Below the pieces are notes generated by a model. That model worked only from the letters and a program-made list of their open reading frames with translations. It made no database searches and had not been told where the DNA came from. From positions 3,596,001 to 3,660,000 of the forward strand of contig NZ_CP088294.1 of assembly GCF_024666525.1 (NCBI RefSeq): a stretch of DNA of 64,000 bases, read 5' to 3'. Numbering within the stretch: position 1 is the stretch's first letter; each line of letters begins with the position of its first letter. The position numbers and the translations under genes are program-made. This stretch comes from Pseudomonas sp. J452. GTDB taxonomy: Bacteria; Pseudomonadota; Gammaproteobacteria; Pseudomonadales; Pseudomonadaceae. Below are positions 1-64,000 of the stretch, one piece after another.

Positions 1-1865
1 CTGTGCTCCATCTTCATCGCTTCCAGCACCACCAGCGCGGTGCCGGCCTCGACAACCTGGCCGGGTTCGACCAGTACACGGACGATGCTGCCGTTCATGG
101 GCGCGGTGAGGCCGCCCTGGTGGGCATGGCTGGCTTCGGCGGCGGCAATCGGGTCGAAGCGGGTGATGGGGTGCAGCTCGCCGTGCCATTCCAGGTACAG
201 GGTGTCGCCCTGGCGGATGGCCTGCAGGCGGCGTTGGATCTGCGGCGTCTGATCGCCAGCAAGCTGGCTCCTACAAGTGAGCGTCTCGCCGATCAGTTTG
301 GCCTGGCCGCTCGGGCGGGCCTTGTGGGCGTGCTCGCCGCTGCACAGGTGCAGCTCGCTTTCCGCCGGCAGGCCGGCGCGCCAGCCGCTGCGGGTGCTCC
401 AGGGCGAGTGGTAGTCGTCGTGGCGCAGCTGCTGCGGTTCGCTCTGCAACCAGGCGTCGGCGGCCAGTTGCCAGAACGCCTCGGGCAGCTCGGCCGGCGG
501 CGGCAGCAGAACGGCCTGATGGCGGGCGATAAAGCCGGTGTCCAGCTCTTCGGCGGCGAAGGCGGGGTGAGCGAGGATGCGCCGCAGGAAGGCCAGGTTG
601 GTCTTGAAACCGCCCACGGCCGTTTCCTCGAGCATGGCCAGCAGGCGCAGGCGGGCCTCCTCGCGGTTCTCACCCCAGGCGATCAGCTTGCCCAGCATCG
701 GGTCGTAGAACGGCGAGACTTCGTCGCCCTCGGCCACGCCGCTGTCGACGCGCCGGCCCGGGCCGCTGGCGGGCTCGCGGTAGAGGGCGAGGGTGCCGCT
801 GGCCGGGAGAAAATCATTTTGCGGGTCTTCGGCGTACAGGCGCACTTCGATGGCATGGCCATTCAGCGGCACCTGCGCCTGGCTGATCGGCAGCGCCTCG
901 CCACGGGCCACGCGAATCTGCCAGGCCACCAGGTCGAGACCGGTGATGGCTTCGGTGACCGGGTGCTCGACCTGCAGGCGTGTGTTCATCTCCATGAAGA
1001 AGAACTGGCCGCGAGCGTCGAGCAGGAACTCCACGGTGCCGGCGCCGACATAGCCGATGGCCTGGGCGGCCTTGACCGCCGCCTCGCCCATGGCGCGGCG
1101 CAGTTCGGGCGACAGGCCCGGGGCCGGGGCTTCCTCGACCACCTTCTGGTGGCGGCGCTGGATCGAGCAGTCGCGCTCGTTGAGGTACAGGCAGTTGCCG
1201 TGCTGGTCGGCGAACACCTGGATCTCCACATGACGTGGCTTGAGCACGTACTTTTCCACCAGCATGCGCGAGTCGCCGAAGGCCGATTGCGCTTCGCGCT
1301 GCGCCGACTGCAGGGCCTCGGCCAGCTCGGCTTCGCGCTCGACCACCTTCATGCCCTTGCCACCACCACCGGCGGCAGCCTTGAGCAGCACCGGGTAGCC
1401 GATGCGCTCGGCGGCGACGCGGAAGGTTTCCACGTCCTGCGCCTCGCCGTGGTAGCCGGGCACCAGTGGCACCCCGGCGTCTTCCATCAGCGCCTTGGCG
1501 GCGGACTTGCTACCCATGGCGTCGATGGCGGAGGCGGGTGGGCCGAGGAACACCAGGCCGGCGGCCGCGATGGCGCGGGCGAAGCCGGCGTTCTCGGAGA
1601 GAAAGCCGTAGCCCGGATGGATCGCCTGGGCGCCGCTGGCCTTGGCCGCGGCGATGATCTTGTCGACCAGCAGGTAGCTGTCGGCCGGCTTGGCGCCGCC
1701 GAGGTCGACGGCCATGTCGGCTTCGCGCACATGGCGCGCGTTGCGGTCGATGGCACTGTGCACGGCTACGGTCTGCAGGCCCAGGGCCTTGGCGGTGCGC
1801 ATCACCCGGCAGGCGATCTCGCCACGGTTGGCGACGAGGAGGGTGGTGATCTGTTGCTGGCTCAT
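1..1865 (-). CDS. liuD: 3-methylcrotonyl-CoA carboxylase alpha subunit LiuD (3' end outside window)
   Basis: This is the biotin-carrying subunit of methylcrotonyl-CoA carboxylase, which carboxylates 3-methylcrotonyl-CoA in leucine degradation together with LiuB. The ATG at 1865 overlaps the liuC stop by four bases. The N-terminal half is a biotin carboxylase domain (LLVANRGEIACRV near residue 10; glycine-rich ATP loop KAAAGGGGKGMKVV; catalytic-region motif EMNTRLQVEHPVTE). The biotinylation motif EAMKMEH is encoded at the window edge (about positions 6-26), so only about the last 30 residues are missing. Between the two domains, residues about 531-538 (CRSQLAGD) come from a REP repeat read in frame, which is unusual. 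The reading frame is otherwise uninterrupted. LiuE would be expected beyond the left edge. Confidence 0.93.
   Translation of the reverse strand, partial: MSQQQITTLLVANRGEIACRVMRTAKALGLQTVAVHSAIDRNARHVREADMAVDLGGAKPADSYLLVDKIIAAAKASGAQAIHPGYGFLSENAGFARAIAAAGLVFLGPPASAIDAMGSKSAAKALMEDAGVPLVPGYHGEAQDVETFRVAAERIGYPVLLKAAAGGGGKGMKVVEREAELAEALQSAQREAQSAFGDSRMLVEKYVLKPRHVEIQVFADQHGNCLYLNERDCSIQRRHQKVVEEAPAPGLSPELRRAMGEAAVKAAQAIGYVGAGTVEFLLDARGQFFFMEMNTRLQVEHPVTEAITGLDLVAWQIRVARGEALPISQAQVPLNGHAIEVRLYAEDPQNDFLPASGTLALYREPASGPGRRVDSGVAEGDEVSPFYDPMLGKLIAWGENREEARLRLLAMLEETAVGGFKTNLAFLRRILAHPAFAAEELDTGFIARHQAVLLPPPAELPEAFWQLAADAWLQSEPQQLRHDDYHSPWSTRSGWRAGLPAESELHLCSGEHAHKARPSGQAKLIGETLTCRSQLAGDQTPQIQRRLQAIRQGDTLYLEWHGELHPITRFDPIAAAEASHAHQGGLTAPMNGSIVRVLVEPGQVVEAGTALVVLEAMKMEH
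251..275. repeat. REP element inside the liuD coding sequence
   Basis: This 25-bp stretch is the same as the right half of the inverted-repeat element at 2681-2745. It lies in the linker region of liuD and is translated in the liuD frame as CRSQLAGD, with no stop codon or frameshift. Confidence 0.85.
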
Positions 1866-2662
1866 GCTTGCGGCTCCTGCCAGGCGGGCGTGCGTTTTTC
1901 CAGGAAGGCATTGAGCCCCTCCTGGCCTTCCGGGCTGACGCGGATACGGGCGATGGCGTTCTCGGTGTAGCGGCGCAGCACCGGGCTGAGCACGCCGCTG
2001 GCGACTTCGCGCAGCAGGTCTTTGCTGGCGAGCATGGCCTGCGGGCTGTTGAGCAGCAGGTTATTCACCCAGCTTTCCACCTGGGCATCCAGCTCGGCGG
2101 TCGGGTAGGCCTCGGCGAGCAGGCCCAGTTCACGGGCGCGGTTGCCGTCGAAACGCTCGGCGGTCAGCGCGTAGCGGCGTGCAGCGCGCTCGCCAAGGGC
2201 CTGCACGACGAAGGGGCTGATCACCGCCGGAGCCAGGCCGATGCGTACTTCGGAGAGGGAGAACAGCGCGTCATCGGCGCCGATGGCCATGTCGCAGCAA
2301 CTGACCAGGCCCACCGCGCCACCGAAGGCCGCGCCCTGGACCACGGCCAGGGTGGGAATCTGCAGGGCATGCAGGCTGTACATCAGCTCGGCCAGCTCGT
2401 GGGCGTCGGCCAGGTTGGCGTTGTAGTCGAGAGTCGTCGAATGCTGCATCCAGGCCAGGTCGGCGCCCGCGCTGAAGTGCTTGCCGCGCCCGCGCAGCAG
2501 CAGAAAGCGCAGAGTCTGGTCGCCGGCCACCGCTTCGAGGGCGAGGATCAGCTCGCGGATCATCTGCGCGTTGAAAGCGTTGTTCTTTTCCGGGCGATTC
2601 AGCCACAGGGTGGCGAAGCCGCGCGGGTCTTGTTCGAGTTGTACGGTCTGGAAACTGTTCAT
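1862..2662 (-). CDS. liuC: Methylglutaconyl-CoA hydratase / enoyl-CoA hydratase LiuC
   Basis: This 266-aa crotonase-fold protein is predicted to hydrate 3-methylglutaconyl-CoA to HMG-CoA, the step after methylcrotonyl-CoA carboxylation. Visible family features are the first oxyanion-hole segment (GRGKHFSAGADLAWM, about residues 58-72) and the second (VQGAAFGGAVGLVSCCDMAIG, around residue 110). Length is normal for the family. It sits between liuB and liuD, and its stop overlaps the liuD start (ATGA), which indicates translational coupling. The assignment to LiuC rather than a general enoyl-CoA hydratase rests on its place in the liu operon. Confidence 0.9.
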   Translation of the reverse strand: MNSFQTVQLEQDPRGFATLWLNRPEKNNAFNAQMIRELILALEAVAGDQTLRFLLLRGRGKHFSAGADLAWMQHSTTLDYNANLADAHELAELMYSLHALQIPTLAVVQGAAFGGAVGLVSCCDMAIGADDALFSLSEVRIGLAPAVISPFVVQALGERAARRYALTAERFDGNRARELGLLAEAYPTAELDAQVESWVNNLLLNSPQAMLASKDLLREVASGVLSPVLRRYTENAIARIRVSPEGQEGLNAFLEKRTPAWQEPQA

Positions 2663-2680
2663 TTTCAGGAACCTGTCTGG

Positions 2681-2745
2681 TGTAGGAGCCAGCTTGCTGG
2701 CGATGCTTTTGAGCGGTGCGGATCGCCAGCAAGCTGGCTCCTACA
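2681..2745. repeat. REPIN between liuC and liuB
   Basis: Two inverted copies of a 24-25-bp REP (core GGAGCCAGCTTGCTGGCGAT) are separated by about 16 bp. They fill most of the 91-bp gap between the liuB stop and the liuC start. One half is identical to the copy embedded in liuD at 251-275. Confidence 0.85.
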
Positions 2746-2753
2746 AAAAATGC

Positions 2754-4361
2754 TTACATCCGGAACACACCGAAGGTGGTCGGCTCGATCGGCGCGTTGA
2801 GCGCGGCGGACAAGGCCAGGCCGAGCACATCGCGGGTCTGCGCCGGGTCGATGACGCCGTCGTCCCACAGCCGTGCGCTGGAGTAGTAGGGGTGGGCCTG
2901 CTGCTCGTACTGGGCGACGATCGGCTGCTTCAGGCGCTGCTCGTCCTCGGCGGAGAATTCCTGGCCGTTGCGCGCCTGTTGCTCGCGCTTGACCTGCACC
3001 AGCACGCCGGCGGCCTGCTCGGCGCCCATCACGCCGATCCGCGCGTTGGGCCACATCCACAGAAAGCGTGGGTCATAGGCGCGGCCGCACATGCCGTAGT
3101 TACCGGCGCCGAAGCTGCCGCCGATGATCACGGTGAACTTCGGCACCTTGGCGCAGGCCACCGCGGTGACCAGCTTGGCGCCGTGCTTGGCGATGCCGCC
3201 GGCCTCGTATTTCTGCCCGACCATAAAGCCGGTGATGTTCTGCAAGAACAGCAGCGGGATGCCGCGCTGGCAGGCCAGCTCGATGAAGTGCGCGCCTTTC
3301 TGCGCGGCCTCCGCAAACAAAATGCCGTTATTCGCCAGGATGGCGATCGGGTAGCCATGCAGGTGGGCGAAGCCGCAGACCAGGGTGGTGCCGAACAGTG
3401 CCTTGAACTCATCGAACTGGCTGCCATCGACGATTCGCGCGATCACTTCGCGCACATCGAAGGGGTGCTTGGCATCGGCCGGGATCACCCCGTACAGCTC
3501 CTCGGCCGCGTGCAGCGGTTGGATCGGTGCGCGGCTGTTGAGTACACCCTGCTTGCGCCAGTTGAGGTTGGCGATGCTGCGCCGGGCGATGGCCAGGGCG
3601 TGCTCGTCGTCCTCGGCGTAGTGGTCGGCCACGCCGCTGGTCTTGCAGTGCACATCGGCGCCACCGAGTTCCTCGGCCGTCACCACTTCACCGGTGGCAG
3701 CCTTCACCAGCGGCGGGCCGGCGAGGAAGATGGTGGCCTGGTTGCGCACCATGATGGTCTCGTCGCTCATCGCCGGCACATAGGCGCCGCCGGCGGTGCA
3801 GGAGCCCATGACCACGGCAATTTGGGGAATGCCCATGGCGCTCATGTTGGCCTGGTTGAAGAAGATCCGCCCGAAGTGCTCGCGGTCGGGGAACACCTCG
3901 TCCTGGCGCGGCAGGTTGGCGCCGCCGGAGTCGACCAGGTAGATGCACGGCAGGCGGTTCTGCTGGGCGATGGTCTGCGCGCGCAGGTGCTTCTTCACGG
4001 TCAGCGGGTAGTAGCTGCCGCCTTTCACCGTGGCGTCGTTGGCGACGATCATGCACTCGACGCCTTCCACCCGGCCGATACCGGCGACCACCCCGGCGGC
4101 CGGCACGTCTTCGCCATACACGCCATGGGCGGCCAGCTGGCTGATTTCGAGGAACGGCGAGCCGATGTCCAGCAGGCGGTTGATGCGTTCGCGCGGCAGC
4201 AGCTTGCCACGCGAGGTGTGGCGCTGCTGCGCCTTGGCGCCGCCGCCTTCGTGGACCTGGGCGAGCAGGGTGCGCAGGGCGTCGACCTGCTCGAGCATGG
4301 CCGCGCTATTGGCGGCGAACTCCGGCGAGCGGGTGTTGATCTGGGTGTGCAGGATGGCCAT
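2754..4361 (-). CDS. liuB: 3-methylcrotonyl-CoA carboxylase beta subunit LiuB
   Basis: This is the carboxyltransferase subunit of methylcrotonyl-CoA carboxylase; it transfers CO2 from biotin on LiuD to methylcrotonyl-CoA. The start [12 protein letters not shown] at 4361 gives 535 aa, the length I recall for the P. aeruginosa protein. An in-frame ATG three codons upstream (4370) is a less likely start. The crotonase-like N- and C-carboxyltransferase halves are both complete, with CoA/biotin-site glycine segments such as [18 protein letters not shown] and [18 protein letters not shown]. It lies between liuA and liuC on the same strand. The gaps on both sides hold repeat elements, so the operon is looser than in a compact liu cluster. 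Confidence 0.95.
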
Positions 4362-4390
4362 TGGGCTCACTCCGGGTTGCAGGCTTTAGC

Positions 4391-4487
4391 TCCCCTCTCC
4401 CGTTCACGGGAGAGGGGCCGGGGGAGAGGGGTGTGCAGGCGACGCAGAGCCCCTCTCCCTAACCCTCTCCCACAAGTGGGAGAGGGG
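4391..4487. repeat. CTCTCCC-type inverted repeat between liuB and liuA
   Basis: About 97 bp, built of two hairpins (CCCTCTCCCGTTCACGGGAG and a second with CTCTCCCACAAGTGGGAGAG) separated by a short spacer. It belongs to the same family as the copies at 18967, 24529 and 34965. It occupies most of the liuB-liuA gap. Confidence 0.85.
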
Positions 4488-4508
4488 ACTATCCGTGTTG
4501 CTTGAGGG

Positions 4509-5672
4509 CTATTTCGTCTCGTTGTACAGCTCACGACCAATCAGCATGCGGCGGATTTCGCTGGTGCCGGCGCCGATCTCGTAGAGTTTGGCGTCGCGCA
4601 GCAGGCGGCCGGCCGGGTACTCGTTGGTGTAGCCGTTGCCGCCGAGCAGCTGGATGGTGTCGAGGGCCATTTTTGTCGCCATCTCGGCGGTGTAGAGGAT
4701 CACCGCGGCGGCATCCTTGCGCGATTCCTCGCCGCGGTCGCAGGCCTTGGCCACGGTGTACAGGTAGGACTTGGAGGCGTTCATGCCGGCGTACATGTCG
4801 GCCAGCTTGCCCTGCACCAGCTGGAACTCGCCGATCGACTGCTTGAACTGCTGGCGTTCGTGCACGTAGGGCAGCACCACGTCCATGCAGGCGCTCATGA
4901 TCCCGGTGGGGCCGCCGGAGAGCACGGTGCGCTCGTAGTCCAGACCGCTCATCAGTACAGCTGCGCCACGACCTTCACCGCCGAGGATGTTTTCCTCCGG
5001 TACTTCCACGTCCTCGAACACCAGTTCGCAGGTGTTGGAGCCGCGCATGCCCAGCTTGTCGAGCTTCTGGTGGCGGGAGAAGCCCTTGGAGTCGCGCTCG
5101 ACGATGAAGGCGGTCATGCCGCGCGAGCCGGCGTTGATGTCGGTCTTGGCGTAGATCACGTAGGTGTTGGCATCCGGGCCGTTGGTGATCCACATCTTGT
5201 TGCCGTTGAGCACGTAGCGGTCGCCACGCTTCTCGGCGCGCAGCTTCATCGACACCACGTCGGAGCCGGCATTCGGCTCGCTCATGGCCAGGGCGCCGAT
5301 GTGCTCACCGGAGCACAGCTTGGGCAGGTACTTGGCCTTCTGCTCGTGGCTGCCGTTCTTGCGGATCTGGTTGAGGCACAGGTTGGAGTGGGCGCCGTAG
5401 GACAGGCCGACCGAGGCGCTGGCGCGGCTGATTTCCTCCATGGCCACCACGTGGGCCAGGTAGCCCATGTTGGTGCCGCCGTATTCCTCTTCCACGGTCA
5501 TGCCGAGCAGGCCCATGTCGCCGAACTTGCGCCACATGTCCATGGGGAACTCGTTGTCGCGGTCGATCTGCGCCGCACGCGGGGCCAGCTCGGCCTGGGC
5601 GAAGTGGTGGACCGCGTCACGCAGCATGTCGATGGTCTCGCCGAGACCGAAGTTGAGGGTCGGGTAGCTCAT
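4509..5672 (-). CDS. liuA: Isovaleryl-CoA dehydrogenase LiuA
   Basis: This is an FAD-dependent acyl-CoA dehydrogenase, 387 aa, that oxidises isovaleryl-CoA to 3-methylcrotonyl-CoA with electrons passed to ETF. The acyl-CoA dehydrogenase signatures [12 protein letters not shown] (about 128-138) and [13 protein letters not shown] are present. A glutamate at residue 247, in the segment [11 protein letters not shown], matches the catalytic base position peculiar to isovaleryl-CoA dehydrogenases. Other ACADs use a Glu nearer the C-terminus; here that region reads [12 protein letters not shown]. It is the first structural gene after liuR (48-bp gap). Confidence 0.95.
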
Positions 5673-5720
5673 GGTTCCACCTGTAATTGTCTTTATTAGG
5701 TTTGCTAGCTAACTGCTTGT

Positions 5721-6101
5721 TCAGGCTTGAGTTTGTTCGAGCGCGGCAAGGCAGCGCTCCTCGGCGGTATCCAGCTCCAGCTGCATCTGCTGGATATCCA
5801 GCAACTGCTGTTCGAGCTGGGCGCGGCGCTCGCTGATCTTGTCCATAAAGGTCTCCAGCTGCTTGCGGTTGCCACCGGCCGGGTCGTACAGCTCGATCAG
5901 CTCCTTGCACTCGGCCAGGGAGAAACCGATGCGCTTGCCGCGCAGGATCAGCTTGAGGGTGACCTTGTCCTTGGCCGTATAGACTCGCTCCTGTCCACGC
6001 CGCTCGGGGGCGAGCATGCCTTGCTCCTCGTAGAAGCGGATGGCACGGGTGGTGATGTCCAGCTCGCGGGCCAGGTCGGAAATACTGTAGTTGGCGGCCA
6101 T
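5721..6101 (-). CDS. liuR: MerR-family regulator LiuR
   Basis: A 126-aa MerR-type transcription factor with an N-terminal winged helix-turn-helix (YSISDLARELDITTRAIRFYEEQG, residues about 5-28) and a C-terminal coiled coil (ISERRAQLEQQLLDIQQMQLEL). It heads the liu operon, as in other pseudomonads, where LiuR controls branched-chain amino-acid catabolism. It has only two cysteine-free segments after the HTH and no metal-binding CC motif, consistent with an acyl-CoA-responsive rather than a metal-responsive member. The palindromes at 6124-6162 just upstream are its likely binding sites. Confidence 0.93.
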   Translation of the reverse strand: MAANYSISDLARELDITTRAIRFYEEQGMLAPERRGQERVYTAKDKVTLKLILRGKRIGFSLAECKELIELYDPAGGNRKQLETFMDKISERRAQLEQQLLDIQQMQLELDTAEERCLAALEQTQA

Positions 6102-6123
6102 GCAATGGGCTCTGCGCGGGTTG

Positions 6124-6162
6124 CTTTACGTAAACGTAAAGCTGGTTGACGTTAACGTCAAC
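6124..6162 (-). promoter_or_regulatory. Probable LiuR operator pair upstream of liuR-liuABCD
   Basis: Two adjacent palindromes lie 23 and 44 bp upstream of the liuR ATG. CTTTACGTAAACGTAAAG at 6124-6141 has 7-bp arms, and GTTGACGTTAACGTCAAC at 6145-6162 is perfect. The ACGT-rich arms resemble the LiuR motif known from proteobacteria. On the minus strand, TTGACG inside the second palindrome could serve as a -35 element, with the first palindrome in the spacer/-10 region, a placement typical of MerR regulators. Confidence 0.75.
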
Positions 6163-6183
6163 GTAAATTGTGCACCGACGGCC

Positions 6184-6214
6184 AAAAACAAAAAGCCCTG
6201 CGAGTGCAGGGCTT
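6184..6214 (-). terminator. Rho-independent terminator after the LysR gene
   Basis: Stem AGCCCTGC/GCAGGGCT with a 4-nt loop, followed on the minus strand by TTTTTG and further T-rich sequence. It lies 30 bp beyond the stop codon of the LysR gene. Confidence 0.85.
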
Positions 6215-6242
6215 ATTAATTCAATTACTTAGAGGCTATAGC

Positions 6243-7178
6243 TCATGCTTTAGCTTCGCTTTCGAGCCTCTTCTCCTGGGCGCTGATCTGCTGGGCAATC
6301 TCGATGATCTGCTCGCGCATCCAGCGGTTGGCCGGGTCCTGGTCGGTGCTTTCGTGCCAGTACAGGTGGGTTTCCAGGGACGGCACGTCGTTGACCGGCA
6401 ATTGCACGTAATGCAGGCCGTGGCGGCGGGCGAAACGCTCGGGCACGGTCATTGCCATGTCGGTGTTCTGCAGCACGGTGGAAGCCATCATGTAGTGCTG
6501 CGAACGAAGCGCCACCTTGCGCTGCAGGCCCATCTTGCCCAGCGACAGGTCAACATAACCGAGGCCGCTGCGGCGGCTGGAGATCTGGATATGGGTCAGC
6601 GACAGGTATTCGTCCAGGCTGATCTTCTCTTTGGCCAATGGGTGGCCCTGACGCAAGGCGCAGACGTAGCGGTCTTCCATCAGTTTGACGTGGCGCACCT
6701 GGGTATCGGTGTTGAGCGGTGCATCGACGGCGAAGTCGAGGCGGCCGGCGGCCAGTTCCTTGGTGGTTTCGCGGCGCTTGGACAGGAAACTCTCGATCTG
6801 CACGGTCGGCGCCAGGCGGCGCAGGCGCTGGAACAGCGGCGGCAGGATCACCGCCTCGGTGAGGTCGGTCATGCTGATGCGGTAGGTCTTGTTGGCCTGC
6901 TGCGGGGTGAAGGTGCGGCTTTCCTGCACCGACACGCGCAGCAGCTGCAGGGCGTTGCGCACCGGGCCGATGATGTTCTGCGCCATGGGCGTGGGCACCA
7001 TGCCCTGGGCGGTGCGCACGAACAGCGGGTCATTGAAGGTTTCACGCAGGCGCGACAGGGCGTTGGACACGGCCGGCTGGGTGATGCCGACGATCTGCCC
7101 GGCGCGAGTCAGGTTGGCTTCGGTGTAGATGGCGTCGAAGACGATGAAGAGGTTGAGGTCGACCTTGCTCAGATTCAT
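6243..7178 (-). CDS. LysR-family transcriptional regulator
   Basis: A 311-aa LysR regulator with the usual N-terminal HTH (DLNLFIVFDAIYTEANLTRAG...ITQPAVSNALSRLRE, residues about 8-48) followed by a periplasmic-binding-protein-like effector domain. It is transcribed divergently from the acyl-CoA dehydrogenase at 7338, sharing a 159-bp AT-rich intergenic region. The normal expectation is therefore that it controls that gene. The effector cannot be told from the sequence. It resembles the NodD/NahR/LeuO branch by its N-terminus (MNLSKVDLNLF). A terminator follows. Confidence 0.9.
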   Translation of the reverse strand: MNLSKVDLNLFIVFDAIYTEANLTRAGQIVGITQPAVSNALSRLRETFNDPLFVRTAQGMVPTPMAQNIIGPVRNALQLLRVSVQESRTFTPQQANKTYRISMTDLTEAVILPPLFQRLRRLAPTVQIESFLSKRRETTKELAAGRLDFAVDAPLNTDTQVRHVKLMEDRYVCALRQGHPLAKEKISLDEYLSLTHIQISSRRSGLGYVDLSLGKMGLQRKVALRSQHYMMASTVLQNTDMAMTVPERFARRHGLHYVQLPVNDVPSLETHLYWHESTDQDPANRWMREQIIEIAQQISAQEKRLESEAKA

Positions 7179-7337
7179 TGCGGGCTCTCGTCATGCCGAT
7201 CCAGTGCGCCGGATCATATATCAGTGATGAATGTTAATAAGCCATGAAAATAGGTTCGATAAATCAAGGTCACTGTTCTAGCATCATTTGCAGATTGAAA
7301 CCACAACCTCGCCCTGGTCGTTAGAAGGTAGCTACCC

Positions 7338-8567
<1,230 letters not shown>

Positions 8568-8580
8568 GCCTGGCTCAGTA

Positions 8581-8615
8581 ACGACAAGGCCCGCATTTGC
8601 GGGCCTTGTCGTTTG
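8581..8615 (+). terminator. Terminator after the acyl-CoA dehydrogenase gene
   Basis: Perfect 14-bp stem (ACGACAAGGCCCGC / GCGGGCCTTGTCGT) with an ATTT loop and a short T tract. It begins 13 bp after the stop codon. Confidence 0.85.
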
Positions 8616-8625
8616 TGCCGGTGTG

Positions 8626-8684
8626 GTAGCCCGGATGCAATCCGGGAGCGGAGCGGTCTGTTTCCCGGATTGCATCCGGGCTAC
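8626..8684. repeat. REPIN, GTAGCCCGGATGCAATCCGGG family
   Basis: Inverted pair GTAGCCCGGATGCAATCCGG ... CCGGATTGCATCCGGGCTAC with a 17-bp spacer. The same family occurs at 62580-62638, and a related form (GTAGCCCGGACTTCAGTCCGG) at 10080-10139. Confidence 0.9.
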
Positions 8685-8691
8685 GGGGCTA

Positions 8692-8874
8692 TCAGTGGTG
8701 GTCGGCGCTGTCTGTCTGCGCCTGCCGGCTCAGCCAGTCCAGGCGGATGTGCAGTTGCGCGGCAAAGGTGCGCGCGGCCAGCTCCTCGTGAAAGGTCAGG
8801 GCGCGGCGGCCCACGCGTACTCGCCATATCAGGCGGCCCTGCAGCTCCAGCGTTTCGATGCGCACATCGGGCAT
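8692..8874 (-). CDS. Small conserved-looking protein coupled to the TerC-family gene
   Basis: A 60-aa protein (MPDVRIETLELQGRLIWRV...) with no recognised domain and no membrane segment. It looks like a small beta-strand-rich cytosolic protein with a central helix (LTFHEELAARTFAAQLHIRL). Its ATG shares one base with the TAA of the upstream terC-like gene (TAATG), which argues for translational coupling and for it being a real gene. The codon pattern fits neighbouring genes. No function can be assigned. Confidence 0.6.
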   Translation of the reverse strand: MPDVRIETLELQGRLIWRVRVGRRALTFHEELAARTFAAQLHIRLDWLSRQAQTDSADHH

Positions 8875-9875
8875 TAGGGTTTGCTCTCCTGGTCCTGCTC
8901 GGGCCTGTCACGGGTTTTCAGCAGCGACAGCAGCACGCCGCCCGCCAGCAGGCCGAAGGTTACGCCAAGAGAGAGCAGGGCGGGAATCTTGCCGATCAGG
9001 CCGTGCAGGAAAATCTTCCCGCCGATGAACACCAGCACCAGGGCCAGGGCGTACTTCAGGTAGATGAAACGATGCATCAGCGCGGCCAGGGCGAAGTACA
9101 GCGAGCGTAGGCCGAGGATGGCGAAGATGTTCGAGGTGTAGACAATGAACGGGTCCTGGGTGATGGCAAACACCGCCGGCACGCTGTCCACGGCGAACAC
9201 CAGATCGGCCAGCTCGATCAGCACCAGGGCGAGGAACAGCGGAGTGGCATAGAGCAGGGGATGGGGCTGCCCCGGTGGTTGCAGGCGCACGAAGAAGTGC
9301 CCGTCGTGCAGGCTGTCGGTGATGCGGAAATGCCGGCGGATAAAGCGCAGCAGGCGGTTCTGTGACAGATCAGGGTGATGCTCCGGGTGGCTGAAGAGCA
9401 TCTTCACGCCGCTGAACAACAGGAAGGCGCCGAACAGGTAGAGCATCCACTCGAAGCGCTGCACCAGTGCCGTACCCAGGCCGATCATCAAGGCGCGCAG
9501 CACGATCACCCCGAGAATGCCCCAGAACAGCACGCGGTGCTGGTAACGCCGGGGGATATCGAAGAAGCCGAAGATCATCGCCATGACGAACACGTTGTCC
9601 ATCGACAGCGACTGCTCGACCAGGAAACCGGTGTAGAACTCCAGGGCGCTCTGCGCACCGAGTTCATGCCAGACCCACACGCCGAACAGCACACCGACGC
9701 TGAAGTAGCCGCTGTACAGCAGCAGGCTCTCGCGCATTTCGATTTCGTGCTGGTCGCGGTGCAAGACGCCGAGATCGAACACCAGCAGGGCGATGACGAT
9801 GACGAAGAAGCTCAGCCACAGCCAGGTCGGCGTGCCAAGCATGGGGCTGGTAAGGAGACTGAGCAGGTCGTTCAT
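8874..9875 (-). CDS. TerC-family integral membrane protein
   Basis: A 333-aa polytopic membrane protein of the TerC/Alx family, whose members are linked to tellurite resistance and metal (Mn2+) export. Start ATG 9875 is chosen because GGGAGGGC lies at optimal spacing upstream (9879-9886); the frame is open further upstream but without a ribosome site. Family hallmarks are FLVEQSLSMDNVFVMAMIF (about residue 85) and LIELADLVFAVDSVPAVFAIT (about residue 215), each with conserved acidic residues in the membrane. About nine hydrophobic segments are visible. A yybP-ykoY manganese riboswitch, common upstream of such genes, was looked for and not recognised in the leader. Confidence 0.88.
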   Translation of the reverse strand: MNDLLSLLTSPMLGTPTWLWLSFFVIVIALLVFDLGVLHRDQHEIEMRESLLLYSGYFSVGVLFGVWVWHELGAQSALEFYTGFLVEQSLSMDNVFVMAMIFGFFDIPRRYQHRVLFWGILGVIVLRALMIGLGTALVQRFEWMLYLFGAFLLFSGVKMLFSHPEHHPDLSQNRLLRFIRRHFRITDSLHDGHFFVRLQPPGQPHPLLYATPLFLALVLIELADLVFAVDSVPAVFAITQDPFIVYTSNIFAILGLRSLYFALAALMHRFIYLKYALALVLVFIGGKIFLHGLIGKIPALLSLGVTFGLLAGGVLLSLLKTRDRPEQDQESKP

Positions 9876-10033
9876 CGGGCCCTCCCGTCGCTGCCTGCAG
9901 ACAGTGACTCCGACATCGCGGTGAAGATTCACCGCCAGAGGGGCCCGGCGTCACTACTGGCAGGCTAGTGCGCCTGGCTGGCTACGGCAAATCGCCGGCT
10001 GTTGCAAAGGGTTTCCCACCACCAGAAACGACC

Positions 10034-10061
10034 AACGCCCTGCCTGAAGGGCCAAGGCGTT
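10034..10061 (-). terminator. Possible terminator hairpin between the PstS/OmpA gene and terC-like gene
   Basis: On the minus strand, arms AACGCC and GGCGTT enclose a nested GCCCT/AGGGC stem. The T-run is weak (GGTCGTTTC), so the call is tentative. Confidence 0.35.
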
Positions 10062-10079
10062 TATGTGGACGCTGAGCCT

Positions 10080-10139
10080 GTAGCCCGGACTTCAGTCCGG
10101 TGGCATGCCTGCCAGCCCCCGGACTGAAGTCCGGGCTAC
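10080..10139. repeat. REPIN, GTAGCCCGGACTTCAGTCCGG family
   Basis: Inverted pair GTAGCCCGGACTTCAGTCCGG-like arms (21 bp each) around an 18-bp spacer, in the gap between the PstS/OmpA fusion gene and the terC-like gene. Confidence 0.9.
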
Positions 10140-10171
10140 ATCGCAACGACGCAAAATATCGTAAATAGGTT

Positions 10172-11542
10172 TCAGTAGACCCAGACTTCCACGCGCCGAT
10201 TCTTGCTGCGACCTTCATCGCCACTGTTGGCGGCTACGGGCAGCTGGGCGCCGAGCCCGGTGATGTCGCGGAAAATCACCCCGCCGCGCGACAGCTCGCG
10301 GCGCACTTCCATGGCCCGCAGCTTGGACAGCAGGGCTGCGCGGCTGGGGTCGTTCTTCGGATCGCCGAAACCGACCAGCACCACCTTGTTGCGCAGCTTG
10401 TCCTGGCTTTTCAGGTAGTCGAGCACTCGGGCGATATCGCGCTGGGCCTTGTTGTCCAGGGTGGCGCTGTTCTCCTGAAAGCGGAAATTCACTGACAGGC
10501 GCTGGGCCTCGCTGGTCAGCTTCTGGTAGCTGGCCGGCATGCTCGGGCTGCCGCTGACCTTGACCGCCTTTACCGTCTGCGCGATGAAGCCGTTCTGTTC
10601 GACGATCGCCTGGCCTTGTGGGCTGTGGGCGAACTCCAGCAGGGACTTGGCCCAGGCATTCTCGGCAGTGGGCGAGGTATAGAGGAACAGGCGGCGCGAC
10701 AGCGGATAGTCCTCGGTGGCGATCAGCGTGGTGCTCGGCAGCATCGGCTGGGATTCGCCGGTGGCAATCGCCACGGCCTTGCTCTGGCGGATATAGGGCA
10801 GGCCGATGAAGCCGATGGCGCTGGGGTCCTGGCTGACACTGTCGGATAACTGGGTGCTCGACTCGAAGCGCTTGGCGCCGGCGGCGAGGCTCTTGCCGTT
10901 GGCTGTCAGCACCAGTTCCTTGAAGGTGTCGTAGGTGCCGGATTTGTCATCGCGGGCATACAGGGTGATGGGGCCACCACGGCCACCCAGCTGTTCCCAG
11001 GTGCTGATTTCGCCGGAAAAGATCGCCGCGAGCTGCGCGGTGGTGAGCGCGGCCAGCGGATTGCCCGGATGCAGGATGATGGCCAGGCCGTCGATGGCGA
11101 TGATCTGTTCGGCGGCGCGGCTGCGCATGTCGCCGAGCCTGGCCAAGCTGTCGGCCTCACCATCCTTAATCGGCCGCGAGGACGCAGCCAGTTCGGCGCT
11201 GCCGTCCTGCAGGGCGACGAAGCCGGTGCCGGAACCGTGGGCGGCTACGGCGATGCTTACCGGTCGGCCGTTTTTGTCCTCGGCCAGCACCCGTTGTTCG
11301 TTCTCGGCGGCAGCCGGTTCGATACGGATATTGCGCAGCCCCTGCTGCTCGAACAGGCCCTGCACCAGGGCCGGGCCGAGCTTGGCGCCGATGGTGTTGG
11401 AACCCTGGATGCGCAGCACGCTGCCGGCATCGCTCGCGGCAAACACGGACCAGGGCAGGGCATAGCAGATGAAACCGAGCAACAACCAGGCATAGGCCTG
11501 GCGCCAGGAGTGCCGATCACTAACGGGCAGGGTGCGCGACAT
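10172..11542 (-). CDS. Phosphate-binding-like (PstS-type) domain fused to a C-terminal OmpA domain
   Basis: A 456-aa exported protein. An N-terminal membrane segment/signal peptide (AYAWLLLGFICYALPWSVFA) precedes a PstS-like ligand-binding fold: IQGSNTIGAKLGPALVQ, GSGTGFVALQDGSAELAASSRPI and ARDDKSGTYDTFKE are the anion-binding loops typical of phosphate-binding proteins. From about residue 345 it becomes an OmpA/MotB peptidoglycan-associating domain (NFRFQENSATLDNKAQRDI ... KNRRVEVWVY). The combination suggests an envelope-anchored anion or phosphate binder rather than a transport subunit. No pst permease genes are adjacent and it appears monocistronic. Phosphate itself as ligand is an inference. 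Confidence 0.85.
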   Translation of the reverse strand: MSRTLPVSDRHSWRQAYAWLLLGFICYALPWSVFAASDAGSVLRIQGSNTIGAKLGPALVQGLFEQQGLRNIRIEPAAAENEQRVLAEDKNGRPVSIAVAAHGSGTGFVALQDGSAELAASSRPIKDGEADSLARLGDMRSRAAEQIIAIDGLAIILHPGNPLAALTTAQLAAIFSGEISTWEQLGGRGGPITLYARDDKSGTYDTFKELVLTANGKSLAAGAKRFESSTQLSDSVSQDPSAIGFIGLPYIRQSKAVAIATGESQPMLPSTTLIATEDYPLSRRLFLYTSPTAENAWAKSLLEFAHSPQGQAIVEQNGFIAQTVKAVKVSGSPSMPASYQKLTSEAQRLSVNFRFQENSATLDNKAQRDIARVLDYLKSQDKLRNKVVLVGFGDPKNDPSRAALLSKLRAMEVRRELSRGGVIFRDITGLGAQLPVAANSGDEGRSKNRRVEVWVY

Positions 11543-11686
11543 TGCAGCAGGAGCCTTCTTCGAGGGAGGGAAAGTGCCGCGCAGAATAAGACGATTAGAT
11601 TGCAGCCAGGTTACAGCGACCGCTCTGGGGCAGCTCTTTCACGGGTTTCGCGAGGGCAGCTGCGTGCCTGTCGCCGATATGGCTTT

Positions 11687-12172
11687 GCTGTGGTTTTTTA
11701 TGGGAGCGAATTCATTCGCGATCGGGGCCAGCTCGGAGTGACCTGCTTATCGCGGATAAATCCGCTCCCACAAGAGCGCTGTGGTGGCTGTGGCTTTCTG
11801 TGGGAGCGAATTCATTCGCGATCGGGGCCAGCTCGGAGTGACCTGCATATCGCGGATAAATCCGCTCCCACAAGAGCGCTGTGGTGGCTGTGGTTTTTTG
11901 TGGGAGCGAATTCATTCGCGATCGGGGCCAGCTCGGAGTGACCTGCATATCGCGGATAAATCCGCTCCCACAAGAGCGCTGTGGTGGCTGTGGTTTTTTG
12001 TGGGAGCGAATTCATTCGCGATCGGGGCCAGCCCGGAGTGACCTGCTTATCGCGGATAAATCCGCTCCCACAAGAGCGCTGTGGTGGCTGTGGTTTTTTG
12101 TGGGGGCGAATTCATTCGCGATCGGGGCCAGCTCGGAGTGGCCTGCTTATCGCGGATAAATCCGCTCCCACA
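11687..12172. repeat. Tandem array of five 100-bp REPIN units
   Basis: Five direct repeats start at 11701, 11801, 11901, 12001 and 12101, with an exact 100-bp period and only a few base differences. Each unit contains a divergent inverted REP pair: GGGAGCGAATTCATTCGCGA and TCGCGGATAAATCCGCTCCC. The spacer GAGCGCTGTGGTGGCTGTGG is repeated too. The array fills most of the 664-bp region between the PstS/OmpA gene and xthA. The remaining 11543-11686 contains no recognisable gene or site. Confidence 0.95.
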
Positions 12173-12181
12173 GAAAACAAC

Positions 12182-12203
12182 AAGGCCACCCGCAGGTGGC
12201 CTC
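12182..12203 (-). terminator. Terminator after xthA
   Basis: Stem GGCCACC/GGTGGCC with a short loop, followed on the minus strand by TTGTTGTTTTC, four bases past the xthA stop. Confidence 0.75.
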
Positions 12204-12206
12204 GTT

Positions 12207-13019
12207 TCAGTTCAGCTCCAGCCAGATCGGCGCATGGTCCGAAGGTTTCTCCATGCCACGCAGCTCGTAGTCGACGCCGGCATCCTTGATTCGCGCCTGC
12301 AGCGGCGCGCTGGTCAGGATCACGTCGATGCGCAGGCCGCGCTTGGGCTCGTCCTCGAAGCCGCGGCTGCGGTAGTCGAACCAGCTGAAGCGGTCATTCA
12401 CCGCCGGGTTGAGGTGGCGGAAGCTGTCGACCAGGCCCCAGCCCTTGAGCGTGGCCAGCCATTCGCGCTCTTCCGGCAGGAAGCTGCACTTGCCGGTCTT
12501 CAGCCAGCGCAGGCGGTTCGGTTCGCCGATACCGATGTCGATATCTTCCGGGGAGATATTGATGTCGCCCATCACCACCAGCGCCTGCTCGGGCTTAAAC
12601 GAGTCGTTCAGCAGGTTTTGCAGGTCGGCATAGAAACGCTGCTTGGCCGGGAACTTGGTCGGGTGGTCGCGGCTCTCGCCCTGGGGAAAGTAACCGTTCA
12701 TCACGGTCACCGGGTTGCCCTGGGCATCGGCGAAGGTGCCGTAGATGAAGCGGCGCTGGGCGTCTTCCTCATCACCAGGAAAGCCCTTGTGCAGCTCCAG
12801 TGGCGCCTGGCGCGAGAGCAGGGCGACGCCGTAGTGGCCCTTCTGCCCGTGGTAGTGCACGTGATAGCCGAGCGCACGAATTTCCGCTTCCGGGAACTGC
12901 TCGTCGGAGACCTTGGTTTCCTGCAGGCCGATCACATCCGGCTGGTGCTTCTCGATCAGCGCCGCCAACTGGTGGGGGCGGGCGCGCAGGCCGTTGATAT
13001 TGAAGGAAACGATCTTCAT
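12207..13019 (-). CDS. xthA: Exodeoxyribonuclease III
   Basis: A 270-aa AP endonuclease/3'-5' exonuclease of the ExoIII family, acting in base-excision repair. The metal-binding glutamate is E34 in LQETKVSD. The other catalytic motifs are visible: [23 protein letters not shown] (Asp/Asn pair), [23 protein letters not shown] and the terminal [10 protein letters not shown] with the catalytic His. It is full length, monocistronic, and divergent from the GNAT gene at 13153. A terminator follows. Confidence 0.96.
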
Positions 13020-13152
13020 GGGCAGCTACCGGCAAAGTAAAAACGCGATGCTAGCCCAGTCATCCGGTGACGGCCAGCGTCTGGCGGGCCTCACGGCACG
13101 GTGCTACCTTGGCTTTCGACCCGCAAAATCTATAACAAATGAGGTCAGCCCG

Positions 13153-13794
13153 ATGCCCCACCGTACCGCCGAAGTCCGCTTGCTCGACCATGGCTACAGC
13201 CGCGAAGCCCGCTCCCTGCTGTACCACGCCTACCGTCACGATCCGACCTTCGCCTACCTGTTCGAAAGCGAGCGCCCCGGCTTCGACCAGCGCGTGCGCG
13301 CCACCGTGCGAGAGTTGGTGCAGCAGCACTTTGCCGAAGAACTGCCGGCCATCGGCCTGCTGATCGAGGAACGTCTGGTCGGCATCGCCCTGATCGCCCC
13401 GCCGATACGCCGCCTGGACATCACCGAAAGCTGGGGCTGGCGTCTGCGCATGCTGATGACCACTGGTTTCCGCTGCACCAAACGCTACCTGGAGTACCAC
13501 GACGCGGTGCTCGCCTGCCTGCCGCCCGGCCCTTACCACGTGTTGCCGCTGATTGGCGTGCACCCGGAGTTTCAGGGCCAGCACCTCGGCGAGCAACTGC
13601 TCGGTGCGCTGCACAACTGGTGCGCGGAAGATGCCGGCTCCCAGGGCGTGGTCCTGGATACCGGCAACCCGCATTACCTGGAGTTCTACAAGCGCCAGGG
13701 CTACGAGGAAATCGGTGAAGTGGCGGTGGGGCCGATCCGCGAGCATGTGTTCTTTCATGCCAATCCGCAGGTGACACTCAAGGCCAGTGCGTAA
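13153..13794 (+). CDS. GNAT-family N-acetyltransferase
   Basis: A 213-aa GNAT protein. Start ATG 13153 (MPHRTAEVRLLDHG) is chosen because upstream in-frame sequence overlaps the divergent xthA gene. The acetyl-CoA-binding core is visible as LPLIGVHPEFQGQHLGEQLL (about residues 131-150; motif A, Q-x-x-G-x-G/L type), followed by LDTGNPHYLEFYKRQGYEE, the usual C-terminal strand-helix. The substrate cannot be predicted. A terminator at 13847-13875 suggests a single-gene unit. Confidence 0.88.
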   Translation: MPHRTAEVRLLDHGYSREARSLLYHAYRHDPTFAYLFESERPGFDQRVRATVRELVQQHFAEELPAIGLLIEERLVGIALIAPPIRRLDITESWGWRLRMLMTTGFRCTKRYLEYHDAVLACLPPGPYHVLPLIGVHPEFQGQHLGEQLLGALHNWCAEDAGSQGVVLDTGNPHYLEFYKRQGYEEIGEVAVGPIREHVFFHANPQVTLKASA

Positions 13795-13846
13795 ACCGAT
13801 CATGGGGTGCGCCGCGGTGGGTGACCAGATCCCCCCCATCCAGGGC

Positions 13847-13875
13847 AAAGGCCAGCAGAATCTGCCGGCCTTTTT
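13847..13875 (+). terminator. Terminator after the GNAT gene
   Basis: Imperfect stem AAAGGCCAGCAG/CTGCCGGCCTTT followed by T6. Confidence 0.85.
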
Positions 13876-13987
13876 TGTTTGCCACGCGCAATCGCGCTAA
13901 CCTTCCTCACCACCGCAGGTGCATGCCTGTCGCTTTCCTGCCGCGACGCCACCGCGTCGGGCTCAACGCAACGATAAGGACACTGAA

Positions 13988-14488
13988 ATGGCTCAAGTAA
14001 CCCTCAAGGGCAATCCGATCCAGGTTGACGGCCAGCTGCCGCAAGCCGGCCAGCAGGCGCCGGCGTTCAGCCTGGTGGGCACGGACCTCTCCGACGTGAG
14101 CCTGGCCAGCCTGGCCGGCAAGCGCAAAGTGCTGAACATCTTCCCCAGCGTCGACACCCCGACCTGCGCCACCTCGGTGCGCAAGTTCAACGCCGAGGCC
14201 AGCGCGCTGCCCAACACCGTGGTGCTGTGCATCTCCGCCGACCTGCCGTTCGCCCAGGCGCGTTTCTGCGGTGCCGAAGGCCTGGATAACGTGGTTAACC
14301 TGTCGACCATGCGCGGTGCCAATTTCCTCAAGGACTACGGTGTGGCCATCGCCAGCGGCCCGTTGGTCGGCGTCTCCGCCCGCGCAGTGGTGGTGGTCGA
14401 CGAGCAAGGCAAGGTGCTGCACAGCGAGCTGGTGGGCGAGATCGCCGACGAGCCGGATTACGCGGCCGCCATCGCCGTTCTGAAGTAA
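13988..14488 (+). CDS. tpx: Thiol peroxidase Tpx
   Basis: A 166-aa atypical 2-Cys peroxiredoxin that reduces peroxides using thioredoxin. Peroxidatic C60 lies in [13 protein letters not shown], and resolving C94 in ARFCGAEGL. Both positions and spacing match the family (E. coli Cys61/Cys95). ATG 13988 has an AAGGA ribosome site about 8 bp upstream, whereas the longer open frame lacks one. It is monocistronic, with its own terminator. Confidence 0.96.
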
Positions 14489-14505
14489 GTTTCTGCAACA
14501 CCTTG

Positions 14506-14532
14506 AAACGGCCTGCCTAGCAGGCCGTTTTC
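14506..14532 (+). terminator. Terminator after tpx
   Basis: Perfect 11-bp stem AAACGGCCTGC/GCAGGCCGTTT with a CTA loop, followed by a short T stretch. Confidence 0.9.
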
Positions 14533-14650
14533 ATTTCTAAATTTCCAACGTCTTGTTACGTCAAATAAGGGTAAATAGGCGGTAAAGACCCTTTGCCTGG
14601 TAGCGCAGAGTACTTATCGTTCACGCTCCCAAGGAAAGTGACCCCGGACC

Positions 14651-15865
14651 ATGCCTGATATTCGCTCTGCATCGCGCTCTTACCGCCCCTGGCTGATCGC
14701 CCTGGCGCTGCTTGCCGTCGTCCTGCTGCTGTGGTGGCTGTGGCCGGAGAAGCCTGCCGAGGAAGATGAGCGCGGCGGCCCCTGGGGACGCGACAGCGGT
14801 CCGGTACCGGTGCGAGTCACCGAGGTCAGCCAGGGCGACTTCAATGTCGAACTCAAGGCCCTCGGCACGGTCACTGCGCTGAACACAGTCAGCGTGCGCT
14901 CGCGGGTGGATGGCGAACTGGTCAAGGTGCTGTTCGAGGAAGGCCAGCTGGTCAAGGCCGGCGACCTGCTGGCGCAGATCGATCCGCGCGCCTACCAGGT
15001 GGCCCTGCAACAGGCCGAAGGCACCCTGGCGCAGAACCAGGCGCAGTTGAAGAACGCCGAGATCGATCTGGCTCGCTATAAAGGCCTGTACGCCGAAGAC
15101 TCCATTGCCAAGCAGACCCTGGACACCCAGGAAGCGCTGGTCGGCCAATACCGTGGCACGGTGAAGAACAACCAGGCCGCTGTCGCCGAGGCGCGCCTCA
15201 ACCTCGACTTCACCCGCATCCGCGCGCCGATCGACGGCCGTCTGGGTCTGCGCCAGGTGGATGCCGGCAACCTGGTCAGCAGCGGCGACACCACCGCGCT
15301 GGTGGTGATCACCCAGGTCAAACCGATCACGGTCAATTTCACCCTGGCCGAGAACGACCTGCCGCCGGTGCTGGCGCGGGTGCGCAACAACGAGCAACTG
15401 CTGGTGCAGGCCTGGGATCGTGGCGAGAAACAGTTGCTGGCCGAAGGCGTGCTGCACAGCCTGGACAACCAGATCGACGTCGCCACCGGCACGGTCAAGC
15501 TCAAGGCGCGCTTCGACAATGCCAGCGAGAGCCTGTTTCCCAATCAGTTCGTCAACGTGCGCCTGCGCGTGGAAACCCGCCAGGGCGCCACGCTGATTCC
15601 GTCGGCGGCCTTGCAGTTCGGTGCCCGTGGCACCTTCGTCTTCCTCCTTGATAACGAGGACAAGGTGCAGCTGCGCAAAGTCGAAGTGGGCGCCAGCGAC
15701 GGCGCGCTGACCCTGATCAGCGCTGGCCTGAAGGTCGGCGAACGGCTGGTGCTGGAAGGCACCGACAAGCTCAAGGACGGCAGCGAAGTGCAGGTGATCG
15801 GCGAACCCGGTGCCGTGGCCCAGCCAGCTGGCAAGGGTGAAGCCGAGCAGAAGCACGACGCATGA
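14651..15865 (+). CDS. muxA: RND efflux periplasmic adaptor MuxA (MdtA-like)
   Basis: This is the membrane-fusion subunit of the MuxABC-OpmB multidrug efflux system, 404 aa. An uncleaved N-terminal anchor ([18 protein letters not shown], about residues 14-31) precedes the lipoyl/barrel domain ([20 protein letters not shown]), an alpha-hairpin (about 115-170) and a beta-barrel region ([20 protein letters not shown]). It is the first gene of a four-gene operon, and its stop overlaps the muxB start (ATGA). An adaptor followed by two consecutive RND pumps and one channel is diagnostic for Mux/MdtABC systems. Confidence 0.93.
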
Positions 15866-18800
15866 ATGCTTCACGCCTGTTCATCCTGCGTCCGGTCGCC
15901 ACCACCCTGTTGATGGTGGCGATCTTCCTCACCGGTCTGATCGCCTACCGCCTGTTGCCGGTGTCGGCGCTGCCGGAGGTGGATTACCCGACCATCCGCG
16001 TGCTCACCCTGTATCCCGGCGCCAGCCCGGAGGTGATGACCAGCGCGGTGACCGCACCGCTGGAGCGCCAGTTCGGCCAGATGCCGGGCCTGAAGCAGAT
16101 GTCCTCGACCAGCTCCGGCGGCGCCTCGGTGATCACCCTGCGCTTCACCCTGGAAGTGAACCTGGATGTGGCCGAACAGGAGGTGCAGGCGGCAATCAAC
16201 GCGGCGAGCAACCTGCTGCCCAGCGACCTGCCGGCACCGCCGGTGTACAACAAGGTCAACCCGGCCGACACCCCGGTGCTGACCCTGGCGATCAGCTCGG
16301 CGAGCATGCCGCTGACCGAAGTGCATGACCTGATCGATACGCGCATGGCGCAGAAGATCGCGCAGATCAGCGGCGTCGGCCTGGTCAGCCTGGCCGGTGG
16401 CCAGCGCAAGGCGGTACGCATCAAGGTCAACCCCGAGGCCCTGGCCAGCCATGGCCTGAATTTGTCTGACGTGCGCACGCTGATCACCGCGAGCAACGTC
16501 AACCAGCCCAAGGGCAACTTCGACGGCCCAACCCGCGTCTCGCAGCTCGACGCCAACGACCAGCTGGAATCGGCCGAGGCCTACCTCGACCTAATCCTCA
16601 AGTACGAAAACGGCGCCGCGCTGCGCCTCAAGGATGTCTCGACGGTCATTGACGGCGCCGAGAACGAGCGCCTGGCCGCCTGGGCCGACCGCAACCAGAC
16701 CGTGCTGCTGAGCATCCAGCGCCAGCCGGGCGCCAATGTCATCGAGGTGGTCGAGCGCATCCAGAAACTGCTGCCGCAGATCACCGCCAGCCTGCCGGCC
16801 AGCATCGAGGTCAAGCTGCTCACCGACCGCACCCAGACCATCCGCGCGGCGATCAGCGATGTGCGTTTCGAGCTGATCCTGGCCATCGGCCTGGTGGTGC
16901 TGGTGACCTTCCTGTTCCTGCGCAAGCTGTCCGCCACCATCATCCCGTCCATCGTGGTGCCGCTGTCGCTGATCGGCACCTTCGGCGTGATGTATCTGGC
17001 CGGTTTCTCGGTCAACAACCTGACCCTGATGGCCCTGACCATCGCCACCGGCTTCGTGGTCGACGACGCCATCGTCATGCTGGAGAACATCGCCCGCCAT
17101 CTGGAGGAGGGCGAGACCCCGCTGAACGCCGCGCTCAAGGGCGCCAAGCAGATCGGCTTCACCCTGATCTCGCTGACCTTCTCGCTGATCGCGGTGCTGA
17201 TCCCCTTGTTATTTATGGCCGATGTGGTCGGGCGCCTGTTCCGCGAGTTCGCCATCACCCTGGCGGTGGCCATCCTGATTTCCCTGGTGGTGTCGCTGAC
17301 CCTCACTCCGATGATGTGCGCGCGTCTGCTCAAGGCCGAGAAGGAGGAGGAGCAGGGGCGTTTCTACCGCGCCAGCGGCGCCTTTATCGACGGCCTGATC
17401 GAGCGCTACGGAGTCGGCCTGCAATGGGTGCTCAAACACCAGCCGCTGACCCTGCTGGTGGCCCTCGGCACCCTGGCGCTGACCGTGGTGCTCTATCTGG
17501 CGGTGCCCAAGGGCTTCTTCCCGGTGCAGGACACCGGCGTGATCCAGGGCATTTCCGAGGCGCCGCAGAGCATTTCCTTTGCCGCCATGAGCGAGCGCCA
17601 GCAGCGCCTGGCCGCGGTGATCCTGCAGGATCAGGCGGTCGCCAGCCTGTCGTCCTACATCGGTGTGGACGGCGACAACGCCACGCTCAACAGCGGCCGC
17701 CTGCTGATCAACCTCAAACCGCATGCCGAGCGTGAGGTCAGCGCCAGCGAAGTGATCGAGCGCCTGCGCCCCGCGCTGGCGGCGATTCCCGGCATCCAGC
17801 TGTATCTACAGCCGGTGCAGGATTTGACCATCGAGGACCGGGTCAGCCGCACCCAGTTCCAGTTCAGCCTGGAGTCGCCGGATGCCGCGTTGCTGGAAGA
17901 GTGGACGCCGAAACTGATCAAGGTGCTGAGCGAGCAAGCCGAGCTGCGTGACGTGGCCAGCGACCTGCAGAACCGTGGCCTGCAGGTGTACCTGCAGATC
18001 GACCGCGACGCCGCCTCGCGGCTTGGTGTCAGTATCAGTGCTATCGACGATGCGCTGTACGACGCCTTCGGCCAGCGGCAGATCTCCACCATCTTCACCC
18101 AGGCCAGCCAGTACCGCGTGGTGCTGGAGAGTGCCGGCGCCGGCGAGCTCGGCCCGCAGGCCTTGCAGCAGGTGCATGTAGCCACCGCCAGCGGCGGCCA
18201 GGTGCCGCTGGCCTCCCTGGCGCGCATCGACGAGCGTGCGGCCAGCCTGCTGGTCAACCATATCGGCCAGTTCCCGGCGGTGACCGTGTCGTTCAACCTG
18301 GCCAGTGGCGTATCGCTGGGCGAGGCGGTGGCGGTGATCGAGCAGGTGCAGCAGGACATCGGCCTGCCGGCCGGCATCCAGAGCCAGTTCCAGGGCGCCG
18401 CCGAGGCCTTCCGCGCCTCGCTGTCGAGCACCTTGCTGCTGATTCTGGCGGCCATCGTCACCATGTACATCGTGCTCGGCGTGCTCTACGAGAGCTACAT
18501 CCATCCGATCACTATTCTCTCGACCTTGCCCTCGGCCGGAGTCGGCGCGTTGTTGGCGCTGCTGCTGACCGGCAACGACCTGGGCCTGATCGCCATCATC
18601 GGCATCATCCTGCTGATCGGCATCGTCAAGAAGAACGCGATCATGATGATCGACTTCGCCCTGGAGGCCGAACGGCTTCAGGGCATGGCGCCCGAGGCGG
18701 CGATCTACCAGGCGGCGCTGCTGCGGTTCCGGCCGATCCTGATGACCACCCTGGCGGCGCTGTTTGGCGCCATCCCGCTAATGCTGGCCTCGGGCTCCGG

Positions 18801-18954
18801 CGCCGAGCTGCGCCAGCCGCTGGGCCTGGTAATGGTCGGCGGCCTGCTGCTCAGCCAGGTGCTGACCCTGTTCACCACGCCGGTGATCTACCTGTGGTTC
18901 GATCGCCTGTCGCGCCGCTATTTCGGCCGCAGTGCAGCCGGGGTGACGGTATGA
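15862..18954 (+). CDS. muxB: RND efflux inner-membrane transporter MuxB
   Basis: A 1030-aa proton-driven RND pump, the first of two that form the heteromeric inner-membrane transporter of MuxABC-OpmB. It starts [23 protein letters not shown], typical of MdtB-type pumps. The TM4 proton-relay Asp pair sits in [19 protein letters not shown], and the TM10 lysine motif in [19 protein letters not shown]. It has the full twelve-TM, two-periplasmic-loop size. The ATG overlaps the muxA stop. Its own TGA overlaps an ATG (18951) that leads only into the repeat element, not into muxC. Confidence 0.94.
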
Positions 18955-18966
18955 GCACGCGTTTGC

Positions 18967-19068
18967 TCCCCTCTCCCATTTATGGGAGAGGGGCCGGGGG
19001 AGAGGGCGGGGCCACTGCGCTGCCTGTTTCCCTCTCCCCAACCCTCTCCCATAAATGGGAGAGGGGGC
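18967..19068. repeat. CTCTCCC-type inverted repeat between muxB and muxC
   Basis: Two hairpins (CTCTCCCATTTATGGGAGAG and CTCTCCCATAAATGGGAGAG) with a GC-rich spacer, the same family as 4391-4487 and 34965-35061. It fills the 145-bp gap between two genes that are normally adjacent or overlapping. Confidence 0.9.
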
Positions 19069-19099
19069 TGGCCGTGCATGCATTCTGGGCGCTGTGTCG

Positions 19100-22000
19100 A
19101 TGAACATCTCCGCCCCCTTTATCCGGCGGCCGGTAGCCACGCTGCTGTTGAGCCTGGCGATCCTCCTGCTCGGCTGGGTCAGCTTCGGCCTGCTGTCTGT
19201 GGCGCCGCTGCCGAAGATGGATTTCCCGGCCATCGTGGTCAACGCCTCCTTGCCGGGCGCCAGCCCGCAGGTGATGGCGTCGAGCGTGGCCACGCCGCTG
19301 GAACGCTCGCTCGGCAGCATCGCCGGGATCAGCGAGATGACCAGCCGCAGCAGCCAGGGCAGCACGCAGATCGTCATCCTCTTCGACCTCGAACGTAACG
19401 TCGACGCCGCCGCCCGCGAGGTGCAGGCGGCCATCAACGCGGCGCGCAACCTGCTGCCCAGCGGCATGCGCAGCATGCCGACCTACAAGAAGTTCAACCC
19501 CTCGCAGGCGCCGATCATGGTGCTGTCGCTGACCTCGCCGCTGCTGGACAAGAGCCAGCTGTACGACGTCGCGTCCACCGTGCTGGCGCAGAAGCTGGCG
19601 CAGGTGCAGGGCGTCGGCCAGATCCAGATCGGCGGCAGCTCGCTGCCGGCGGTGCGGGTGGAGTTGCAGCCGCGCCTGCTCGATCAGTACGGCATCGCCC
19701 TCGACGAGGTGCGCAACGCCATCGTCCAGGCCAACGTCGACCGGCCCAAGGGCGCGGTGGAAGACGCCGGCCGCCACTGGCAGATCCAGGCCAACGACCA
19801 GCTGGAGAAGGCCGCCGACTACCAGCCGCTGATCATCCGCTACCAGAACAACGCGGCGGTGCGCCTGAGCGATGTGGCCAAGGTTCGCGACTCGGTGGAG
19901 AACCGCTACAACAGCGGCTTCTACAACGACGATGACTCGGTGCTGCTGGTGATCAACCGCCAACCCGGCGCCAATATCATCGAGACCATCGAGGACATCC
20001 GCGCCGAGCTGCCGGCGCTGCAGGCGGTGATTCCGTCCAGCGTGCAGCTGGAAGTGGCGATGGACCGCTCACCGGTGATCCGCGCCACCCTGCACGAGGC
20101 CGAGCGCACCCTGCTGATCGCCGTGGCGCTGGTGATCCTGGTGGTGTTCGCCTTCCTCGGCCGCTGGCGCGCCGCGCTGATTCCGGCGCTGGCGGTGCCG
20201 GTGTCGCTGGTCGGCACCTTCGCAGTGATGTACCTGCTGGATTTCTCCCTCAACAACCTGTCGCTGATGGCGCTGATCATCGCCACCGGCCTGGTGGTGG
20301 ACGACGCCATCGTGGTGCTGGAGAACATCTCGCGGCATATCGAGGCCGGCGAGAAACCCATGGCCGCGGCGTTCAAGGGCGCCCAGGAAGTCGGCTTCAC
20401 CCTGCTGTCGATGAACCTGTCGCTGGTCGCGGTGTTCCTCTCCATCCTGTTCATGGGCGGCATCGTCGGCAGCCTGTTCCGCGAGTTCTCCCTGACCCTG
20501 ACCGTGGCGATCCTGATCTCCATGCTGGTCTCGCTGACCCTCACGCCGATGCTCTGCGCGCGTTGGCTCAAGGCCGAGGAAACCGAACGCCAGCCCGGTC
20601 GCCTGCAGCGCTTCGGTACGCGCCTGCAGGAGCGTGTGCTGGATGGCTACGCGCGCAGCCTGGACTGGGCCCTGCGTCACGCGCGGCTGACCCTGTTCAG
20701 CCTGCTGGCGACCATCGCGTTCAACGTGTTTCTGTTCATCGAAGTGCCGAAGACCTTCATGCCGCAGCAGGACACCGGCCAGCTGATCGGCTTTATCCGC
20801 GGTGACGATGGCCTGTCGTTCCAGGTCATGCAGCCGAAGATGGAGATCTACCGCCGCGGGCTGCTGGCCGATCCGGCGGTGCACAGCGTGGCCGGTTTCA
20901 TCGGCGGCAGCGGCGGAATCAACAACGCCTTTCTGGTGGTGCGCCTGAAACCCATCGCTGAGCGCGGCGTATCGGCCCAGGAAGTGATCGACCGCCTGCG
21001 TGACAGTGTGCCCAAGGTGCCGGGTGGCCGCCTGATGCTGATGCCCGACCAGGACCTGCAGTTCGGCGGCCGCCAGGGGCGCAGCTCGGAGAACGAGTAC
21101 GTGCTGCTGGCCAGCAATCTGGACGACCTGCGCGAGTGGCTGCCCAAGGTACGCGATGCCCTGGCCAAGCTGCCGGAGCTGACCGATATCGACGCCAACG
21201 AAGGCGAGGGCGCCCAGCAGATCAGCCTGCAGATCGACCGCGCCACCGCCCAACGCCTGGGCGTGGACATGGCCATGGTCACCGCGGTGCTGAACAACGC
21301 CTTCAGCCAGCGGCAGATTTCCACCATCTACGACAGCCTCAACCAGTACAGCGTGGTGATGGAAATCGATCCCACGTTCGCCGAATACCCGGAGGCGCTG
21401 GACCAGATCCAGGTGATCAGCGCCGACGGTGCGCGGGTGCCGCTGTCCAGCTTCGCCCGCTGGGAGCGCAGCCTGGAGGAAGACCGGGTCAACCACCAGG
21501 GCCAGTTCGCCGCGGAAAGCATCGGCTATTCGCTGGCCGAGGACGTCACCCAGGAACAGGCCAACCAGGCGATTGCCCAGGCCGTGGCGCAGGTCAACCT
21601 GCCCACCGAAGTGCAGGGCCTGGTCGGTGGCACCGGTGGCCAGTTCGAAAAGGCGGCCAAGGGCCAGCCAGGGATGATTCTGATGGCCTTGCTGGTGGTG
21701 TACATCGTGCTTGGCATCCTCTACGAGAGCTATATCCACCCGCTGACCATTCTCTCCACGCTGCCCTCGGCCGGGGTGGGCGCGTTGCTGGCGATCATCC
21801 TCAGCGGCGGCGAGTTCAGCCTGATCTCGCTGCTCGGCCTGTTCCTGCTGATCGGCGTGGTGAAGAAGAACGCCATCCTGATGATCGACCTGGCCCTGGA
21901 GCTGGAACGCCACGACCAACTGAGCCCGCAGGAATCGATCCGCCGCGCCTGCCTGCTGCGCTTCCGGCCGATCATCATGACCACCCTGGCCGCTCTGCTC

Positions 22001-22207
22001 GGCGCCTTGCCGCTGCTGCTGGGCATGAGCGAAGGCGCAGAAATGCGCCAGCCGCTGGGCCTGACCATCGTCGGCGGGCTGATCCTTAGCCAGCTCTTGA
22101 CCCTCTACACCACCCCGGTGGTCTACCTCTACCTCGACCGCCTGCGCCATCGCGTCAACCGCTGGCGCGGCGTGCGTAGCGATGCTGCCCTGGATACCCC
22201 CGTATGA
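19100..22207 (+). CDS. muxC: RND efflux inner-membrane transporter MuxC
   Basis: The second RND pump of the system, 1035 aa from ATG 19100 (MNISAPFIRRPVATLLLS). That N-terminus matches the family; the frame is open further upstream only through the repeat element. The TM4 Asp pair is in ATGLVVDDAIVVLENISRH and the TM10 lysine in GVVKKNAILMIDLALELER. It probably assembles with MuxB as a B2C-type trimer, as known for MdtBC. The stop overlaps the opmB start (ATGA). The 145-bp gap to muxB contains a repeat that may weaken coupling. Confidence 0.94.
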   Translation: MNISAPFIRRPVATLLLSLAILLLGWVSFGLLSVAPLPKMDFPAIVVNASLPGASPQVMASSVATPLERSLGSIAGISEMTSRSSQGSTQIVILFDLERNVDAAAREVQAAINAARNLLPSGMRSMPTYKKFNPSQAPIMVLSLTSPLLDKSQLYDVASTVLAQKLAQVQGVGQIQIGGSSLPAVRVELQPRLLDQYGIALDEVRNAIVQANVDRPKGAVEDAGRHWQIQANDQLEKAADYQPLIIRYQNNAAVRLSDVAKVRDSVENRYNSGFYNDDDSVLLVINRQPGANIIETIEDIRAELPALQAVIPSSVQLEVAMDRSPVIRATLHEAERTLLIAVALVILVVFAFLGRWRAALIPALAVPVSLVGTFAVMYLLDFSLNNLSLMALIIATGLVVDDAIVVLENISRHIEAGEKPMAAAFKGAQEVGFTLLSMNLSLVAVFLSILFMGGIVGSLFREFSLTLTVAILISMLVSLTLTPMLCARWLKAEETERQPGRLQRFGTRLQERVLDGYARSLDWALRHARLTLFSLLATIAFNVFLFIEVPKTFMPQQDTGQLIGFIRGDDGLSFQVMQPKMEIYRRGLLADPAVHSVAGFIGGSGGINNAFLVVRLKPIAERGVSAQEVIDRLRDSVPKVPGGRLMLMPDQDLQFGGRQGRSSENEYVLLASNLDDLREWLPKVRDALAKLPELTDIDANEGEGAQQISLQIDRATAQRLGVDMAMVTAVLNNAFSQRQISTIYDSLNQYSVVMEIDPTFAEYPEALDQIQVISADGARVPLSSFARWERSLEEDRVNHQGQFAAESIGYSLAEDVTQEQANQAIAQAVAQVNLPTEVQGLVGGTGGQFEKAAKGQPGMILMALLVVYIVLGILYESYIHPLTILSTLPSAGVGALLAIILSGGEFSLISLLGLFLLIGVVKKNAILMIDLALELERHDQLSPQESIRRACLLRFRPIIMTTLAALLGALPLLLGMSEGAEMRQPLGLTIVGGLILSQLLTLYTTPVVYLYLDRLRHRVNRWRGVRSDAALDTPV

Positions 22208-23718
22208 ACAAAGCCTGCGTAGGGCGGGTGAAACCCGCGTGCCACTCTCTGCCTCGTCTCGCGGGTTTCACCCGCCCTACGGCGCTTACCCTGGCCTTGC
22301 TGCTGACCGGCTGTGCCATCGGCCCCGACTACCAGCGCCCGGACTCCGCCGAGTCGGTGCAGTTCAAGCAGGCGGCCGGCTGGAAAGCGGCGGCTCCGGC
22401 CGACACCGTACTGCGCGGCAACTGGTGGGAGCTGTACGGCGATGCCGAACTGAACCAGCTGATCGAACGGCTCAACGCCAACAACCAGAGCCTGGCCAGC
22501 GCGGAAGCCCAATACCGCCAGGCCAGGGCTCTGGCCCGTGGTGCGCGGGCCGCGTTTTTCCCGACTATTGGCCTGGATACCGGCGTCAGCCGGGCGGGGC
22601 AGGGTGGTGGCGACAGCACCATCGGCACCACCGGCGGGGTCAGCGTCAGCGGTTCGAATGCGGCGCAGATCTCCAAGACCTATGACGCCAGCCTGGGCGT
22701 GAGCTGGGAGCTGGATATCTGGGGCAAGCTGCGCCGCCAGCTGGAGTCAGACAGCGCCAGCATGCAGGCCAGCGCCGCCGACCTGGCTGCGGTGCGCCTC
22801 AGCCAGCAAGCGGAACTGGTGCAGAGCTACCTGCAGCTGCGCGTGCTGGACGAACAGAAGCGCCTGCTCGACGAGACCGTGGCGGCTTACCAGCAGGCGT
22901 TCCGCATCGCCGAGAACCAGTACAAGGCCGGCATCGTGCCACGCTCCGACGTGACCCAGGCGCTGACCCAGCTGAAAAGCACCGAGGCCGAGGCGGTCGA
23001 CCTGGAGTACCAGCGTGCCCAGCTGGAACACGCCCTGGCCGTGCTGGTCGGGGTGGCGCCGTCGCAGTTCGAACTGGCCGCGCGCGAGCAGGTGCCGCAG
23101 CTGCCGGCGGTGCCGCTGAGCCTGCCCTCGACTCTGCTTGAACGCCGCCCGGATATCGCCGCCGCCGAACGCCGGGTGATTTCCGCCAACGCCTCGATCG
23201 GCGTGGCCAAGGCCGCCTACTACCCGGACTTGACCTTGTCCGCCACGGGCGGCTACCGCAGCGGCAGCCTGAATGACTGGATCAGCTCGCCCAACCGCTT
23301 CTGGTCGATCGGCCCGCAGTTCGCCATGACCCTGTTCGACGGCGGATTGATCAGCTCCCGCGTCGAGCAGGCCGAGGCCAGCTACGACCAGACCGTGGCC
23401 GACTACCGGCAGACGGTGCTGGAAGGCTTCCGCGAAGTGGAGGACTACCTGGTGCAACTGGCCGTGCTCGAGCGCGAGGCCGTGGTCCAGCAACAGGGGC
23501 TGGATGCCGCACGCGAGTCGCTGCGGCTGATCCTCAACCAGTACAAGGCCGGCACCGTGGAGTTCACCGACGTGGTCAGCGTGCAGACCAGCGCCCTGTC
23601 CAGCGAACGCACGCGCCTGACCCTGCAGGGCAATCGCCTGACCGCAAGCGTGCAGCTGATCGCCGCCCTCGGCGGCGGCTGGGATGGTGTGACCGAGCCG
23701 ATCGAACCGACCGAATAG
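22204..23718 (+). CDS. opmB: Outer-membrane efflux lipoprotein OpmB
   Basis: A 504-aa TolC/OprM-type outer-membrane channel that completes MuxABC-OpmB. The start is fixed by the ATGA overlap with muxC. The signal peptide ends in a lipobox, LLLTGC (Cys at about residue 37), so it is a lipoprotein. Its first part (residues about 6-26) is encoded by a REPIN, which lengthens the n-region with Arg/Lys residues while keeping the frame. Two OEP repeats follow, with hallmarks RPDIAAAERRVISANASIGVA and LNQYKAGTVEFTDVVSVQTS. It is the last gene of the operon; the convergent GST gene ends 2 bp away. Confidence 0.92.
   Translation: MNKACVGRVKPACHSLPRLAGFTRPTALTLALLLTGCAIGPDYQRPDSAESVQFKQAAGWKAAAPADTVLRGNWWELYGDAELNQLIERLNANNQSLASAEAQYRQARALARGARAAFFPTIGLDTGVSRAGQGGGDSTIGTTGGVSVSGSNAAQISKTYDASLGVSWELDIWGKLRRQLESDSASMQASAADLAAVRLSQQAELVQSYLQLRVLDEQKRLLDETVAAYQQAFRIAENQYKAGIVPRSDVTQALTQLKSTEAEAVDLEYQRAQLEHALAVLVGVAPSQFELAAREQVPQLPAVPLSLPSTLLERRPDIAAAERRVISANASIGVAKAAYYPDLTLSATGGYRSGSLNDWISSPNRFWSIGPQFAMTLFDGGLISSRVEQAEASYDQTVADYRQTVLEGFREVEDYLVQLAVLEREAVVQQQGLDAARESLRLILNQYKAGTVEFTDVVSVQTSALSSERTRLTLQGNRLTASVQLIAALGGGWDGVTEPIEPTE
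22219..22280. repeat. REPIN inside the opmB signal-peptide coding region
   Basis: Inverted pair GTAGGGCGGGTGAAACCCGC ... GCGGGTTTCACCCGCCCTAC with about a 20-bp spacer, entirely inside the coding sequence. A diverged copy of the family lies at 28915-28968. Confidence 0.92.
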
Positions 23719-23719
23719 C

Positions 23720-24379
23720 TCAGTCGCGCTGCGGCGCGCCCAGCGGGAACAGGTGCCGGTAAGGCCGCGCCTCGTCCACCGCGCGAGCGAAGGAGGGGCG
23801 TGCCAGCAGGCGCTGGCGATAGGCGTGCAGGGTGCTGAACTCGGCGCCTATCGGCTGTACCCAGTCTGCATAGAACAGCGCTGGCGCGGCGGAGCAGTCG
23901 GCCAGACTGAAACTCGCGCCGCAGGCCCACTCGCGGTCGGCCAATTTCTCGTCGAGCCAGCGGTAAGCGGTTTCCAGCAACTGCCGTGCCTGGGCGATGC
24001 CGAAGGCATCGCGTTGTGCTGCCGGACGCAACTGGTCGAACACGCAGGCCGTCATCGGGTTGGACATATACAGGTCGAAGCATCGGTCCATGAAGCGTAC
24101 TTCCAGCGCACTCTCTGCGTCCTCGGGCAGCAGGCGGCTGGCGCCCGGGTAATGCTGCTGCAGGTACTCGATGATGATGCTCGACTCGCTTACCGCGCGT
24201 TCCCCGTCGAGCAGCAGTGGAAAGCGCCGAAACGGCCAGTGCATCTCCAGCTCGGCCATGGCCTGCGGGTTTTCCGGGGCCAGCAGGTGCCACTCGAAGG
24301 GCGTGGCGTTTTCATAGAGGGCGATCAGCACCTTCTGGCAATAGGACGAGAAGGGGTGGGCATAGAACTGGATGGCCAT
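23720..24379 (-). CDS. Glutathione S-transferase family protein
   Basis: A 219-aa GST. ATG 24379 (MAIQFYAHPFSSYCQK) is preferred because GAGGAAT precedes it. The thioredoxin-like N-terminal domain has the active-site segment PFSSYCQKVLIALYE and the glutathione-contact segment FPLLLDGERAVSESSIIIEYLQ. The C-terminal helical domain contains FSLADCSAAPALFYAD. The role is presumably detoxification of electrophiles; no substrate can be named. It is convergent with opmB, with only one base between the stop codons. Confidence 0.9.
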   Translation of the reverse strand: MAIQFYAHPFSSYCQKVLIALYENATPFEWHLLAPENPQAMAELEMHWPFRRFPLLLDGERAVSESSIIIEYLQQHYPGASRLLPEDAESALEVRFMDRCFDLYMSNPMTACVFDQLRPAAQRDAFGIAQARQLLETAYRWLDEKLADREWACGASFSLADCSAAPALFYADWVQPIGAEFSTLHAYRQRLLARPSFARAVDEARPYRHLFPLGAPQRD

Positions 24380-24528
24380 GGTCGATTCCTCGGAATGGTC
24401 CGGCATGCGCTGAGCATAGTGCCGAGCGCTTCCTCCAGTAGTCGTTGCAGCTGCGGGAGTTTCGACAAGTCTGCAAACAAAGGCTCAACAGCGTTATAGC
24501 GGTGTGTACAACAGCTGCAGAGCGCTTT

Positions 24529-24618
24529 GCCCCCTCTCCCGTTTACGGGAGACGACTGCATGGATGCAGGAGGTAGGGTGAAGCAGGACGCCCTAACCGA
24601 GGGCTGGGGAGAGGGGCG
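24529..24618. repeat. Degenerate CTCTCCC-type repeat
   Basis: It starts CCCCCTCTCCCGTTTACGGG and ends GGCTGGGGAGAGGGGC, with a diverged centre. It is a decayed relative of the elements at 4391, 18967 and 34965, and lies between the GST gene and the small periplasmic-protein gene. Confidence 0.7.
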
Positions 24619-24640
24619 TTGCCGAGACCCTAGCTGTTTC

Positions 24641-25090
24641 TTACGGCTGCACCACCGCCTCGATCAGGCTTATTTTCGGCTCGCCATCGACCAGGCGCAG
24701 GGTGGCGGTTTCCCGGGTGCTGGTCTGCAGGGTCTGGCCTTGCGCCTGGTAGGACTCCTGCGTTTGGTCGATCACCGTGGCGCTTTGGCCGTCGGCAGCC
24801 ACCTCGATGCTTTCGATGCTGACCGTCACCTGGTAACCATCGATCGCGCCCCAGCCCTGCTGCAGCAGGTCGCGATACATGGTCATGTCCAGATCCAGGT
24901 CGCCGCTTGGGGCCTTGATCTGCACGCGGGCATCCTCGCTCATATGGCGCAGAACCCCTTCGATATCCTTGGCCTGTGCGGCCGCCGTCAGTTCGCCGTA
25001 CATGGCGCGGATGTTGTCTTCGCTGAGCCTGTCGGCGGCGTGGGCCACCGGCACGACCAGCATCATTAGCGCGAGAAGTAGCTGTTTCAT
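24641..25090 (-). CDS. Small exported NTF2/SnoaL-like protein of unknown function
   Basis: A 149-aa protein with a cleavable signal peptide (MKQLLLALMMLVVPVAHAAD, cleavage after AHA). The mature part (NIRAMYGELTAAAQAKDIEGVLRHMSEDARVQIK ... TATLRLVDGEPKISLIEAV) has the helix-then-curved-sheet pattern of NTF2/SnoaL-like domains, which bind small ligands or are structural. No catalytic motif is recognised. It is probably periplasmic. It sits alone between the GST and hipA genes, same strand as both. Confidence 0.75.
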   Translation of the reverse strand: MKQLLLALMMLVVPVAHAADRLSEDNIRAMYGELTAAAQAKDIEGVLRHMSEDARVQIKAPSGDLDLDMTMYRDLLQQGWGAIDGYQVTVSIESIEVAADGQSATVIDQTQESYQAQGQTLQTSTRETATLRLVDGEPKISLIEAVVQP

Positions 25091-25159
25091 CGTATGTCCC
25101 TATGCAGAGGCCTGCTCCGTGCAGGCGAGCCCAGATACTAGCCCAGCCATGGCCTGACT

Positions 25160-26410
25160 TCAGCCCAGTTGCGCCAGCATGTCCGCCAGCACGCCATGGC
25201 GGATCTGCCGCAACAGGCGCAGCTCGCCCGCGCTCAGGCGCAATTCCAGGGCCTGCTGCAGCTGCTGCTCGGCGGCGGCGGGCAGGGCGGCGAGCAGTGT
25301 ATCGAGCAGGCGCTGGCCGATCTTTGCCGGCAGACCGAGCACTTCGCCAAACGCCAGCACGTCGGCCCGGCGCAGTTCGGCAAAGCGCCGGGCCTGGCCC
25401 ATGGGCCAGGACAGTTCGGCCGCGCCCCAGGCATTGTCCCGTGCGTAGACACTGGTGCTGAGCAGGTCGTAATGCGGGGTGAGCTCCACGCCCTGGGCAC
25501 CGACGAAGAACGACAGGTTCTTCAGGTGTGCATCGTTGTTGCCGAGCAGGGCATTGAACACGGCCCAGCGGAACAGCAGCTGGCGGCTCAGTGCCTTGCT
25601 GCGACACAGCTCCACCAGCCGGTGCAAGGTTTCCAGGGTGGCCATGCGGTACTTGTAGAGGCGGTCCAGGGACAGCAGCTGGCAGGCGTCCAGCACATGC
25701 CGGCGGCGCAATTGGCCGCCTGCCAGTTCGCGGTCGAAGCGCTGCACCAGGTACACCGATTGCGGCACCCGGCGCAGTTCGACGGCGGGCACCGGCAGCT
25801 TCACCGCCCGCGCAATGGACATCACGAACCACTCGTTGGCGGCGCTGTGCGGGTAATTGTCGCTGTCCGGATGGTCGGGCTTGAGGATGTGGGTAGAGGG
25901 CGCCTGGCCCACCGGCTCCAGCAACTGATCGCCCTGCAGCACGATGGCCAGCTTGTGCTGGGCGCCCGCCAGGGACATGCGCTTGGGCGCGGCCTGGCCA
26001 AGCGAGACCCGTGGCAAGGCGCTGATGCGCTGTGCCAGTTGCTGTTCGGCGAGCGGCTGCAAGGCGCCTGCAGGCAAGGGCTGGCCCGGCGGCAGGAGGG
26101 TCAGGGCGCCTGCCGATTCGGCCCCGTAATAGGCCAGCAGACCAAACGCATCGGCCACCTCGACCTGTGCATCCTGGGCCAGCAGGGTGCGGGCCTGTTC
26201 TTCCGGCAGCAGATTGTCGAAGAACCACTGCACCGGCCGCTGGCTGCCTCCATCACGGATGCTGCCCAGGCTGCGCGGCAGTTGCGGAGACAGATCGAAA
26301 CTGCGGCTAGCGGTCAGCCACTGCGGGTCATAACTGAGCTGCCAGAGGTTGTCCTGCTCCTCCAGCATGCCGACGACTTGCTCGTTCAGCCACAGTTGCA
26401 ACTGCCTCAT
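25160..26410 (-). CDS. hipA: HipA-family serine/threonine kinase toxin
   Basis: A 416-aa HipA-like kinase. In E. coli HipA phosphorylates glutamyl-tRNA synthetase and promotes persistence; this target is not known for this homologue. Visible features are an N-terminal subdomain (LWLNEQVVGMLEEQ), the nucleotide-loop region MSLAGAQHKLAIVLQ, HILKPDHP with the ATP-binding lysine, and the catalytic loop LLGNNDAHLKNLSF followed by LTPHYDLLS (metal-binding Asp). All key residues appear intact. Its start overlaps the stop of hipB by four bases, so it is co-translated with the antitoxin. Confidence 0.9.
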   Translation of the reverse strand: MRQLQLWLNEQVVGMLEEQDNLWQLSYDPQWLTASRSFDLSPQLPRSLGSIRDGGSQRPVQWFFDNLLPEEQARTLLAQDAQVEVADAFGLLAYYGAESAGALTLLPPGQPLPAGALQPLAEQQLAQRISALPRVSLGQAAPKRMSLAGAQHKLAIVLQGDQLLEPVGQAPSTHILKPDHPDSDNYPHSAANEWFVMSIARAVKLPVPAVELRRVPQSVYLVQRFDRELAGGQLRRRHVLDACQLLSLDRLYKYRMATLETLHRLVELCRSKALSRQLLFRWAVFNALLGNNDAHLKNLSFFVGAQGVELTPHYDLLSTSVYARDNAWGAAELSWPMGQARRFAELRRADVLAFGEVLGLPAKIGQRLLDTLLAALPAAAEQQLQQALELRLSAGELRLLRQIRHGVLADMLAQLG

Positions 26411-26649
26411 GCGGATTGCCCGTCCAGGCTATCCGGCACTTCCAGGTGGATGCGTACCCCCAGTTCATCGAGCAGGCGCAGCAACTTGCCGAGCTGAACG
26501 GTGCCTTTGCCTTGTTCGACGTCACGCAGGAACACGTGGCTGGCACCGATGATGGCCGCTAGGTCGTCCTGGCGCAGGCCCTGCTGGCGGCGCAGGTCGC
26601 GTGCCAGGGTGCCGATATCGGCTGCGTCGCGGATGGGAATCAGGGTCAT
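26407..26649 (-). CDS. hipB: HipB-like antitoxin (XRE-family HTH)
   Basis: An 80-aa XRE-type helix-turn-helix protein (IGTLARDLRRQQGLRQDDLAAIIGASHVFLRDVEQGKGTVQLGKLL, residues about 12-57) with a short C-terminal beta strand. It is the expected antitoxin and autorepressor of HipA, encoded directly upstream and overlapping it. Three evenly spaced palindromes upstream are its likely operators. Confidence 0.88.
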   Translation of the reverse strand: MTLIPIRDAADIGTLARDLRRQQGLRQDDLAAIIGASHVFLRDVEQGKGTVQLGKLLRLLDELGVRIHLEVPDSLDGQSA

Positions 26650-26660
26650 GACAGGCTCCT

Positions 26661-26682
26661 AATCTAAGCTGCAGCTTAGATT
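26661..26682 (-). promoter_or_regulatory. HipB operator O1 (proximal)
   Basis: Perfect 22-bp palindrome with arms AATCTAAGCT/AGCTTAGATT, 11 bp upstream of the hipB ATG. Confidence 0.8.
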
Positions 26683-26710
26683 AGCCCTGCGGCTGTCTAT
26701 TTTTCAACCA

Positions 26711-26732
26711 AATCTAAGCTATGGCTTAGATT
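26711..26732 (-). promoter_or_regulatory. HipB operator O2
   Basis: 22-bp palindrome with arms AATCTAAGC/GCTTAGATT, exactly 50 bp from O1. Confidence 0.8.
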
Positions 26733-26760
26733 TTATGGTTTCACGGCCTTCGTGCCATGA

Positions 26761-26782
26761 AATCTAAGCTACAGCTTAGATT
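26761..26782 (-). promoter_or_regulatory. HipB operator O3, overlapping the glycosyltransferase stop codon
   Basis: 22-bp palindrome with 10-bp arms AATCTAAGCT/AGCTTAGATT, exactly 50 bp from O2. The TAG stop (26771-26769) and last codons of the upstream glycosyltransferase gene lie inside it. Confidence 0.78.
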
Positions 26783-28079
26783 TATCCTGAAAATCGGGCG
26801 AGGCACCGCGATTTTTTGCCGCAATCCACTGTGCCATGTACTGGGTGCTCTTGAGCGTATGGTGGCGCAGCATGCCGCCGACGAAGTTGGCGCGGCGCTC
26901 GGCCGGCAGGTTGGCGCGCAGGACCAGCAGGCGCTCGACCAGGGCCTGGCCGGACTGCTGGCGGTCGAAGCGCTCGGCAAGGATGCGCGCGCCGTTGGCC
27001 TGGGCCTGCTGCCACAGCGTCTGATCCTCGTGCAGCGCCACGGCGGCCTCGGCAAAGGCCTGGGCATCATCAACCACCGCACCGCCCCAGGGCAGCTCGC
27101 CGGCCATGCCTTCGCTGCCGATTGGCGTGGTCACGCTGGGTGTGCCGCAGGCCATGGCATCGGCCAGCTTGCCCTTGATCCCGGCACCGAAACGCAGTGG
27201 CGCCAGGCACACGCGGGCCTGCACCATCACCGCATGGGCATCATCGGCCCAGCCCAGTACATGAAAACCCTGCTTGGGGTTGTGCAGGGCGGTGGCCTTG
27301 GGCGGGGTGTAGGAGCCGTAGACATGCAGCTGGGCCTGCGGCAGACGCTGGCGGATCAGCGGCCAGAGCTGCTGCTTGAGCCACAGCACCGCATCCCAGT
27401 TCGGCGCATGGCGGAAATTGCCGATGCTGAGGAAGTGCGTGCGCTGCTCGAACGCCGGTTGTGCGGTGGCCGTGGGAATCAGCATCAGCGTGCAATGGTG
27501 GAGCAGGGCGGCCGGCACGCCGAACTGTTCACGCAGCAGCTGTAGCTCGAAATCGGAGATCAGCAGGCTTAGGTCGCAGCGGTAGATGGCGGCGATCTCG
27601 CGCTGGGCCATGTCGTCCATGGCCATGGCGTTGAACAACTCAACGGCTGTGGCGCTGACGGCGCCTTGCTGGTGTTTTTCCGCTTCGCTGCTGCAGGCCT
27701 GTTGCGCCGCCTTGAGCAGGCGCTGACGGGCATCGCGCAGGCTGTGCAGGTCGCAGGTTTCGAGGATGCGCAGGGCCTGCGGACAGGCCCGCTCGACCCG
27801 CCAGCCGAACTGCTCCTCGCTGAAGAAACGGTCGAACAGCACCAGGTCCGGCTGCAGCGCGCTGACGAAGGCATCGAAGCTGTCGCAGTTGAGGGTGATC
27901 GGCACTTCCGGCACGTCGAGCGCGGCCAGGTCAGCGCGGTGTTCGGACAGCGCGGCGGCACTGGCGAAGGTCACTGTCCAGCCCTGGGCACGGAACAGCT
28001 CGATCAGCTCGATCATCCGGCTGCCCGCCGCCGAGGAGCGTGGCTCAGGCCAGACATAGCCGATGATCAGTACTTTCAT
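26769..28079 (-). CDS. GT4-like glycosyltransferase
   Basis: A 436-aa protein with GT-B-type glycosyltransferase architecture. The N-terminal Rossmann half begins MKVLIIGYVWPEPRSSAAGSR. The C-terminal GT4-like half carries FLSIGNFRHAPNWDAVLWLK, LHVYGSYTP, VLGWADDAHAVMVQARVCLAPLRFGAGIKGKLADAMACGTPSVTT and PIGSEGM, the sugar-nucleotide binding elements of family 4. It has no membrane segment. No other polysaccharide or LPS gene is nearby, so the acceptor is unknown. The last codons (KSKL-stop) fall inside a hipBA operator, hinting that the 3' end was reshaped when hipBA came to lie here. Confidence 0.82.
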   Translation of the reverse strand: MKVLIIGYVWPEPRSSAAGSRMIELIELFRAQGWTVTFASAAALSEHRADLAALDVPEVPITLNCDSFDAFVSALQPDLVLFDRFFSEEQFGWRVERACPQALRILETCDLHSLRDARQRLLKAAQQACSSEAEKHQQGAVSATAVELFNAMAMDDMAQREIAAIYRCDLSLLISDFELQLLREQFGVPAALLHHCTLMLIPTATAQPAFEQRTHFLSIGNFRHAPNWDAVLWLKQQLWPLIRQRLPQAQLHVYGSYTPPKATALHNPKQGFHVLGWADDAHAVMVQARVCLAPLRFGAGIKGKLADAMACGTPSVTTPIGSEGMAGELPWGGAVVDDAQAFAEAAVALHEDQTLWQQAQANGARILAERFDRQQSGQALVERLLVLRANLPAERRANFVGGMLRHHTLKSTQYMAQWIAAKNRGASPDFQDKSKL

Positions 28080-28336
28080 GTGTGTGCGCCGAAAAAATCC
28101 AGGGCGCGAGTATACCCGCCGGCAAAAAAATCAGCTCATGGGCACCCATTGCCTTTGTTTCGGTCTGGGGGTGCGCCAGCGCACCGATAGTGACGGGCAT
28201 TGGGCGCAGTTTGTGTGGAGGCTCGATGCAGCGTTGTTAGCCAGGCGCGTACTGGCATGAAGGCCAGTCGCAGGAAATACAGGGCGCCCAGTGCCTTGTC
28301 GATCGGATCGAGCGCACGGCAACGAGGAGAAGCACT

Positions 28337-28510
28337 ATGTCATTCGCACTCTATATCGGTGGAGCCCTGATCTTTATCGGCGGGCTGATTTACGGCGCCG
28401 TGCTGATGGAAGTTCCTGTGCAGTGGATCGCCGTAGGCGCCTTGGTAACCCTGGGGCTTGCGTGTCTGAGTGCGGTCAAGGTGACGCGGCAGAAGGATTC
28501 CGGGGAATAG
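28337..28510 (+). CDS. Small two-helix membrane protein
   Basis: A 57-aa protein (MSFALYIGGALIFIGGLIYG...) with two hydrophobic segments (about residues 4-22 and 29-47) and a charged tail KVTRQKDSGE. A strong GAGGAGA ribosome site precedes the ATG at 28337. No family was recognised. It lies 95 bp upstream of another small membrane protein on the same strand and may be co-transcribed with it. Confidence 0.7.
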   Translation: MSFALYIGGALIFIGGLIYGAVLMEVPVQWIAVGALVTLGLACLSAVKVTRQKDSGE

Positions 28511-28605
28511 GTCACGGCAGGGCGCCTGCTTCGCAGCGCCGGAAAGGTCCCGTTTGCAGGTGTTGGCGCAGCCCAGTTCAGGTGCTGCGCAGAGGAGAAA
28601 AGAAG

Positions 28606-28824
28606 ATGGACGCAGTCAAGATCGTCGCGCTAGTGCTGATAATCGCCGGCGCCTTGGGGCTCGCCTATGGTGGCTTCAGCTACACCAAGGAGACCCACAA
28701 CGTCGACGTGGGCCCGTTGCATATGGAGGTTGTAGAGAAACAGCAGGTCAGTATCCCGACCTGGGCCGGCTTGGGCGCCATCCTGGTGGGCGGGGCTTTG
28801 CTGCTCATACGCAGGAAGGGCTGA
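28606..28824 (+). CDS. Small DUF3185-like membrane protein
   Basis: A 72-aa protein with two membrane helices (about residues 5-23 and 51-68) flanking a short periplasmic or cytosolic loop (TKETHNVDVGPLHMEVVEKQQVSIP). This loop pattern resembles a common uncharacterised family of small bacterial membrane proteins (DUF3185-like, by recollection). AGGAGA lies upstream of ATG 28606. The function is unknown. Confidence 0.75.
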   Translation: MDAVKIVALVLIIAGALGLAYGGFSYTKETHNVDVGPLHMEVVEKQQVSIPTWAGLGAILVGGALLLIRRKG

Positions 28825-28828
28825 ACAC

Positions 28829-28865
28829 AAAAAAATCCCCACGGGCTGGAGCAGCGCCGTGGGGA
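28829..28865 (-). terminator. Terminator after oprN (possibly shared by both strands)
   Basis: Stem TCCCCACGG/CCGTGGGGA. On the minus strand the hairpin is followed by T7, giving a good intrinsic terminator for the mexEF-oprN operon, although it lies 106 bp past the oprN stop. Confidence 0.8.
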
Positions 28866-28914
28866 AGGAATGGCCGACAAAGGAGGAAGTCGACCCAGGA
28901 GGAACTGGCTCGGT

Positions 28915-28968
28915 GTAGGGCGGGTGAAACCCGCGCGGGGTGGATAACGCGGGTTGCACCCGCCCTGC
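28915..28968. repeat. REPIN, GTAGGGCGGGTGAAACCCGC family
   Basis: Inverted pair GTAGGGCGGGTGAAACCCGC / GCGGGTTGCACCCGCCCTGC just downstream of the oprN stop. It is related to the copy inside opmB (22219-22280). Confidence 0.85.
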
Positions 28969-28970
28969 GT

Positions 28971-30359
28971 TCAGGCTTGCGGCTGCCACCCACCGCCAAG
29001 CGCCTTGTAGATGGCAACGATGCCGCGATACAGCTCGACCTCGGCTTGGGCCTGGGCGTCTTCGGCGGCCAGGCGTTCGCGCTCGGCGTCGAGCAGCACG
29101 AGAAAATCCACCGTGCCTTCGCGGTAGCGCACCGCGGCCTGTTCGGCGGCAGCACGGCTGGCTTGCGACTGGCGCACCAGGGCGAGCAGGCGCTGTTGCC
29201 GTTTGGCGTAGTCGCTGAAGGCGTTTTCCGACTCTTCCAGGGCCAGCAGCACCTGCTGCTCGTAGCCAGCCAGGGCGCCATCGGACTCGGCTTCGGCGCC
29301 GCGCAGGCGGGCACGCACGCTGCCCAGATCAAATGCAGCCCAGCTGATGGTCGGCGCCACGCCCCAGGCCTGGGCGGCGGAAGCACCTAGCTGCGAACCA
29401 CGGCCGGCGGTGAAACCGAGGAAGCCGGACAGGCTGACCCGCGGGAACAGGTCGGCGGTGGCCACCCCGACATTGGCGGTGGACGCAGCCAACTGGCGTT
29501 CGGCAGCGCGGATATCCGGACGGCGGCGCAGCAGTTCGCCTGGATCGCCAATCGGCAGGGCCTTGGCAATGACCGGCAACGGCTTGGCTGACAGGTCGAT
29601 CGTCAACTGTTCCGGCCGCTGGCCGAGCAGGGTGGCGATGCGATTGCGCGCCCGTGCTTGCTCGGCCTGCAGTTGCGGCAGGCTGGCTTCGGTGGCGGCC
29701 AGGCGCGCGTCACTGCGCAGCACATCCAGTTCGCTGCCGATGCCGGCGTCACGCAGTTGTTCGGTGAGCGCGCGTGACTGGCTCTGGTTCTTCAGGTTGT
29801 CGCGGGCAATCCGTTCCCTGAGCTGCGCGCCGCGCATGTCGCCGTAGGCGTCCACCAGTTCGGCGATCAGGCTGACTTGCAGTTGCTGCAGCTCGGCTTC
29901 GGCCACTTCGATCTGCGCATCGCTGGCTTCCAGCTGGCGCTGGATACGGCCGAACAGATCGAGCTCCCAGGCCATGTCCAGGCCCAGGTCATAACGCTCC
30001 TGGCGGATACGCTGCTCGCTGGTCGGCGGTTGCTGGGCCTTGCCGAACTCACCGCTGGCGCGGCTGGTAACGGTGGGCAACTGATCGTTGGCCACGTCAT
30101 CACGAATCGAACGGGCGGCGCGCAGGCGGGCGAAGGCCACGCGCAGCTCGCGGTTCTCCTTGAGTGACTGCTGCACCAGCTGGTTCAGCGTCGGATCATC
30201 GAACTGCTGCCACCAGATTGCCTCGAAGCGGGTGCGATCATAGTCGCCGGCTTCCAGGCTGCTCAGCTTGGCCGGCTCGGTGGCTGGCGCCTGGTAGTCG
30301 GGGCCGACGGCGCAGGCACTCACAGCCAACGCCAGCAGGGCGGGCATCAACGGCTTCAT
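28971..30359 (-). CDS. oprN: Outer-membrane efflux lipoprotein OprN
   Basis: A 462-aa TolC/OprM-type channel, the outer-membrane part of MexEF-OprN. The lipoprotein signal ends at LAVSAC (Cys16). Two OEP repeats are seen, with RRRPDIRAAERQLAASTANVGVA and AAVRYREGTVDFLVLLDAERE as landmarks. The ATG overlaps the mexF stop (ATGA). The name rests on linkage to mexE, mexF and mexT; by sequence alone it could be called any NodT-family channel. Confidence 0.9.
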   Translation of the reverse strand: MKPLMPALLALAVSACAVGPDYQAPATEPAKLSSLEAGDYDRTRFEAIWWQQFDDPTLNQLVQQSLKENRELRVAFARLRAARSIRDDVANDQLPTVTSRASGEFGKAQQPPTSEQRIRQERYDLGLDMAWELDLFGRIQRQLEASDAQIEVAEAELQQLQVSLIAELVDAYGDMRGAQLRERIARDNLKNQSQSRALTEQLRDAGIGSELDVLRSDARLAATEASLPQLQAEQARARNRIATLLGQRPEQLTIDLSAKPLPVIAKALPIGDPGELLRRRPDIRAAERQLAASTANVGVATADLFPRVSLSGFLGFTAGRGSQLGASAAQAWGVAPTISWAAFDLGSVRARLRGAEAESDGALAGYEQQVLLALEESENAFSDYAKRQQRLLALVRQSQASRAAAEQAAVRYREGTVDFLVLLDAERERLAAEDAQAQAEVELYRGIVAIYKALGGGWQPQA

Positions 30360-33300
30360 GCGTGTACCTCCTGCAGGCGCGCGGCTTTCTGCGCTTCGCG
30401 CTTCTCCACGAAGCCGCGAATCAGCACGTAGAACACCGGCGTCAGCAACAGGCCGAAGAAGGTCACCCCGAGCATGCCGCTGAACACCGCCACGCCCATG
30501 GCATGACGCATCTCCGCACCGGCGCCGGTGGAGGTCACCAGCGGCACCACGCCCATGATGAAGGCGAAGCTGGTCATCAGGATCGGCCGCAGGCGCAGGC
30601 GGCAGGCTTCCAGCACCGCGCTGACGCGGTCCATGCCTTCTTCCTGTTTCTCCTTGGCGAACTCGACGATCAGAATGGCGTTCTTGCAGGCCAGGCCCAC
30701 CAGTACGATCAGGCCGATCTGGGTGAAGATGTTGTTATCGCCACCGGCCAGGATCACCCCGGTGATGGCCGACAGCAGGGTCATCGGCACGATCAGGATC
30801 ACCGCCAGCGGCAGGCTCCAGCTCTCGTACTGGGCGGCCAGCACCAGGAAGGCCAGCAGCACGCAGAGCGGGAAGACGAAGATCGCGCTGTTACCGGCCA
30901 GAATCTGCTGGTAGGTCAGGTCGGTCCACTCGAAGCTCATGCCGTTGGGCAGTTCTTCCTTGAGCAGCTTGGCGATCGCCGCTTCGGCCTGGCCGGAGCT
31001 GTAGCCGGGTGCTGCCGCGCCGTTGATCTCGGCGGTGAGGAAACCGTTGTAGTGCATCACCCGATCCGGGCCCGAGCTGGCATCGACCTTGAGGAAAGCC
31101 GACAGCGGCACCATTTCCCCGCGGTTGTTGCGCACCTTGAGTTGGCCGATCTGCTCCGGTTCCAGGCGGAATTGCTGCTCGGCCTGCACGTTGACCTGGT
31201 AGGTGCGGCCAAAACGGTTGAAGTCGTTGGCGTACAGCGAACCCAGGTAGATCTGCATGGTGTCGAAGATGTCGCTGATCGCCACGCCGTGGGTCTTGGC
31301 CTTTTCGCGGTCGATGGCAGCATCGATCTGCGGCACGTTGACCTGGTAGCTGGTGAACACCGACATCGGGTCCAGCTCCGGCAGCTGACGGGCCTTGGCG
31401 ATGACGTTCTGGGTCTGCACATACAGCTCGTCATAACCGAGGTTGCCGCGATCCTGCACCTGCAGGCGGAAGCCGCCGATGGTGCCCAGCCCCTGCACCG
31501 GCGGTGGCGGGAAGATGGCGATATAGGCGTCCTGGATCTCGCTGAACTGCGCGTTCAGCTCCGCGGCAATGGCGGTGGCGCTCATCGACGGATCGCTGCG
31601 CTCATCGAAGGGCTTGAGCGGGGTGAAGACGATGCCGCTGTTCGGGCTGTTGGTGAAGCCGTTGATCGACAGGCCGGGGAAGGCCACGGTGTTTTCCACA
31701 CCGGGGTGCTTGCCGGCGATTTCCGACATCTTCTTGATCACGTCTTCGGTGCGATCCAGGGTCGCCGCATCCGGCAGCTGGGCGAAGGCCACCAGGTACT
31801 GCTTGTCCTGCGCCGGCACGAAACCGCTCGGCGTCGTGGCAAAGCCCAGGTAGGTCAGGCCCATCAAGCCTGCGTAGACGAACAGGGCGATGCCGCTGCC
31901 GCGCAGCACGCGTTTTACCGTACCGACATAGCCATGGCTGGCGCGGTCGAACAGGCGGTTGAACGGGTTGAACAGCCAGCCGCCAAACAGCTTATCGAGC
32001 ACCTTGGAGAAGCGGTCTTTCGGCGCGTCATGGCTTTTCAGCAGCACGGCAGCCAGGGCCGGTGACAGGGTCAGTGAGTTGAAGGCCGAGATCACCGTGG
32101 AGATGGCGATGGTCAGGGCGAACTGCTGGTAGAACTGCCCGGTAAGCCCGGAGATAAAGGCGGTCGGTACGAACACGGCGCACAGCACCAGGGCGGTGGC
32201 GACAATGGGGCCGGTCACTTCCTTCATCGCCTGCTTGGTGGCTTCCACCGGCGACTTGCCCAGGCCGATATTCCGCTCGACGTTTTCCACCACGACGATG
32301 GCGTCGTCCACCACGATGCCGATGGCCAGCACCAGGCCGAACAGGGACAGCGCGTTGAGCGAGAAGCCGAACATGTGCATTACGGCGAAGGTGCCGATCA
32401 GCGATACCGGCACGGCGGCCAGCGGGATGATCGAGGCGCGCCAGGTTTGCAGAAACAGGATCACCACCAGCACCACCAGCACAATGGCTTCGAGCAGGGT
32501 GTGCACCACCGCCTCGATGGAGCCACGCACGAAGATGGTTGGGTCGTAGACGATTTCGTAGTCCACGCCCTGGGGGAAGCTCTGCTTCAGCTCGGCCATA
32601 CGGCTGCGCACCGCATCGGAGATCTCGATGGCGTTGGAGCCGGGGCGCTGGAATACAGGGATGGCCACGGCGGGCTTGTTGTTCAGCAGTGAGCGCAGGG
32701 CGTACTGGCTGGAGCCCAGCTCGATTCGCGCGATGTCCTTCAGGCGAGTGATTTCGCCATCTTCACCGGCGCGGATGATGATGTTTTCGAACTCTTCCTC
32801 GCTGACCAGACGGCCCTGGGTGTTGATCGACAGCTGGAAGCTGTTGCCGGCATCGGAGGGCGGCGCACCGAGCGAACCGGCGGCGACCTGGCGGTTTTGC
32901 TCGCGGATGGCGTTGACCACGTCGCTGGCGGTGAGGTTGCGCGAAGCCACCTTGTTCGGGTCCAGCCATACGCGCAGCGAGTAGTTGCCGAGGCCGAACA
33001 GCTGCACGTCGCCCACGCCATCCAGGCGCGCCAGCTCGTCCTTGACGTTGAGCGCAGCGTAGTTGGACAGGTAGAGCATGTCGTAGCGGTCATCCGGCGA
33101 GGTCAGGTGCACGACCATGGTCAGGTCCGGCGAGGCCTTGTCCACCGTCACGCCGAGGCGCTGCACTTCGGTGGGCAGGGTCGGCATGGTGCGGGTTACG
33201 CGGTTCTGCACCTGCACCTGGGCGTTGTCCAGGTCGGTGCCCAGCGCAAAGGTGATGGTCAGGGTCAGCTTGCCGTCGGCGGTGCCCTGGGAGGACATGT

Positions 33301-33535
33301 AGAGCATGCCCTCGACCCCGGTAATCGCCTGTTCCAGCGGCGAGGCGACGGTTTCGCCGATCACCTTGGGGTTGGCGCCGGGGAAGGCGGCACGTACCAC
33401 CACGGTCGGCGGCACCACTTCCGGGTATTCGCTGATCGGCAGCTGGAACAGCGAGATGGCCCCGCCGATCAGGATCAGCAGCGACAGCACGGCAGCGAAG
33501 ATCGGCCGCTGGATAAAGAATTGCGAGAAATTCAT
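30356..33535 (-). CDS. mexF: RND multidrug efflux transporter MexF
   Basis: A 1059-aa RND pump of the MexF/BpeF/AcrB type, expected to export chloramphenicol, fluoroquinolones, trimethoprim and quinolone signal precursors. It begins MNFSQFFIQRPIFAAVLSLL. The TM4 proton-relay Asp pair is in AIGIVVDDAIVVVENVERN, and the TM10 lysine in GLACKNAILIVEFAKEKQEE. It is full length with no disruption. It lies 13 bp downstream of mexE and overlaps oprN, forming a compact operon. Confidence 0.95.
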   Translation of the reverse strand: MNFSQFFIQRPIFAAVLSLLILIGGAISLFQLPISEYPEVVPPTVVVRAAFPGANPKVIGETVASPLEQAITGVEGMLYMSSQGTADGKLTLTITFALGTDLDNAQVQVQNRVTRTMPTLPTEVQRLGVTVDKASPDLTMVVHLTSPDDRYDMLYLSNYAALNVKDELARLDGVGDVQLFGLGNYSLRVWLDPNKVASRNLTASDVVNAIREQNRQVAAGSLGAPPSDAGNSFQLSINTQGRLVSEEEFENIIIRAGEDGEITRLKDIARIELGSSQYALRSLLNNKPAVAIPVFQRPGSNAIEISDAVRSRMAELKQSFPQGVDYEIVYDPTIFVRGSIEAVVHTLLEAIVLVVLVVILFLQTWRASIIPLAAVPVSLIGTFAVMHMFGFSLNALSLFGLVLAIGIVVDDAIVVVENVERNIGLGKSPVEATKQAMKEVTGPIVATALVLCAVFVPTAFISGLTGQFYQQFALTIAISTVISAFNSLTLSPALAAVLLKSHDAPKDRFSKVLDKLFGGWLFNPFNRLFDRASHGYVGTVKRVLRGSGIALFVYAGLMGLTYLGFATTPSGFVPAQDKQYLVAFAQLPDAATLDRTEDVIKKMSEIAGKHPGVENTVAFPGLSINGFTNSPNSGIVFTPLKPFDERSDPSMSATAIAAELNAQFSEIQDAYIAIFPPPPVQGLGTIGGFRLQVQDRGNLGYDELYVQTQNVIAKARQLPELDPMSVFTSYQVNVPQIDAAIDREKAKTHGVAISDIFDTMQIYLGSLYANDFNRFGRTYQVNVQAEQQFRLEPEQIGQLKVRNNRGEMVPLSAFLKVDASSGPDRVMHYNGFLTAEINGAAAPGYSSGQAEAAIAKLLKEELPNGMSFEWTDLTYQQILAGNSAIFVFPLCVLLAFLVLAAQYESWSLPLAVILIVPMTLLSAITGVILAGGDNNIFTQIGLIVLVGLACKNAILIVEFAKEKQEEGMDRVSAVLEACRLRLRPILMTSFAFIMGVVPLVTSTGAGAEMRHAMGVAVFSGMLGVTFFGLLLTPVFYVLIRGFVEKREAQKAARLQEVHA

Positions 33536-33548
33536 CGTCTTCTACCTG

Positions 33549-34790
33549 TTAGCCGCGCGGCGCAGTGGCGGGCTTGGCGGTTTTCTCGGCCACGCGCGGG
33601 GTGGTGCTGGCGTCCACGGCCTGGCGTTGACTGGCCAGGGCGGCGAGGGTCTGCTCGTTGGCCATCGGCACGGCCTGCGGATCGACCGTCGAGCCGGGGA
33701 AGGCGCGCTGCAGACCGTTGACCACGATCTTCTCGCCCTTGGCCAGGCCCTTGCGCACGATGCGCAGGCCTTCCAGTTTCGGCCCCAGCTCGATGGCGCG
33801 GTATTGCACGGCGTTGTCCTTGTCGAGCACCAGGACGAACTTCTTGCCCAGGTCGGTGCCGACCGCGGCGTCCTGGATCAGCGTGGCGTCGTACTTGCCG
33901 CTGCCCACCAGTTTCAGCCGTGCATACAGGCCGGGGGTGAAGCGGCCGTCACGGTTGTCGAACACGGCGCGGCCACGGATGGTGCCGGTCTGCGGGTTGA
34001 CCTGGTTGTCGAGAAAATCCAGCTGGCCGAGGTGCGGGTTGCCGTCTTCGCTGGACAGGCCGAGGTACACCGGGCTGGCATCGCGGGTCTGGCCGCCGGA
34101 CTGGCGGGCCAGCTCGACGTACTTGAGGAACACGCGCTCGTCGGCGTCGAAATAGGCGTAGACCTTGTCGGTGGACACCACGGTGGTCAGCAGCGACTGG
34201 CCAGCGCCCACCAGGTTGCCTTCGGTGATCTCGGCACGGCTGACGCGGCCGTCGATGGGCGCGGTGATGCGGGTGAAGCTGAGGTTGAGCTGGGCATTGT
34301 CCAGTTCGGCCTGAGCGGCGGCGACCGCGGCCTGAGCCTCGGTCGCGGCACTGGCGCGGGCATCGGCCAGTTCGGCGGAAATCGCGTTGCTCTGGCGCAG
34401 GCGTTCACCGCGGCGGGCTTCATTGGCGGCGCGGGTCTGGCTAGCGCGGGCCTGCTGCACTTGCGCCTGCAGGCGCTTGACCTCGGCCTCGAACGGGCGC
34501 GGGTCGATCTGGAACAGCAGGTCGCCTTTCTGCACCAGGCTGCCTTCGCGGAAGGCCACGCGGTCGATGTAGCCGGACACGCGCGGACGCACTTCCACCG
34601 ATTCCGGAGCTTCCAGGCGGCCGGTAAACTCGTCCCATTCGTTGATCGGTTGCTCAATCACTTCGGCCACGCTGACCTTGGCGGCCGGGTGCTGGGCGGC
34701 GCTTTCCGGGGCCTTGCCGCAGGCGCTGAGCACCAGGATGGCGGCGAGTGCCAGGGGATAGCGCAAGAGGGGGGTAGGGAACCGGTCCAT
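33549..34790 (-). CDS. mexE: RND efflux periplasmic adaptor MexE
   Basis: A 413-aa membrane-fusion protein. ATG 34790 (MDRFPTPLLRYPLALAAILVLSACGK) gives the family's usual length and a lipoprotein signal with lipobox LSAC. The upstream in-frame sequence is the regulatory region. The lipoyl/hairpin region (VRPRVSGYIDRVAFREGSLVQKG) and the beta-barrel segment (LSFTRITAPIDGRVSRAEITEG) are clear. It is the first gene of mexEF-oprN; a candidate MexT box lies 80 bp upstream. Confidence 0.93.
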   Translation of the reverse strand: MDRFPTPLLRYPLALAAILVLSACGKAPESAAQHPAAKVSVAEVIEQPINEWDEFTGRLEAPESVEVRPRVSGYIDRVAFREGSLVQKGDLLFQIDPRPFEAEVKRLQAQVQQARASQTRAANEARRGERLRQSNAISAELADARASAATEAQAAVAAAQAELDNAQLNLSFTRITAPIDGRVSRAEITEGNLVGAGQSLLTTVVSTDKVYAYFDADERVFLKYVELARQSGGQTRDASPVYLGLSSEDGNPHLGQLDFLDNQVNPQTGTIRGRAVFDNRDGRFTPGLYARLKLVGSGKYDATLIQDAAVGTDLGKKFVLVLDKDNAVQYRAIELGPKLEGLRIVRKGLAKGEKIVVNGLQRAFPGSTVDPQAVPMANEQTLAALASQRQAVDASTTPRVAEKTAKPATAPRG

Positions 34791-34869
34791 GTGAGAACTC
34801 CGCCAGATTGGATTTACGAATGGGCGGAGTCTGCGACGCTGAGTTACACACGACGAATCGATCAATTCG

Positions 34870-34893
34870 AAGGTAAGTATCAGCAGGAATGAT
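34870..34893 (-). promoter_or_regulatory. Candidate MexT box upstream of mexE
   Basis: On the minus strand it reads ATCA-N5-GCTGAT-N4-ACCTT, close to the MexT consensus as I recall it, ATCA(N5)GTCGAT(N4)ACYAT. The exact matches are ATCA, 4 of 6 in the centre, and 4 of 5 at the end. It is 80 bp upstream of the mexE ATG. Confidence 0.6.
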
Positions 34894-34964
34894 GATTAGT
34901 GGACTTGTATCGATAAACCGCTATGTGCGCAAAGGGGCGCGAGAGAGGTGTAGTAAGCGCTTTG

Positions 34965-35061
34965 CTCCCCTCTCCCATTCATGGGAGAGGGGCTGGGGGA
35001 GAGGGTTGGGCAGGCGACTCCGCCCCCTCTCCCTAACCCTCTCCCACAAGTGGGAGAGGGG
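34965..35061. repeat. CTCTCCC-type inverted repeat between mexT and mexE
   Basis: Two hairpins (CTCTCCCATTCATGGGAGAG and CTCTCCCACAAGTGGGAGAG) with a spacer, the same family as 4391-4487 and 18967-19068. The 392-bp mexT-mexE gap holds this element, the MexT box and a terminator; nothing else was recognised. Confidence 0.9.
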
Positions 35062-35121
35062 ACTGTCCGTGCTACCAGGAAGGCCTTATCCCGTGGCCTG
35101 GCCGCGGCATTTGCCACCAGG

Positions 35122-35157
35122 AAAAACGCCGCTTTCCAGGTGGAAGGCGGCGTTTTC
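35122..35157 (-). terminator. Terminator after mexT
   Basis: Long stem AAAACGCCGC/GCGGCGTTTT with an extended inner stem, T-runs on both sides, 26 bp beyond the mexT stop. It would separate mexT transcription from mexEF-oprN. Confidence 0.85.
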
Positions 35158-35182
35158 CTTAACGAGCGGGATAGGCGAGTTC

Positions 35183-36100
35183 TCAGGCCAGGCTATCCGG
35201 GTCACCACAGAACATCTGGATCCGCGAACGCAACCAGCGCTCGGCCGGGTCATTATCCTGGGCGCCGCGCCAGGCCATGTGCAGCTCGAAGGTCTGCGGT
35301 TCGATGGGCAGGTCTTCCGAGCGCAGGCCGCCGGCGGCGGTGAGGGCGGCTGCGGTGTAGTCGGGCACGGTGGCGACGATATCGGTACCAGCAAGCAGGG
35401 TGCCGAGGCCGTTGAACTGCGGTACGGCCAGCACCACGCTGCGCTTGCGTCCGAGTTTCTCCAGCGCCTCGTCGATAAAGCCGCTGAGGTCGCCAGCGAA
35501 CGACACCAGGGCATGCGGACGAGCGCAGTAGTCGTCCAGGCTCATGCGCCCCGGCACGCTGTCGGCGCGCAGCAGCTTGGCGGAACTGCGGCGCAGTACC
35601 TTGCGCTTGGCGTTGGCCGGCAGCTCTTCGGTGTAGCCGACACCTACGGAAATTTCTCCGGAAGCCAGCATGCCGGGCATCAGCAGGTAGTTGGCGCGGC
35701 GAATCACCAGCACCACCCCCGGCGCTTCGCCGCGAATACGGCGCAGCAGGGGCGGCAGCAGGGCGAACTCGACATCGTCGGACAGGCCGATGCGAAACAC
35801 GGTCGTGCTGGTTGCCGGGTCGAAGTCGGTCGCCCGGCTGACGGCGGTGGAAATGGAGTCGAGGGCCGGAGAGAGCAGGGCGAAGATCTCGCCGGCGCGG
35901 GCGGTCGGTTCCATGCTGCGCCCGGTGCGCACGAACAGCGGATCGTCGAACAGGCTGCGCAGGCGGGCCAACGCGGCACTGATTGCCGGTTGGCCGAGAA
36001 ACAGTTTCTCCGCCGCGCGGGTGACACTGCGCTCGTGCATCAGCGTTTCAAAAACGATCAGCAAATTGAGGTCAACACGACGCAAGTCGTTGCGGTTCAT
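35183..36100 (-). CDS. mexT: LysR-family activator MexT
   Basis: A 305-aa LysR activator of mexEF-oprN. The N-terminus (MNRNDLRRVDLNLLIVFETL ... RSVTRAAEKLFLGQPAISAALARLR) closely matches P. aeruginosa MexT as I remember it, and the motif SRATDFDPATSTTVFRIGLSDD opens the effector domain. The frame is intact, with no sign of the frameshifting 8-bp duplication known in some P. aeruginosa strains, so the protein should be functional. It lies upstream of mexE on the same strand and divergent from mexS, the classic arrangement. Confidence 0.94.
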   Translation of the reverse strand: MNRNDLRRVDLNLLIVFETLMHERSVTRAAEKLFLGQPAISAALARLRSLFDDPLFVRTGRSMEPTARAGEIFALLSPALDSISTAVSRATDFDPATSTTVFRIGLSDDVEFALLPPLLRRIRGEAPGVVLVIRRANYLLMPGMLASGEISVGVGYTEELPANAKRKVLRRSSAKLLRADSVPGRMSLDDYCARPHALVSFAGDLSGFIDEALEKLGRKRSVVLAVPQFNGLGTLLAGTDIVATVPDYTAAALTAAGGLRSEDLPIEPQTFELHMAWRGAQDNDPAERWLRSRIQMFCGDPDSLA

Positions 36101-36202
36101 GGCCGTCTTCCATGTGGGATGTGTGAAAGGTGCGGCTATGGCAAGCTGCCGTCAAGCATGCAACCTGCTGCGCGGCAGCAGGTCTGTATGGATGAGCCCC
36201 GG

Positions 36203-36226
36203 ATCATCCGCATTTATGGTGACTAT
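36203..36226 (+). promoter_or_regulatory. Candidate MexT box upstream of mexS
   Basis: ATCA-N5-ATTTAT-N4-ACTAT on the plus strand. Both outer half-sites match the recalled MexT consensus exactly; the centre matches at 3 of 6. It lies 77 bp upstream of the mexS ATG, almost the same distance as the mexE box. Confidence 0.55.
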
Positions 36227-36302
36227 CAATCTGTGCGGGTGGTTTTGCCGGGAAAGCCCGTATAGAGTCCGTGGCCATAGAGAGTCTATGGCGAGGTGTG
36301 TG

Positions 36303-37322
36303 ATGTCCCGCATGATCCGTTTCCACCAGTTCGGCGATGCCAGCGTATTACGCGCGGAGGACGTGCCGACCCCGAAACCCGGCCCCGGCGAAGTACTGAT
36401 TCGTACCCAGGCCTTGGGCGTGAACTGGCGCGACGTGCTCTGGCGGCAGAACCTGGCCCCGGAACAGGCGCGTCTGCCGGCCGGTGTGGGCTCTGAATTG
36501 GCCGGCGTGGTCGAAGCCGTCGGCGAAGGTGTCGACGATCTCACTCCCGGTGTGGCGGTGGCCAGTTTCCCGGCCTTCAGCCTCAACCAGTATCAGACCT
36601 GGGGCGACCTGGTGCTGATGCCGCGTCTGGCGCTGACCCGTTACCCCGATGTGCTGAGCCCCGAAGAGGCCGCCGTGCATTACACCGGCTATCTGGCTGC
36701 CTATTTCGCCCTGGTCGAGCTGGCCAAGCTGCAACCTGGTCAGCATGTACTGATCACCGAAGCGGCGCATTGCAATGCGCCGCAGGCAGTGCAGATGGCC
36801 AAGGCGCTGGGCGCCAAGGTCATCGCAGCCACCAGCGAGGCTGCTAGCCGCGACTTCCTGCGTGAGCTGGGCGCCGACAAGATCATCTGCACCGAAGAGC
36901 AGGACCTGGTCCTGGAAATCGAACGCTACACGCAGGGCCAGGGCGTCGAAGTGGTCATCGACCAGTGCGCCGGCCCGCAGATGAAACTGCTCGGCGACGT
37001 CGCCGCGACCCGTGGCAAGCTGATCATCTGCGGCGTCAACGGCGGCAACGATGCGGCATTCCCAGCCTGCGCGGCGTTCAAGAAACACCTGCAGTTCCAC
37101 CGGCACTGTGTGCTGGACTTCACTGGCCAGCCGGAACTGGGTCTGGAACGCAACGAGGAGGCCGTGCAGCGCGCGCTGAGCAAAATCAACCAGCTGACCG
37201 CGGACCGCCTGCTCAAGCCGGACATAAGCAAGGTGTTCGACGCCAAGGACTTCGTTGCCGCCAGCCAGTTCATGGAAACCTGTCCGGCCAATGGCCGGGT
37301 GGTGATGACAGTTACTGCGTAA
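36303..37322 (+). CDS. mexS: Zinc-type MDR oxidoreductase MexS
   Basis: A 339-aa medium-chain dehydrogenase/reductase, the length of P. aeruginosa MexS, whose loss activates MexT and MexEF-OprN by changing redox or electrophile load. The GroES-like N-terminal domain (PKPGPGEVLIRTQALGVNWRDVLW ... GVGSELAGVVEAVGEGV) and Rossmann NADPH domain (LQPGQHVLITEAAHCNAPQAVQMAKALGAKVIA) are complete. The start ATG 36303 follows GAGGTGTG. It is divergent from mexT. No truncation is seen, so the efflux pump is presumably at wild-type basal expression. Confidence 0.9.
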   Translation: MSRMIRFHQFGDASVLRAEDVPTPKPGPGEVLIRTQALGVNWRDVLWRQNLAPEQARLPAGVGSELAGVVEAVGEGVDDLTPGVAVASFPAFSLNQYQTWGDLVLMPRLALTRYPDVLSPEEAAVHYTGYLAAYFALVELAKLQPGQHVLITEAAHCNAPQAVQMAKALGAKVIAATSEAASRDFLRELGADKIICTEEQDLVLEIERYTQGQGVEVVIDQCAGPQMKLLGDVAATRGKLIICGVNGGNDAAFPACAAFKKHLQFHRHCVLDFTGQPELGLERNEEAVQRALSKINQLTADRLLKPDISKVFDAKDFVAASQFMETCPANGRVVMTVTA

Positions 37323-37350
37323 GCATCCTTCCGCCTTGTTCTACCTTCCG

Positions 37351-37380
37351 CGCCGCCCGTTCTGGGCGGCGCTGCGTTTC
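37351..37380 (+). terminator. Probable terminator after mexS
   Basis: Stem CGCCGCCC/GGGCGGCG with a 5-nt loop followed by CTGCGTTTC. The T-run is weak. Confidence 0.55.
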
Positions 37381-37441
37381 AGCCCCCGTATTTCGCTGAT
37401 AGGCCCTGTTTTTTAGCGGCATTGCTGATTGCCAGTATTGT

Positions 37442-37460
37442 AATGATAAGAATTATCATT
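37442..37460 (+). promoter_or_regulatory. Fur box upstream of the ECF sigma gene
   Basis: AATGATAAGAATTATCATT is a near-perfect palindrome (17 of 19 positions) matching the inner Fur consensus. It lies 34 bp upstream of the sigma-factor ATG and marks the locus as iron-repressed. Confidence 0.88.
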
Positions 37461-37494
37461 AAGATGCGCATCACCGTGCAGCCGAGGACAGGCT

Positions 37495-38061
37495 ATGGGA
37501 AGGTTATTCACATTGCAGGAGCAGGGCTCAGTAGCGACAACGCTACTTGAGGGTGCTTCGTCTGAGCCGCTGGAGCAGCTCTATCACGGTAGTCATCGCA
37601 GTCTGGTGGATGCCGCCCAGGCGCTACTGGGTTGCCGCGCGCGGGCCGAGGACGTGGTCCAGGATGCCTTTCTCAAACTCTGGGAAAGTGGCGATCAGCA
37701 TGCCATCCAGGAACCTATCCGCTACCTGTTCCGCATGGTGCGTAACCTGGCTATCGACCGCCTGCGTCGCCTGGCTCTGGAAGGCCGCTATCGCTTCGAC
37801 GAGGAGCCGCTGGACGAGCTGCCAGCGCCGCAATCCACCCCGGAACAGGCCGCTTTTGGCGAGCTGGAATGGCAGCGCATGCACCAGGCGATCGGCGAGC
37901 TACCCGAGCGCACCCGCACCGTGTTCACCATGAGCCAGCTGGAAGGTTACAGCCAGCGCGAAGTGGCCAGCCACCTGAATGCCTCGCCCACCCTGGTGCA
38001 TTTCCTCCTGCGCGATGCCCTGACCCATTGCCGCAGCCGCCTCGGTTTCGAGGCGGCGTGA
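37495..38061 (+). CDS. Iron-regulated ECF sigma factor (PvdS-like)
   Basis: A 188-aa ECF-type sigma factor. Region 2 is RAEDVVQDAFLKLWESGDQ ... YLFRMVRNLAIDRLRR (about residues 49-95). Region 4 is LPERTRTVFTMSQLEGYSQREVASHLNASPTLVHFLLRDAL (about 142-182). It is preceded by a Fur box and followed by the siderophore exporter and NRPS genes, so it most likely drives the siderophore locus under iron starvation, as PvdS does for pyoverdine. No anti-sigma (FecR-like) gene is adjacent, and the receptor lacks a signalling domain, again like PvdS. Confidence 0.88.
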   Translation: MGRLFTLQEQGSVATTLLEGASSEPLEQLYHGSHRSLVDAAQALLGCRARAEDVVQDAFLKLWESGDQHAIQEPIRYLFRMVRNLAIDRLRRLALEGRYRFDEEPLDELPAPQSTPEQAAFGELEWQRMHQAIGELPERTRTVFTMSQLEGYSQREVASHLNASPTLVHFLLRDALTHCRSRLGFEAA

Positions 38062-38093
38062 CGCTCACCGTCGAGCACTCTGGAATCGATTGA

Positions 38094-39782
38094 ATGAAAC
38101 TGCTCAACCTGCTGTTCCGTGACAACCGCCTGCCATTCGCCGGCATCATCGTACTGAGCCTGTGCAGCGCCTTGCTCAGCATCGGCGTGATCGCCTTCGT
38201 CAACTGGCGCTTGATCGGCTTGCAGAGCGATCTGGGCAGTGCCCTGGCGACCTTCCTAGGCCTGCTGGTGCTGCTGCTGATCTGCGCCGCCGCCGGGCAG
38301 ATCTCCCTACACCGTCTGGGTCACGCCTTCGTCTACCGCCTGCGCCGCAGCCTGGTCGGGCGGGTGATGAACACCGATATCGAGCGCCTGGAACGCATCG
38401 GCGGGGCGCGCATCCTGGCCAGCCTGGCCAGCGACATCCGCAACATCACCATCGCTTTCGTTCATCTGCCGGAACTGGTCTACGGCCTGATCCTCAGCCT
38501 GGCCGCCTTCGCCTTCCTGGCCTGGCTGTCGCCATCGCTGTTCGGCATCACCATTTCCTGGCTGACCCTGACCCTGGTGGTGGGCTGGTTGCTGGTGGGC
38601 AAGGTCAACCGCCATGTCCGCCTGCTGCGCGAGGCCGAGGACCACCTGTACCAGGACTACCAGGCGATCATCGACGGGCGCAAGGAGCTGGCACTCAACC
38701 GCGACCGCGCGCGCCTGCTGTTCGACGAGGAATTCGACCGCGATGCCCGCGCCTACCGCGACCACGTCACCCGCGCCGACATCTACAACGGCCTGGCCGG
38801 CAACTGGGCCAACTGCATGGTGCTGGGCAGCATCGGCCTGGTGTTTTTCTGCGCCAGCGGCCTGGGCTGGGCGACCAGCTCGGTGGCCGCAACCTTCGCC
38901 CTGACCGTGCTGTTCCTGCGTGCACCACTGGTGTCCAGTGTCGCCGCGCTGCCGGCGCTGCTCGCCGCACGCATCTCGCTGGACAAGCTGGAAGCGCTGG
39001 AACTGGCCCCGGAGCACAGCACCGAGGCGATCAGCCCGCTGGGCGACTGGCAACAGTTGCAGCTGTGCGGCCTGGAATACCGTTATCCGGGGGAGGGTGG
39101 CGATGCCGGTTTCGATGTAGGCCCGGTCGACCTGCAGTTGCGCCGTGGCGAATTGGTCTTCCTGGTCGGCGGCAACGGCAGTGGCAAGTCCACTTTCGCC
39201 CGCCTGCTCACTGGCCTGCATCGCCCGCTAGCCGGTGAAATACGCCTCGATGGCCAAGCCCTGACGGCCGAGCAATGGCCGGCCTACCGCCAGCTGTTCG
39301 GCAGCGTCTTCACCGACTTCCATCTGTTCGCCCGTCTGCTCGGTCCGCAGGGCGGCGAGGTGCCGGAGTCGCTGGTCGGGCAATGGCTGGATCGCCTGCG
39401 CCTGGCGCACAAGGTGCGTTTCGCCAGCGGCCGTCTGGCCGATACACGCTTCTCCCAGGGCCAGCGCAAGCGCCTGGCGCTGATGCTGGCGATGCTGGAA
39501 GGGCGCGACATCCTGGTGCTCGACGAATGGGCGGCCGACCAGGACCCGCTGTTCCGTCGCCTGTTCTACCGCGAGCTGTTGCCGCAGCTCAAGGCTGCCG
39601 GCAAGACCATCATCGCTATCACCCACGACGACCACTATTTCGACCAGGCCGACCGCCTGCTGAAAATGGATGGCGGCCGCCTGTACGAGCTGAGTGGCCA
39701 GGCCCGCGAACGCGCCACCCGCGACGCGGTGCTGGAAATCGGCGGCAGCGCCAAGCCCGAAGCAGTCGGCGCCCCCCTGTGA
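38094..39782 (+). CDS. PvdE/SyrD-type siderophore ABC exporter
   Basis: A 562-aa fused permease-ATPase of the cyclic/siderophore peptide transporter family. Six hydrophobic segments lie in residues about 15-300. The ATPase domain has Walker A GGNGSGKST (about 361-369), the signature FSQGQRKRLAL, Walker B ILVLDEWAADQDP and the switch ITHDD. PvdE is about 550 aa and moves the pyoverdine precursor into the periplasm; here the cargo is presumably the NRPS product. It begins 32 bp after the ECF sigma gene, so the two are probably co-transcribed. A terminator follows. Confidence 0.9.
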   Translation: MKLLNLLFRDNRLPFAGIIVLSLCSALLSIGVIAFVNWRLIGLQSDLGSALATFLGLLVLLLICAAAGQISLHRLGHAFVYRLRRSLVGRVMNTDIERLERIGGARILASLASDIRNITIAFVHLPELVYGLILSLAAFAFLAWLSPSLFGITISWLTLTLVVGWLLVGKVNRHVRLLREAEDHLYQDYQAIIDGRKELALNRDRARLLFDEEFDRDARAYRDHVTRADIYNGLAGNWANCMVLGSIGLVFFCASGLGWATSSVAATFALTVLFLRAPLVSSVAALPALLAARISLDKLEALELAPEHSTEAISPLGDWQQLQLCGLEYRYPGEGGDAGFDVGPVDLQLRRGELVFLVGGNGSGKSTFARLLTGLHRPLAGEIRLDGQALTAEQWPAYRQLFGSVFTDFHLFARLLGPQGGEVPESLVGQWLDRLRLAHKVRFASGRLADTRFSQGQRKRLALMLAMLEGRDILVLDEWAADQDPLFRRLFYRELLPQLKAAGKTIIAITHDDHYFDQADRLLKMDGGRLYELSGQARERATRDAVLEIGGSAKPEAVGAPL

Positions 39783-39785
39783 ACT

Positions 39786-39820
39786 GAAGCCCGCAGCGCC
39801 TGCGGGCGCGGGCTTCGTTC
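39786..39820 (+). terminator. Terminator after the ABC exporter gene
   Basis: Stem GAAGCCCGC/GCGGGCTTC with inner GC pairing and a short T-rich tail (GTTCGTCCGTTTTC). It starts 3 bp after the stop. Confidence 0.75.
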
Positions 39821-39838
39821 GTCCGTTTTCTGCATTTA

Positions 39839-39856
39839 AATGAAAACTATTCGCAC
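39839..39856 (+). promoter_or_regulatory. Fur-like box upstream of mbtH
   Basis: AATGAAAACTATTCGCAC matches the pattern AATGATAATTATTCTCAT at 14 of 18 positions. It overlaps the sequence TTTAAATG (39835-39842), which also precedes the TonB receptor gene. This is the start of a second transcription unit (mbtH, thioesterase, NRPSs). Confidence 0.55.
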
Positions 39857-39910
39857 TGATATACGTCTTTAAAGCGAGCCGTTTCGATCGGCATCTGCGA
39901 GGTACTGAGA

Positions 39911-40114
39911 ATGAGCCTGGACAATCCGCAAACCACCTTCCTGGTGGTGATCAATGAAGAACAGCAATACGCCATCTGGCCGGCCTACAAGGCTGTACCG
40001 GCTGGCTGGCAGGACATCGGCGTGCGCGGCGACAAGCCGACCTGCCTGGCGCATATCGCCAGCGTCTGGACCGATATGCGCCCGCGCAGCCTGCGTGAGG
40101 CGATGGACGCCTGA
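39911..40114 (+). CDS. MbtH-like NRPS accessory protein
   Basis: A 67-aa MbtH family protein that binds and activates NRPS adenylation domains. Family residues are present: FLVVINEEQQYAIWP, VPAGW, CLAHIASVWTDMRP. GAGGT precedes the ATG. Its stop overlaps the thioesterase start by one base (TGATG). It is first in the NRPS transcription unit. Confidence 0.95.
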   Translation: MSLDNPQTTFLVVINEEQQYAIWPAYKAVPAGWQDIGVRGDKPTCLAHIASVWTDMRPRSLREAMDA

Positions 40115-40839
40115 TGCAGCTGTTCTGCCTGGCTCATGCCGGTGCCAGCGCCATGGCCTATGCGCGCTGGCGTCGGCGCCTGCCGCGCTGGCTGGATGTC
40201 TGTCCGCTGGAGCTACCAGGCCGCGGTGCGCGCCAGCAGGAACCGCTGTGCCAGGACCTGCCGGCAATGCTCGCCGACCTCATGGCCTCCTGGCGGCGCG
40301 AGTGCAGCGGCCCTTATCTGCTGTGGGGCCACAGCCTCGGCGGCTTGCTCGCCTATGAGCTGGCCCATGCGCTGATCGGCGCCGGGCAGAACGCGCCACT
40401 GGCGCTGTTCGCTTCCGCCTCGCGCGCGCCGTCGCTGCGCGCCCAGGCACCACGTCTGGCGCAGCGTAGCGATGGCGAGCTGTTGTCGCGCCTGGCCGGC
40501 TTCGCCCGTTTGCCGCGGGAACTGCTGGCCGACCCGTTGTTTCGCGGCGAGATGCTGCCGGTGCTGCGCAGCGATTTCGCCCTGGCCGAAGGTTATCGCT
40601 ACCAGCGTCGTGCGCCGCTGCCCTGTGCCCTGCATGTGCTGGGCGCGCGCCACGACAGCCTGAGCGAAGAAGACCTGCGCGCCTGGCGGCGTGAAACCCG
40701 CAGTGCTTTCACCCTGGAGTGGCTGGAGGGCGATCACGCCTACCTGCGTCCCCAGGAAGACGAGTTGCTGTCCCTGATCGAATTCCATGCCTTGCGCCTG
40801 TTGCGGCGCGAGGCGGCCGGTGCGCCCCTGAGCGCCTAG
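40114..40839 (+). CDS. Type II thioesterase
   Basis: A 241-aa alpha/beta-hydrolase of the external (type II) thioesterase family, which removes mis-primed acyl groups from NRPS carrier domains. The oxyanion segment (LAHAGASAMAY), the nucleophile elbow GHSLGG (Ser about residue 75) and the terminal histidine motif EGDHAYLR are visible. It is translationally coupled to mbtH and lies 24 bp upstream of the first NRPS. Confidence 0.93.
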   Translation: MQLFCLAHAGASAMAYARWRRRLPRWLDVCPLELPGRGARQQEPLCQDLPAMLADLMASWRRECSGPYLLWGHSLGGLLAYELAHALIGAGQNAPLALFASASRAPSLRAQAPRLAQRSDGELLSRLAGFARLPRELLADPLFRGEMLPVLRSDFALAEGYRYQRRAPLPCALHVLGARHDSLSEEDLRAWRRETRSAFTLEWLEGDHAYLRPQEDELLSLIEFHALRLLRREAAGAPLSA

Positions 40840-40863
40840 GCCAATGCCTGCGAGGTAGTGTTG

Positions 40864-43800
40864 ATGAACGCGCAAACCGAGTGCCAGCCCGTTGCCGCCC
40901 AGCAATGGGCGCCGCTGTCCTTCGCCCAGCAACGGCTGTGGTTCTTCAGCCGCCTGGAAAGCGGTAGCACGGCCTACAACATCGGCGGTGTGCTGCGCTT
41001 CGCCGGCGAGCTGGACATGGACAGTCTGCGCCACGGCCTGGATCAGGTGTATGCCCGCCACGCCGCGCTGCGCACCGTGTTCCGCGAGCACGACGGCCTG
41101 GCCCAGCAGGCCGTGCTGCCGACCGGCCCGATGCCGCTGGAAATCATCGACCTCGAAGGTAACGCCGAGCAGGTCGAGGCCCTGGCGCGCGACTTCATCG
41201 AGGCCGACTACGACCTCACCCGTGGCCCGCTGGTGCGCTGCGCCCTGTACCGCCTGGGCGAGAACAGCCACGCCCTGGCCGTGGGCATGCACCACATCAT
41301 CTCCGACGCCTGGTCGGTACGCGTGCTGGTGGAGGAGATGGCCGAGTTCTACCGCGCTCGCCAACAGAACCGCCAGCCGTTCATGACTCCGCAGCCGCTG
41401 CAGTACAGCGAGTACGCCATTGGCCAGCGCGAGTGGCTGGACAGTGAGGCTGGTATCCAGCAGATGGCGTTCTGGCGCGAGCGCCTGGGCGGCGAGCAAC
41501 CGCCGCTGAGCCTGACACCTGACTACCCGCACAATGCCCAAGCCGCGCGCCGTGCAGCCTATCGCCCGCTGCAGGTGGAGCCGGCTCTGGTGGCGCGTCT
41601 CAGCGACCTGGCCAAGGCCAATGGCGCGACCCTGTTCACCGTACTGCTGGCGGCCCTGCAACTGCAGCTGGCGCGTCTGTCCGGCCAGCGCGAGGTGCGC
41701 ATCGGCGTACCGGTGGCCGGTCGTGCCAAGGGTTTCGAGCGCCTGGTCGGTTTCTTCGTCAACACCCTGGTGCTCAAGGCCGAGCCACGTCCCGAGCAAT
41801 CGGTGGCGGATTGGTTGAGCCAGGCCCGCGCAGGTCTGAAACAGGCCCAGGCCAACCAGGCAATGCCCTTCGAGCGCCTGGTCGAGGAGCTGGCGCCGAG
41901 CCGTAGCCTGGGCCAGCAGCCGCTGTTCCAGGTGGCCTTCAACTACCGTCGGCAACATCCGCTGGCGGCCAACTGGCTGCCCGGTATCGAGACCCAGCTG
42001 GCCGAGCTGCCGTCCAGCCAGATTCCCTTCGACCTGGCCCTGGATGCGGTGCGCGACCGTGGTGATGAGCTGCTGATCAACTTCGCCTATGCCGCCGACC
42101 TGTTCGCCGAGAACAGCATCGAACGGCTGATCGCCGGTTTCCTTGAAGTGCTTGACGGTTTTGCCAGTGCACCGCAGGCAGCGCTGGGTGAAGTGGCGCT
42201 GGTCACCGCACCGGAGCTGGCGCAGCTGACCGAGTGGAACACGCCGCGTCAGCCCTTCGATGCTTCGCGTCTGCTGCCCGAGCTGATCGCCGAGCAGGCG
42301 CGGCTGCGCCCCGATGCCGTTGCCCTGGTGCATGGCGGTGAACGAATTGCCTTCGCAGAGCTGGAGGCCCGCGCCAATCGCCTGGCCAATTTGCTGGTAG
42401 CCCACGGTGTGCAGCCTGAGTCGCGTGTCGGCGTCTCGCTGCAGCGCGGCAACGCGATGATCGTGGCCATGCTGGCGGTACTGAAATCCGGCGGCGCCTT
42501 TGTCCCGCTCGACCCGGATTATCCGCGCGAGCGCCTGAGCTATATGGTCGAGGACTCGGGGTTGCAGTGGCGGATCACCAGTTCCGATCTGGCCGAGCGC
42601 CTGCCGCTGGGCGAGGGCGTTGAGCCGCTGTATCTGGATCAACTGGATCTGTCTGCCTTTGCGGCCTCGGCTCCAGTCGTCCAGCTGCATCCGCTCAATC
42701 TGGCCTACCTGATCTACACCTCCGGCTCCACCGGCCAACCCAAGGGCGTGGCGGTCAACCACCTCGGCCTGAGCATGCATGTGCAGACCATCGGCCAGCG
42801 CTATGGCATGACCCCGGACGATGTCGAGCTGCACTTCGCCTCGATCAGCTTCGACGGTGCCCTGGAGCGCTGGACCGTACCGCTGGCCTTCGGCAGCCGC
42901 CTGGTGATCCGCGACCAGGAGCTGTGGAGCGCGGAGAAGACCTGCCAGGTGATCGCCGCCGAAGGCGTGACCATCTCCTGCCTGCCACCGAGCTATGCCC
43001 AGCAACTGCTGGACTGGGTCGAGTCGCAAGACCTGAAACTGCCGGTGCGCTCCTGGACCCTGGGTGGCGAAGCCTTTACCCGCGAGACCTACGAGCGCCT
43101 GCAAAAGGTGCTGCAGCCGCAACGCATCATCAACGGCTACGGCCCGACCGAGACAGTCGTCACGCCGCTGATCTGGGAAGCCTATCCGGGCGACAGTTTC
43201 GAAGCCGCCTACGCTCCTATCGGCAACCCGGTCGGTCCACGCAGCCTGTATGTGCTGGATGCTGAGCTGAACCTGCTGCCCATCGGCGTGGCTGGCGAGC
43301 TGTATATCGGTGGCGAAGTCGGCCTGGCCCGTGGCTACTTCCAGCGCCCCGAGCTGACTGCCGAACGTTTCCTGCCCGATCCGTTCGGTGCCGCCGGCGA
43401 GCGTATGTACCGCACCGGCGACCTGGTGCGCTGGCGTGAAGACGGCACCCTGGACTACCTGGGCCGGGTCGACCATCAGGTGAAGATTCGCGGTTTCCGT
43501 ATCGAACTGGGCGAGATCGAGAGCCAGTTGCTGGCCCTGGATGGCGTGCAGGAAGCGGCGGTAATCGCCCGCGAGACCCCGACCGGCAAGCAGTTGGTGG
43601 GTTATGTCGTTGCCAAAGGCGGCGCCGACAGCAGTGTGCTGCGCGCCGAACTGGCCAAAGTATTGCCGGACTATATGGTCCCGGCGCAGATCATCGCGTT
43701 GGAAAAACTGCCGCTGACCCCGGCCGGCAAGCTGGACCGCGCCGCGCTGCCCGAGCCGACCTGGCACAGCCAGTCCTACGAAGCCCCGCAGACCGATAAC

Positions 43801-46800
43801 GAACGCATCCTCGCCGCCATCTGGGCCGAAGTGCTGGGTGTCGAGCGGGTAGGGCGCCAGGACCATTTCTTCGAGCTGGGTGGCGACTCCATCGTTGCCT
43901 TGCAAGTAGTCAGTCGTGCTCGCCAACAGGGCCTGGGCCTGACGCCAAAGGACCTGTTCCAGCAGCAGACCCTTATGCAATTGGCCGGCGTAGCCCGCAG
44001 CGTCGCTGCACCGCTGGCCGATCAAGGCCCGGTAACCGGTGCCGCGCCGCTGCTGCCGATCCAGGCGCGATTGCTTGAGCGCGAAGGCCTGGCACCGTGC
44101 AACCAGTACCTGCTGCTGGAGCTGGCCGAGCCGTTGCCGGCCGCCCAGCTGGAGCAGGCCCTGCAAGCACTGAGCAAACATCACGATGCCCTGCGCCTGC
44201 GTTACAGCCAGGCCGATGGCCAGTGGCAGCAGGTCCATGCCGCCAGCGAAGACGCCGCTCTGCTGCAGGTGGCCGAACTGGCCGCCGGCGAAGCCGCTCA
44301 GGCTCATTACGACGCTCTGCAACGCAGTCTCGATCTGACCAACGGCCCGCTGTTGCGTGGCCTTTACCTGAGCCTACCGGACCAGCCGGATCGGCTGCTG
44401 CTAAGCATCCACCACCTGGTAGTGGACGGCGTGTCCTGGCGCGTGCTGCTGGAAGACTTGCAGCGCGCCTGCCTGCAGCTGGCCAGCGGCCTGCCGGTAC
44501 AGCTGCCGGCCAAGACCAGCGCCTTCAAGAGCTGGGGCGAGCGCCTGGCTGGCTGGAACGTGGACGCGCAACTGCCGTACTGGCAGGCCCAGCAAACGGC
44601 TGGTGGTGAGCTGCCGCTGCTGAGCAGCGAAACCGGCCGCGAAGGCAGCCGCGAGCGCCTGGAGCTGAGCCTGGAGGCCGGCTTCACCCGCGAGCTGCTG
44701 CACGCCGGCCAGCAAGCCTACCGCCTGCGCGCCGACGAGCTGTTGCTGACCGCGCTGAGCCGTGTGCTATGTGCCTGGAGCGAGCAACCGGCGCTGACCG
44801 TGCACCTGGAAAGCCATGGCCGTGCGCCGCTGTTCGACGATATCGACCTGTCGCGCAGTGTTGGCTGGTTCACCAGCCTCTACCCCGTGCGCCTGCAGCC
44901 CGACGCCGAGCTGGCTGTCAGCCTCAAATCGATCAAGGAGCAGCTGCGCGCCGTGCCCGATCTGGGCCTGGGTTTCGGCCTGCTGGCCCGGAGTGGCCAA
45001 CTGAGCGAGCGCGCACCGCAACTGCTGTTCAACTACCTGGGCCAGTTCGACGAGGGCGACAGCGCCCTGCGCCTGGTCGAAGGCGGCCTGTGGCGCGAAG
45101 CCGAAGCGCCGCTGGATGCGCCGCTGGTGATCAACGCCGAGCAGCGCGGCGGTGCCTTGCATCTGCACCTGGACTTCAACCCGCAGCAGCTGGCCCGCAC
45201 GACCCTGCAAGGCCTGCTGAGCCGTCTGCAGGATGAGCTGCACGCCATCCACACCCATTGCCAGAAGGCCCCCCGCAGCCTGACCCCCAGCGACGTACCG
45301 CTGGTCGGCCTGAGCCAGGTCGAGCTGGATGCGCTGGTCGGCGTGGAAGACATCCATCCGTTGTCGCCGCTGCAGCAGGGGCTGCTGTTCCACAGCCAGC
45401 TGGAAGGTGCCGGCAGCTACGTCAGCCAGCTGCTGCTGCCGTTTACCGGCCTCGACCCTGTGCGTCTGGAAAACGCTTGGCGCCAGGTACTAGCCCGTCA
45501 TGGCGTGCTTCGCAGCCGCTTCCTGCTCGGCGAACGTCCTCTGCAACTGGTACAGACCGATGTTGCGCTGGACTGGCAGAGCCTCGACTGGCGCGCGCAG
45601 CCCGACTTCGACGCCGCGCTGCAAGACTTCTGCAGCGCCGAGCGCGAACGCGGCTTCGATCTGCAACAAGCGCCGCTGCTGCGCCTGGCACTGATCCAGC
45701 GCGGCGTGGGCGACTTCGTGCTGGTCTGGACCCTGCACCACCTGCTGCTGGATGGCTGGAGCAACGGCCTGTTGTTTGCCGAAGTGCTGACCCTGTATCA
45801 CGGCGACCGCCTGCCGGCGCCGAGCAGCCAATTCCGCGACTATATCGGCTGGCTCGATGGCCAGGATGCGGCTGCCGAACAGGCCTTCTGGCGTGAACAG
45901 CTAGCCCCGCTGGACGGCGCCACCCGCATCGCCGGCTGCCTGCCGTGCCGCGCACCGGGGCAGGGCCATGCCCGCCATCCGTTGCCGCTGGATGCCTCCA
46001 CCGAACAACAAATTCGCAGCTTCGCCCAGCGTCAGGGCCTGACCCTCAACACCCTGGTGCAGGCCGCCTGGGCCTTGCTGCTGGCGCGTCTGACCGGCAA
46101 GCGCAGCCTGTGCTTTGGCGCCACCGTGGCTGGTCGCCCGACCGAGCTGGCTGGCAGCGAGCAGATGCTCGGCTTGTTTATCAACAGTCTTCCCGTTGCC
46201 GTGCAGTTGCCGGCCGAGCAGACATTGGGCGACTGGTTGGCCGCGCTGCAGGTGCAGAACCTGCAGCTGCGCGAGCACGAACACAGCCCGCTGCACGATA
46301 TCCAGCGTTGGGTTGGCAGTGCCGGCGAGGCACTGTTCGACAGCCTGCTGGTATTCGAGAACTACCCTCTGGGCGACGCCCTCAAGCAGGCCGAGCGCGG
46401 CGAGCTTCGCTTAGGGCTGCCGCAAAGCTATGAGTTCACCCATTACCCGATGACCCTGGCCGTGCTGCCGGGCAGCCGCCTGGAACTGCTGCTGGCCTAC
46501 GACCGCGCACACTTCGATGCCGCCGGCATCGTCCAGGTCGAGGCGCTGCTGCGCCAGGCCCTGCAACTGGTGTGCGGTGACCCGGCCCAGCCGCTGGGCA
46601 GCCTGGCACTGGTTGGCGAGGCCGAGCAGTTCCTGCTGGGCGAGTGGAATAAACCACGGCAGGGCTTTGATGCCCGCCGTTTGCTGCCCGAGCTGATCGC
46701 CGAGCAGGCGCGCCTGCGTCCGGATGCCATCGCCCTGGTGCATGGCAGCGAGCAGATTGCCTTCGCCGAGCTGGAAACCCGTGCCAACCGTCTGGCCAAT

Positions 46801-49800
46801 CTGCTGGTTGCTCACGGCGTACAGCCAGATTCACGCGTCGGCGTATCCCTTGAACGTGGCAACGCGATGATCGTAGCCATGCTGGCAGTGCTGAAGTCGG
46901 GTGGCGCATTTGTGCCGCTCGATCCGGATTACCCGCGCGAGCGCCTGAGCTACATGGTCGAGGACTCTGGGCTGAAGTGGCTGATCACCTCAAGCGATCT
47001 GGCCGAGCGCCTGCCGCTGGGCGAGGGCGTCGAGCCGCTGTATCTGGATCAGCTCGATCTGTCCGCTTTCGCTGCATCGGCGCCGACTGTTCAGCAGCAT
47101 CCGCTCAATCTGGCCTACCTGATCTACACCTCCGGCTCCACCGGCCAACCCAAGGGTGTGGCGGTCAACCACCTTGGCCTGACCATGCATGTGCAGACCA
47201 TCGGCCAGCGCTACGGCATGACCCCGGACGATGTGGAACTGCACTTCGCCTCGATCAGTTTCGACGGCGCCCTGGAGCGCTGGACCGTGCCGTTGGCCTT
47301 TGGCAGCCGCCTGGTGATTCGCGACCAGGAACTGTGGAGCGCCGAGAAAACCTGCCAGGTGATCGCCGATGAAGGCGTGACCATCTCCTGCCTGCCGCCC
47401 AGCTATGCCCAGCAACTGCTGGACTGGGTCGAGTCGCAAAACCTCAAGTTGCCGGTCAGGTCGTGGACCCTGGGTGGCGAAGCCTTTACCCGCGAAACCT
47501 ACGAGCGCCTGCAAAAAATCCTGCAGCCGCAGCGCATCATCAACGGCTACGGCCCGACTGAAACTGTCGTTACGCCGCTGATCTGGGAAGCTTTCCCCGG
47601 TGACAGTTTCGAGGCGGCCTATGCGCCCATCGGCAACCCGGTCGGCCCACGCAGCCTGTATGTGCTGGATGCTGAGCTGAACCTGCTGCCCATCGGCGTG
47701 GCTGGCGAGCTGTATATCGGTGGCGAAGTCGGCCTGGCCCGCGGCTACTTCCAGCGCCCCGAGCTGACTGCCGAACGCTTCCTGCCTGATCCATTCGGCC
47801 AAGCTGGCGAGCGCATGTACCGCACCGGCGACCTGGTGCGCTGGCGCGAGGACGGCACCCTGGACTACCTGGGCCGCGTTGACCACCAGGTGAAGATTCG
47901 CGGTTTCCGTATCGAGTTGGGCGAGATCGAGAGCCAGTTGCTGGCCCTGGATGGCGTGCAGGAAGCGGCAGTCATCGCCCGTGAAACACCGACCGGCAAG
48001 CAGCTGGTGGGTTATGTGGTGGCTCGCGACAACAGCGACGCCAATGCCCTGCGCACCGAGCTGGCCAAGGTGCTGCCGGACTATATGGTCCCGGCGCAGA
48101 TCATCGACCTGGAAAAACTGCCGCTGACTCCGGCCGGCAAGCTGGACCGCGCCGCGCTGCCCGAACCGACCTGGCAGAGCCAGTCCTACGAGGCACCGCA
48201 GACCGACAACGAACGCATCCTCGCCGCCATCTGGGCCGAAGTGCTGGGTGTCGAGCGGGTAGGGCGCCAGGATCACTTCTTCGAGCTGGGTGGCGACTCC
48301 ATCGTCGCGCTCAAGGTGGTCAGCCGCATTCGCCAACAGGGCCTGCAGCTGCCGCTCAAGGCGCTGTTCGAGCAGAGCCGCCTGGCCGATTGCGCCAGCG
48401 CCCTGCAGCGTGAAAGTGCCGACGCGCCAAAGCTACGCGCATTGCCGCGTGGCGGCGATCTGCTGCTGTCGCATGCCCAGCAGCGTTTGTGGTTCCTCAA
48501 CCGTCTCGACCCGAGCAACGGCGCCTACCATATGCCCGCCGGCCTCGACCTGCAGGGGCGTCTGGATCGTCACGCGCTACAGGCCGCCTTCGACCAGCTG
48601 GAGGCGCGCCACGAGGCGCTGCGCACCCGTTTCGTCGAGGTCAACGGCGAGGCGCGCCAGCGCATCCTGCCGGCCCAGGGCCAGCGCATCGACTGGCTCG
48701 ACCTGCGCGAGCTGGCCGCCACCGAGCGCGAAGCCGAGGCCCGCAATTACGCACAGAAACTGCTCAAGCGACCGTTCAACCTGGCCAGCGAACCGCTGCT
48801 GCGGGTTGCCGTGCTGCGCCTGGGCGACCAGGAATACCGCCTGCTGCTGATCCAGCACCATATCGTCTCGGACGGCTGGTCGATGCAGCGTTTTATCGGT
48901 GAGTTCTCCGCTGCCTATGCGGCGTTTGCCGAGGGCCGCACCACGCAGTTCGCCGCCTTACCACTGCAATACGCCGACTATGCCCAGTGGCAGCGCGACT
49001 GGCTGAACTCCAGCGAGGCCACGCGCCAGCTGGATTACTGGAAGTCGCGCCTGGGCGAGCACCAGCCGCTGCTGGAACTGCCCACCGACCACCCGCGCCC
49101 TGCCCATGGCGCGCGCCAGGGCATGCGCTGGCGCTTCGAGCTGTCGCCGCTGCTTACTGCACAACTGCGCGCCCTGACCCAGCGCGAGGGCAGCACCCTG
49201 TTCAGCCTGCTGTTGAGCGCCTGGCAGAGCCTGCTGCACCGCTACAGCTGCCAGGAGGACATCCGCGTCGGCGTACCGGTGGCCGGCCGCAGCCTGGCGC
49301 AGATGGACGGCGTGCTCGGTTGCTTCATCAACACCCTGGTGCTGCGCGGCGAGCCGAGCGGGCTCAAGCCGTTCCGCCAGCTTCTCGGTGAACTGGCCTC
49401 GGCCAGTCGCGACGCCCTGGCTAATCAGGAGCTGCCGTTCGACCAGTTGGTGGAAGCGCTGCAACCAAGCCGCAGCCTTAGCCATCACCCGCTGTTCCAG
49501 GTGGCGTTCAACCATCAGCAGGTGGACTTCAGCGCCCTCGGCAGCCTGCCGGGCCTGCGCGTGCAACCGCATGACCCCGGCGCTGCCGGCGCGCAGTTCG
49601 ACCTGGCGCTGGATACCGAGGAGGGCGCCGATGGCAGCCTCAGCGGCTTCGTCAGCTACGCCGCCGAGCTGTTCGAGGCGCGCACTATCGCGCGTCTGGC
49701 GCGGCACTTCGTGCGCCTGCTGGAAGGCATCTGCGCCGACCCGAGTCAGCCCATCGGCCTGCTGCCGTTGCTGGAGGAAGACGAACAGACCCAGCTCGCC

Positions 49801-51657
49801 GCCTGGAACGACACCGCCAAGGACTACGGCCCGCTGGTCAATCTCAGCCAGCGCATCGCCGAGCAGGCGGTGCGCACGCCGCAGGCAGCGGCCCTGGTGT
49901 TTGGCGAACAGGTACTCAGCTACGCCGAGCTCGACCAACGCATCAACCAGCTGGCCAACCGTCTGCGCAGCCTCGGCGTGCAGCGTGGCAGCCTGGTCGG
50001 CATCAGCCTGGAGCGCTCGCTGGAACTGGTGATCGGCCTGCATGCCATCGTCCGCGCCGGTGGTGCTTACGTGCCGCTCGACCCGGAGTACCCGCTGGAG
50101 CGCCTGGCCTATCTGCTGGAGGATTCTGGCGTCGAGCTGCTGCTGTCGCACAGTCTGCTGGTCGAGCGCCTGCCACTGCCGCAGGGTCTGCAGGTGCTGA
50201 GCTTGGATCGCGAGGACTGCGGCGACGAGAGCGCGGAACCGCCGCAGGTCGAGCTGCAGGCCGACGATCTGGCCTATGTCATCTACACCTCCGGCTCCAC
50301 CGGCAAGCCAAAGGGCGCCGGCAACAGCCACCTGGCTCTGGCCAACCGCATTCTTTGGATGCAAGAGGCCTATCAGATAGGCGCTAGTGATGTGGTGCTG
50401 CAGAAGACGCCGTTCAGCTTCGACGTCTCGGTATGGGAGTTCTTCTGGCCGCTGATCACCGGCGCCTGCCTGGCCGTGGCCGCGCCGGGCGATCACCGCG
50501 ACCCGCAGAAGCTGGTCGAGCTGATCCAGCGCCACCGCGTCACCACGCTGCACTTCGTGCCGTCCATGCTGCAGGCCTTCCTCCTGCACCCGGACGTGGA
50601 GCAGTGCGCCAGCCTGTCGCGCATCGTCTGCAGCGGCGAGGCGCTGCCGGCCGAGCTGCAGGTGCGCACCTTCCAGCGCCTGCCGGGTGCCGGCCTGTAC
50701 AACCTGTACGGACCGACCGAGGCGGCCATCGACGTCAGCCACTGGACCTGCGTGGAGGAGGGCCGGCATGCCGTGCCGATCGGCCGACCGATCGCCAACC
50801 TGCGCCTGCATATCCTCGACGCCCAGCTCAACCCGGTGCCGCAGGGCGTGCCCGGCGAGCTGTATATCGCCGGCATCGGCCTGGCGCGCGGCTACCACCG
50901 TCGGCCCGAGCTGACCGCCGAGCGCTTCCTGCCCGATCCGTTTGGCCCGGCCGGTTCGCGCATGTACCGCACCGGCGACCTGGTGCGCTGGCGCGCCGAT
51001 GGCGCCATCGATTACCTGGGGCGTATCGACCATCAGGTGAAGATTCGTGGCTTCCGCGTCGAACTGGGCGAGATCGAGGCCCAGCTCAGTGCGCAGCCGG
51101 GCGTCGCCGAAGCGGTGGTGGTGGCCCGCGACAGTCAGATCGGCAAGCAGTTGGTCGGCTATCTGGTGGCCGATCCGCTGCCGGCCGACGAGGCCGCCTG
51201 GCTGGCCGGGATCAAGACCGCGCTGAAGGCCGAGCTGCCCGAGCACATGGTGCCGTCGATCCTGATGCGCCTGGAACGCATGCCGCTGTCGCCCAACGGC
51301 AAGCTGGAGCGCCGCGCGTTGCCCGAGCCGATGTGGCAGGCGCGCAGCTACCGCGCGCCGCAGTCCGAGCTGGAAATCACCCTGGCGAGCATCTGGCAGG
51401 AAGTGCTGGAGGTGGAGCAGGTCGGCCTCGACGACAACTTCTTCGAGCTCGGCGGCCACTCGCTGCTGGCTACCCAGGCCGTGGCGCTGCTACGTCAACG
51501 CCTGGGCCTGGAGCTGCCGCTGCGCGCCTTCTTCGAGGCGCAAGACCTGGCCGCCCTGGCCGCATCCCTCGACGGCCTGGCCCCGGCCGCCGCCGAGGAA
51601 GAAGACCAAGACCTGCGCGACATGGCTGCGCTGCTCGACGAACTGGAGGCCCTGTGA
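40864..51657 (+). CDS. Trimodular NRPS, C-A-T-E / C-A-T / C-A(Ser)-T
   Basis: 3597 aa from ATG 40864 (GAGG ribosome site; a GTG two codons upstream is less likely). Domains by motif: C1 (about 16-450, HHIISDAWS at 143), A1 (TSGSTG near 620), T1 (Ser1009), E1 (HHLVVDG at 1183), C2 (DCL-like, HHLLLDG at 1625), A2 (near 2090), T2 (Ser2479), C3 (LCL-like, HHIVSDG at 2664), A3 (near 3143), T3 (Ser3533). A1 and A2 share pocket residues DGECTGGVTK, which I cannot match with certainty; linkage to hydroxylase and acyltransferase genes suggests acyl-hydroxyornithine. A3 reads DVWHVSLIDK, the serine code. The protein starts with a C domain, which points to N-acylation. There is no terminal thioesterase; the chain passes to the next NRPS. 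Confidence 0.93.
42271..43920 (+). repeat. A-T coding repeat, copy 1 (module 1)
   Basis: A 1.65-kb segment coding for almost the whole adenylation and carrier domain, nearly identical in protein to the copies at 46681 and 53157. Offset to copy 2 is 4410 bp throughout, with no net indels. Confidence 0.9.
46681..48330 (+). repeat. A-T coding repeat, copy 2 (module 2)
   Basis: Second copy. Some blocks are identical in DNA to copy 1 for about 100 bp (for example 47653-47740 against 43243-43330), which suggests gene conversion. Confidence 0.9.
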
Positions 51658-54600
51658 CCGCGCCCATCGACAAGGCCGCCCTGGCGCGCCGTTTTCTTGC
51701 TCTCGGCCCGGCCGAGCAGAAGCGCTTCCTCGAACTGCTGGCGACCAAGGGCATTCGCTTCGACCGTCTGCCGCTGGTGCCGGCGCCGCGTGGCGAGCAC
51801 CTGCCGGCCTCACATGCCCAGCAGCGCCTGTGGCTGGTGGCGCAGATGGAGCCGGACAGCAGCGCCTACCATATGGTCGGCGCGTTTGGCCTGGAAGGTG
51901 AGCTGGATCGCGGTGCGCTGCTGGCCGCGCTGGAGTTGATCGTGGCGCGCCATGAGGCGCTGCGCACGCGTTTCTACGAGCACGATGGCCAGCTGTGCCA
52001 GCGCATCGATGCACCGGGGCCGCTGGCCCTCGACGAGCAGGATGTACAGGGTCGCCCGGAGGCGGTGCAGGCCCTGGCCGATGCCCACGCGGCGCGCGCC
52101 TTCGACCTGATCGAAGGGCCGCTGCTGCGCGTGCAGCTGCTGCGCCTGGCCGAGCAGCGGTGGCGCCTGCAGATCGTCTGCCACCATATCGTCTCCGATG
52201 GCTGGTCCATCGGTGTGTTCGCCGAGGAACTGGGCCGCGCCTATGCCGCCCTGCGCCTGGGCCAGCAACCGCAGCTCAATGAACTGGCGATCCAATACCC
52301 GGACTACGCCCAGTGGCAACGCGCCTGGCTGGCCGCCGGCGAACGCGAGCGGCAGCTGGGTTACTGGCGCGAGCGACTGGGCGACGAGCAGCCGGTGCTG
52401 GCCTTGCCCTACAAACTGGACGCCTCCGGCCAACGCCATGCCCAGCGCCAGAGCATCGAAGTGCCGCCGGCCCTTGCCGAACGGCTGCGCCAATTGGCCC
52501 AGGGCGAGGGTGCGACCCTGTTCATGCTGCTGCTGGCGTCCTTCCAGTTGCTGCTGGCGCGCTACAGCAACCAGCGCGATATCCGTGTCGGCGTGCCGGT
52601 AGCCAACCGCCAGCGCGCCGAGACCGCGCCGCTAGTGGGCTTCTTCGTCAACACCCAGGTGCTGCGCGCCGAGATCAGTGCGGACATGAGCTTCCGCCAG
52701 TTGCTGGCCGAGGTACGCCGCCACGCCCTGGATGCCCAGGATCAGCAAGACCTGCCGTTCGACCAACTGGTGGAAGCCCTGGCGCCGCAGCGCAGCCTGG
52801 GCCAGACGCCGCTGTTCCAGGTGCTATTCAACCACCAGAAACGCGACCTCGGCGCCTTGCAGCTGCCGGGTCTGAGCCTGCAGCCACTGGCACAGGGCGT
52901 GCCGCACGCGCTGTTCGACCTGGCGCTTGATAGCCATGAAGACAGCAGCGGCCAATTGCGCCTGACCCTGACTTGGGCCCGCGAGCGCCTGGACGATATC
53001 CAGATGCAGAAGATGGCGGCACATTTGCTGGGCCTGCTGGAGCGGGTCAGTGCTGCACCGGATCAGCCGCTGGTGCGGCTGGAGGTGCTGGATGGCCAAG
53101 ACCAAGTGCAACTGCGCGAGTGGAACACGCCACGGCAGGACTTCGATGCCGCGCGCCTGCTGCCCGAGCTGATCGCCGAACAGGCGCGCCTGCGTCCGCA
53201 GGCCATCGCCCTGGTGCATGGCGGTGAGCGCATTGCCTTTGCCGAGCTGGAGGCCCGTGCCAATCGCCTGGCCCATCTGCTGGTTTCTCTCGGTGTTAGC
53301 CCAGAGTCGCGCGTCGGCGTATCCCTTGAGCGCGGTAACGCCATGATCGTAGCCATGCTCGCGGTGCTGAAATCAGGCGGCGCCTTCGTGCCCCTCGACC
53401 CTGACTATCCACGCGAGCGCCTCAGCTATATGGTCGAGGATTCGGGGCTGAAGTGGCTTATCACTTCGTCCGACCTGGCCGAGCGCCTGACGCTGGGCGA
53501 GGGCGTCGAGCCGCTGTATCTGGATCAGCTCGACCTGTCCGCCTTCGAAGATTCTGCGCCTACGGTGCGGCTGCATCCGCTCAATCTGGCCTACCTGATC
53601 TACACCTCCGGTTCCACCGGCCAGCCCAAGGGCGTGGCAGTGAATCATCTCGGCCTGACCATGCATGTGCAGACCATCGGTCAGCGTTACGGCATGACCC
53701 CGGACGATGTCGAGCTGCACTTCGCCTCGATCAGTTTCGATGGCGCCCTGGAGCGCTGGACCGTGCCGCTGGCCTTCGGCAGCCGACTGGTGATTCGTGA
53801 CCAGGAGCTGTGGAGCGCCGAGAAAACCTGCCAGGTGATCGCCGATGAAGGCGTGACCATCTCCTGCCTGCCACCGAGCTATGCCCAGCAACTGCTGGAC
53901 TGGGTCGAGTCGCAAGGCCTGAAATTGCCAGTACGTTCTTGGACCCTGGGCGGCGAGGCCTTTACCCGCGAGACCTACGAACGCCTGCAGAAAGTCCTGC
54001 AACCGCAGCGCATCATCAACGGCTACGGCCCGACCGAGACGGTGGTGACTCCGCTGATCTGGGAAGCCTTCCCCGGTGACAGTTTCGAGGCGGCCTATGC
54101 GCCGATCGGCAACCCGGTCGGCCCGCGCAGCCTGTATGTGCTGGATACCGAACTGAACCTGCTGCCCATCGGTGTAGCCGGCGAGCTGTATATCGGCGGC
54201 GAAGTCGGTCTGGCTCGCGGTTACTTCCAGCGTCCGGAGCTGACCGCCGAGCGCTTCCTGCCCGATCCGTTTGGCCGGGAAGGGGAGCGTATGTACCGCA
54301 CCGGCGACCTGGTGCGCTGGCGCGAGGACGGTACCCTGGATTACCTGGGCCGGGTCGACCATCAGGTAAAAATCCGCGGCTTCCGCATCGAACTGGGCGA
54401 GATCGAGAGCCAGCTGCTGGCACTCGACGGTGTGCAGGAAGTGGCGGTGATCGCCCGCGAGATGCCGACCGGCAAGCAGCTGGTCGGCTACGTCGTCGCC
54501 CGCGAAAACACTGATACCGCGCAGCTTAAGGCCGAGTTGGCCAAGGTGCTGCCGGACTATATGGTCCCGGCGCAGATCATTGCGCTGGGAAAACTGCCGC

Positions 54601-57041
54601 TGACCCCGGCCGGCAAGCTGGATCGCGCCGCGCTGCCCGAGCCGACCTGGCAGAGCCAGAGCTACGAGGCGCCGCAAACCGACAACGAACGTATCCTCGC
54701 CGCCATCTGGGCCGAAATACTCGGTGTCGAGCGAGTAGGGCGACAGGATCACTTCTTCGAACTGGGCGGCGACTCCATCGTCGCCCTGCAGGTGGTCAGC
54801 CGCGTGCGCCAACAGGGACTGCAACTGGCGCCGCGCGAGTTGTTCCAGTTCCCGCGCTTGGCTGAGCTGGCCAAGGTCGCGCGCCTGGCAGGAGCGGAGG
54901 AAGTGCAGGGGCCGGTAACAGGCCCGCTGCCGCTGGCGCCGATCCAGGCGCATTTCTTCGCCATGGGCCAGGCCAATCCCGCGCACTGGAACCAGGCGCT
55001 GAATCTGGAGCTGCTGCGCCCGCTCGATCCGCAGTTGCTGGAACAGGCGCTGCAGGCCCTGGTCGCTTACCACGACGGCCTGCGTCTGCGTTTCAACCAA
55101 GAGCAGGGTGCCTGGAAGCAGCACTACGCCGAAGTGAACACCGATCAGCCACTGCTATGGCTACGCGAGGCTGGCAACGATGCCGAAGCCGAGCAGCTTT
55201 ACCTGCAGGCCCAGCAGAGCCTCGATCTGGCCAACGGCCCGCTGCTGCGCGCGCTCTACCTCAAGCAGGCCGGCCAGCCGGAACGGCTGCTGCTGGCCGT
55301 GCACCACCTGGTGGTCGACGGTGTGTCCTGGCGCATCCTGCTGGAGGACATTCTCGCCGCCTATCGCCAGCTGGAAGCCGGGCAGACGCCGCGCCTGCAG
55401 AGCAAGAGCCAGTCCTACAAGGCCTGGAGCGAAGCGCTGCAGGGCTGGGCTGGCAGCGAGTCCGCCCAGCGCGAGCTGGATGCCTGGTGCAGCCGCCTGA
55501 GCGGCCCGGCCATGCCGTTGCCGCGCGAGCTGGATGGTGACACTGCGAGCCATGGCGACAAGCGCGAAGTACGCCTGGCTCTGGATGCCAGCGAGACCAA
55601 GCGCCTACTGCAGGCGCCGGCGCAGCTGGGCGTGCGCATCGACGCGCTGCTGCTCAGCGCGCTAACCCGTGCCCTGTGCCGCTGGAGCGGCCAGCCGGGC
55701 CTGCGGGTCAACCTCGAAGGCCATGGCCGCGAGGCGCTGGCCGCCGAGCTGGACCTGTCGCGCACGGTTGGCTGGTTCACCAGTCTGTATCCGCTGCAAC
55801 TGCCGCGACTGGACGATCCGCAGCAACAGCTGCAGCGCGTGCAGCAGCAGCTGGAGCAGATCGAGCATGGCGGCCAGGGCTATGGCGTGTTGCGCTGGCT
55901 GGGCTCGGCCGAGGTGCAAGCGGCGCTGGCCGGACTGCCGGCTGCCGACGTCACCTTCAACTACCTGGGCCAATACCAGGCCGGCGCGGCGGCGGACTGG
56001 TTCCGCCCGGCCGGCGGTGGCGGTGTGGCGGTGGCGGCGGACAACCCGCTGGCCAGTCGCCTGGGGGTGAATGGCCAGGTGTTCGACGGCCAGTTGCAGT
56101 TGTCCTGGGAATACGCGGTCACCCAGTACAGCGCGGCGACCATCGAAAACCTTGCGGCAGCCTATCGCCAGGAGCTGCTCGGCCTGCTGGAGCTGGCTCG
56201 CGGCCAGGCCGTGCAAGGGCCATCGCCCTTGCTGCGCCTGACCCGCCAGGCTGCAGCACCGGCGCCGGTGTTCTGCCCGCACCCGGTCACCGGCCGGGTC
56301 ACCGGCTACCAGCCGCTGGCCGCACGCCTGGACGGTGCGCGTGATGTTTTTGGCCTGCAGTGCCGCAGCTTCCTCGATCCGGCCTGGCGCGATGCCTCGC
56401 TGGGCGAGATGGCCGATTCCTACCTGGCCGCGCTGCTCAAGCAGCAACCGCAGGGGCCGTACCGTTTGGTCGGCTGGTCGCTGGGAGGCAGCCTGGCCCT
56501 GGAGCTGGCCGCACGCCTGGAGGCCCGTGGTCATGAAGTGGCCTTCCTCGGCCTGCTCGATTGCTACGTGCCGGGCACCGAGATCGCCGGTGACGATGCA
56601 CGCCATCCGCAGGCCCGCGCCAAGCTCGGCGAGCACCTGCAACTGCTCGCTCCGGAATTGCCGGCCAAGGCCTGGGACAGCCTGTTCGAGCGCCTGCTGC
56701 AGCTGGAACCGCTGGACTGGCCGCAGGCCTGCGGCGCCTGGTTCGCCGGCCAGCCGCTGGACGCCATGACCCGCCAGAGTCTGGAGGAGCTGCTGTTCGC
56801 CTGGGCGGTGGAGCAGCATATGCGCCGCCTGTGCACCGGTTACGCGCTGCCCCAGGTCAAGGTGCGCCCGCACTGCTGGTGGGCGGCGCAGCCGGCTGGC
56901 CGCGCCGCGTTGTTGGAGTCGGGACTGGAGCAGGTGCAGGGCAGGGCGGCGGCCCATCGCCTAGTGGACACCGATCACCAGGGCATCGTCCGTCATGCGC
57001 AGGTACTGCAGGAGTTGGCAGCGCTGCTGCGGCCGGAATAA
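51654..57041 (+). CDS. Terminal NRPS module, C-A-T-E-TE
   Basis: 1795 aa from GTG 51654, which overlaps the TGA of the first NRPS (GTGA). The frame is open far upstream, but that part is antiparallel to coding sequence of the first NRPS and lacks domains. Order: a short helical N-terminus, C (HHIVSDG at 177, LCL-like), A (TSGSTG near 652; same pocket residues DGECTGGVTK as A1 and A2), T (Ser1041), E (HHLVVDG at 1217), and a C-terminal thioesterase with GWSLGG (Ser1609) and His1775. The TE should release a linear or cyclised tetrapeptide. The E domain directly before the TE predicts a D-configured C-terminal residue. Confidence 0.93.
53157..54806 (+). repeat. A-T coding repeat, copy 3 (module 4)
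   Basis: Third copy, in the second NRPS gene. The offset from copy 2 is 6476 bp at both ends tested, so no net indels. More synonymous differences than between copies 1 and 2 are visible by eye. Confidence 0.88.
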
Positions 57042-57106
57042 ACAAAATTTTCAGTTTTTTCTAAATTTCGCCGGCGCTGGATCGTCTAGTAGAGACACAT
57101 AGTTTA

Positions 57107-57124
57107 AATGCGAATTCTTCTGAT
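57107..57124 (+). promoter_or_regulatory. Fur-like box upstream of the TonB receptor gene
   Basis: AATGCGAATTCTTCTGAT matches AATGATAATTATTCTCAT at 14 of 18 positions and is preceded by TTT, giving the same TTTAAATG as upstream of mbtH. It lies 22 bp upstream of the receptor ATG. Confidence 0.5.
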
Positions 57125-57146
57125 TTGATTTAACGGGGAGTAGTTG

Positions 57147-59336
57147 ATGGAACAGCAGTCGAAACACCTGGCCCGCGCGCCGTTCGCCAAAGCACGTCTG
57201 CCACTGGCCATGGCCTGTGCGCTGAGCGCCGTTTGCTTTGCCGCGCACGCCGAAGAGCAAGTGCTGGAGCTGGGTGCGACCAACATCAGCGGTGAGCTGG
57301 ACAGCCCGGTTGGCGAAGACCAGGGCTACGTGGCGAAGAACAGCCGCAGCGCCACCAAGATCAACACTCCCCTGAGTGAAACTCCGCGTTCGGTGTCGGT
57401 GGTGACCCAGGCGCAGATGGACGATCGCAATGTGCAGACCATCAGCCAGGCCCTGCAGTACTCCGCAGGCGTACAAGCCGGCTTCTATGGTGAAGACAAC
57501 AAGCAGGACTGGTTCATCATCCGTGGCTTCAAACAGGCCAACAACGGCCTGTTCATGGATGGTTCGCGCATCTACTCCAGCGCCTTCTACAGCTGGCAGA
57601 TCGACCCCTACATGCTCGAGCGCATCGAAGTGCTCAAGGGCGCCTCATCCGTGCTCTACGGCCAGACCCCGCCCGGCGGCCTGATCAACCTGCAGAGCAA
57701 GCGCCCGACCGCCGAAGGTAAGAACGAAGTCGGCGTGCAGTACGGCAGCTTCGAGCGCAAGCAGATCAACGCCGACGTCGGCGGCAAGCTGGATGAAGAG
57801 GGCAACCTGCTGTACCGCGTGGTCGCCCTGAGCCGCGACACCGGCACCCAGGTCGATGACGTGGACGCCGCGCGCATCCTGCTGGCGCCGTCGATGACCA
57901 TCAACTTCAACGACGACACCTCGCTGACCCTGCTGGCCAGCATGCAGAAGGATCGCTCCGATCCGCAGCTGCAGTTCCTGCCATCCAGCGGCACCATCAG
58001 CCACAACCCGAATGGCGATATCGACACCGATACTGCCGTTGGCAATCCCCAGTACGAGACGTTCGAACGCGACCAGTACACCCTGGGCTATGAGCTCAAC
58101 CATCGCCTCAGCGACAACTGGGACTTCCAGCAGAACCTGCGCTACGGTCACATGGACCTGGAACTGCGCCAGCTGTTCTTCTACGGCAACCTCAGCGACC
58201 GTGTGATCAACCGTGGTCTGACCTATAACGACGGCAAGGCCGACAACCTGTCGGTAGACAACCGTCTGCTCGGCAACTGGTTCGGTGATCGCTGGGAAAA
58301 CACCTTGCTGCTTGGTTTCGACTACCAGCAGCTGAAGATCAATGATCGCAGCCCCAACGGCTATCCGAACTTTGGCGTGATCCCGCCGCTGGACATTTTC
58401 AATCCCGGCAACAACACGCCGATCTTTGGTGTCCCGGTCGGTAATGACGCGCCTATCGGTGACTTCGCCCTGGAAGACAAGGACACCCGCGCCGACCAGA
58501 TGGGCTACTACGTCCAGGAACAGTTCAAATACGACAATTGGGTGTTCCTGCTTGGCGGCCGTTTCGACAAGTCCCGTACTGACTTCGATAACCAGACCAC
58601 TGGTGCCGGCCACAATGTGCGTGACGAGGACTTCACCTGGAGCGGTGGTGTCGCCTACGTCTTCGACAATGGCGTGACTCCATATGCCAGCTACTCGGAA
58701 TTCTTCCTGCCGGTAACCGACCTGAATACCACGGTCACGCCGAACAAACCCTTCGAGCCAGAGACCGGCAATCAGAAGGAAATTGGTATCAAGTACCAGC
58801 CAGTGGGTCTGGACGCGATGTTCACTGCGGCTGTATTCGAGCTGACACAAGAGAACGTCAAAAAATACAACGCCGGTACTTATGTGCAGCTCGGCGAGGT
58901 TCGCAGTCGCGGTATCGAACTGGAGGCGCAGGCCAATGTCACCGAGAACGTCAGCCTGATCGCCAGCTATACCAAGCTCGACCCGGAAATCACCAAGACT
59001 ACAAACCCGGCAGAGAAAGGCCAGGCCCCGGCCAACATCGCCGACGAAATGGCTTCGCTGTGGGCCAACTACAAGGTCCTTGGCGGCCCGCTCGATGGTC
59101 TGGCTTTCGGTGGTGGCGTGCGCCACACCAGCTCCAGCTACGGTGACAACACCGAGACCCTGGAAGTGCCGTCCTTCACCCTGCTCGATGCCATGGTCAG
59201 CTACCAGATCCAGGACGTGCGCCTGCAGCTCAACGCCAACAACCTGACCGACAAAGAGTACGTCGCGGCCTGTGACTACTACTGCTGGTACGGCAACCGT
59301 CGCAACATCATCGCCAGTGCTACCTATGAGTTCTAA
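57147..59336 (+). CDS. TonB-dependent ferric-hydroxamate siderophore receptor (FhuA-like)
   Basis: A 729-aa outer-membrane receptor. ATG 57147 follows GGGGAG; an upstream TTG is less likely. A signal peptide (PLAMACALSAVCFAAHAEE) is followed by a plug domain (TPLSETPRSVSVVTQAQMDD ... FIIRGFKQANNGLFMDG ... IEVLKGASSVLYGQTPPGG), then a 22-strand barrel ending YEF. The terminal CDYYCWYGNRRNI is characteristic of FhuA/FoxA-type hydroxamate receptors. There is no N-terminal signalling (STN) domain, so it is not a transducer for the ECF sigma factor. It is the expected importer of the siderophore made by the neighbouring NRPSs. Confidence 0.93.
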   Translation: MEQQSKHLARAPFAKARLPLAMACALSAVCFAAHAEEQVLELGATNISGELDSPVGEDQGYVAKNSRSATKINTPLSETPRSVSVVTQAQMDDRNVQTISQALQYSAGVQAGFYGEDNKQDWFIIRGFKQANNGLFMDGSRIYSSAFYSWQIDPYMLERIEVLKGASSVLYGQTPPGGLINLQSKRPTAEGKNEVGVQYGSFERKQINADVGGKLDEEGNLLYRVVALSRDTGTQVDDVDAARILLAPSMTINFNDDTSLTLLASMQKDRSDPQLQFLPSSGTISHNPNGDIDTDTAVGNPQYETFERDQYTLGYELNHRLSDNWDFQQNLRYGHMDLELRQLFFYGNLSDRVINRGLTYNDGKADNLSVDNRLLGNWFGDRWENTLLLGFDYQQLKINDRSPNGYPNFGVIPPLDIFNPGNNTPIFGVPVGNDAPIGDFALEDKDTRADQMGYYVQEQFKYDNWVFLLGGRFDKSRTDFDNQTTGAGHNVRDEDFTWSGGVAYVFDNGVTPYASYSEFFLPVTDLNTTVTPNKPFEPETGNQKEIGIKYQPVGLDAMFTAAVFELTQENVKKYNAGTYVQLGEVRSRGIELEAQANVTENVSLIASYTKLDPEITKTTNPAEKGQAPANIADEMASLWANYKVLGGPLDGLAFGGGVRHTSSSYGDNTETLEVPSFTLLDAMVSYQIQDVRLQLNANNLTDKEYVAACDYYCWYGNRRNIIASATYEF

Positions 59337-60324
59337 CCAGCTGAGCCGGCTGCCGCTGCCTGATGGCCGGCAGCTCAGCGCCCGTGACGATGGCGACAGC
59401 CTGGCGCTGCACCTAGACGAGCGTGCGCTGCTGCGTGCGCGGCGTCAGGGCGAGTTGCTGGTTCCCTTGGAACTGGCCGTCGAGGCACAGGCCGAGACGC
59501 TGTGGCTGCTGGCCTACTGGTGCTTCGCCAATGAGCCGCAGCGCCAGAGCCTGGCGCTGCGGCTGGAGCAGGTCGATCCGGCGCTGCTGAACAGCGGCCT
59601 GCTGGTCGCCGCGGGTGACCAGCTGCGCATCGAACGCGCGCTGTTCTGGCAACTGCCGGGGCCGTTCCTGCGTAACGCCAGCCATGCCGGTTACCCGCAG
59701 CAGATGGTTATGCACGCCAGCGGGCGGCGTCATCCGCGCCGTGGGCCCAAGCCGGTGGGCGAAGTCTATCGGCGCTTCGATGCCAACCTGGGTGCGTGGA
59801 TTTCCCTGCGCACCCTGGCTATCGACAGCGACCTGGAGCGCTTCAATCGCTGGCAGAACAGCGCCCGGGTGGCAGCGTTCTGGCAGGAGGAGGGTGATTT
59901 GGACAAGCACCGTCGCTACCTGCAGGAACTGCTCGACGACCCGCGCGTGCTGCCCCTGATCGGCTGCTTCGACGATCAGCCGTTCGCCTATTACGAAGCC
60001 TACTGGGCCAAGGAAGACCGCATCGCGCCGTTCTACGCCGTGGACGACTACGACCGTGGCATCCACATGCTGGTCGGCGAGGAGAGCCATCGCGGCCCGC
60101 ACAAGGTGGCCAGCTGGCTGAATGCGCTGACTCATTACCTGTTGCTCGATGACCCGCGCACCCAGCGCATTGTCGCCGAGCCACGGGCCGACAACGCCAA
60201 AATGATCGGCCACATGCAGGCCCAGGGTTACCACAAGGCCAAGGAGTTCGATTTCCCCCACAAGCGCGCGGCACTGATGATCCAGTCCCGCGAAGTGTTC
60301 TTCGAACGCTGCAGTCGGGCGTAG
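59326..60324 (+). CDS. IucB/AlcB-type siderophore N-acyltransferase
   Basis: A 332-aa GNAT protein of the siderophore acyltransferase family (IucB, RhbD, VbsA, PvdYII), which transfers acetyl or another acyl group to a hydroxylamine. Start ATG 59326 lies inside the last codons of the receptor gene (11-bp overlap). Family hallmarks are GEVYRRFDANLGAWISLRTL (about 143-162), FDDQPFAYYEAYWAKEDRIAPFY, DRGIHMLVGEESHRGPH and IVAEPRADNAKMIGHMQAQGYH (acetyl-CoA region). It pairs with the adjacent ornithine monooxygenase to make the hydroxamate. Acetyl as donor is an inference. Confidence 0.88.
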   Translation: MSSNQLSRLPLPDGRQLSARDDGDSLALHLDERALLRARRQGELLVPLELAVEAQAETLWLLAYWCFANEPQRQSLALRLEQVDPALLNSGLLVAAGDQLRIERALFWQLPGPFLRNASHAGYPQQMVMHASGRRHPRRGPKPVGEVYRRFDANLGAWISLRTLAIDSDLERFNRWQNSARVAAFWQEEGDLDKHRRYLQELLDDPRVLPLIGCFDDQPFAYYEAYWAKEDRIAPFYAVDDYDRGIHMLVGEESHRGPHKVASWLNALTHYLLLDDPRTQRIVAEPRADNAKMIGHMQAQGYHKAKEFDFPHKRAALMIQSREVFFERCSRA

Positions 60325-60490
60325 CAAGGGCTGCTGTCTGGCCTGCAAGAGACTGTCGCTTGGTATGTATACACAAGATGAGTCGCGCTTAACGCGGCCG
60401 CTGACTGATGAGGTTGGGCAAGGCGAGTGCCGTTCCGCCATAGGACCCACTTGACCTTCACACGAGCCATTCGCGGGATCGGTGCCTGAC

Positions 60491-61789
60491 ATGAGCATAG
60501 AAACGTTGGAATACGATGTAATCGGCCTGGGCTTCGGCCCGGCCAACCTGGCCATTGCCGTGGCCCTCGACGAAGACCGCCGCACGCGCGAGCAGGGTGG
60601 TTTGCGTTATTGCTTCCTGGAGAAGAAACCGGCCTTCGAATGGCACGGTGGCATGCTCCTGGAAGACAGCCGCATGCAGATTTCCTTCCTCAAGGATCTG
60701 GCTACCCTGCGCAACCCGGCCAGCCGCTTCACCTTCGTCCACTACCTGCACCAGAAGGGGCGCCTGGCGTCCTTCATCAACGTCGGCACCTTCACGCCGT
60801 CGCGCCTGGAGTACAACGACTACCTGGGCTGGGCCGCCGCCCAGTTCAGCGACCGCGTGCACTATGGCGAGGAAGTCATCGGCGTCGAGCCGGTGCTCGA
60901 TGGCAGCGACGTGACCCGGGTCAAGGTGATCTCGCGCCTGGCCGACGGCCGCACCCGTGCGCGCATCACCCGTAACCTGGTGGTCAGCATCGGCGGTGAG
61001 CCGGTGGTGCCCGAGGCGTTCCGCCCGCTCAAGGGCGATGCGCGCGTCATGCATTCGTCCGGCTACCTGGAGCGTATCCACGCCTGCGGCGAACCCAAGC
61101 GCCTGGCAGTGCTGGGTTCTGGGCAGAGCGCGGCGGAGATCTTCAGCGACCTGTGCGGCCGCTACCCGCAGGCCGAAGTCTCGCTGGTGATGCGCAGCCA
61201 GGCCCTGCGTCCGGCGGACGACAGCCCGTTCGTCAACGAGATCTTCGATCCGGCCTATACCGACGTGGTCTACGGCCAGTCCTCGGAGGAGCGCGAGGCG
61301 TTTATCCAGGCCAACGCGCAGACCAACTACTCGGTGGTCAACCTGGACCTGATCGAGAGCATCTATCACCGCCTGTACCTGCAGAAGGTCACCGGCCATG
61401 CGCCGCACAGCCTGCTGACGCAGCGCAGCATCGAAGCGGTGGAGGCGGGTGCCGAGGGCATTCGCCTGACACTGAGCGGTCCGCAGGGTGTGGAAGAGCG
61501 TCTGTACGATGCTGTGGTGTTGGCCACCGGTTATCGCCGCGACGGCTACAAGCGCCTGCTCGGCGGATTGGCCGAGCACCTGGGCGAAGGCGTCGAGCGC
61601 GACTATCGCCTGTGCTGCCAGCCGCACATGAGCGCCGGCATCTACCTGCAGGGCTGCTGCGAGTCCAGTCATGGCCTCAGCGACACGCTGTTGTCGGTGC
61701 TGGCGATACGTTCGCAGGAAGTGGTCGACGCTTTGTTGGATAATCGCCGCCACCGACACACCCAAGGAGTCGCCAGCGCATGCGCCTGA
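60491..61789 (+). CDS. L-ornithine N5-monooxygenase (PvdA-like)
   Basis: A 432-aa FAD- and NADPH-dependent N-hydroxylase that makes N5-hydroxyornithine, the first step to hydroxamate siderophores. It has the FAD motif GLGFGPANLA near residue 11, the substrate/flavin segment MQISFLKDLATLRNPASRFTF, the NADPH motif VLGSGQSAAEIF, and the C-terminal ATGYRRDGYKRLLG. Similarity to PvdA favours ornithine over lysine. The start is uncertain: GTG 60482 has a closer GGGA ribosome site, while ATG 60491 gives the more usual N-terminus. The preceding 60325-60490 shows no clear Fur box. FhuF follows after 16 bp. Confidence 0.92.
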   Translation: MSIETLEYDVIGLGFGPANLAIAVALDEDRRTREQGGLRYCFLEKKPAFEWHGGMLLEDSRMQISFLKDLATLRNPASRFTFVHYLHQKGRLASFINVGTFTPSRLEYNDYLGWAAAQFSDRVHYGEEVIGVEPVLDGSDVTRVKVISRLADGRTRARITRNLVVSIGGEPVVPEAFRPLKGDARVMHSSGYLERIHACGEPKRLAVLGSGQSAAEIFSDLCGRYPQAEVSLVMRSQALRPADDSPFVNEIFDPAYTDVVYGQSSEEREAFIQANAQTNYSVVNLDLIESIYHRLYLQKVTGHAPHSLLTQRSIEAVEAGAEGIRLTLSGPQGVEERLYDAVVLATGYRRDGYKRLLGGLAEHLGEGVERDYRLCCQPHMSAGIYLQGCCESSHGLSDTLLSVLAIRSQEVVDALLDNRRHRHTQGVASACA

Positions 61790-61805
61790 CCCTGGCGGGG
61801 GGCCG

Positions 61806-62555
61806 ATGATTCCGGCCATTGCCCCGCTGTTCCAAGGGCCTTTCGCCCACTACCGCGATGTTCTCACCCTTGCGGATGACCCACGCCCGGCACTGTCCGG
61901 GCGTGAGTTTGTCAGCGCCGAACGTCTGCAAGAGCAGATGCTGCGCTTCGCCCCCGAGTACGCCGAAGGCGATCGCCGGGCGCTAATGTCGCTGTGGTCC
62001 AAGTACTACTTCCTGCGCCTGATTCCGCCGGTACTGGCTGCCGGGCTGATCCTCAACTGGCGCCTGCCGCTGGATTTCGACGAGATCCAGGTGGTGGTCG
62101 GCGCCGACGGCCTGCCCGAGGCGTTCAAGCTGCCGCACGCCGGCGAGCGCTGGAGCAGCGCGCCGGCCAATGGTTTCGAGCGCTTCTCCGGGCTGCTGGA
62201 CGACAACCTGCTGCCTTTCATCGACGCCCTGCGCAGCCATCGCAAGATCGCCGCACGGGTGCTGTGGAGCAACGCCGGCAACTACTTTGAGTGGTTCATG
62301 AGCACCCTCGGCGGCCTGCCGTTCCCCAAGCCGATGCTGGCCCAGGGCTTCGAGGTGCTGGAAAGCAAGCTGCGCCCCGACGGCAGCCGCAATCCGCTGT
62401 GCGAACCGGTGCTCTACGTGCCCCAGGGCGAGGGCTGCGCGCCCTGGCGGCAACGCAAGCTGTGCTGCATCCGCAACGAGCTGGGTATGGCGATGTGCGA
62501 CAACTGCCCGCTGCTGGAAGAGCCGCCGGCGGAAGGGGTAGCCGTGCTGGACTGA
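61806..62555 (+). CDS. FhuF-like siderophore-iron reductase
   Basis: A 249-aa protein of the ferric iron reductase FhuF family, predicted to release iron from hydroxamate siderophores in the cytoplasm. A GGGGGG ribosome site precedes ATG 61806. The C-terminal [2Fe-2S] cysteine motif is present (KLCCIRNELGMAMCDNCPLL), spaced CC-X9-C-X2-C, one residue shorter than the CC-X10-C-X2-C I recall for E. coli FhuF. FhuF_N-type features include SKYYFLRLIPPVLAAGLIL. It ends the plus-strand tailoring genes and is convergent with the permease gene. Confidence 0.87.
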   Translation: MIPAIAPLFQGPFAHYRDVLTLADDPRPALSGREFVSAERLQEQMLRFAPEYAEGDRRALMSLWSKYYFLRLIPPVLAAGLILNWRLPLDFDEIQVVVGADGLPEAFKLPHAGERWSSAPANGFERFSGLLDDNLLPFIDALRSHRKIAARVLWSNAGNYFEWFMSTLGGLPFPKPMLAQGFEVLESKLRPDGSRNPLCEPVLYVPQGEGCAPWRQRKLCCIRNELGMAMCDNCPLLEEPPAEGVAVLD

Positions 62556-62579
62556 TGCCATGGGCGAGCAGCATCTGTC

Positions 62580-62638
62580 GTAGCCCGGATGCAATCCGGG
62601 ACACAGGCGGCTCGGCTCCCGGATTGCATCCGGGCTAC
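62580..62638. repeat. REPIN, GTAGCCCGGATGCAATCCGGG family
   Basis: Inverted pair as at 8626-8684, between the convergent fhuF and permease genes. Confidence 0.9.
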
Positions 62639-62644
62639 AAATAT

Positions 62645-62698
62645 CGCTCGCTCCTACATGCATGGTTGGTTTGCGTAGGAGCGAGCTCTGCTCGCGAA
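62645..62698. repeat. REP pair, GTAGGAGCGAGC family
   Basis: GCTCGCTCCTAC and GTAGGAGCGAGCTCTGCTCG in opposite orientation. The second copy is the common Pseudomonas REP, related to the copies at 2681 and 251 (there GGAGCCAGC). Confidence 0.8.
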
Positions 62699-62705
62699 TA
62701 GCGGT

Positions 62706-64000
62706 TCAGCGCCGATACAGGCACAGCATGAAGTAGGCGCCGCCGAGCAGCGATGCCAGCAGCCCCGCCGGCAATTGCGCGGGGAACAGCAGGGTGCGCC
62801 CCAGCCAATCCGCCGCCACCATCACCAGCGCGCCGAGCAGCGCCGCACCGAGTAGTTGCGGCACGGCGCGGGCCAGGCCGAGCAGGCGCGCCAGGTGCGG
62901 CGCCAGCAGGCCGATAAAGCTCAGCGGCCCGACTATCAGGGTGGCGCCGGCGGTCAGCAGCGCTGCCAACAGCAACAGCACGAAGCGGCTGCGCCCTAGC
63001 GGCACGCCGAGGGCGCGCGGGGTGCCATCGCCCAGCGGCAGCAATTCCAGCCAGCGGCCGAAGGGCAGGGCAGCGACCAGCAGCACCAGGCTGCAGACCA
63101 GCACCCAGAGCGCCATCTGCGGACCGACGAAGTAGGTGGAGCCGGACATCCAGCCCAGCAGGTTCTGCCCGCGCGGATCGCCGCCGGCCAGCAGGATCAC
63201 CTGCAGGGCGTCGAACAGCGCGGTGATGCTGATGCCGATCAGCAGCACCCGTTCTGGGGCGAAGCCGGAGCGCCGCGACAGGCCAAGCAACAGCAGCAGG
63301 GTCAGTCCGGCGCCCAGGCCGCCCAATGCCAGCTGGGCCAGCGGCCCGGAGTAGGGCAGCAGGAACAACAGGGCGATCAGGCCCAGGGCGGCGCCGGCGC
63401 TGATGCCGAGCACCTCGGGGCTGGCCATCGGGTTGCCGGTCAGGCGCTGGATCATGCAGCCGGCCAGGGCCAGCATGCAGCCGGCGGCGGCCGCGGCCAT
63501 TACCCGCGGCCAGCGCCAGTCGAGCAGAGTTGCGTCGCCCAGACTCCACTGCCAGCCGTCCAGGCCGCGGCCCAGGCCGAGGGCGATCAGCAGCGCGCAG
63601 CCCAGCGCCACGCACAGCGGCAACAGACGCCTAAGCGGGAAGGGGTGACGAGTGAAGTGATGGCCGTCGCCACCGTGCGGCTGACCGCCGGCCAGGCGCA
63701 GGCGTGGCAGCAACCAGAGCAACAGCGGCGCACCGAACAGGGCGGTGGCGGCACCGGTGGGCACCAGCTCGGCCAGGGACCCGGCCAGGCGCTGAATGCC
63801 CAGGTCGGTGACGCTCAGCAGCAGGCCGCCGAGCAGCGGCGCCCAGCACAGGCGCTGGGCGAAGGTGCGCGCGCCGAGCAGACGCACCAGAGCCTGGGCG
63901 GCCAGGCCGATGAAACCGATCACGCCCACCGTGCTGACCACGCAGGCGGCCAGGTACACGGACAGAGTCAGGGTGACGAAGCGCAGCAAGCGCAGCGGCA
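62706..64000 (-). CDS. fhuB: FhuB-like ferric-hydroxamate ABC permease (5' part outside window)
   Basis: The frame stays open to the right edge. The visible 431 codons contain the end of one FecCD permease unit (LGARTFAQRLCWAPLLGGLLLSVTDLGIQR) and one complete second unit. The second unit has landmarks RVMAAAAAGCMLALAGCMIQRLTGNPMASPEVLGISAGAA and VGPLSFIGLLAPHLARLLG. Tandem duplication of the permease in one polypeptide is the FhuB architecture, so the full protein is expected at about 650 aa. It should import the ferric siderophore from the periplasm; FhuD/FhuC-like partners would be expected beyond the edge. A TTG at 63989 is not considered the start. Confidence 0.9.
   Translation of the reverse strand, partial: PLRLLRFVTLTLSVYLAACVVSTVGVIGFIGLAAQALVRLLGARTFAQRLCWAPLLGGLLLSVTDLGIQRLAGSLAELVPTGAATALFGAPLLLWLLPRLRLAGGQPHGGDGHHFTRHPFPLRRLLPLCVALGCALLIALGLGRGLDGWQWSLGDATLLDWRWPRVMAAAAAGCMLALAGCMIQRLTGNPMASPEVLGISAGAALGLIALLFLLPYSGPLAQLALGGLGAGLTLLLLLGLSRRSGFAPERVLLIGISITALFDALQVILLAGGDPRGQNLLGWMSGSTYFVGPQMALWVLVCSLVLLVAALPFGRWLELLPLGDGTPRALGVPLGRSRFVLLLLAALLTAGATLIVGPLSFIGLLAPHLARLLGLARAVPQLLGAALLGALVMVAADWLGRTLLFPAQLPAGLLASLLGGAYFMLCLYRR

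Follow-up and report, generated by a model that had tools for sequence, protein, structure and literature searches.

The locus considered here raises the question of which siderophore is assembled by a pseudomonad with two adjoining nonribosomal peptide synthetases (NRPS1 and NRPS2), whether it is acylated, and how it is exported and recovered. A Pfam scan of the window, the 64-kb (64,000-nucleotide) stretch of Pseudomonas sp. J452 DNA that was analysed, places the siderophore locus at 37442-64000. It is very probably a chromosomal amphibactin-type locus, and is well supported as a complete set for making, exporting and re-importing a lipopeptide of the amphibactin kind, a known type of system and not a new one.

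Gene content of the locus

Within the range given in the original prediction, Pfam finds these genes:
37495..38061, + strand: ECF sigma-70 factor (Sigma70_r2/r4; TIGR02937 superfamily 83 bits, cut-off 43)
38094..39782, + strand: PvdE-type cyclic-peptide/siderophore ABC exporter (TIGR01194 372 bits, cut-off 286; PRK10522 784, cut-off 604)
39911..40114, + strand: MbtH-like protein (PF03621, 1.5e-20)
40114..40839, + strand: type II thioesterase, TEII (PF00975, 9e-38)
40864..51657, + strand: NRPS1, 3597 aa, C1-A1-T1-E1, C2-A2-T2, C3-A3-T3 (Pfam: four condensation-family, three A and three T domains)
51654..57041, + strand: NRPS2, 1795 aa, C4-A4-T4-E4-TE, A4 code DGECTGGVTK (Pfam: two condensation-family domains, A, T, TE)
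57147..59336, + strand: FhuA/FetA-type TonB receptor (PF00593, PF07715)
59308..60324, + strand: GNAT-type N5-hydroxyornithine N-acyltransferase, with an uncertain start and an open frame from 59272 (PF13523, 5e-54)
60482..61789, + strand: L-ornithine N5-monooxygenase (PF13434, 1.5e-114)
61671..62555, + strand: FhuF siderophore-iron reductase, start uncertain (TIGR03951 178 bits, cut-off 64)
62706..64000, - strand: FhuB hydroxamate permease (FecCD), running past the window end (PRK10577.1-2 807 bits, cut-off 554)

Both an ornithine N5-monooxygenase and an N5-acyltransferase are present, as is characteristic of amphibactin clusters. The best solved relative of the monooxygenase is 3s5w, an L-ornithine 5-monooxygenase (430 bits), while the GNAT protein belongs to the Acetyltransf_8 (IucB-type) family, with the hydroxyornithine transacylase SidF as its best solved relative; the N5-acyl group is probably acetyl. 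On the uptake side, no signalling domain was found in the receptor by the Pfam scan. Full-length FhuB in the genome has 671 aa, and directly beyond the window it is accompanied by a periplasmic binding protein and by an ATPase of the ABC type. An Sfp-type PPTase is encoded in the same genome.

The pyoverdine system likewise has a PvdE-type exporter, MbtH, an ECF sigma factor and an ornithine hydroxylase homologue. No further NRPS cluster besides the amphibactin-type locus was found in this genome, which therefore has no PvdL and would make no pyoverdine. An amphibactin-class compound is thus predicted as the only NRPS siderophore of this pseudomonad, with calculated masses, given below, that can be sought.

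Assembly line and predicted peptide

The condensation and AMP-binding families are matched in NRPS1 with Pfam E-values of 0 and 4e-246, far beyond chance. Pfam domains, with TIGR01720 for E, confirm the module order C-A-T-E, C-A-T, C-A-T // C-A-T-E-TE that had been proposed earlier, and alignments return the same pocket codes, DGECTGGVT(K) for A1, A2 and A4 and DVWHVSLID(K) for A3. These specificity residues were read from alignments, except for the final K of each code, which is the usual invariant residue and was supplied. The domains that set the peptide are:
42250..43749, + strand: A1, code DGECTGGVTK, N5-acetyl-N5-hydroxyornithine (AcOHOrn) predicted (alignment, phylogeny)
44044..45348, + strand: E1, epimerase of residue 1 (TIGR01720 92.2 bits, cut-off 74.2)
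46699..48168, + strand: A2, code DGECTGGVTK (alignment, phylogeny)
49819..51333, + strand: A3, code DVWHVSLIDK, serine (alignment)

The two E domains score 92.2 and 84.7 bits on TIGR01720 against the curated cut-off of 74.2, with no match to this model for any of the four C domains; the C domain next after E1 falls in the after-E group of the first C-domain tree. HHxxxD is present in all six C/E domains, the serine motif in all four T domains, and G-x-S-L-G-G in both TE and TEII.

The closest system is a cluster on plasmid pAcX50f of Azotobacter chroococcum NCIMB 8003 (NZ_CP010421.1, 238171-262090), which shares with the window the order sigma-ABC-MbtH-NRPS1-NRPS2-receptor-GNAT-monooxygenase, the two-synthetase split and the domain string. 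Its codes are identical except for V/L at one A3 position. An A-domain phylogeny had been named at the outset as a test of the prediction, which survived it. In this tree, whose reference substrates were inferred from codes and context rather than from tested enzymes, A1, A2 and A4 cluster with A. chroococcum A domains and those of three like clusters, and the group adjoins DGEACAGVTK domains from other siderophore-type clusters. In the C-domain tree, C1, C2, C3 and C4 each form a complete clade (5/5) with A. chroococcum and three clusters from other families (support 0.909-0.995). The main C-domain tree comprises 103 domains; A. chroococcum was added to it, while contig piece C71b was excluded entirely, as was any domain shorter than 400 residues; one fragmentary domain lay inside the C1 clade of the first tree (103 domains).

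This synteny and the position-by-position orthology of C1-C4 speak for a tetrapeptide product of the amphibactin class. The original reading of an amphibactin-like tetrapeptide was largely right, and is now joined by the A-domain phylogeny, the synteny and the C-domain orthology. From codes and phylogeny, the four modules are predicted to read OHOrn-OHOrn-Ser-OHOrn, as amphibactin requires, and the best prediction of the product from sequence is N-acyl-D-AcOHOrn-L-AcOHOrn-L-Ser-D-AcOHOrn. The calculated [M+H]+ of the head group is 622.304, and acylated ions are calculated at 804.471 (C12:0), 830.487 (C14:1), 832.503 (C14:0), 848.498 (3-OH-C14:0) and 858.518 (C16:1).

First condensation domain and presumed acyl tail

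The lipid would be introduced at the first condensation domain:
40906..42219, + strand: C1, presumed acylating first condensation domain, motif HHIISDAWS (profile, structure-database and tree comparisons)

Among solved structures, C1 scores 267 bits against Txo1 and 199 against TycC, both LCL/DCL domains, versus 69 and 65 against the starter domains CDA1 and RzmA, and its match on an NRPS model spans the region also matched by C3 and C4. In trees it lies apart from the bananamide starter domain; a joint clade of the two is not rejected (p-AU 0.41) in a test on 38 of the 103 tree domains, with a single Cs reference on a long branch. In each of the four outside comparisons, C1 is also the C domain with the lowest conservation, so the tail, which is the least certain part of the product prediction, may differ.

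The same tetrapeptide might instead be released without a fatty acid, C1 being idle or adding a short acyl group, as a free hydrophilic trihydroxamate with [M+H]+ 622.304. The LCL-like scores and low conservation of C1 fit such a product, as do the motif, which reads HHxxxDA instead of HHxxxDG in all 13 C1 copies compared, and the fact that no acyl-AMP ligase was seen within the cluster. This product is nevertheless unlikely, as C1 of the A. chroococcum cluster has HHxxxDA as well and no ligase is annotated beside that cluster; the C1 domains of G145 and G283 also carry HHxxxDA (that of G382 has HHxxxDG), and over 12 relatives C1 is 84-95% conserved, within the 80-100% of the other domains.

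A tail could also be attached and then lost, through periplasmic deacylation of an acylated precursor as in the pyoverdine/PvdQ case. The exporter is of the PvdE type and one penicillin-amidase-family protein is encoded in the genome, but the latter falls far short of the PvdQ model (62 bits, cut-off 950), has a D-succinylase as its best solved relative and is encoded ~600 kb from the cluster, which leaves this route very improbable. The acylated tetrapeptide is the preferred product prediction. A more general proposal can be put forward tentatively, and is rather doubtful as a whole: amphibactin synthetases may start the lipid with an LCL-derived, mostly HHxxxDA first C domain, by a route distinct from that of the classical starter C domains. 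The quicker change of this domain relative to the other C domains would retune the tail from host to host, and in Aquipseudomonas that tail would perhaps be short or absent, with a siderophore that diffuses instead of being anchored in the membrane.

Proposed regulation and pathway

Three candidate control sites were located:
37442..37460, no strand assigned: Fur-box-like site (aatgataagaattatcatt) ahead of the sigma factor gene (read from the sequence)
39836..39870, + strand: putative ECF-sigma promoter GAAAAC-N16-CGTCTTT ahead of mbtH (conserved block, function inferred)
57062..57087, + strand: putative ECF-sigma promoter TAAAT-N16-CGTCT ahead of the receptor gene (conserved block)

Of the 18 upstream regions aligned, 17 retain the Fur-box-like block in slightly altered form, among them that of A. 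chroococcum; only L119 lacks it. Upstream of mbtH, CGTCT is invariant in 18 of 18 aligned regions; upstream of the receptor, CGTC is invariant in all 18 and TAAATTT is present in 17. The receptor motif has one match in the window versus 0.05 expected, and 5 of 100 shuffles reach one. Genome-wide, WAAAT-N16-CGTCT, a pattern that the mbtH site (GAAAAC) falls outside, has five matches versus six for the reversed control; the motif alone therefore proves nothing, and only its conservation in place counts. The sigma factor probably has a PvdS/FecI-like role, and matched no equivalog model at cut-off among the best 25 of its 79 matches.

In the pathway proposed, Fur would release the ECF sigma gene under iron limitation, and the sigma factor, judging from the conserved upstream blocks, would drive the mbtH-NRPS operon and the receptor gene. 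Ornithine would be N5-hydroxylated by the monooxygenase and N5-acetylated by the GNAT protein, after which NRPS1 and NRPS2 would link AcOHOrn, AcOHOrn, Ser and AcOHOrn, with the fatty acyl group placed on residue 1 by C1 and residues 1 and 4 turned D by E1 and E4. The linear acid would be released by TE and exported via the PvdE-type exporter; its ferric form would be re-imported by the FhuA-type receptor with FhuB/D/C, and the iron reduced by FhuF.

Distribution and evolution among relatives

The locus is common to 16 close relatives in the Aquipseudomonas/P. alcaligenes group. The exporter and NRPS2 are kept in all 16, NRPS2 at 86-91% (in L014, second half only), and a full-length NRPS1 orthologue occurs in 12 of the 16; the type II TE has a full-length match in 12, a partial one in two and was not found in two. 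A protein-database search, dominated by long NRPSs, added further names such as Aquipseudomonas guryensis. No amphibactin cluster was found described for Aquipseudomonas or P. alcaligenes in the open-access literature searched.

Two side observations concern the evolution of single parts. The three A-T units evolve in concert, and swaps of the receptor among species have been independent of the neighbouring monooxygenase gene, which provides two clean cases, one of units kept alike within one assembly line and one of a swapped receptor. In a within-genus A-domain DNA tree, A1, A2 and A4 form one clade in none of 13 species sets, with species and modules scrambled; this tree includes opposite-strand loci with unsure module labels and at least two sequences (alcRU38D_A2, HMWF032_A1) that look like wrong captures. 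Nothing but the identity profile of the window itself was taken from this tree; concerted evolution rests on a separate outside comparison of domains.

Comparison with known siderophore systems

Amphibactins of Vibrio neptunius (abs/abt) and Alcanivorax contain, in the published descriptions, three ornithine-derived residues and serine, as predicted here (PMC6836290, PMC11183961, PMC8573110). In V. neptunius the synthetase genes absE-absF are followed by the receptor gene abtA, with Fur-box-like sites, and synthetases followed by receptor is also the order in the window (PMC8573110). For V. neptunius, one long abtC-to-absA transcript is reported, whereas the window locus is led by a sigma factor gene.

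Marinobactin and formomarinobactin clusters (Ectopseudomonas mendocina ymp, P. lutea group) share the sigma factor, ABC exporter, hydroxyornithine, serine and receptor, but differ in having six residues, an acyl-AMP ligase start, and Dab and Asp-type residues (PMC13037486, PMC10165715). The window locus could be taken for the P. mendocina ymp hydroxamate cluster, given the same bacterial family and the hydroxyornithine and serine predicted for both. The ymp cluster, however, is described in those reports as being of the six-residue marinobactin type with an acyl-AMP ligase start, against four modules and no acyl-AMP ligase seen here, and identity of the two is refuted by this architecture with near certainty.

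The A. chroococcum cluster is by comparison close, with proteins and domains 52-81% identical to those of the window (sigma factor 61%, exporter 72%, receptor 58%, GNAT 64%, C1 only 52%) and with both the Fur-box-like and the CGTC upstream blocks. A plasmid search with module 1 gave 625 records, only the top one above 60% identity. Zhang et al. 2019 reportedly trace the amphibactins of A. chroococcum to the pAcX50f cluster. The species or its kin are named as amphibactin producers in a review (PMC7947814) and a genome report (PMC12282048). The A. chroococcum cluster is plasmid-borne, whereas the window locus is chromosomal, has a type II TE (none was found in the A. chroococcum cluster) and has fhuF and fhuBDC adjacent. 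In the literature examined, amphibactins belong to marine bacteria and A. chroococcum, and a chromosomal locus in 16 P. alcaligenes-group relatives would widen that range.

Organization of the siderophore locus

The original prediction placed a siderophore locus with four NRPS modules at 37442-64000, and one coherent gene set is present there, including every neighbouring gene that had been named, from the monooxygenase and acyltransferase to FhuB. The order on the plus strand is ECF sigma factor, PvdE-type exporter, MbtH, type II thioesterase, NRPS1 (3597 aa), NRPS2 (1795 aa, with a 4-base overlap with NRPS1), TonB receptor, GNAT acyltransferase, ornithine monooxygenase and FhuF. FhuB follows on the minus strand and is truncated by the window edge; beyond it, the gene is complete at 671 aa and precedes a periplasmic binding protein and an ABC ATPase. 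The exporter scores above the curated cut-off of the cyclic-peptide exporter model TIGR01194, and FhuF and FhuB also exceed theirs (NCBIfam). A Pfam scan found no signalling domain in the receptor. Other features were seen close by:

14651-23718: RND efflux operon encoding a pair of RND pumps plus an outer-membrane factor, which we take from its layout to be MuxABC-OpmB/MdtABC-like
25160-26649: HipA-type protein with both HipA domains and a small adjoining open reading frame, possibly a HipBA toxin-antitoxin pair
28971-34865: second RND efflux operon
L178:5949-14892 (own genome, directly past the window, after fhuBDC): contractile-tail-like genes, DUF6519 with beta helix, Baseplate_J

Assembly line and substrate codes

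As predicted, NRPS1 reads C-A-T-E, C-A-T, C-A-T and NRPS2 reads C-A-T-E-TE. Both epimerase domains pass the TIGR01720 cut-off of 74.2 bits (E1 92.2, E4 84.7), while C1-C4 gave no match to this model. Active-site motifs were found in every C, E, T and TE domain, with C1 carrying HHxxxDA instead of HHxxxDG. The predicted codes were recovered as well: DGECTGGVT(K) in A1, A2 and A4, and DVWHVSLID(K) in A3, the bracketed residue being supplied as the usual invariant one. In all 12 relatives having a full-length NRPS1, a comparison covering A1-A3 found these codes kept, with one A3 position being V or I. The similar code DGECTGGITK is named in a section on ornithine-activating domains, in the available text of an A-domain signature paper (PMC12283262).

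Concerted evolution of the A-T units

Three A-T units are strongly alike:

42250-44007, plus strand: first A-T unit
46699-48429, plus strand: second A-T unit
53148-54893, plus strand: third A-T unit (with A4, in NRPS2)

A1, A2 and A4 are 93-94% identical within the window and 88-92% within each of the like clusters of Azotobacter chroococcum and the outside genome G283, but at the same position the window and A. chroococcum share only 76-78%. The C domains behave in the opposite way, with orthologues at 52-72% and the window's C1, C3 and C4 at 39-49% to one another. In the window, the tract of similar DNA covers NRPS1 residues about 450-1015, corresponding to A and T together, and similarity dips between them. 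These identities indicate that the three A-T units evolve in concert and that the C domains do not. Homogenising is not universal: within each of two further outside genomes, G145 and G382, similarity among the A domains is only 57-60%.

Distribution and receptor exchange

In the 4.86 Mb single-contig genome, six of seven condensation-family matches fall within the locus, the seventh being weak and partial, and no IucA/IucC-type synthetase was found; this is thus the only NRPS cluster found there, with no pyoverdine synthetase. An acyltransferase scan of named genomes retained 80 of 102 loci, of which 16 (L008-L023) have this NRPS2, receptor, acyltransferase, monooxygenase, FhuF and exporter and 64 are other loci. 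The 16 hosts are P. guryensis (assigned to Aquipseudomonas by NCBI), P. ullengensis, P. subflava, P. fluvialis, three P. alcaligenes and nine strains without a species name. FhuB adjoins the locus in 14 of them, and NRPS1 is full-length in 12 (contig end in two, broken frame in two). A zinc alcohol dehydrogenase gene ahead of the sigma factor is common to 13 of the 16, so the locus mostly occupies one common site. The exporter is present at E 1e-150 in five of 115 genomes drawn as relatives, own genome counted. The broken NRPS1 frames in two relatives (L108 and L116) may have arisen during assembly from the similarity of the A-T units. A second, distant locus type in other Pseudomonas (L034, L039, L061 and similar) holds relatives of the exporter, receptor, acyltransferase, monooxygenase and FhuF at 33-65% identity.

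The receptors of strains HMWF032, F2018 and BMS12 form one clade, 63-65% identical to the window receptor, but their monooxygenases group with different species. When tested on the receptor data, the monooxygenase groupings are rejected (p-AU 3e-5 and 2e-49), as is the receptor grouping when tested on the monooxygenase data (p-AU 7e-38). These p-values are optimistic because the groups were named after viewing quick trees, and some monooxygenase-tree branches are weak. The trees indicate that exchange of the receptor allele (57147-59336, plus strand; L008, L011 and L016 among the relatives) between species has been independent of the monooxygenase gene. Receptor differences peak at residues about 366-438 (38-41%), perhaps a surface loop.

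Proposed regulation, and export and release

Of 18 aligned regions, 17 have a Fur-box-like block ahead of the sigma gene. The block ahead of mbtH ends in CGTCT, invariant in 18/18; ahead of the receptor, CGTC is invariant (18/18), with TAAAT 16 bases upstream in 17/18. This arrangement resembles the PvdS-type pattern TAAAT-N16-CGT; across the genome, that pattern shows no enrichment (5 matches vs 6 control). Fur-box-like sites are also described for V. neptunius amphibactin genes in the available text of PMC8573110. An Sfp-type PPTase is encoded in the genome. Although the exporter is PvdE-type, the only penicillin-amidase-family match in this genome was rejected as PvdQ (62 bits, cut-off 950).

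The first condensation domain and the probable acyl tail

C1 and its counterparts in A. chroococcum, G283, G145 and G382 form one clade (5/5; support 0.909 and, in a second tree, 96). HHxxxDA occurs in C1 of the window, 12 relatives, A. chroococcum, G283 and G145, and HHxxxDG in G382. Against solved structures, the best matches are LCL/DCL domains (Txo1 267 bits, TycC 199, PvdL 182), with far lower scores for CDA1 (69), ObiF1 (69) and RzmA (65), which we take to be the starter domains; C1 also aligns to the region of an NRPS model that C3 and C4 match. In trees, C1 stands beside the LCL group, apart from the bananamide starter domain, and union with this single, long-branched reference was not rejected (p-AU 0.41). 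In each comparison with an outside cluster, C1 has the lowest identity of the C domains (52 vs 67-72% in A. chroococcum; 38 vs 48-49, 30 vs 36-40 and 29 vs 36-39% in the remainder), but within the genus it is 84-95% conserved, like other domains. Overall, an acyl tail probably exists but may vary. The locus gives a clear, testable product prediction, in which the tail ascribed to C1 is the least certain part.

Comparison with known clusters

According to the available text of PMC6836290, amphibactins are built from three ornithine residues and a single serine, and their acyl group is C14-C18. The amphibactin features readable from sequence are found in the window, the tail aside, which supports the predicted amphibactin-like tetrapeptide and an amphibactin-type assignment of the locus. 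Identity with the P. mendocina ymp cluster was rejected: in the available portions of PMC13037486 and PMC10165715, that cluster is, or is identical to, a six-residue marinobactin type, against four modules here, and one of the two states that it starts with an acyl-AMP ligase.

The top plasmid match is pAcX50f of A. chroococcum NCIMB 8003, annotated in the order sigma, ABC, MbtH, NRPS, NRPS, TonB receptor, GNAT, monooxygenase. Protein identities are 61 (sigma), 72 (ABC), 69 (MbtH), 58 (receptor), 64 (GNAT) and 66% (monooxygenase), and domain identities are C1 52, A1 79, E1 64, C2 67, C3 72, A3 81, C4 69, E4 58 and TE 72%. The domain string is identical to that of the window, and the codes differ at one A3 residue. 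This cluster is reportedly, from work by Zhang et al. in 2019, the one responsible for A. chroococcum amphibactins. G283, G145 and G382, from other families of the order, share architecture and codes with the window, except for V/I in A3. As far as the available text extends, a review lists vibrioferrin, amphibactins and crochelins as A. chroococcum products (PMC7947814), and a genome report ascribes putative amphibactin production to an Azotobacter strain, in agreement with earlier reporting (PMC12282048).
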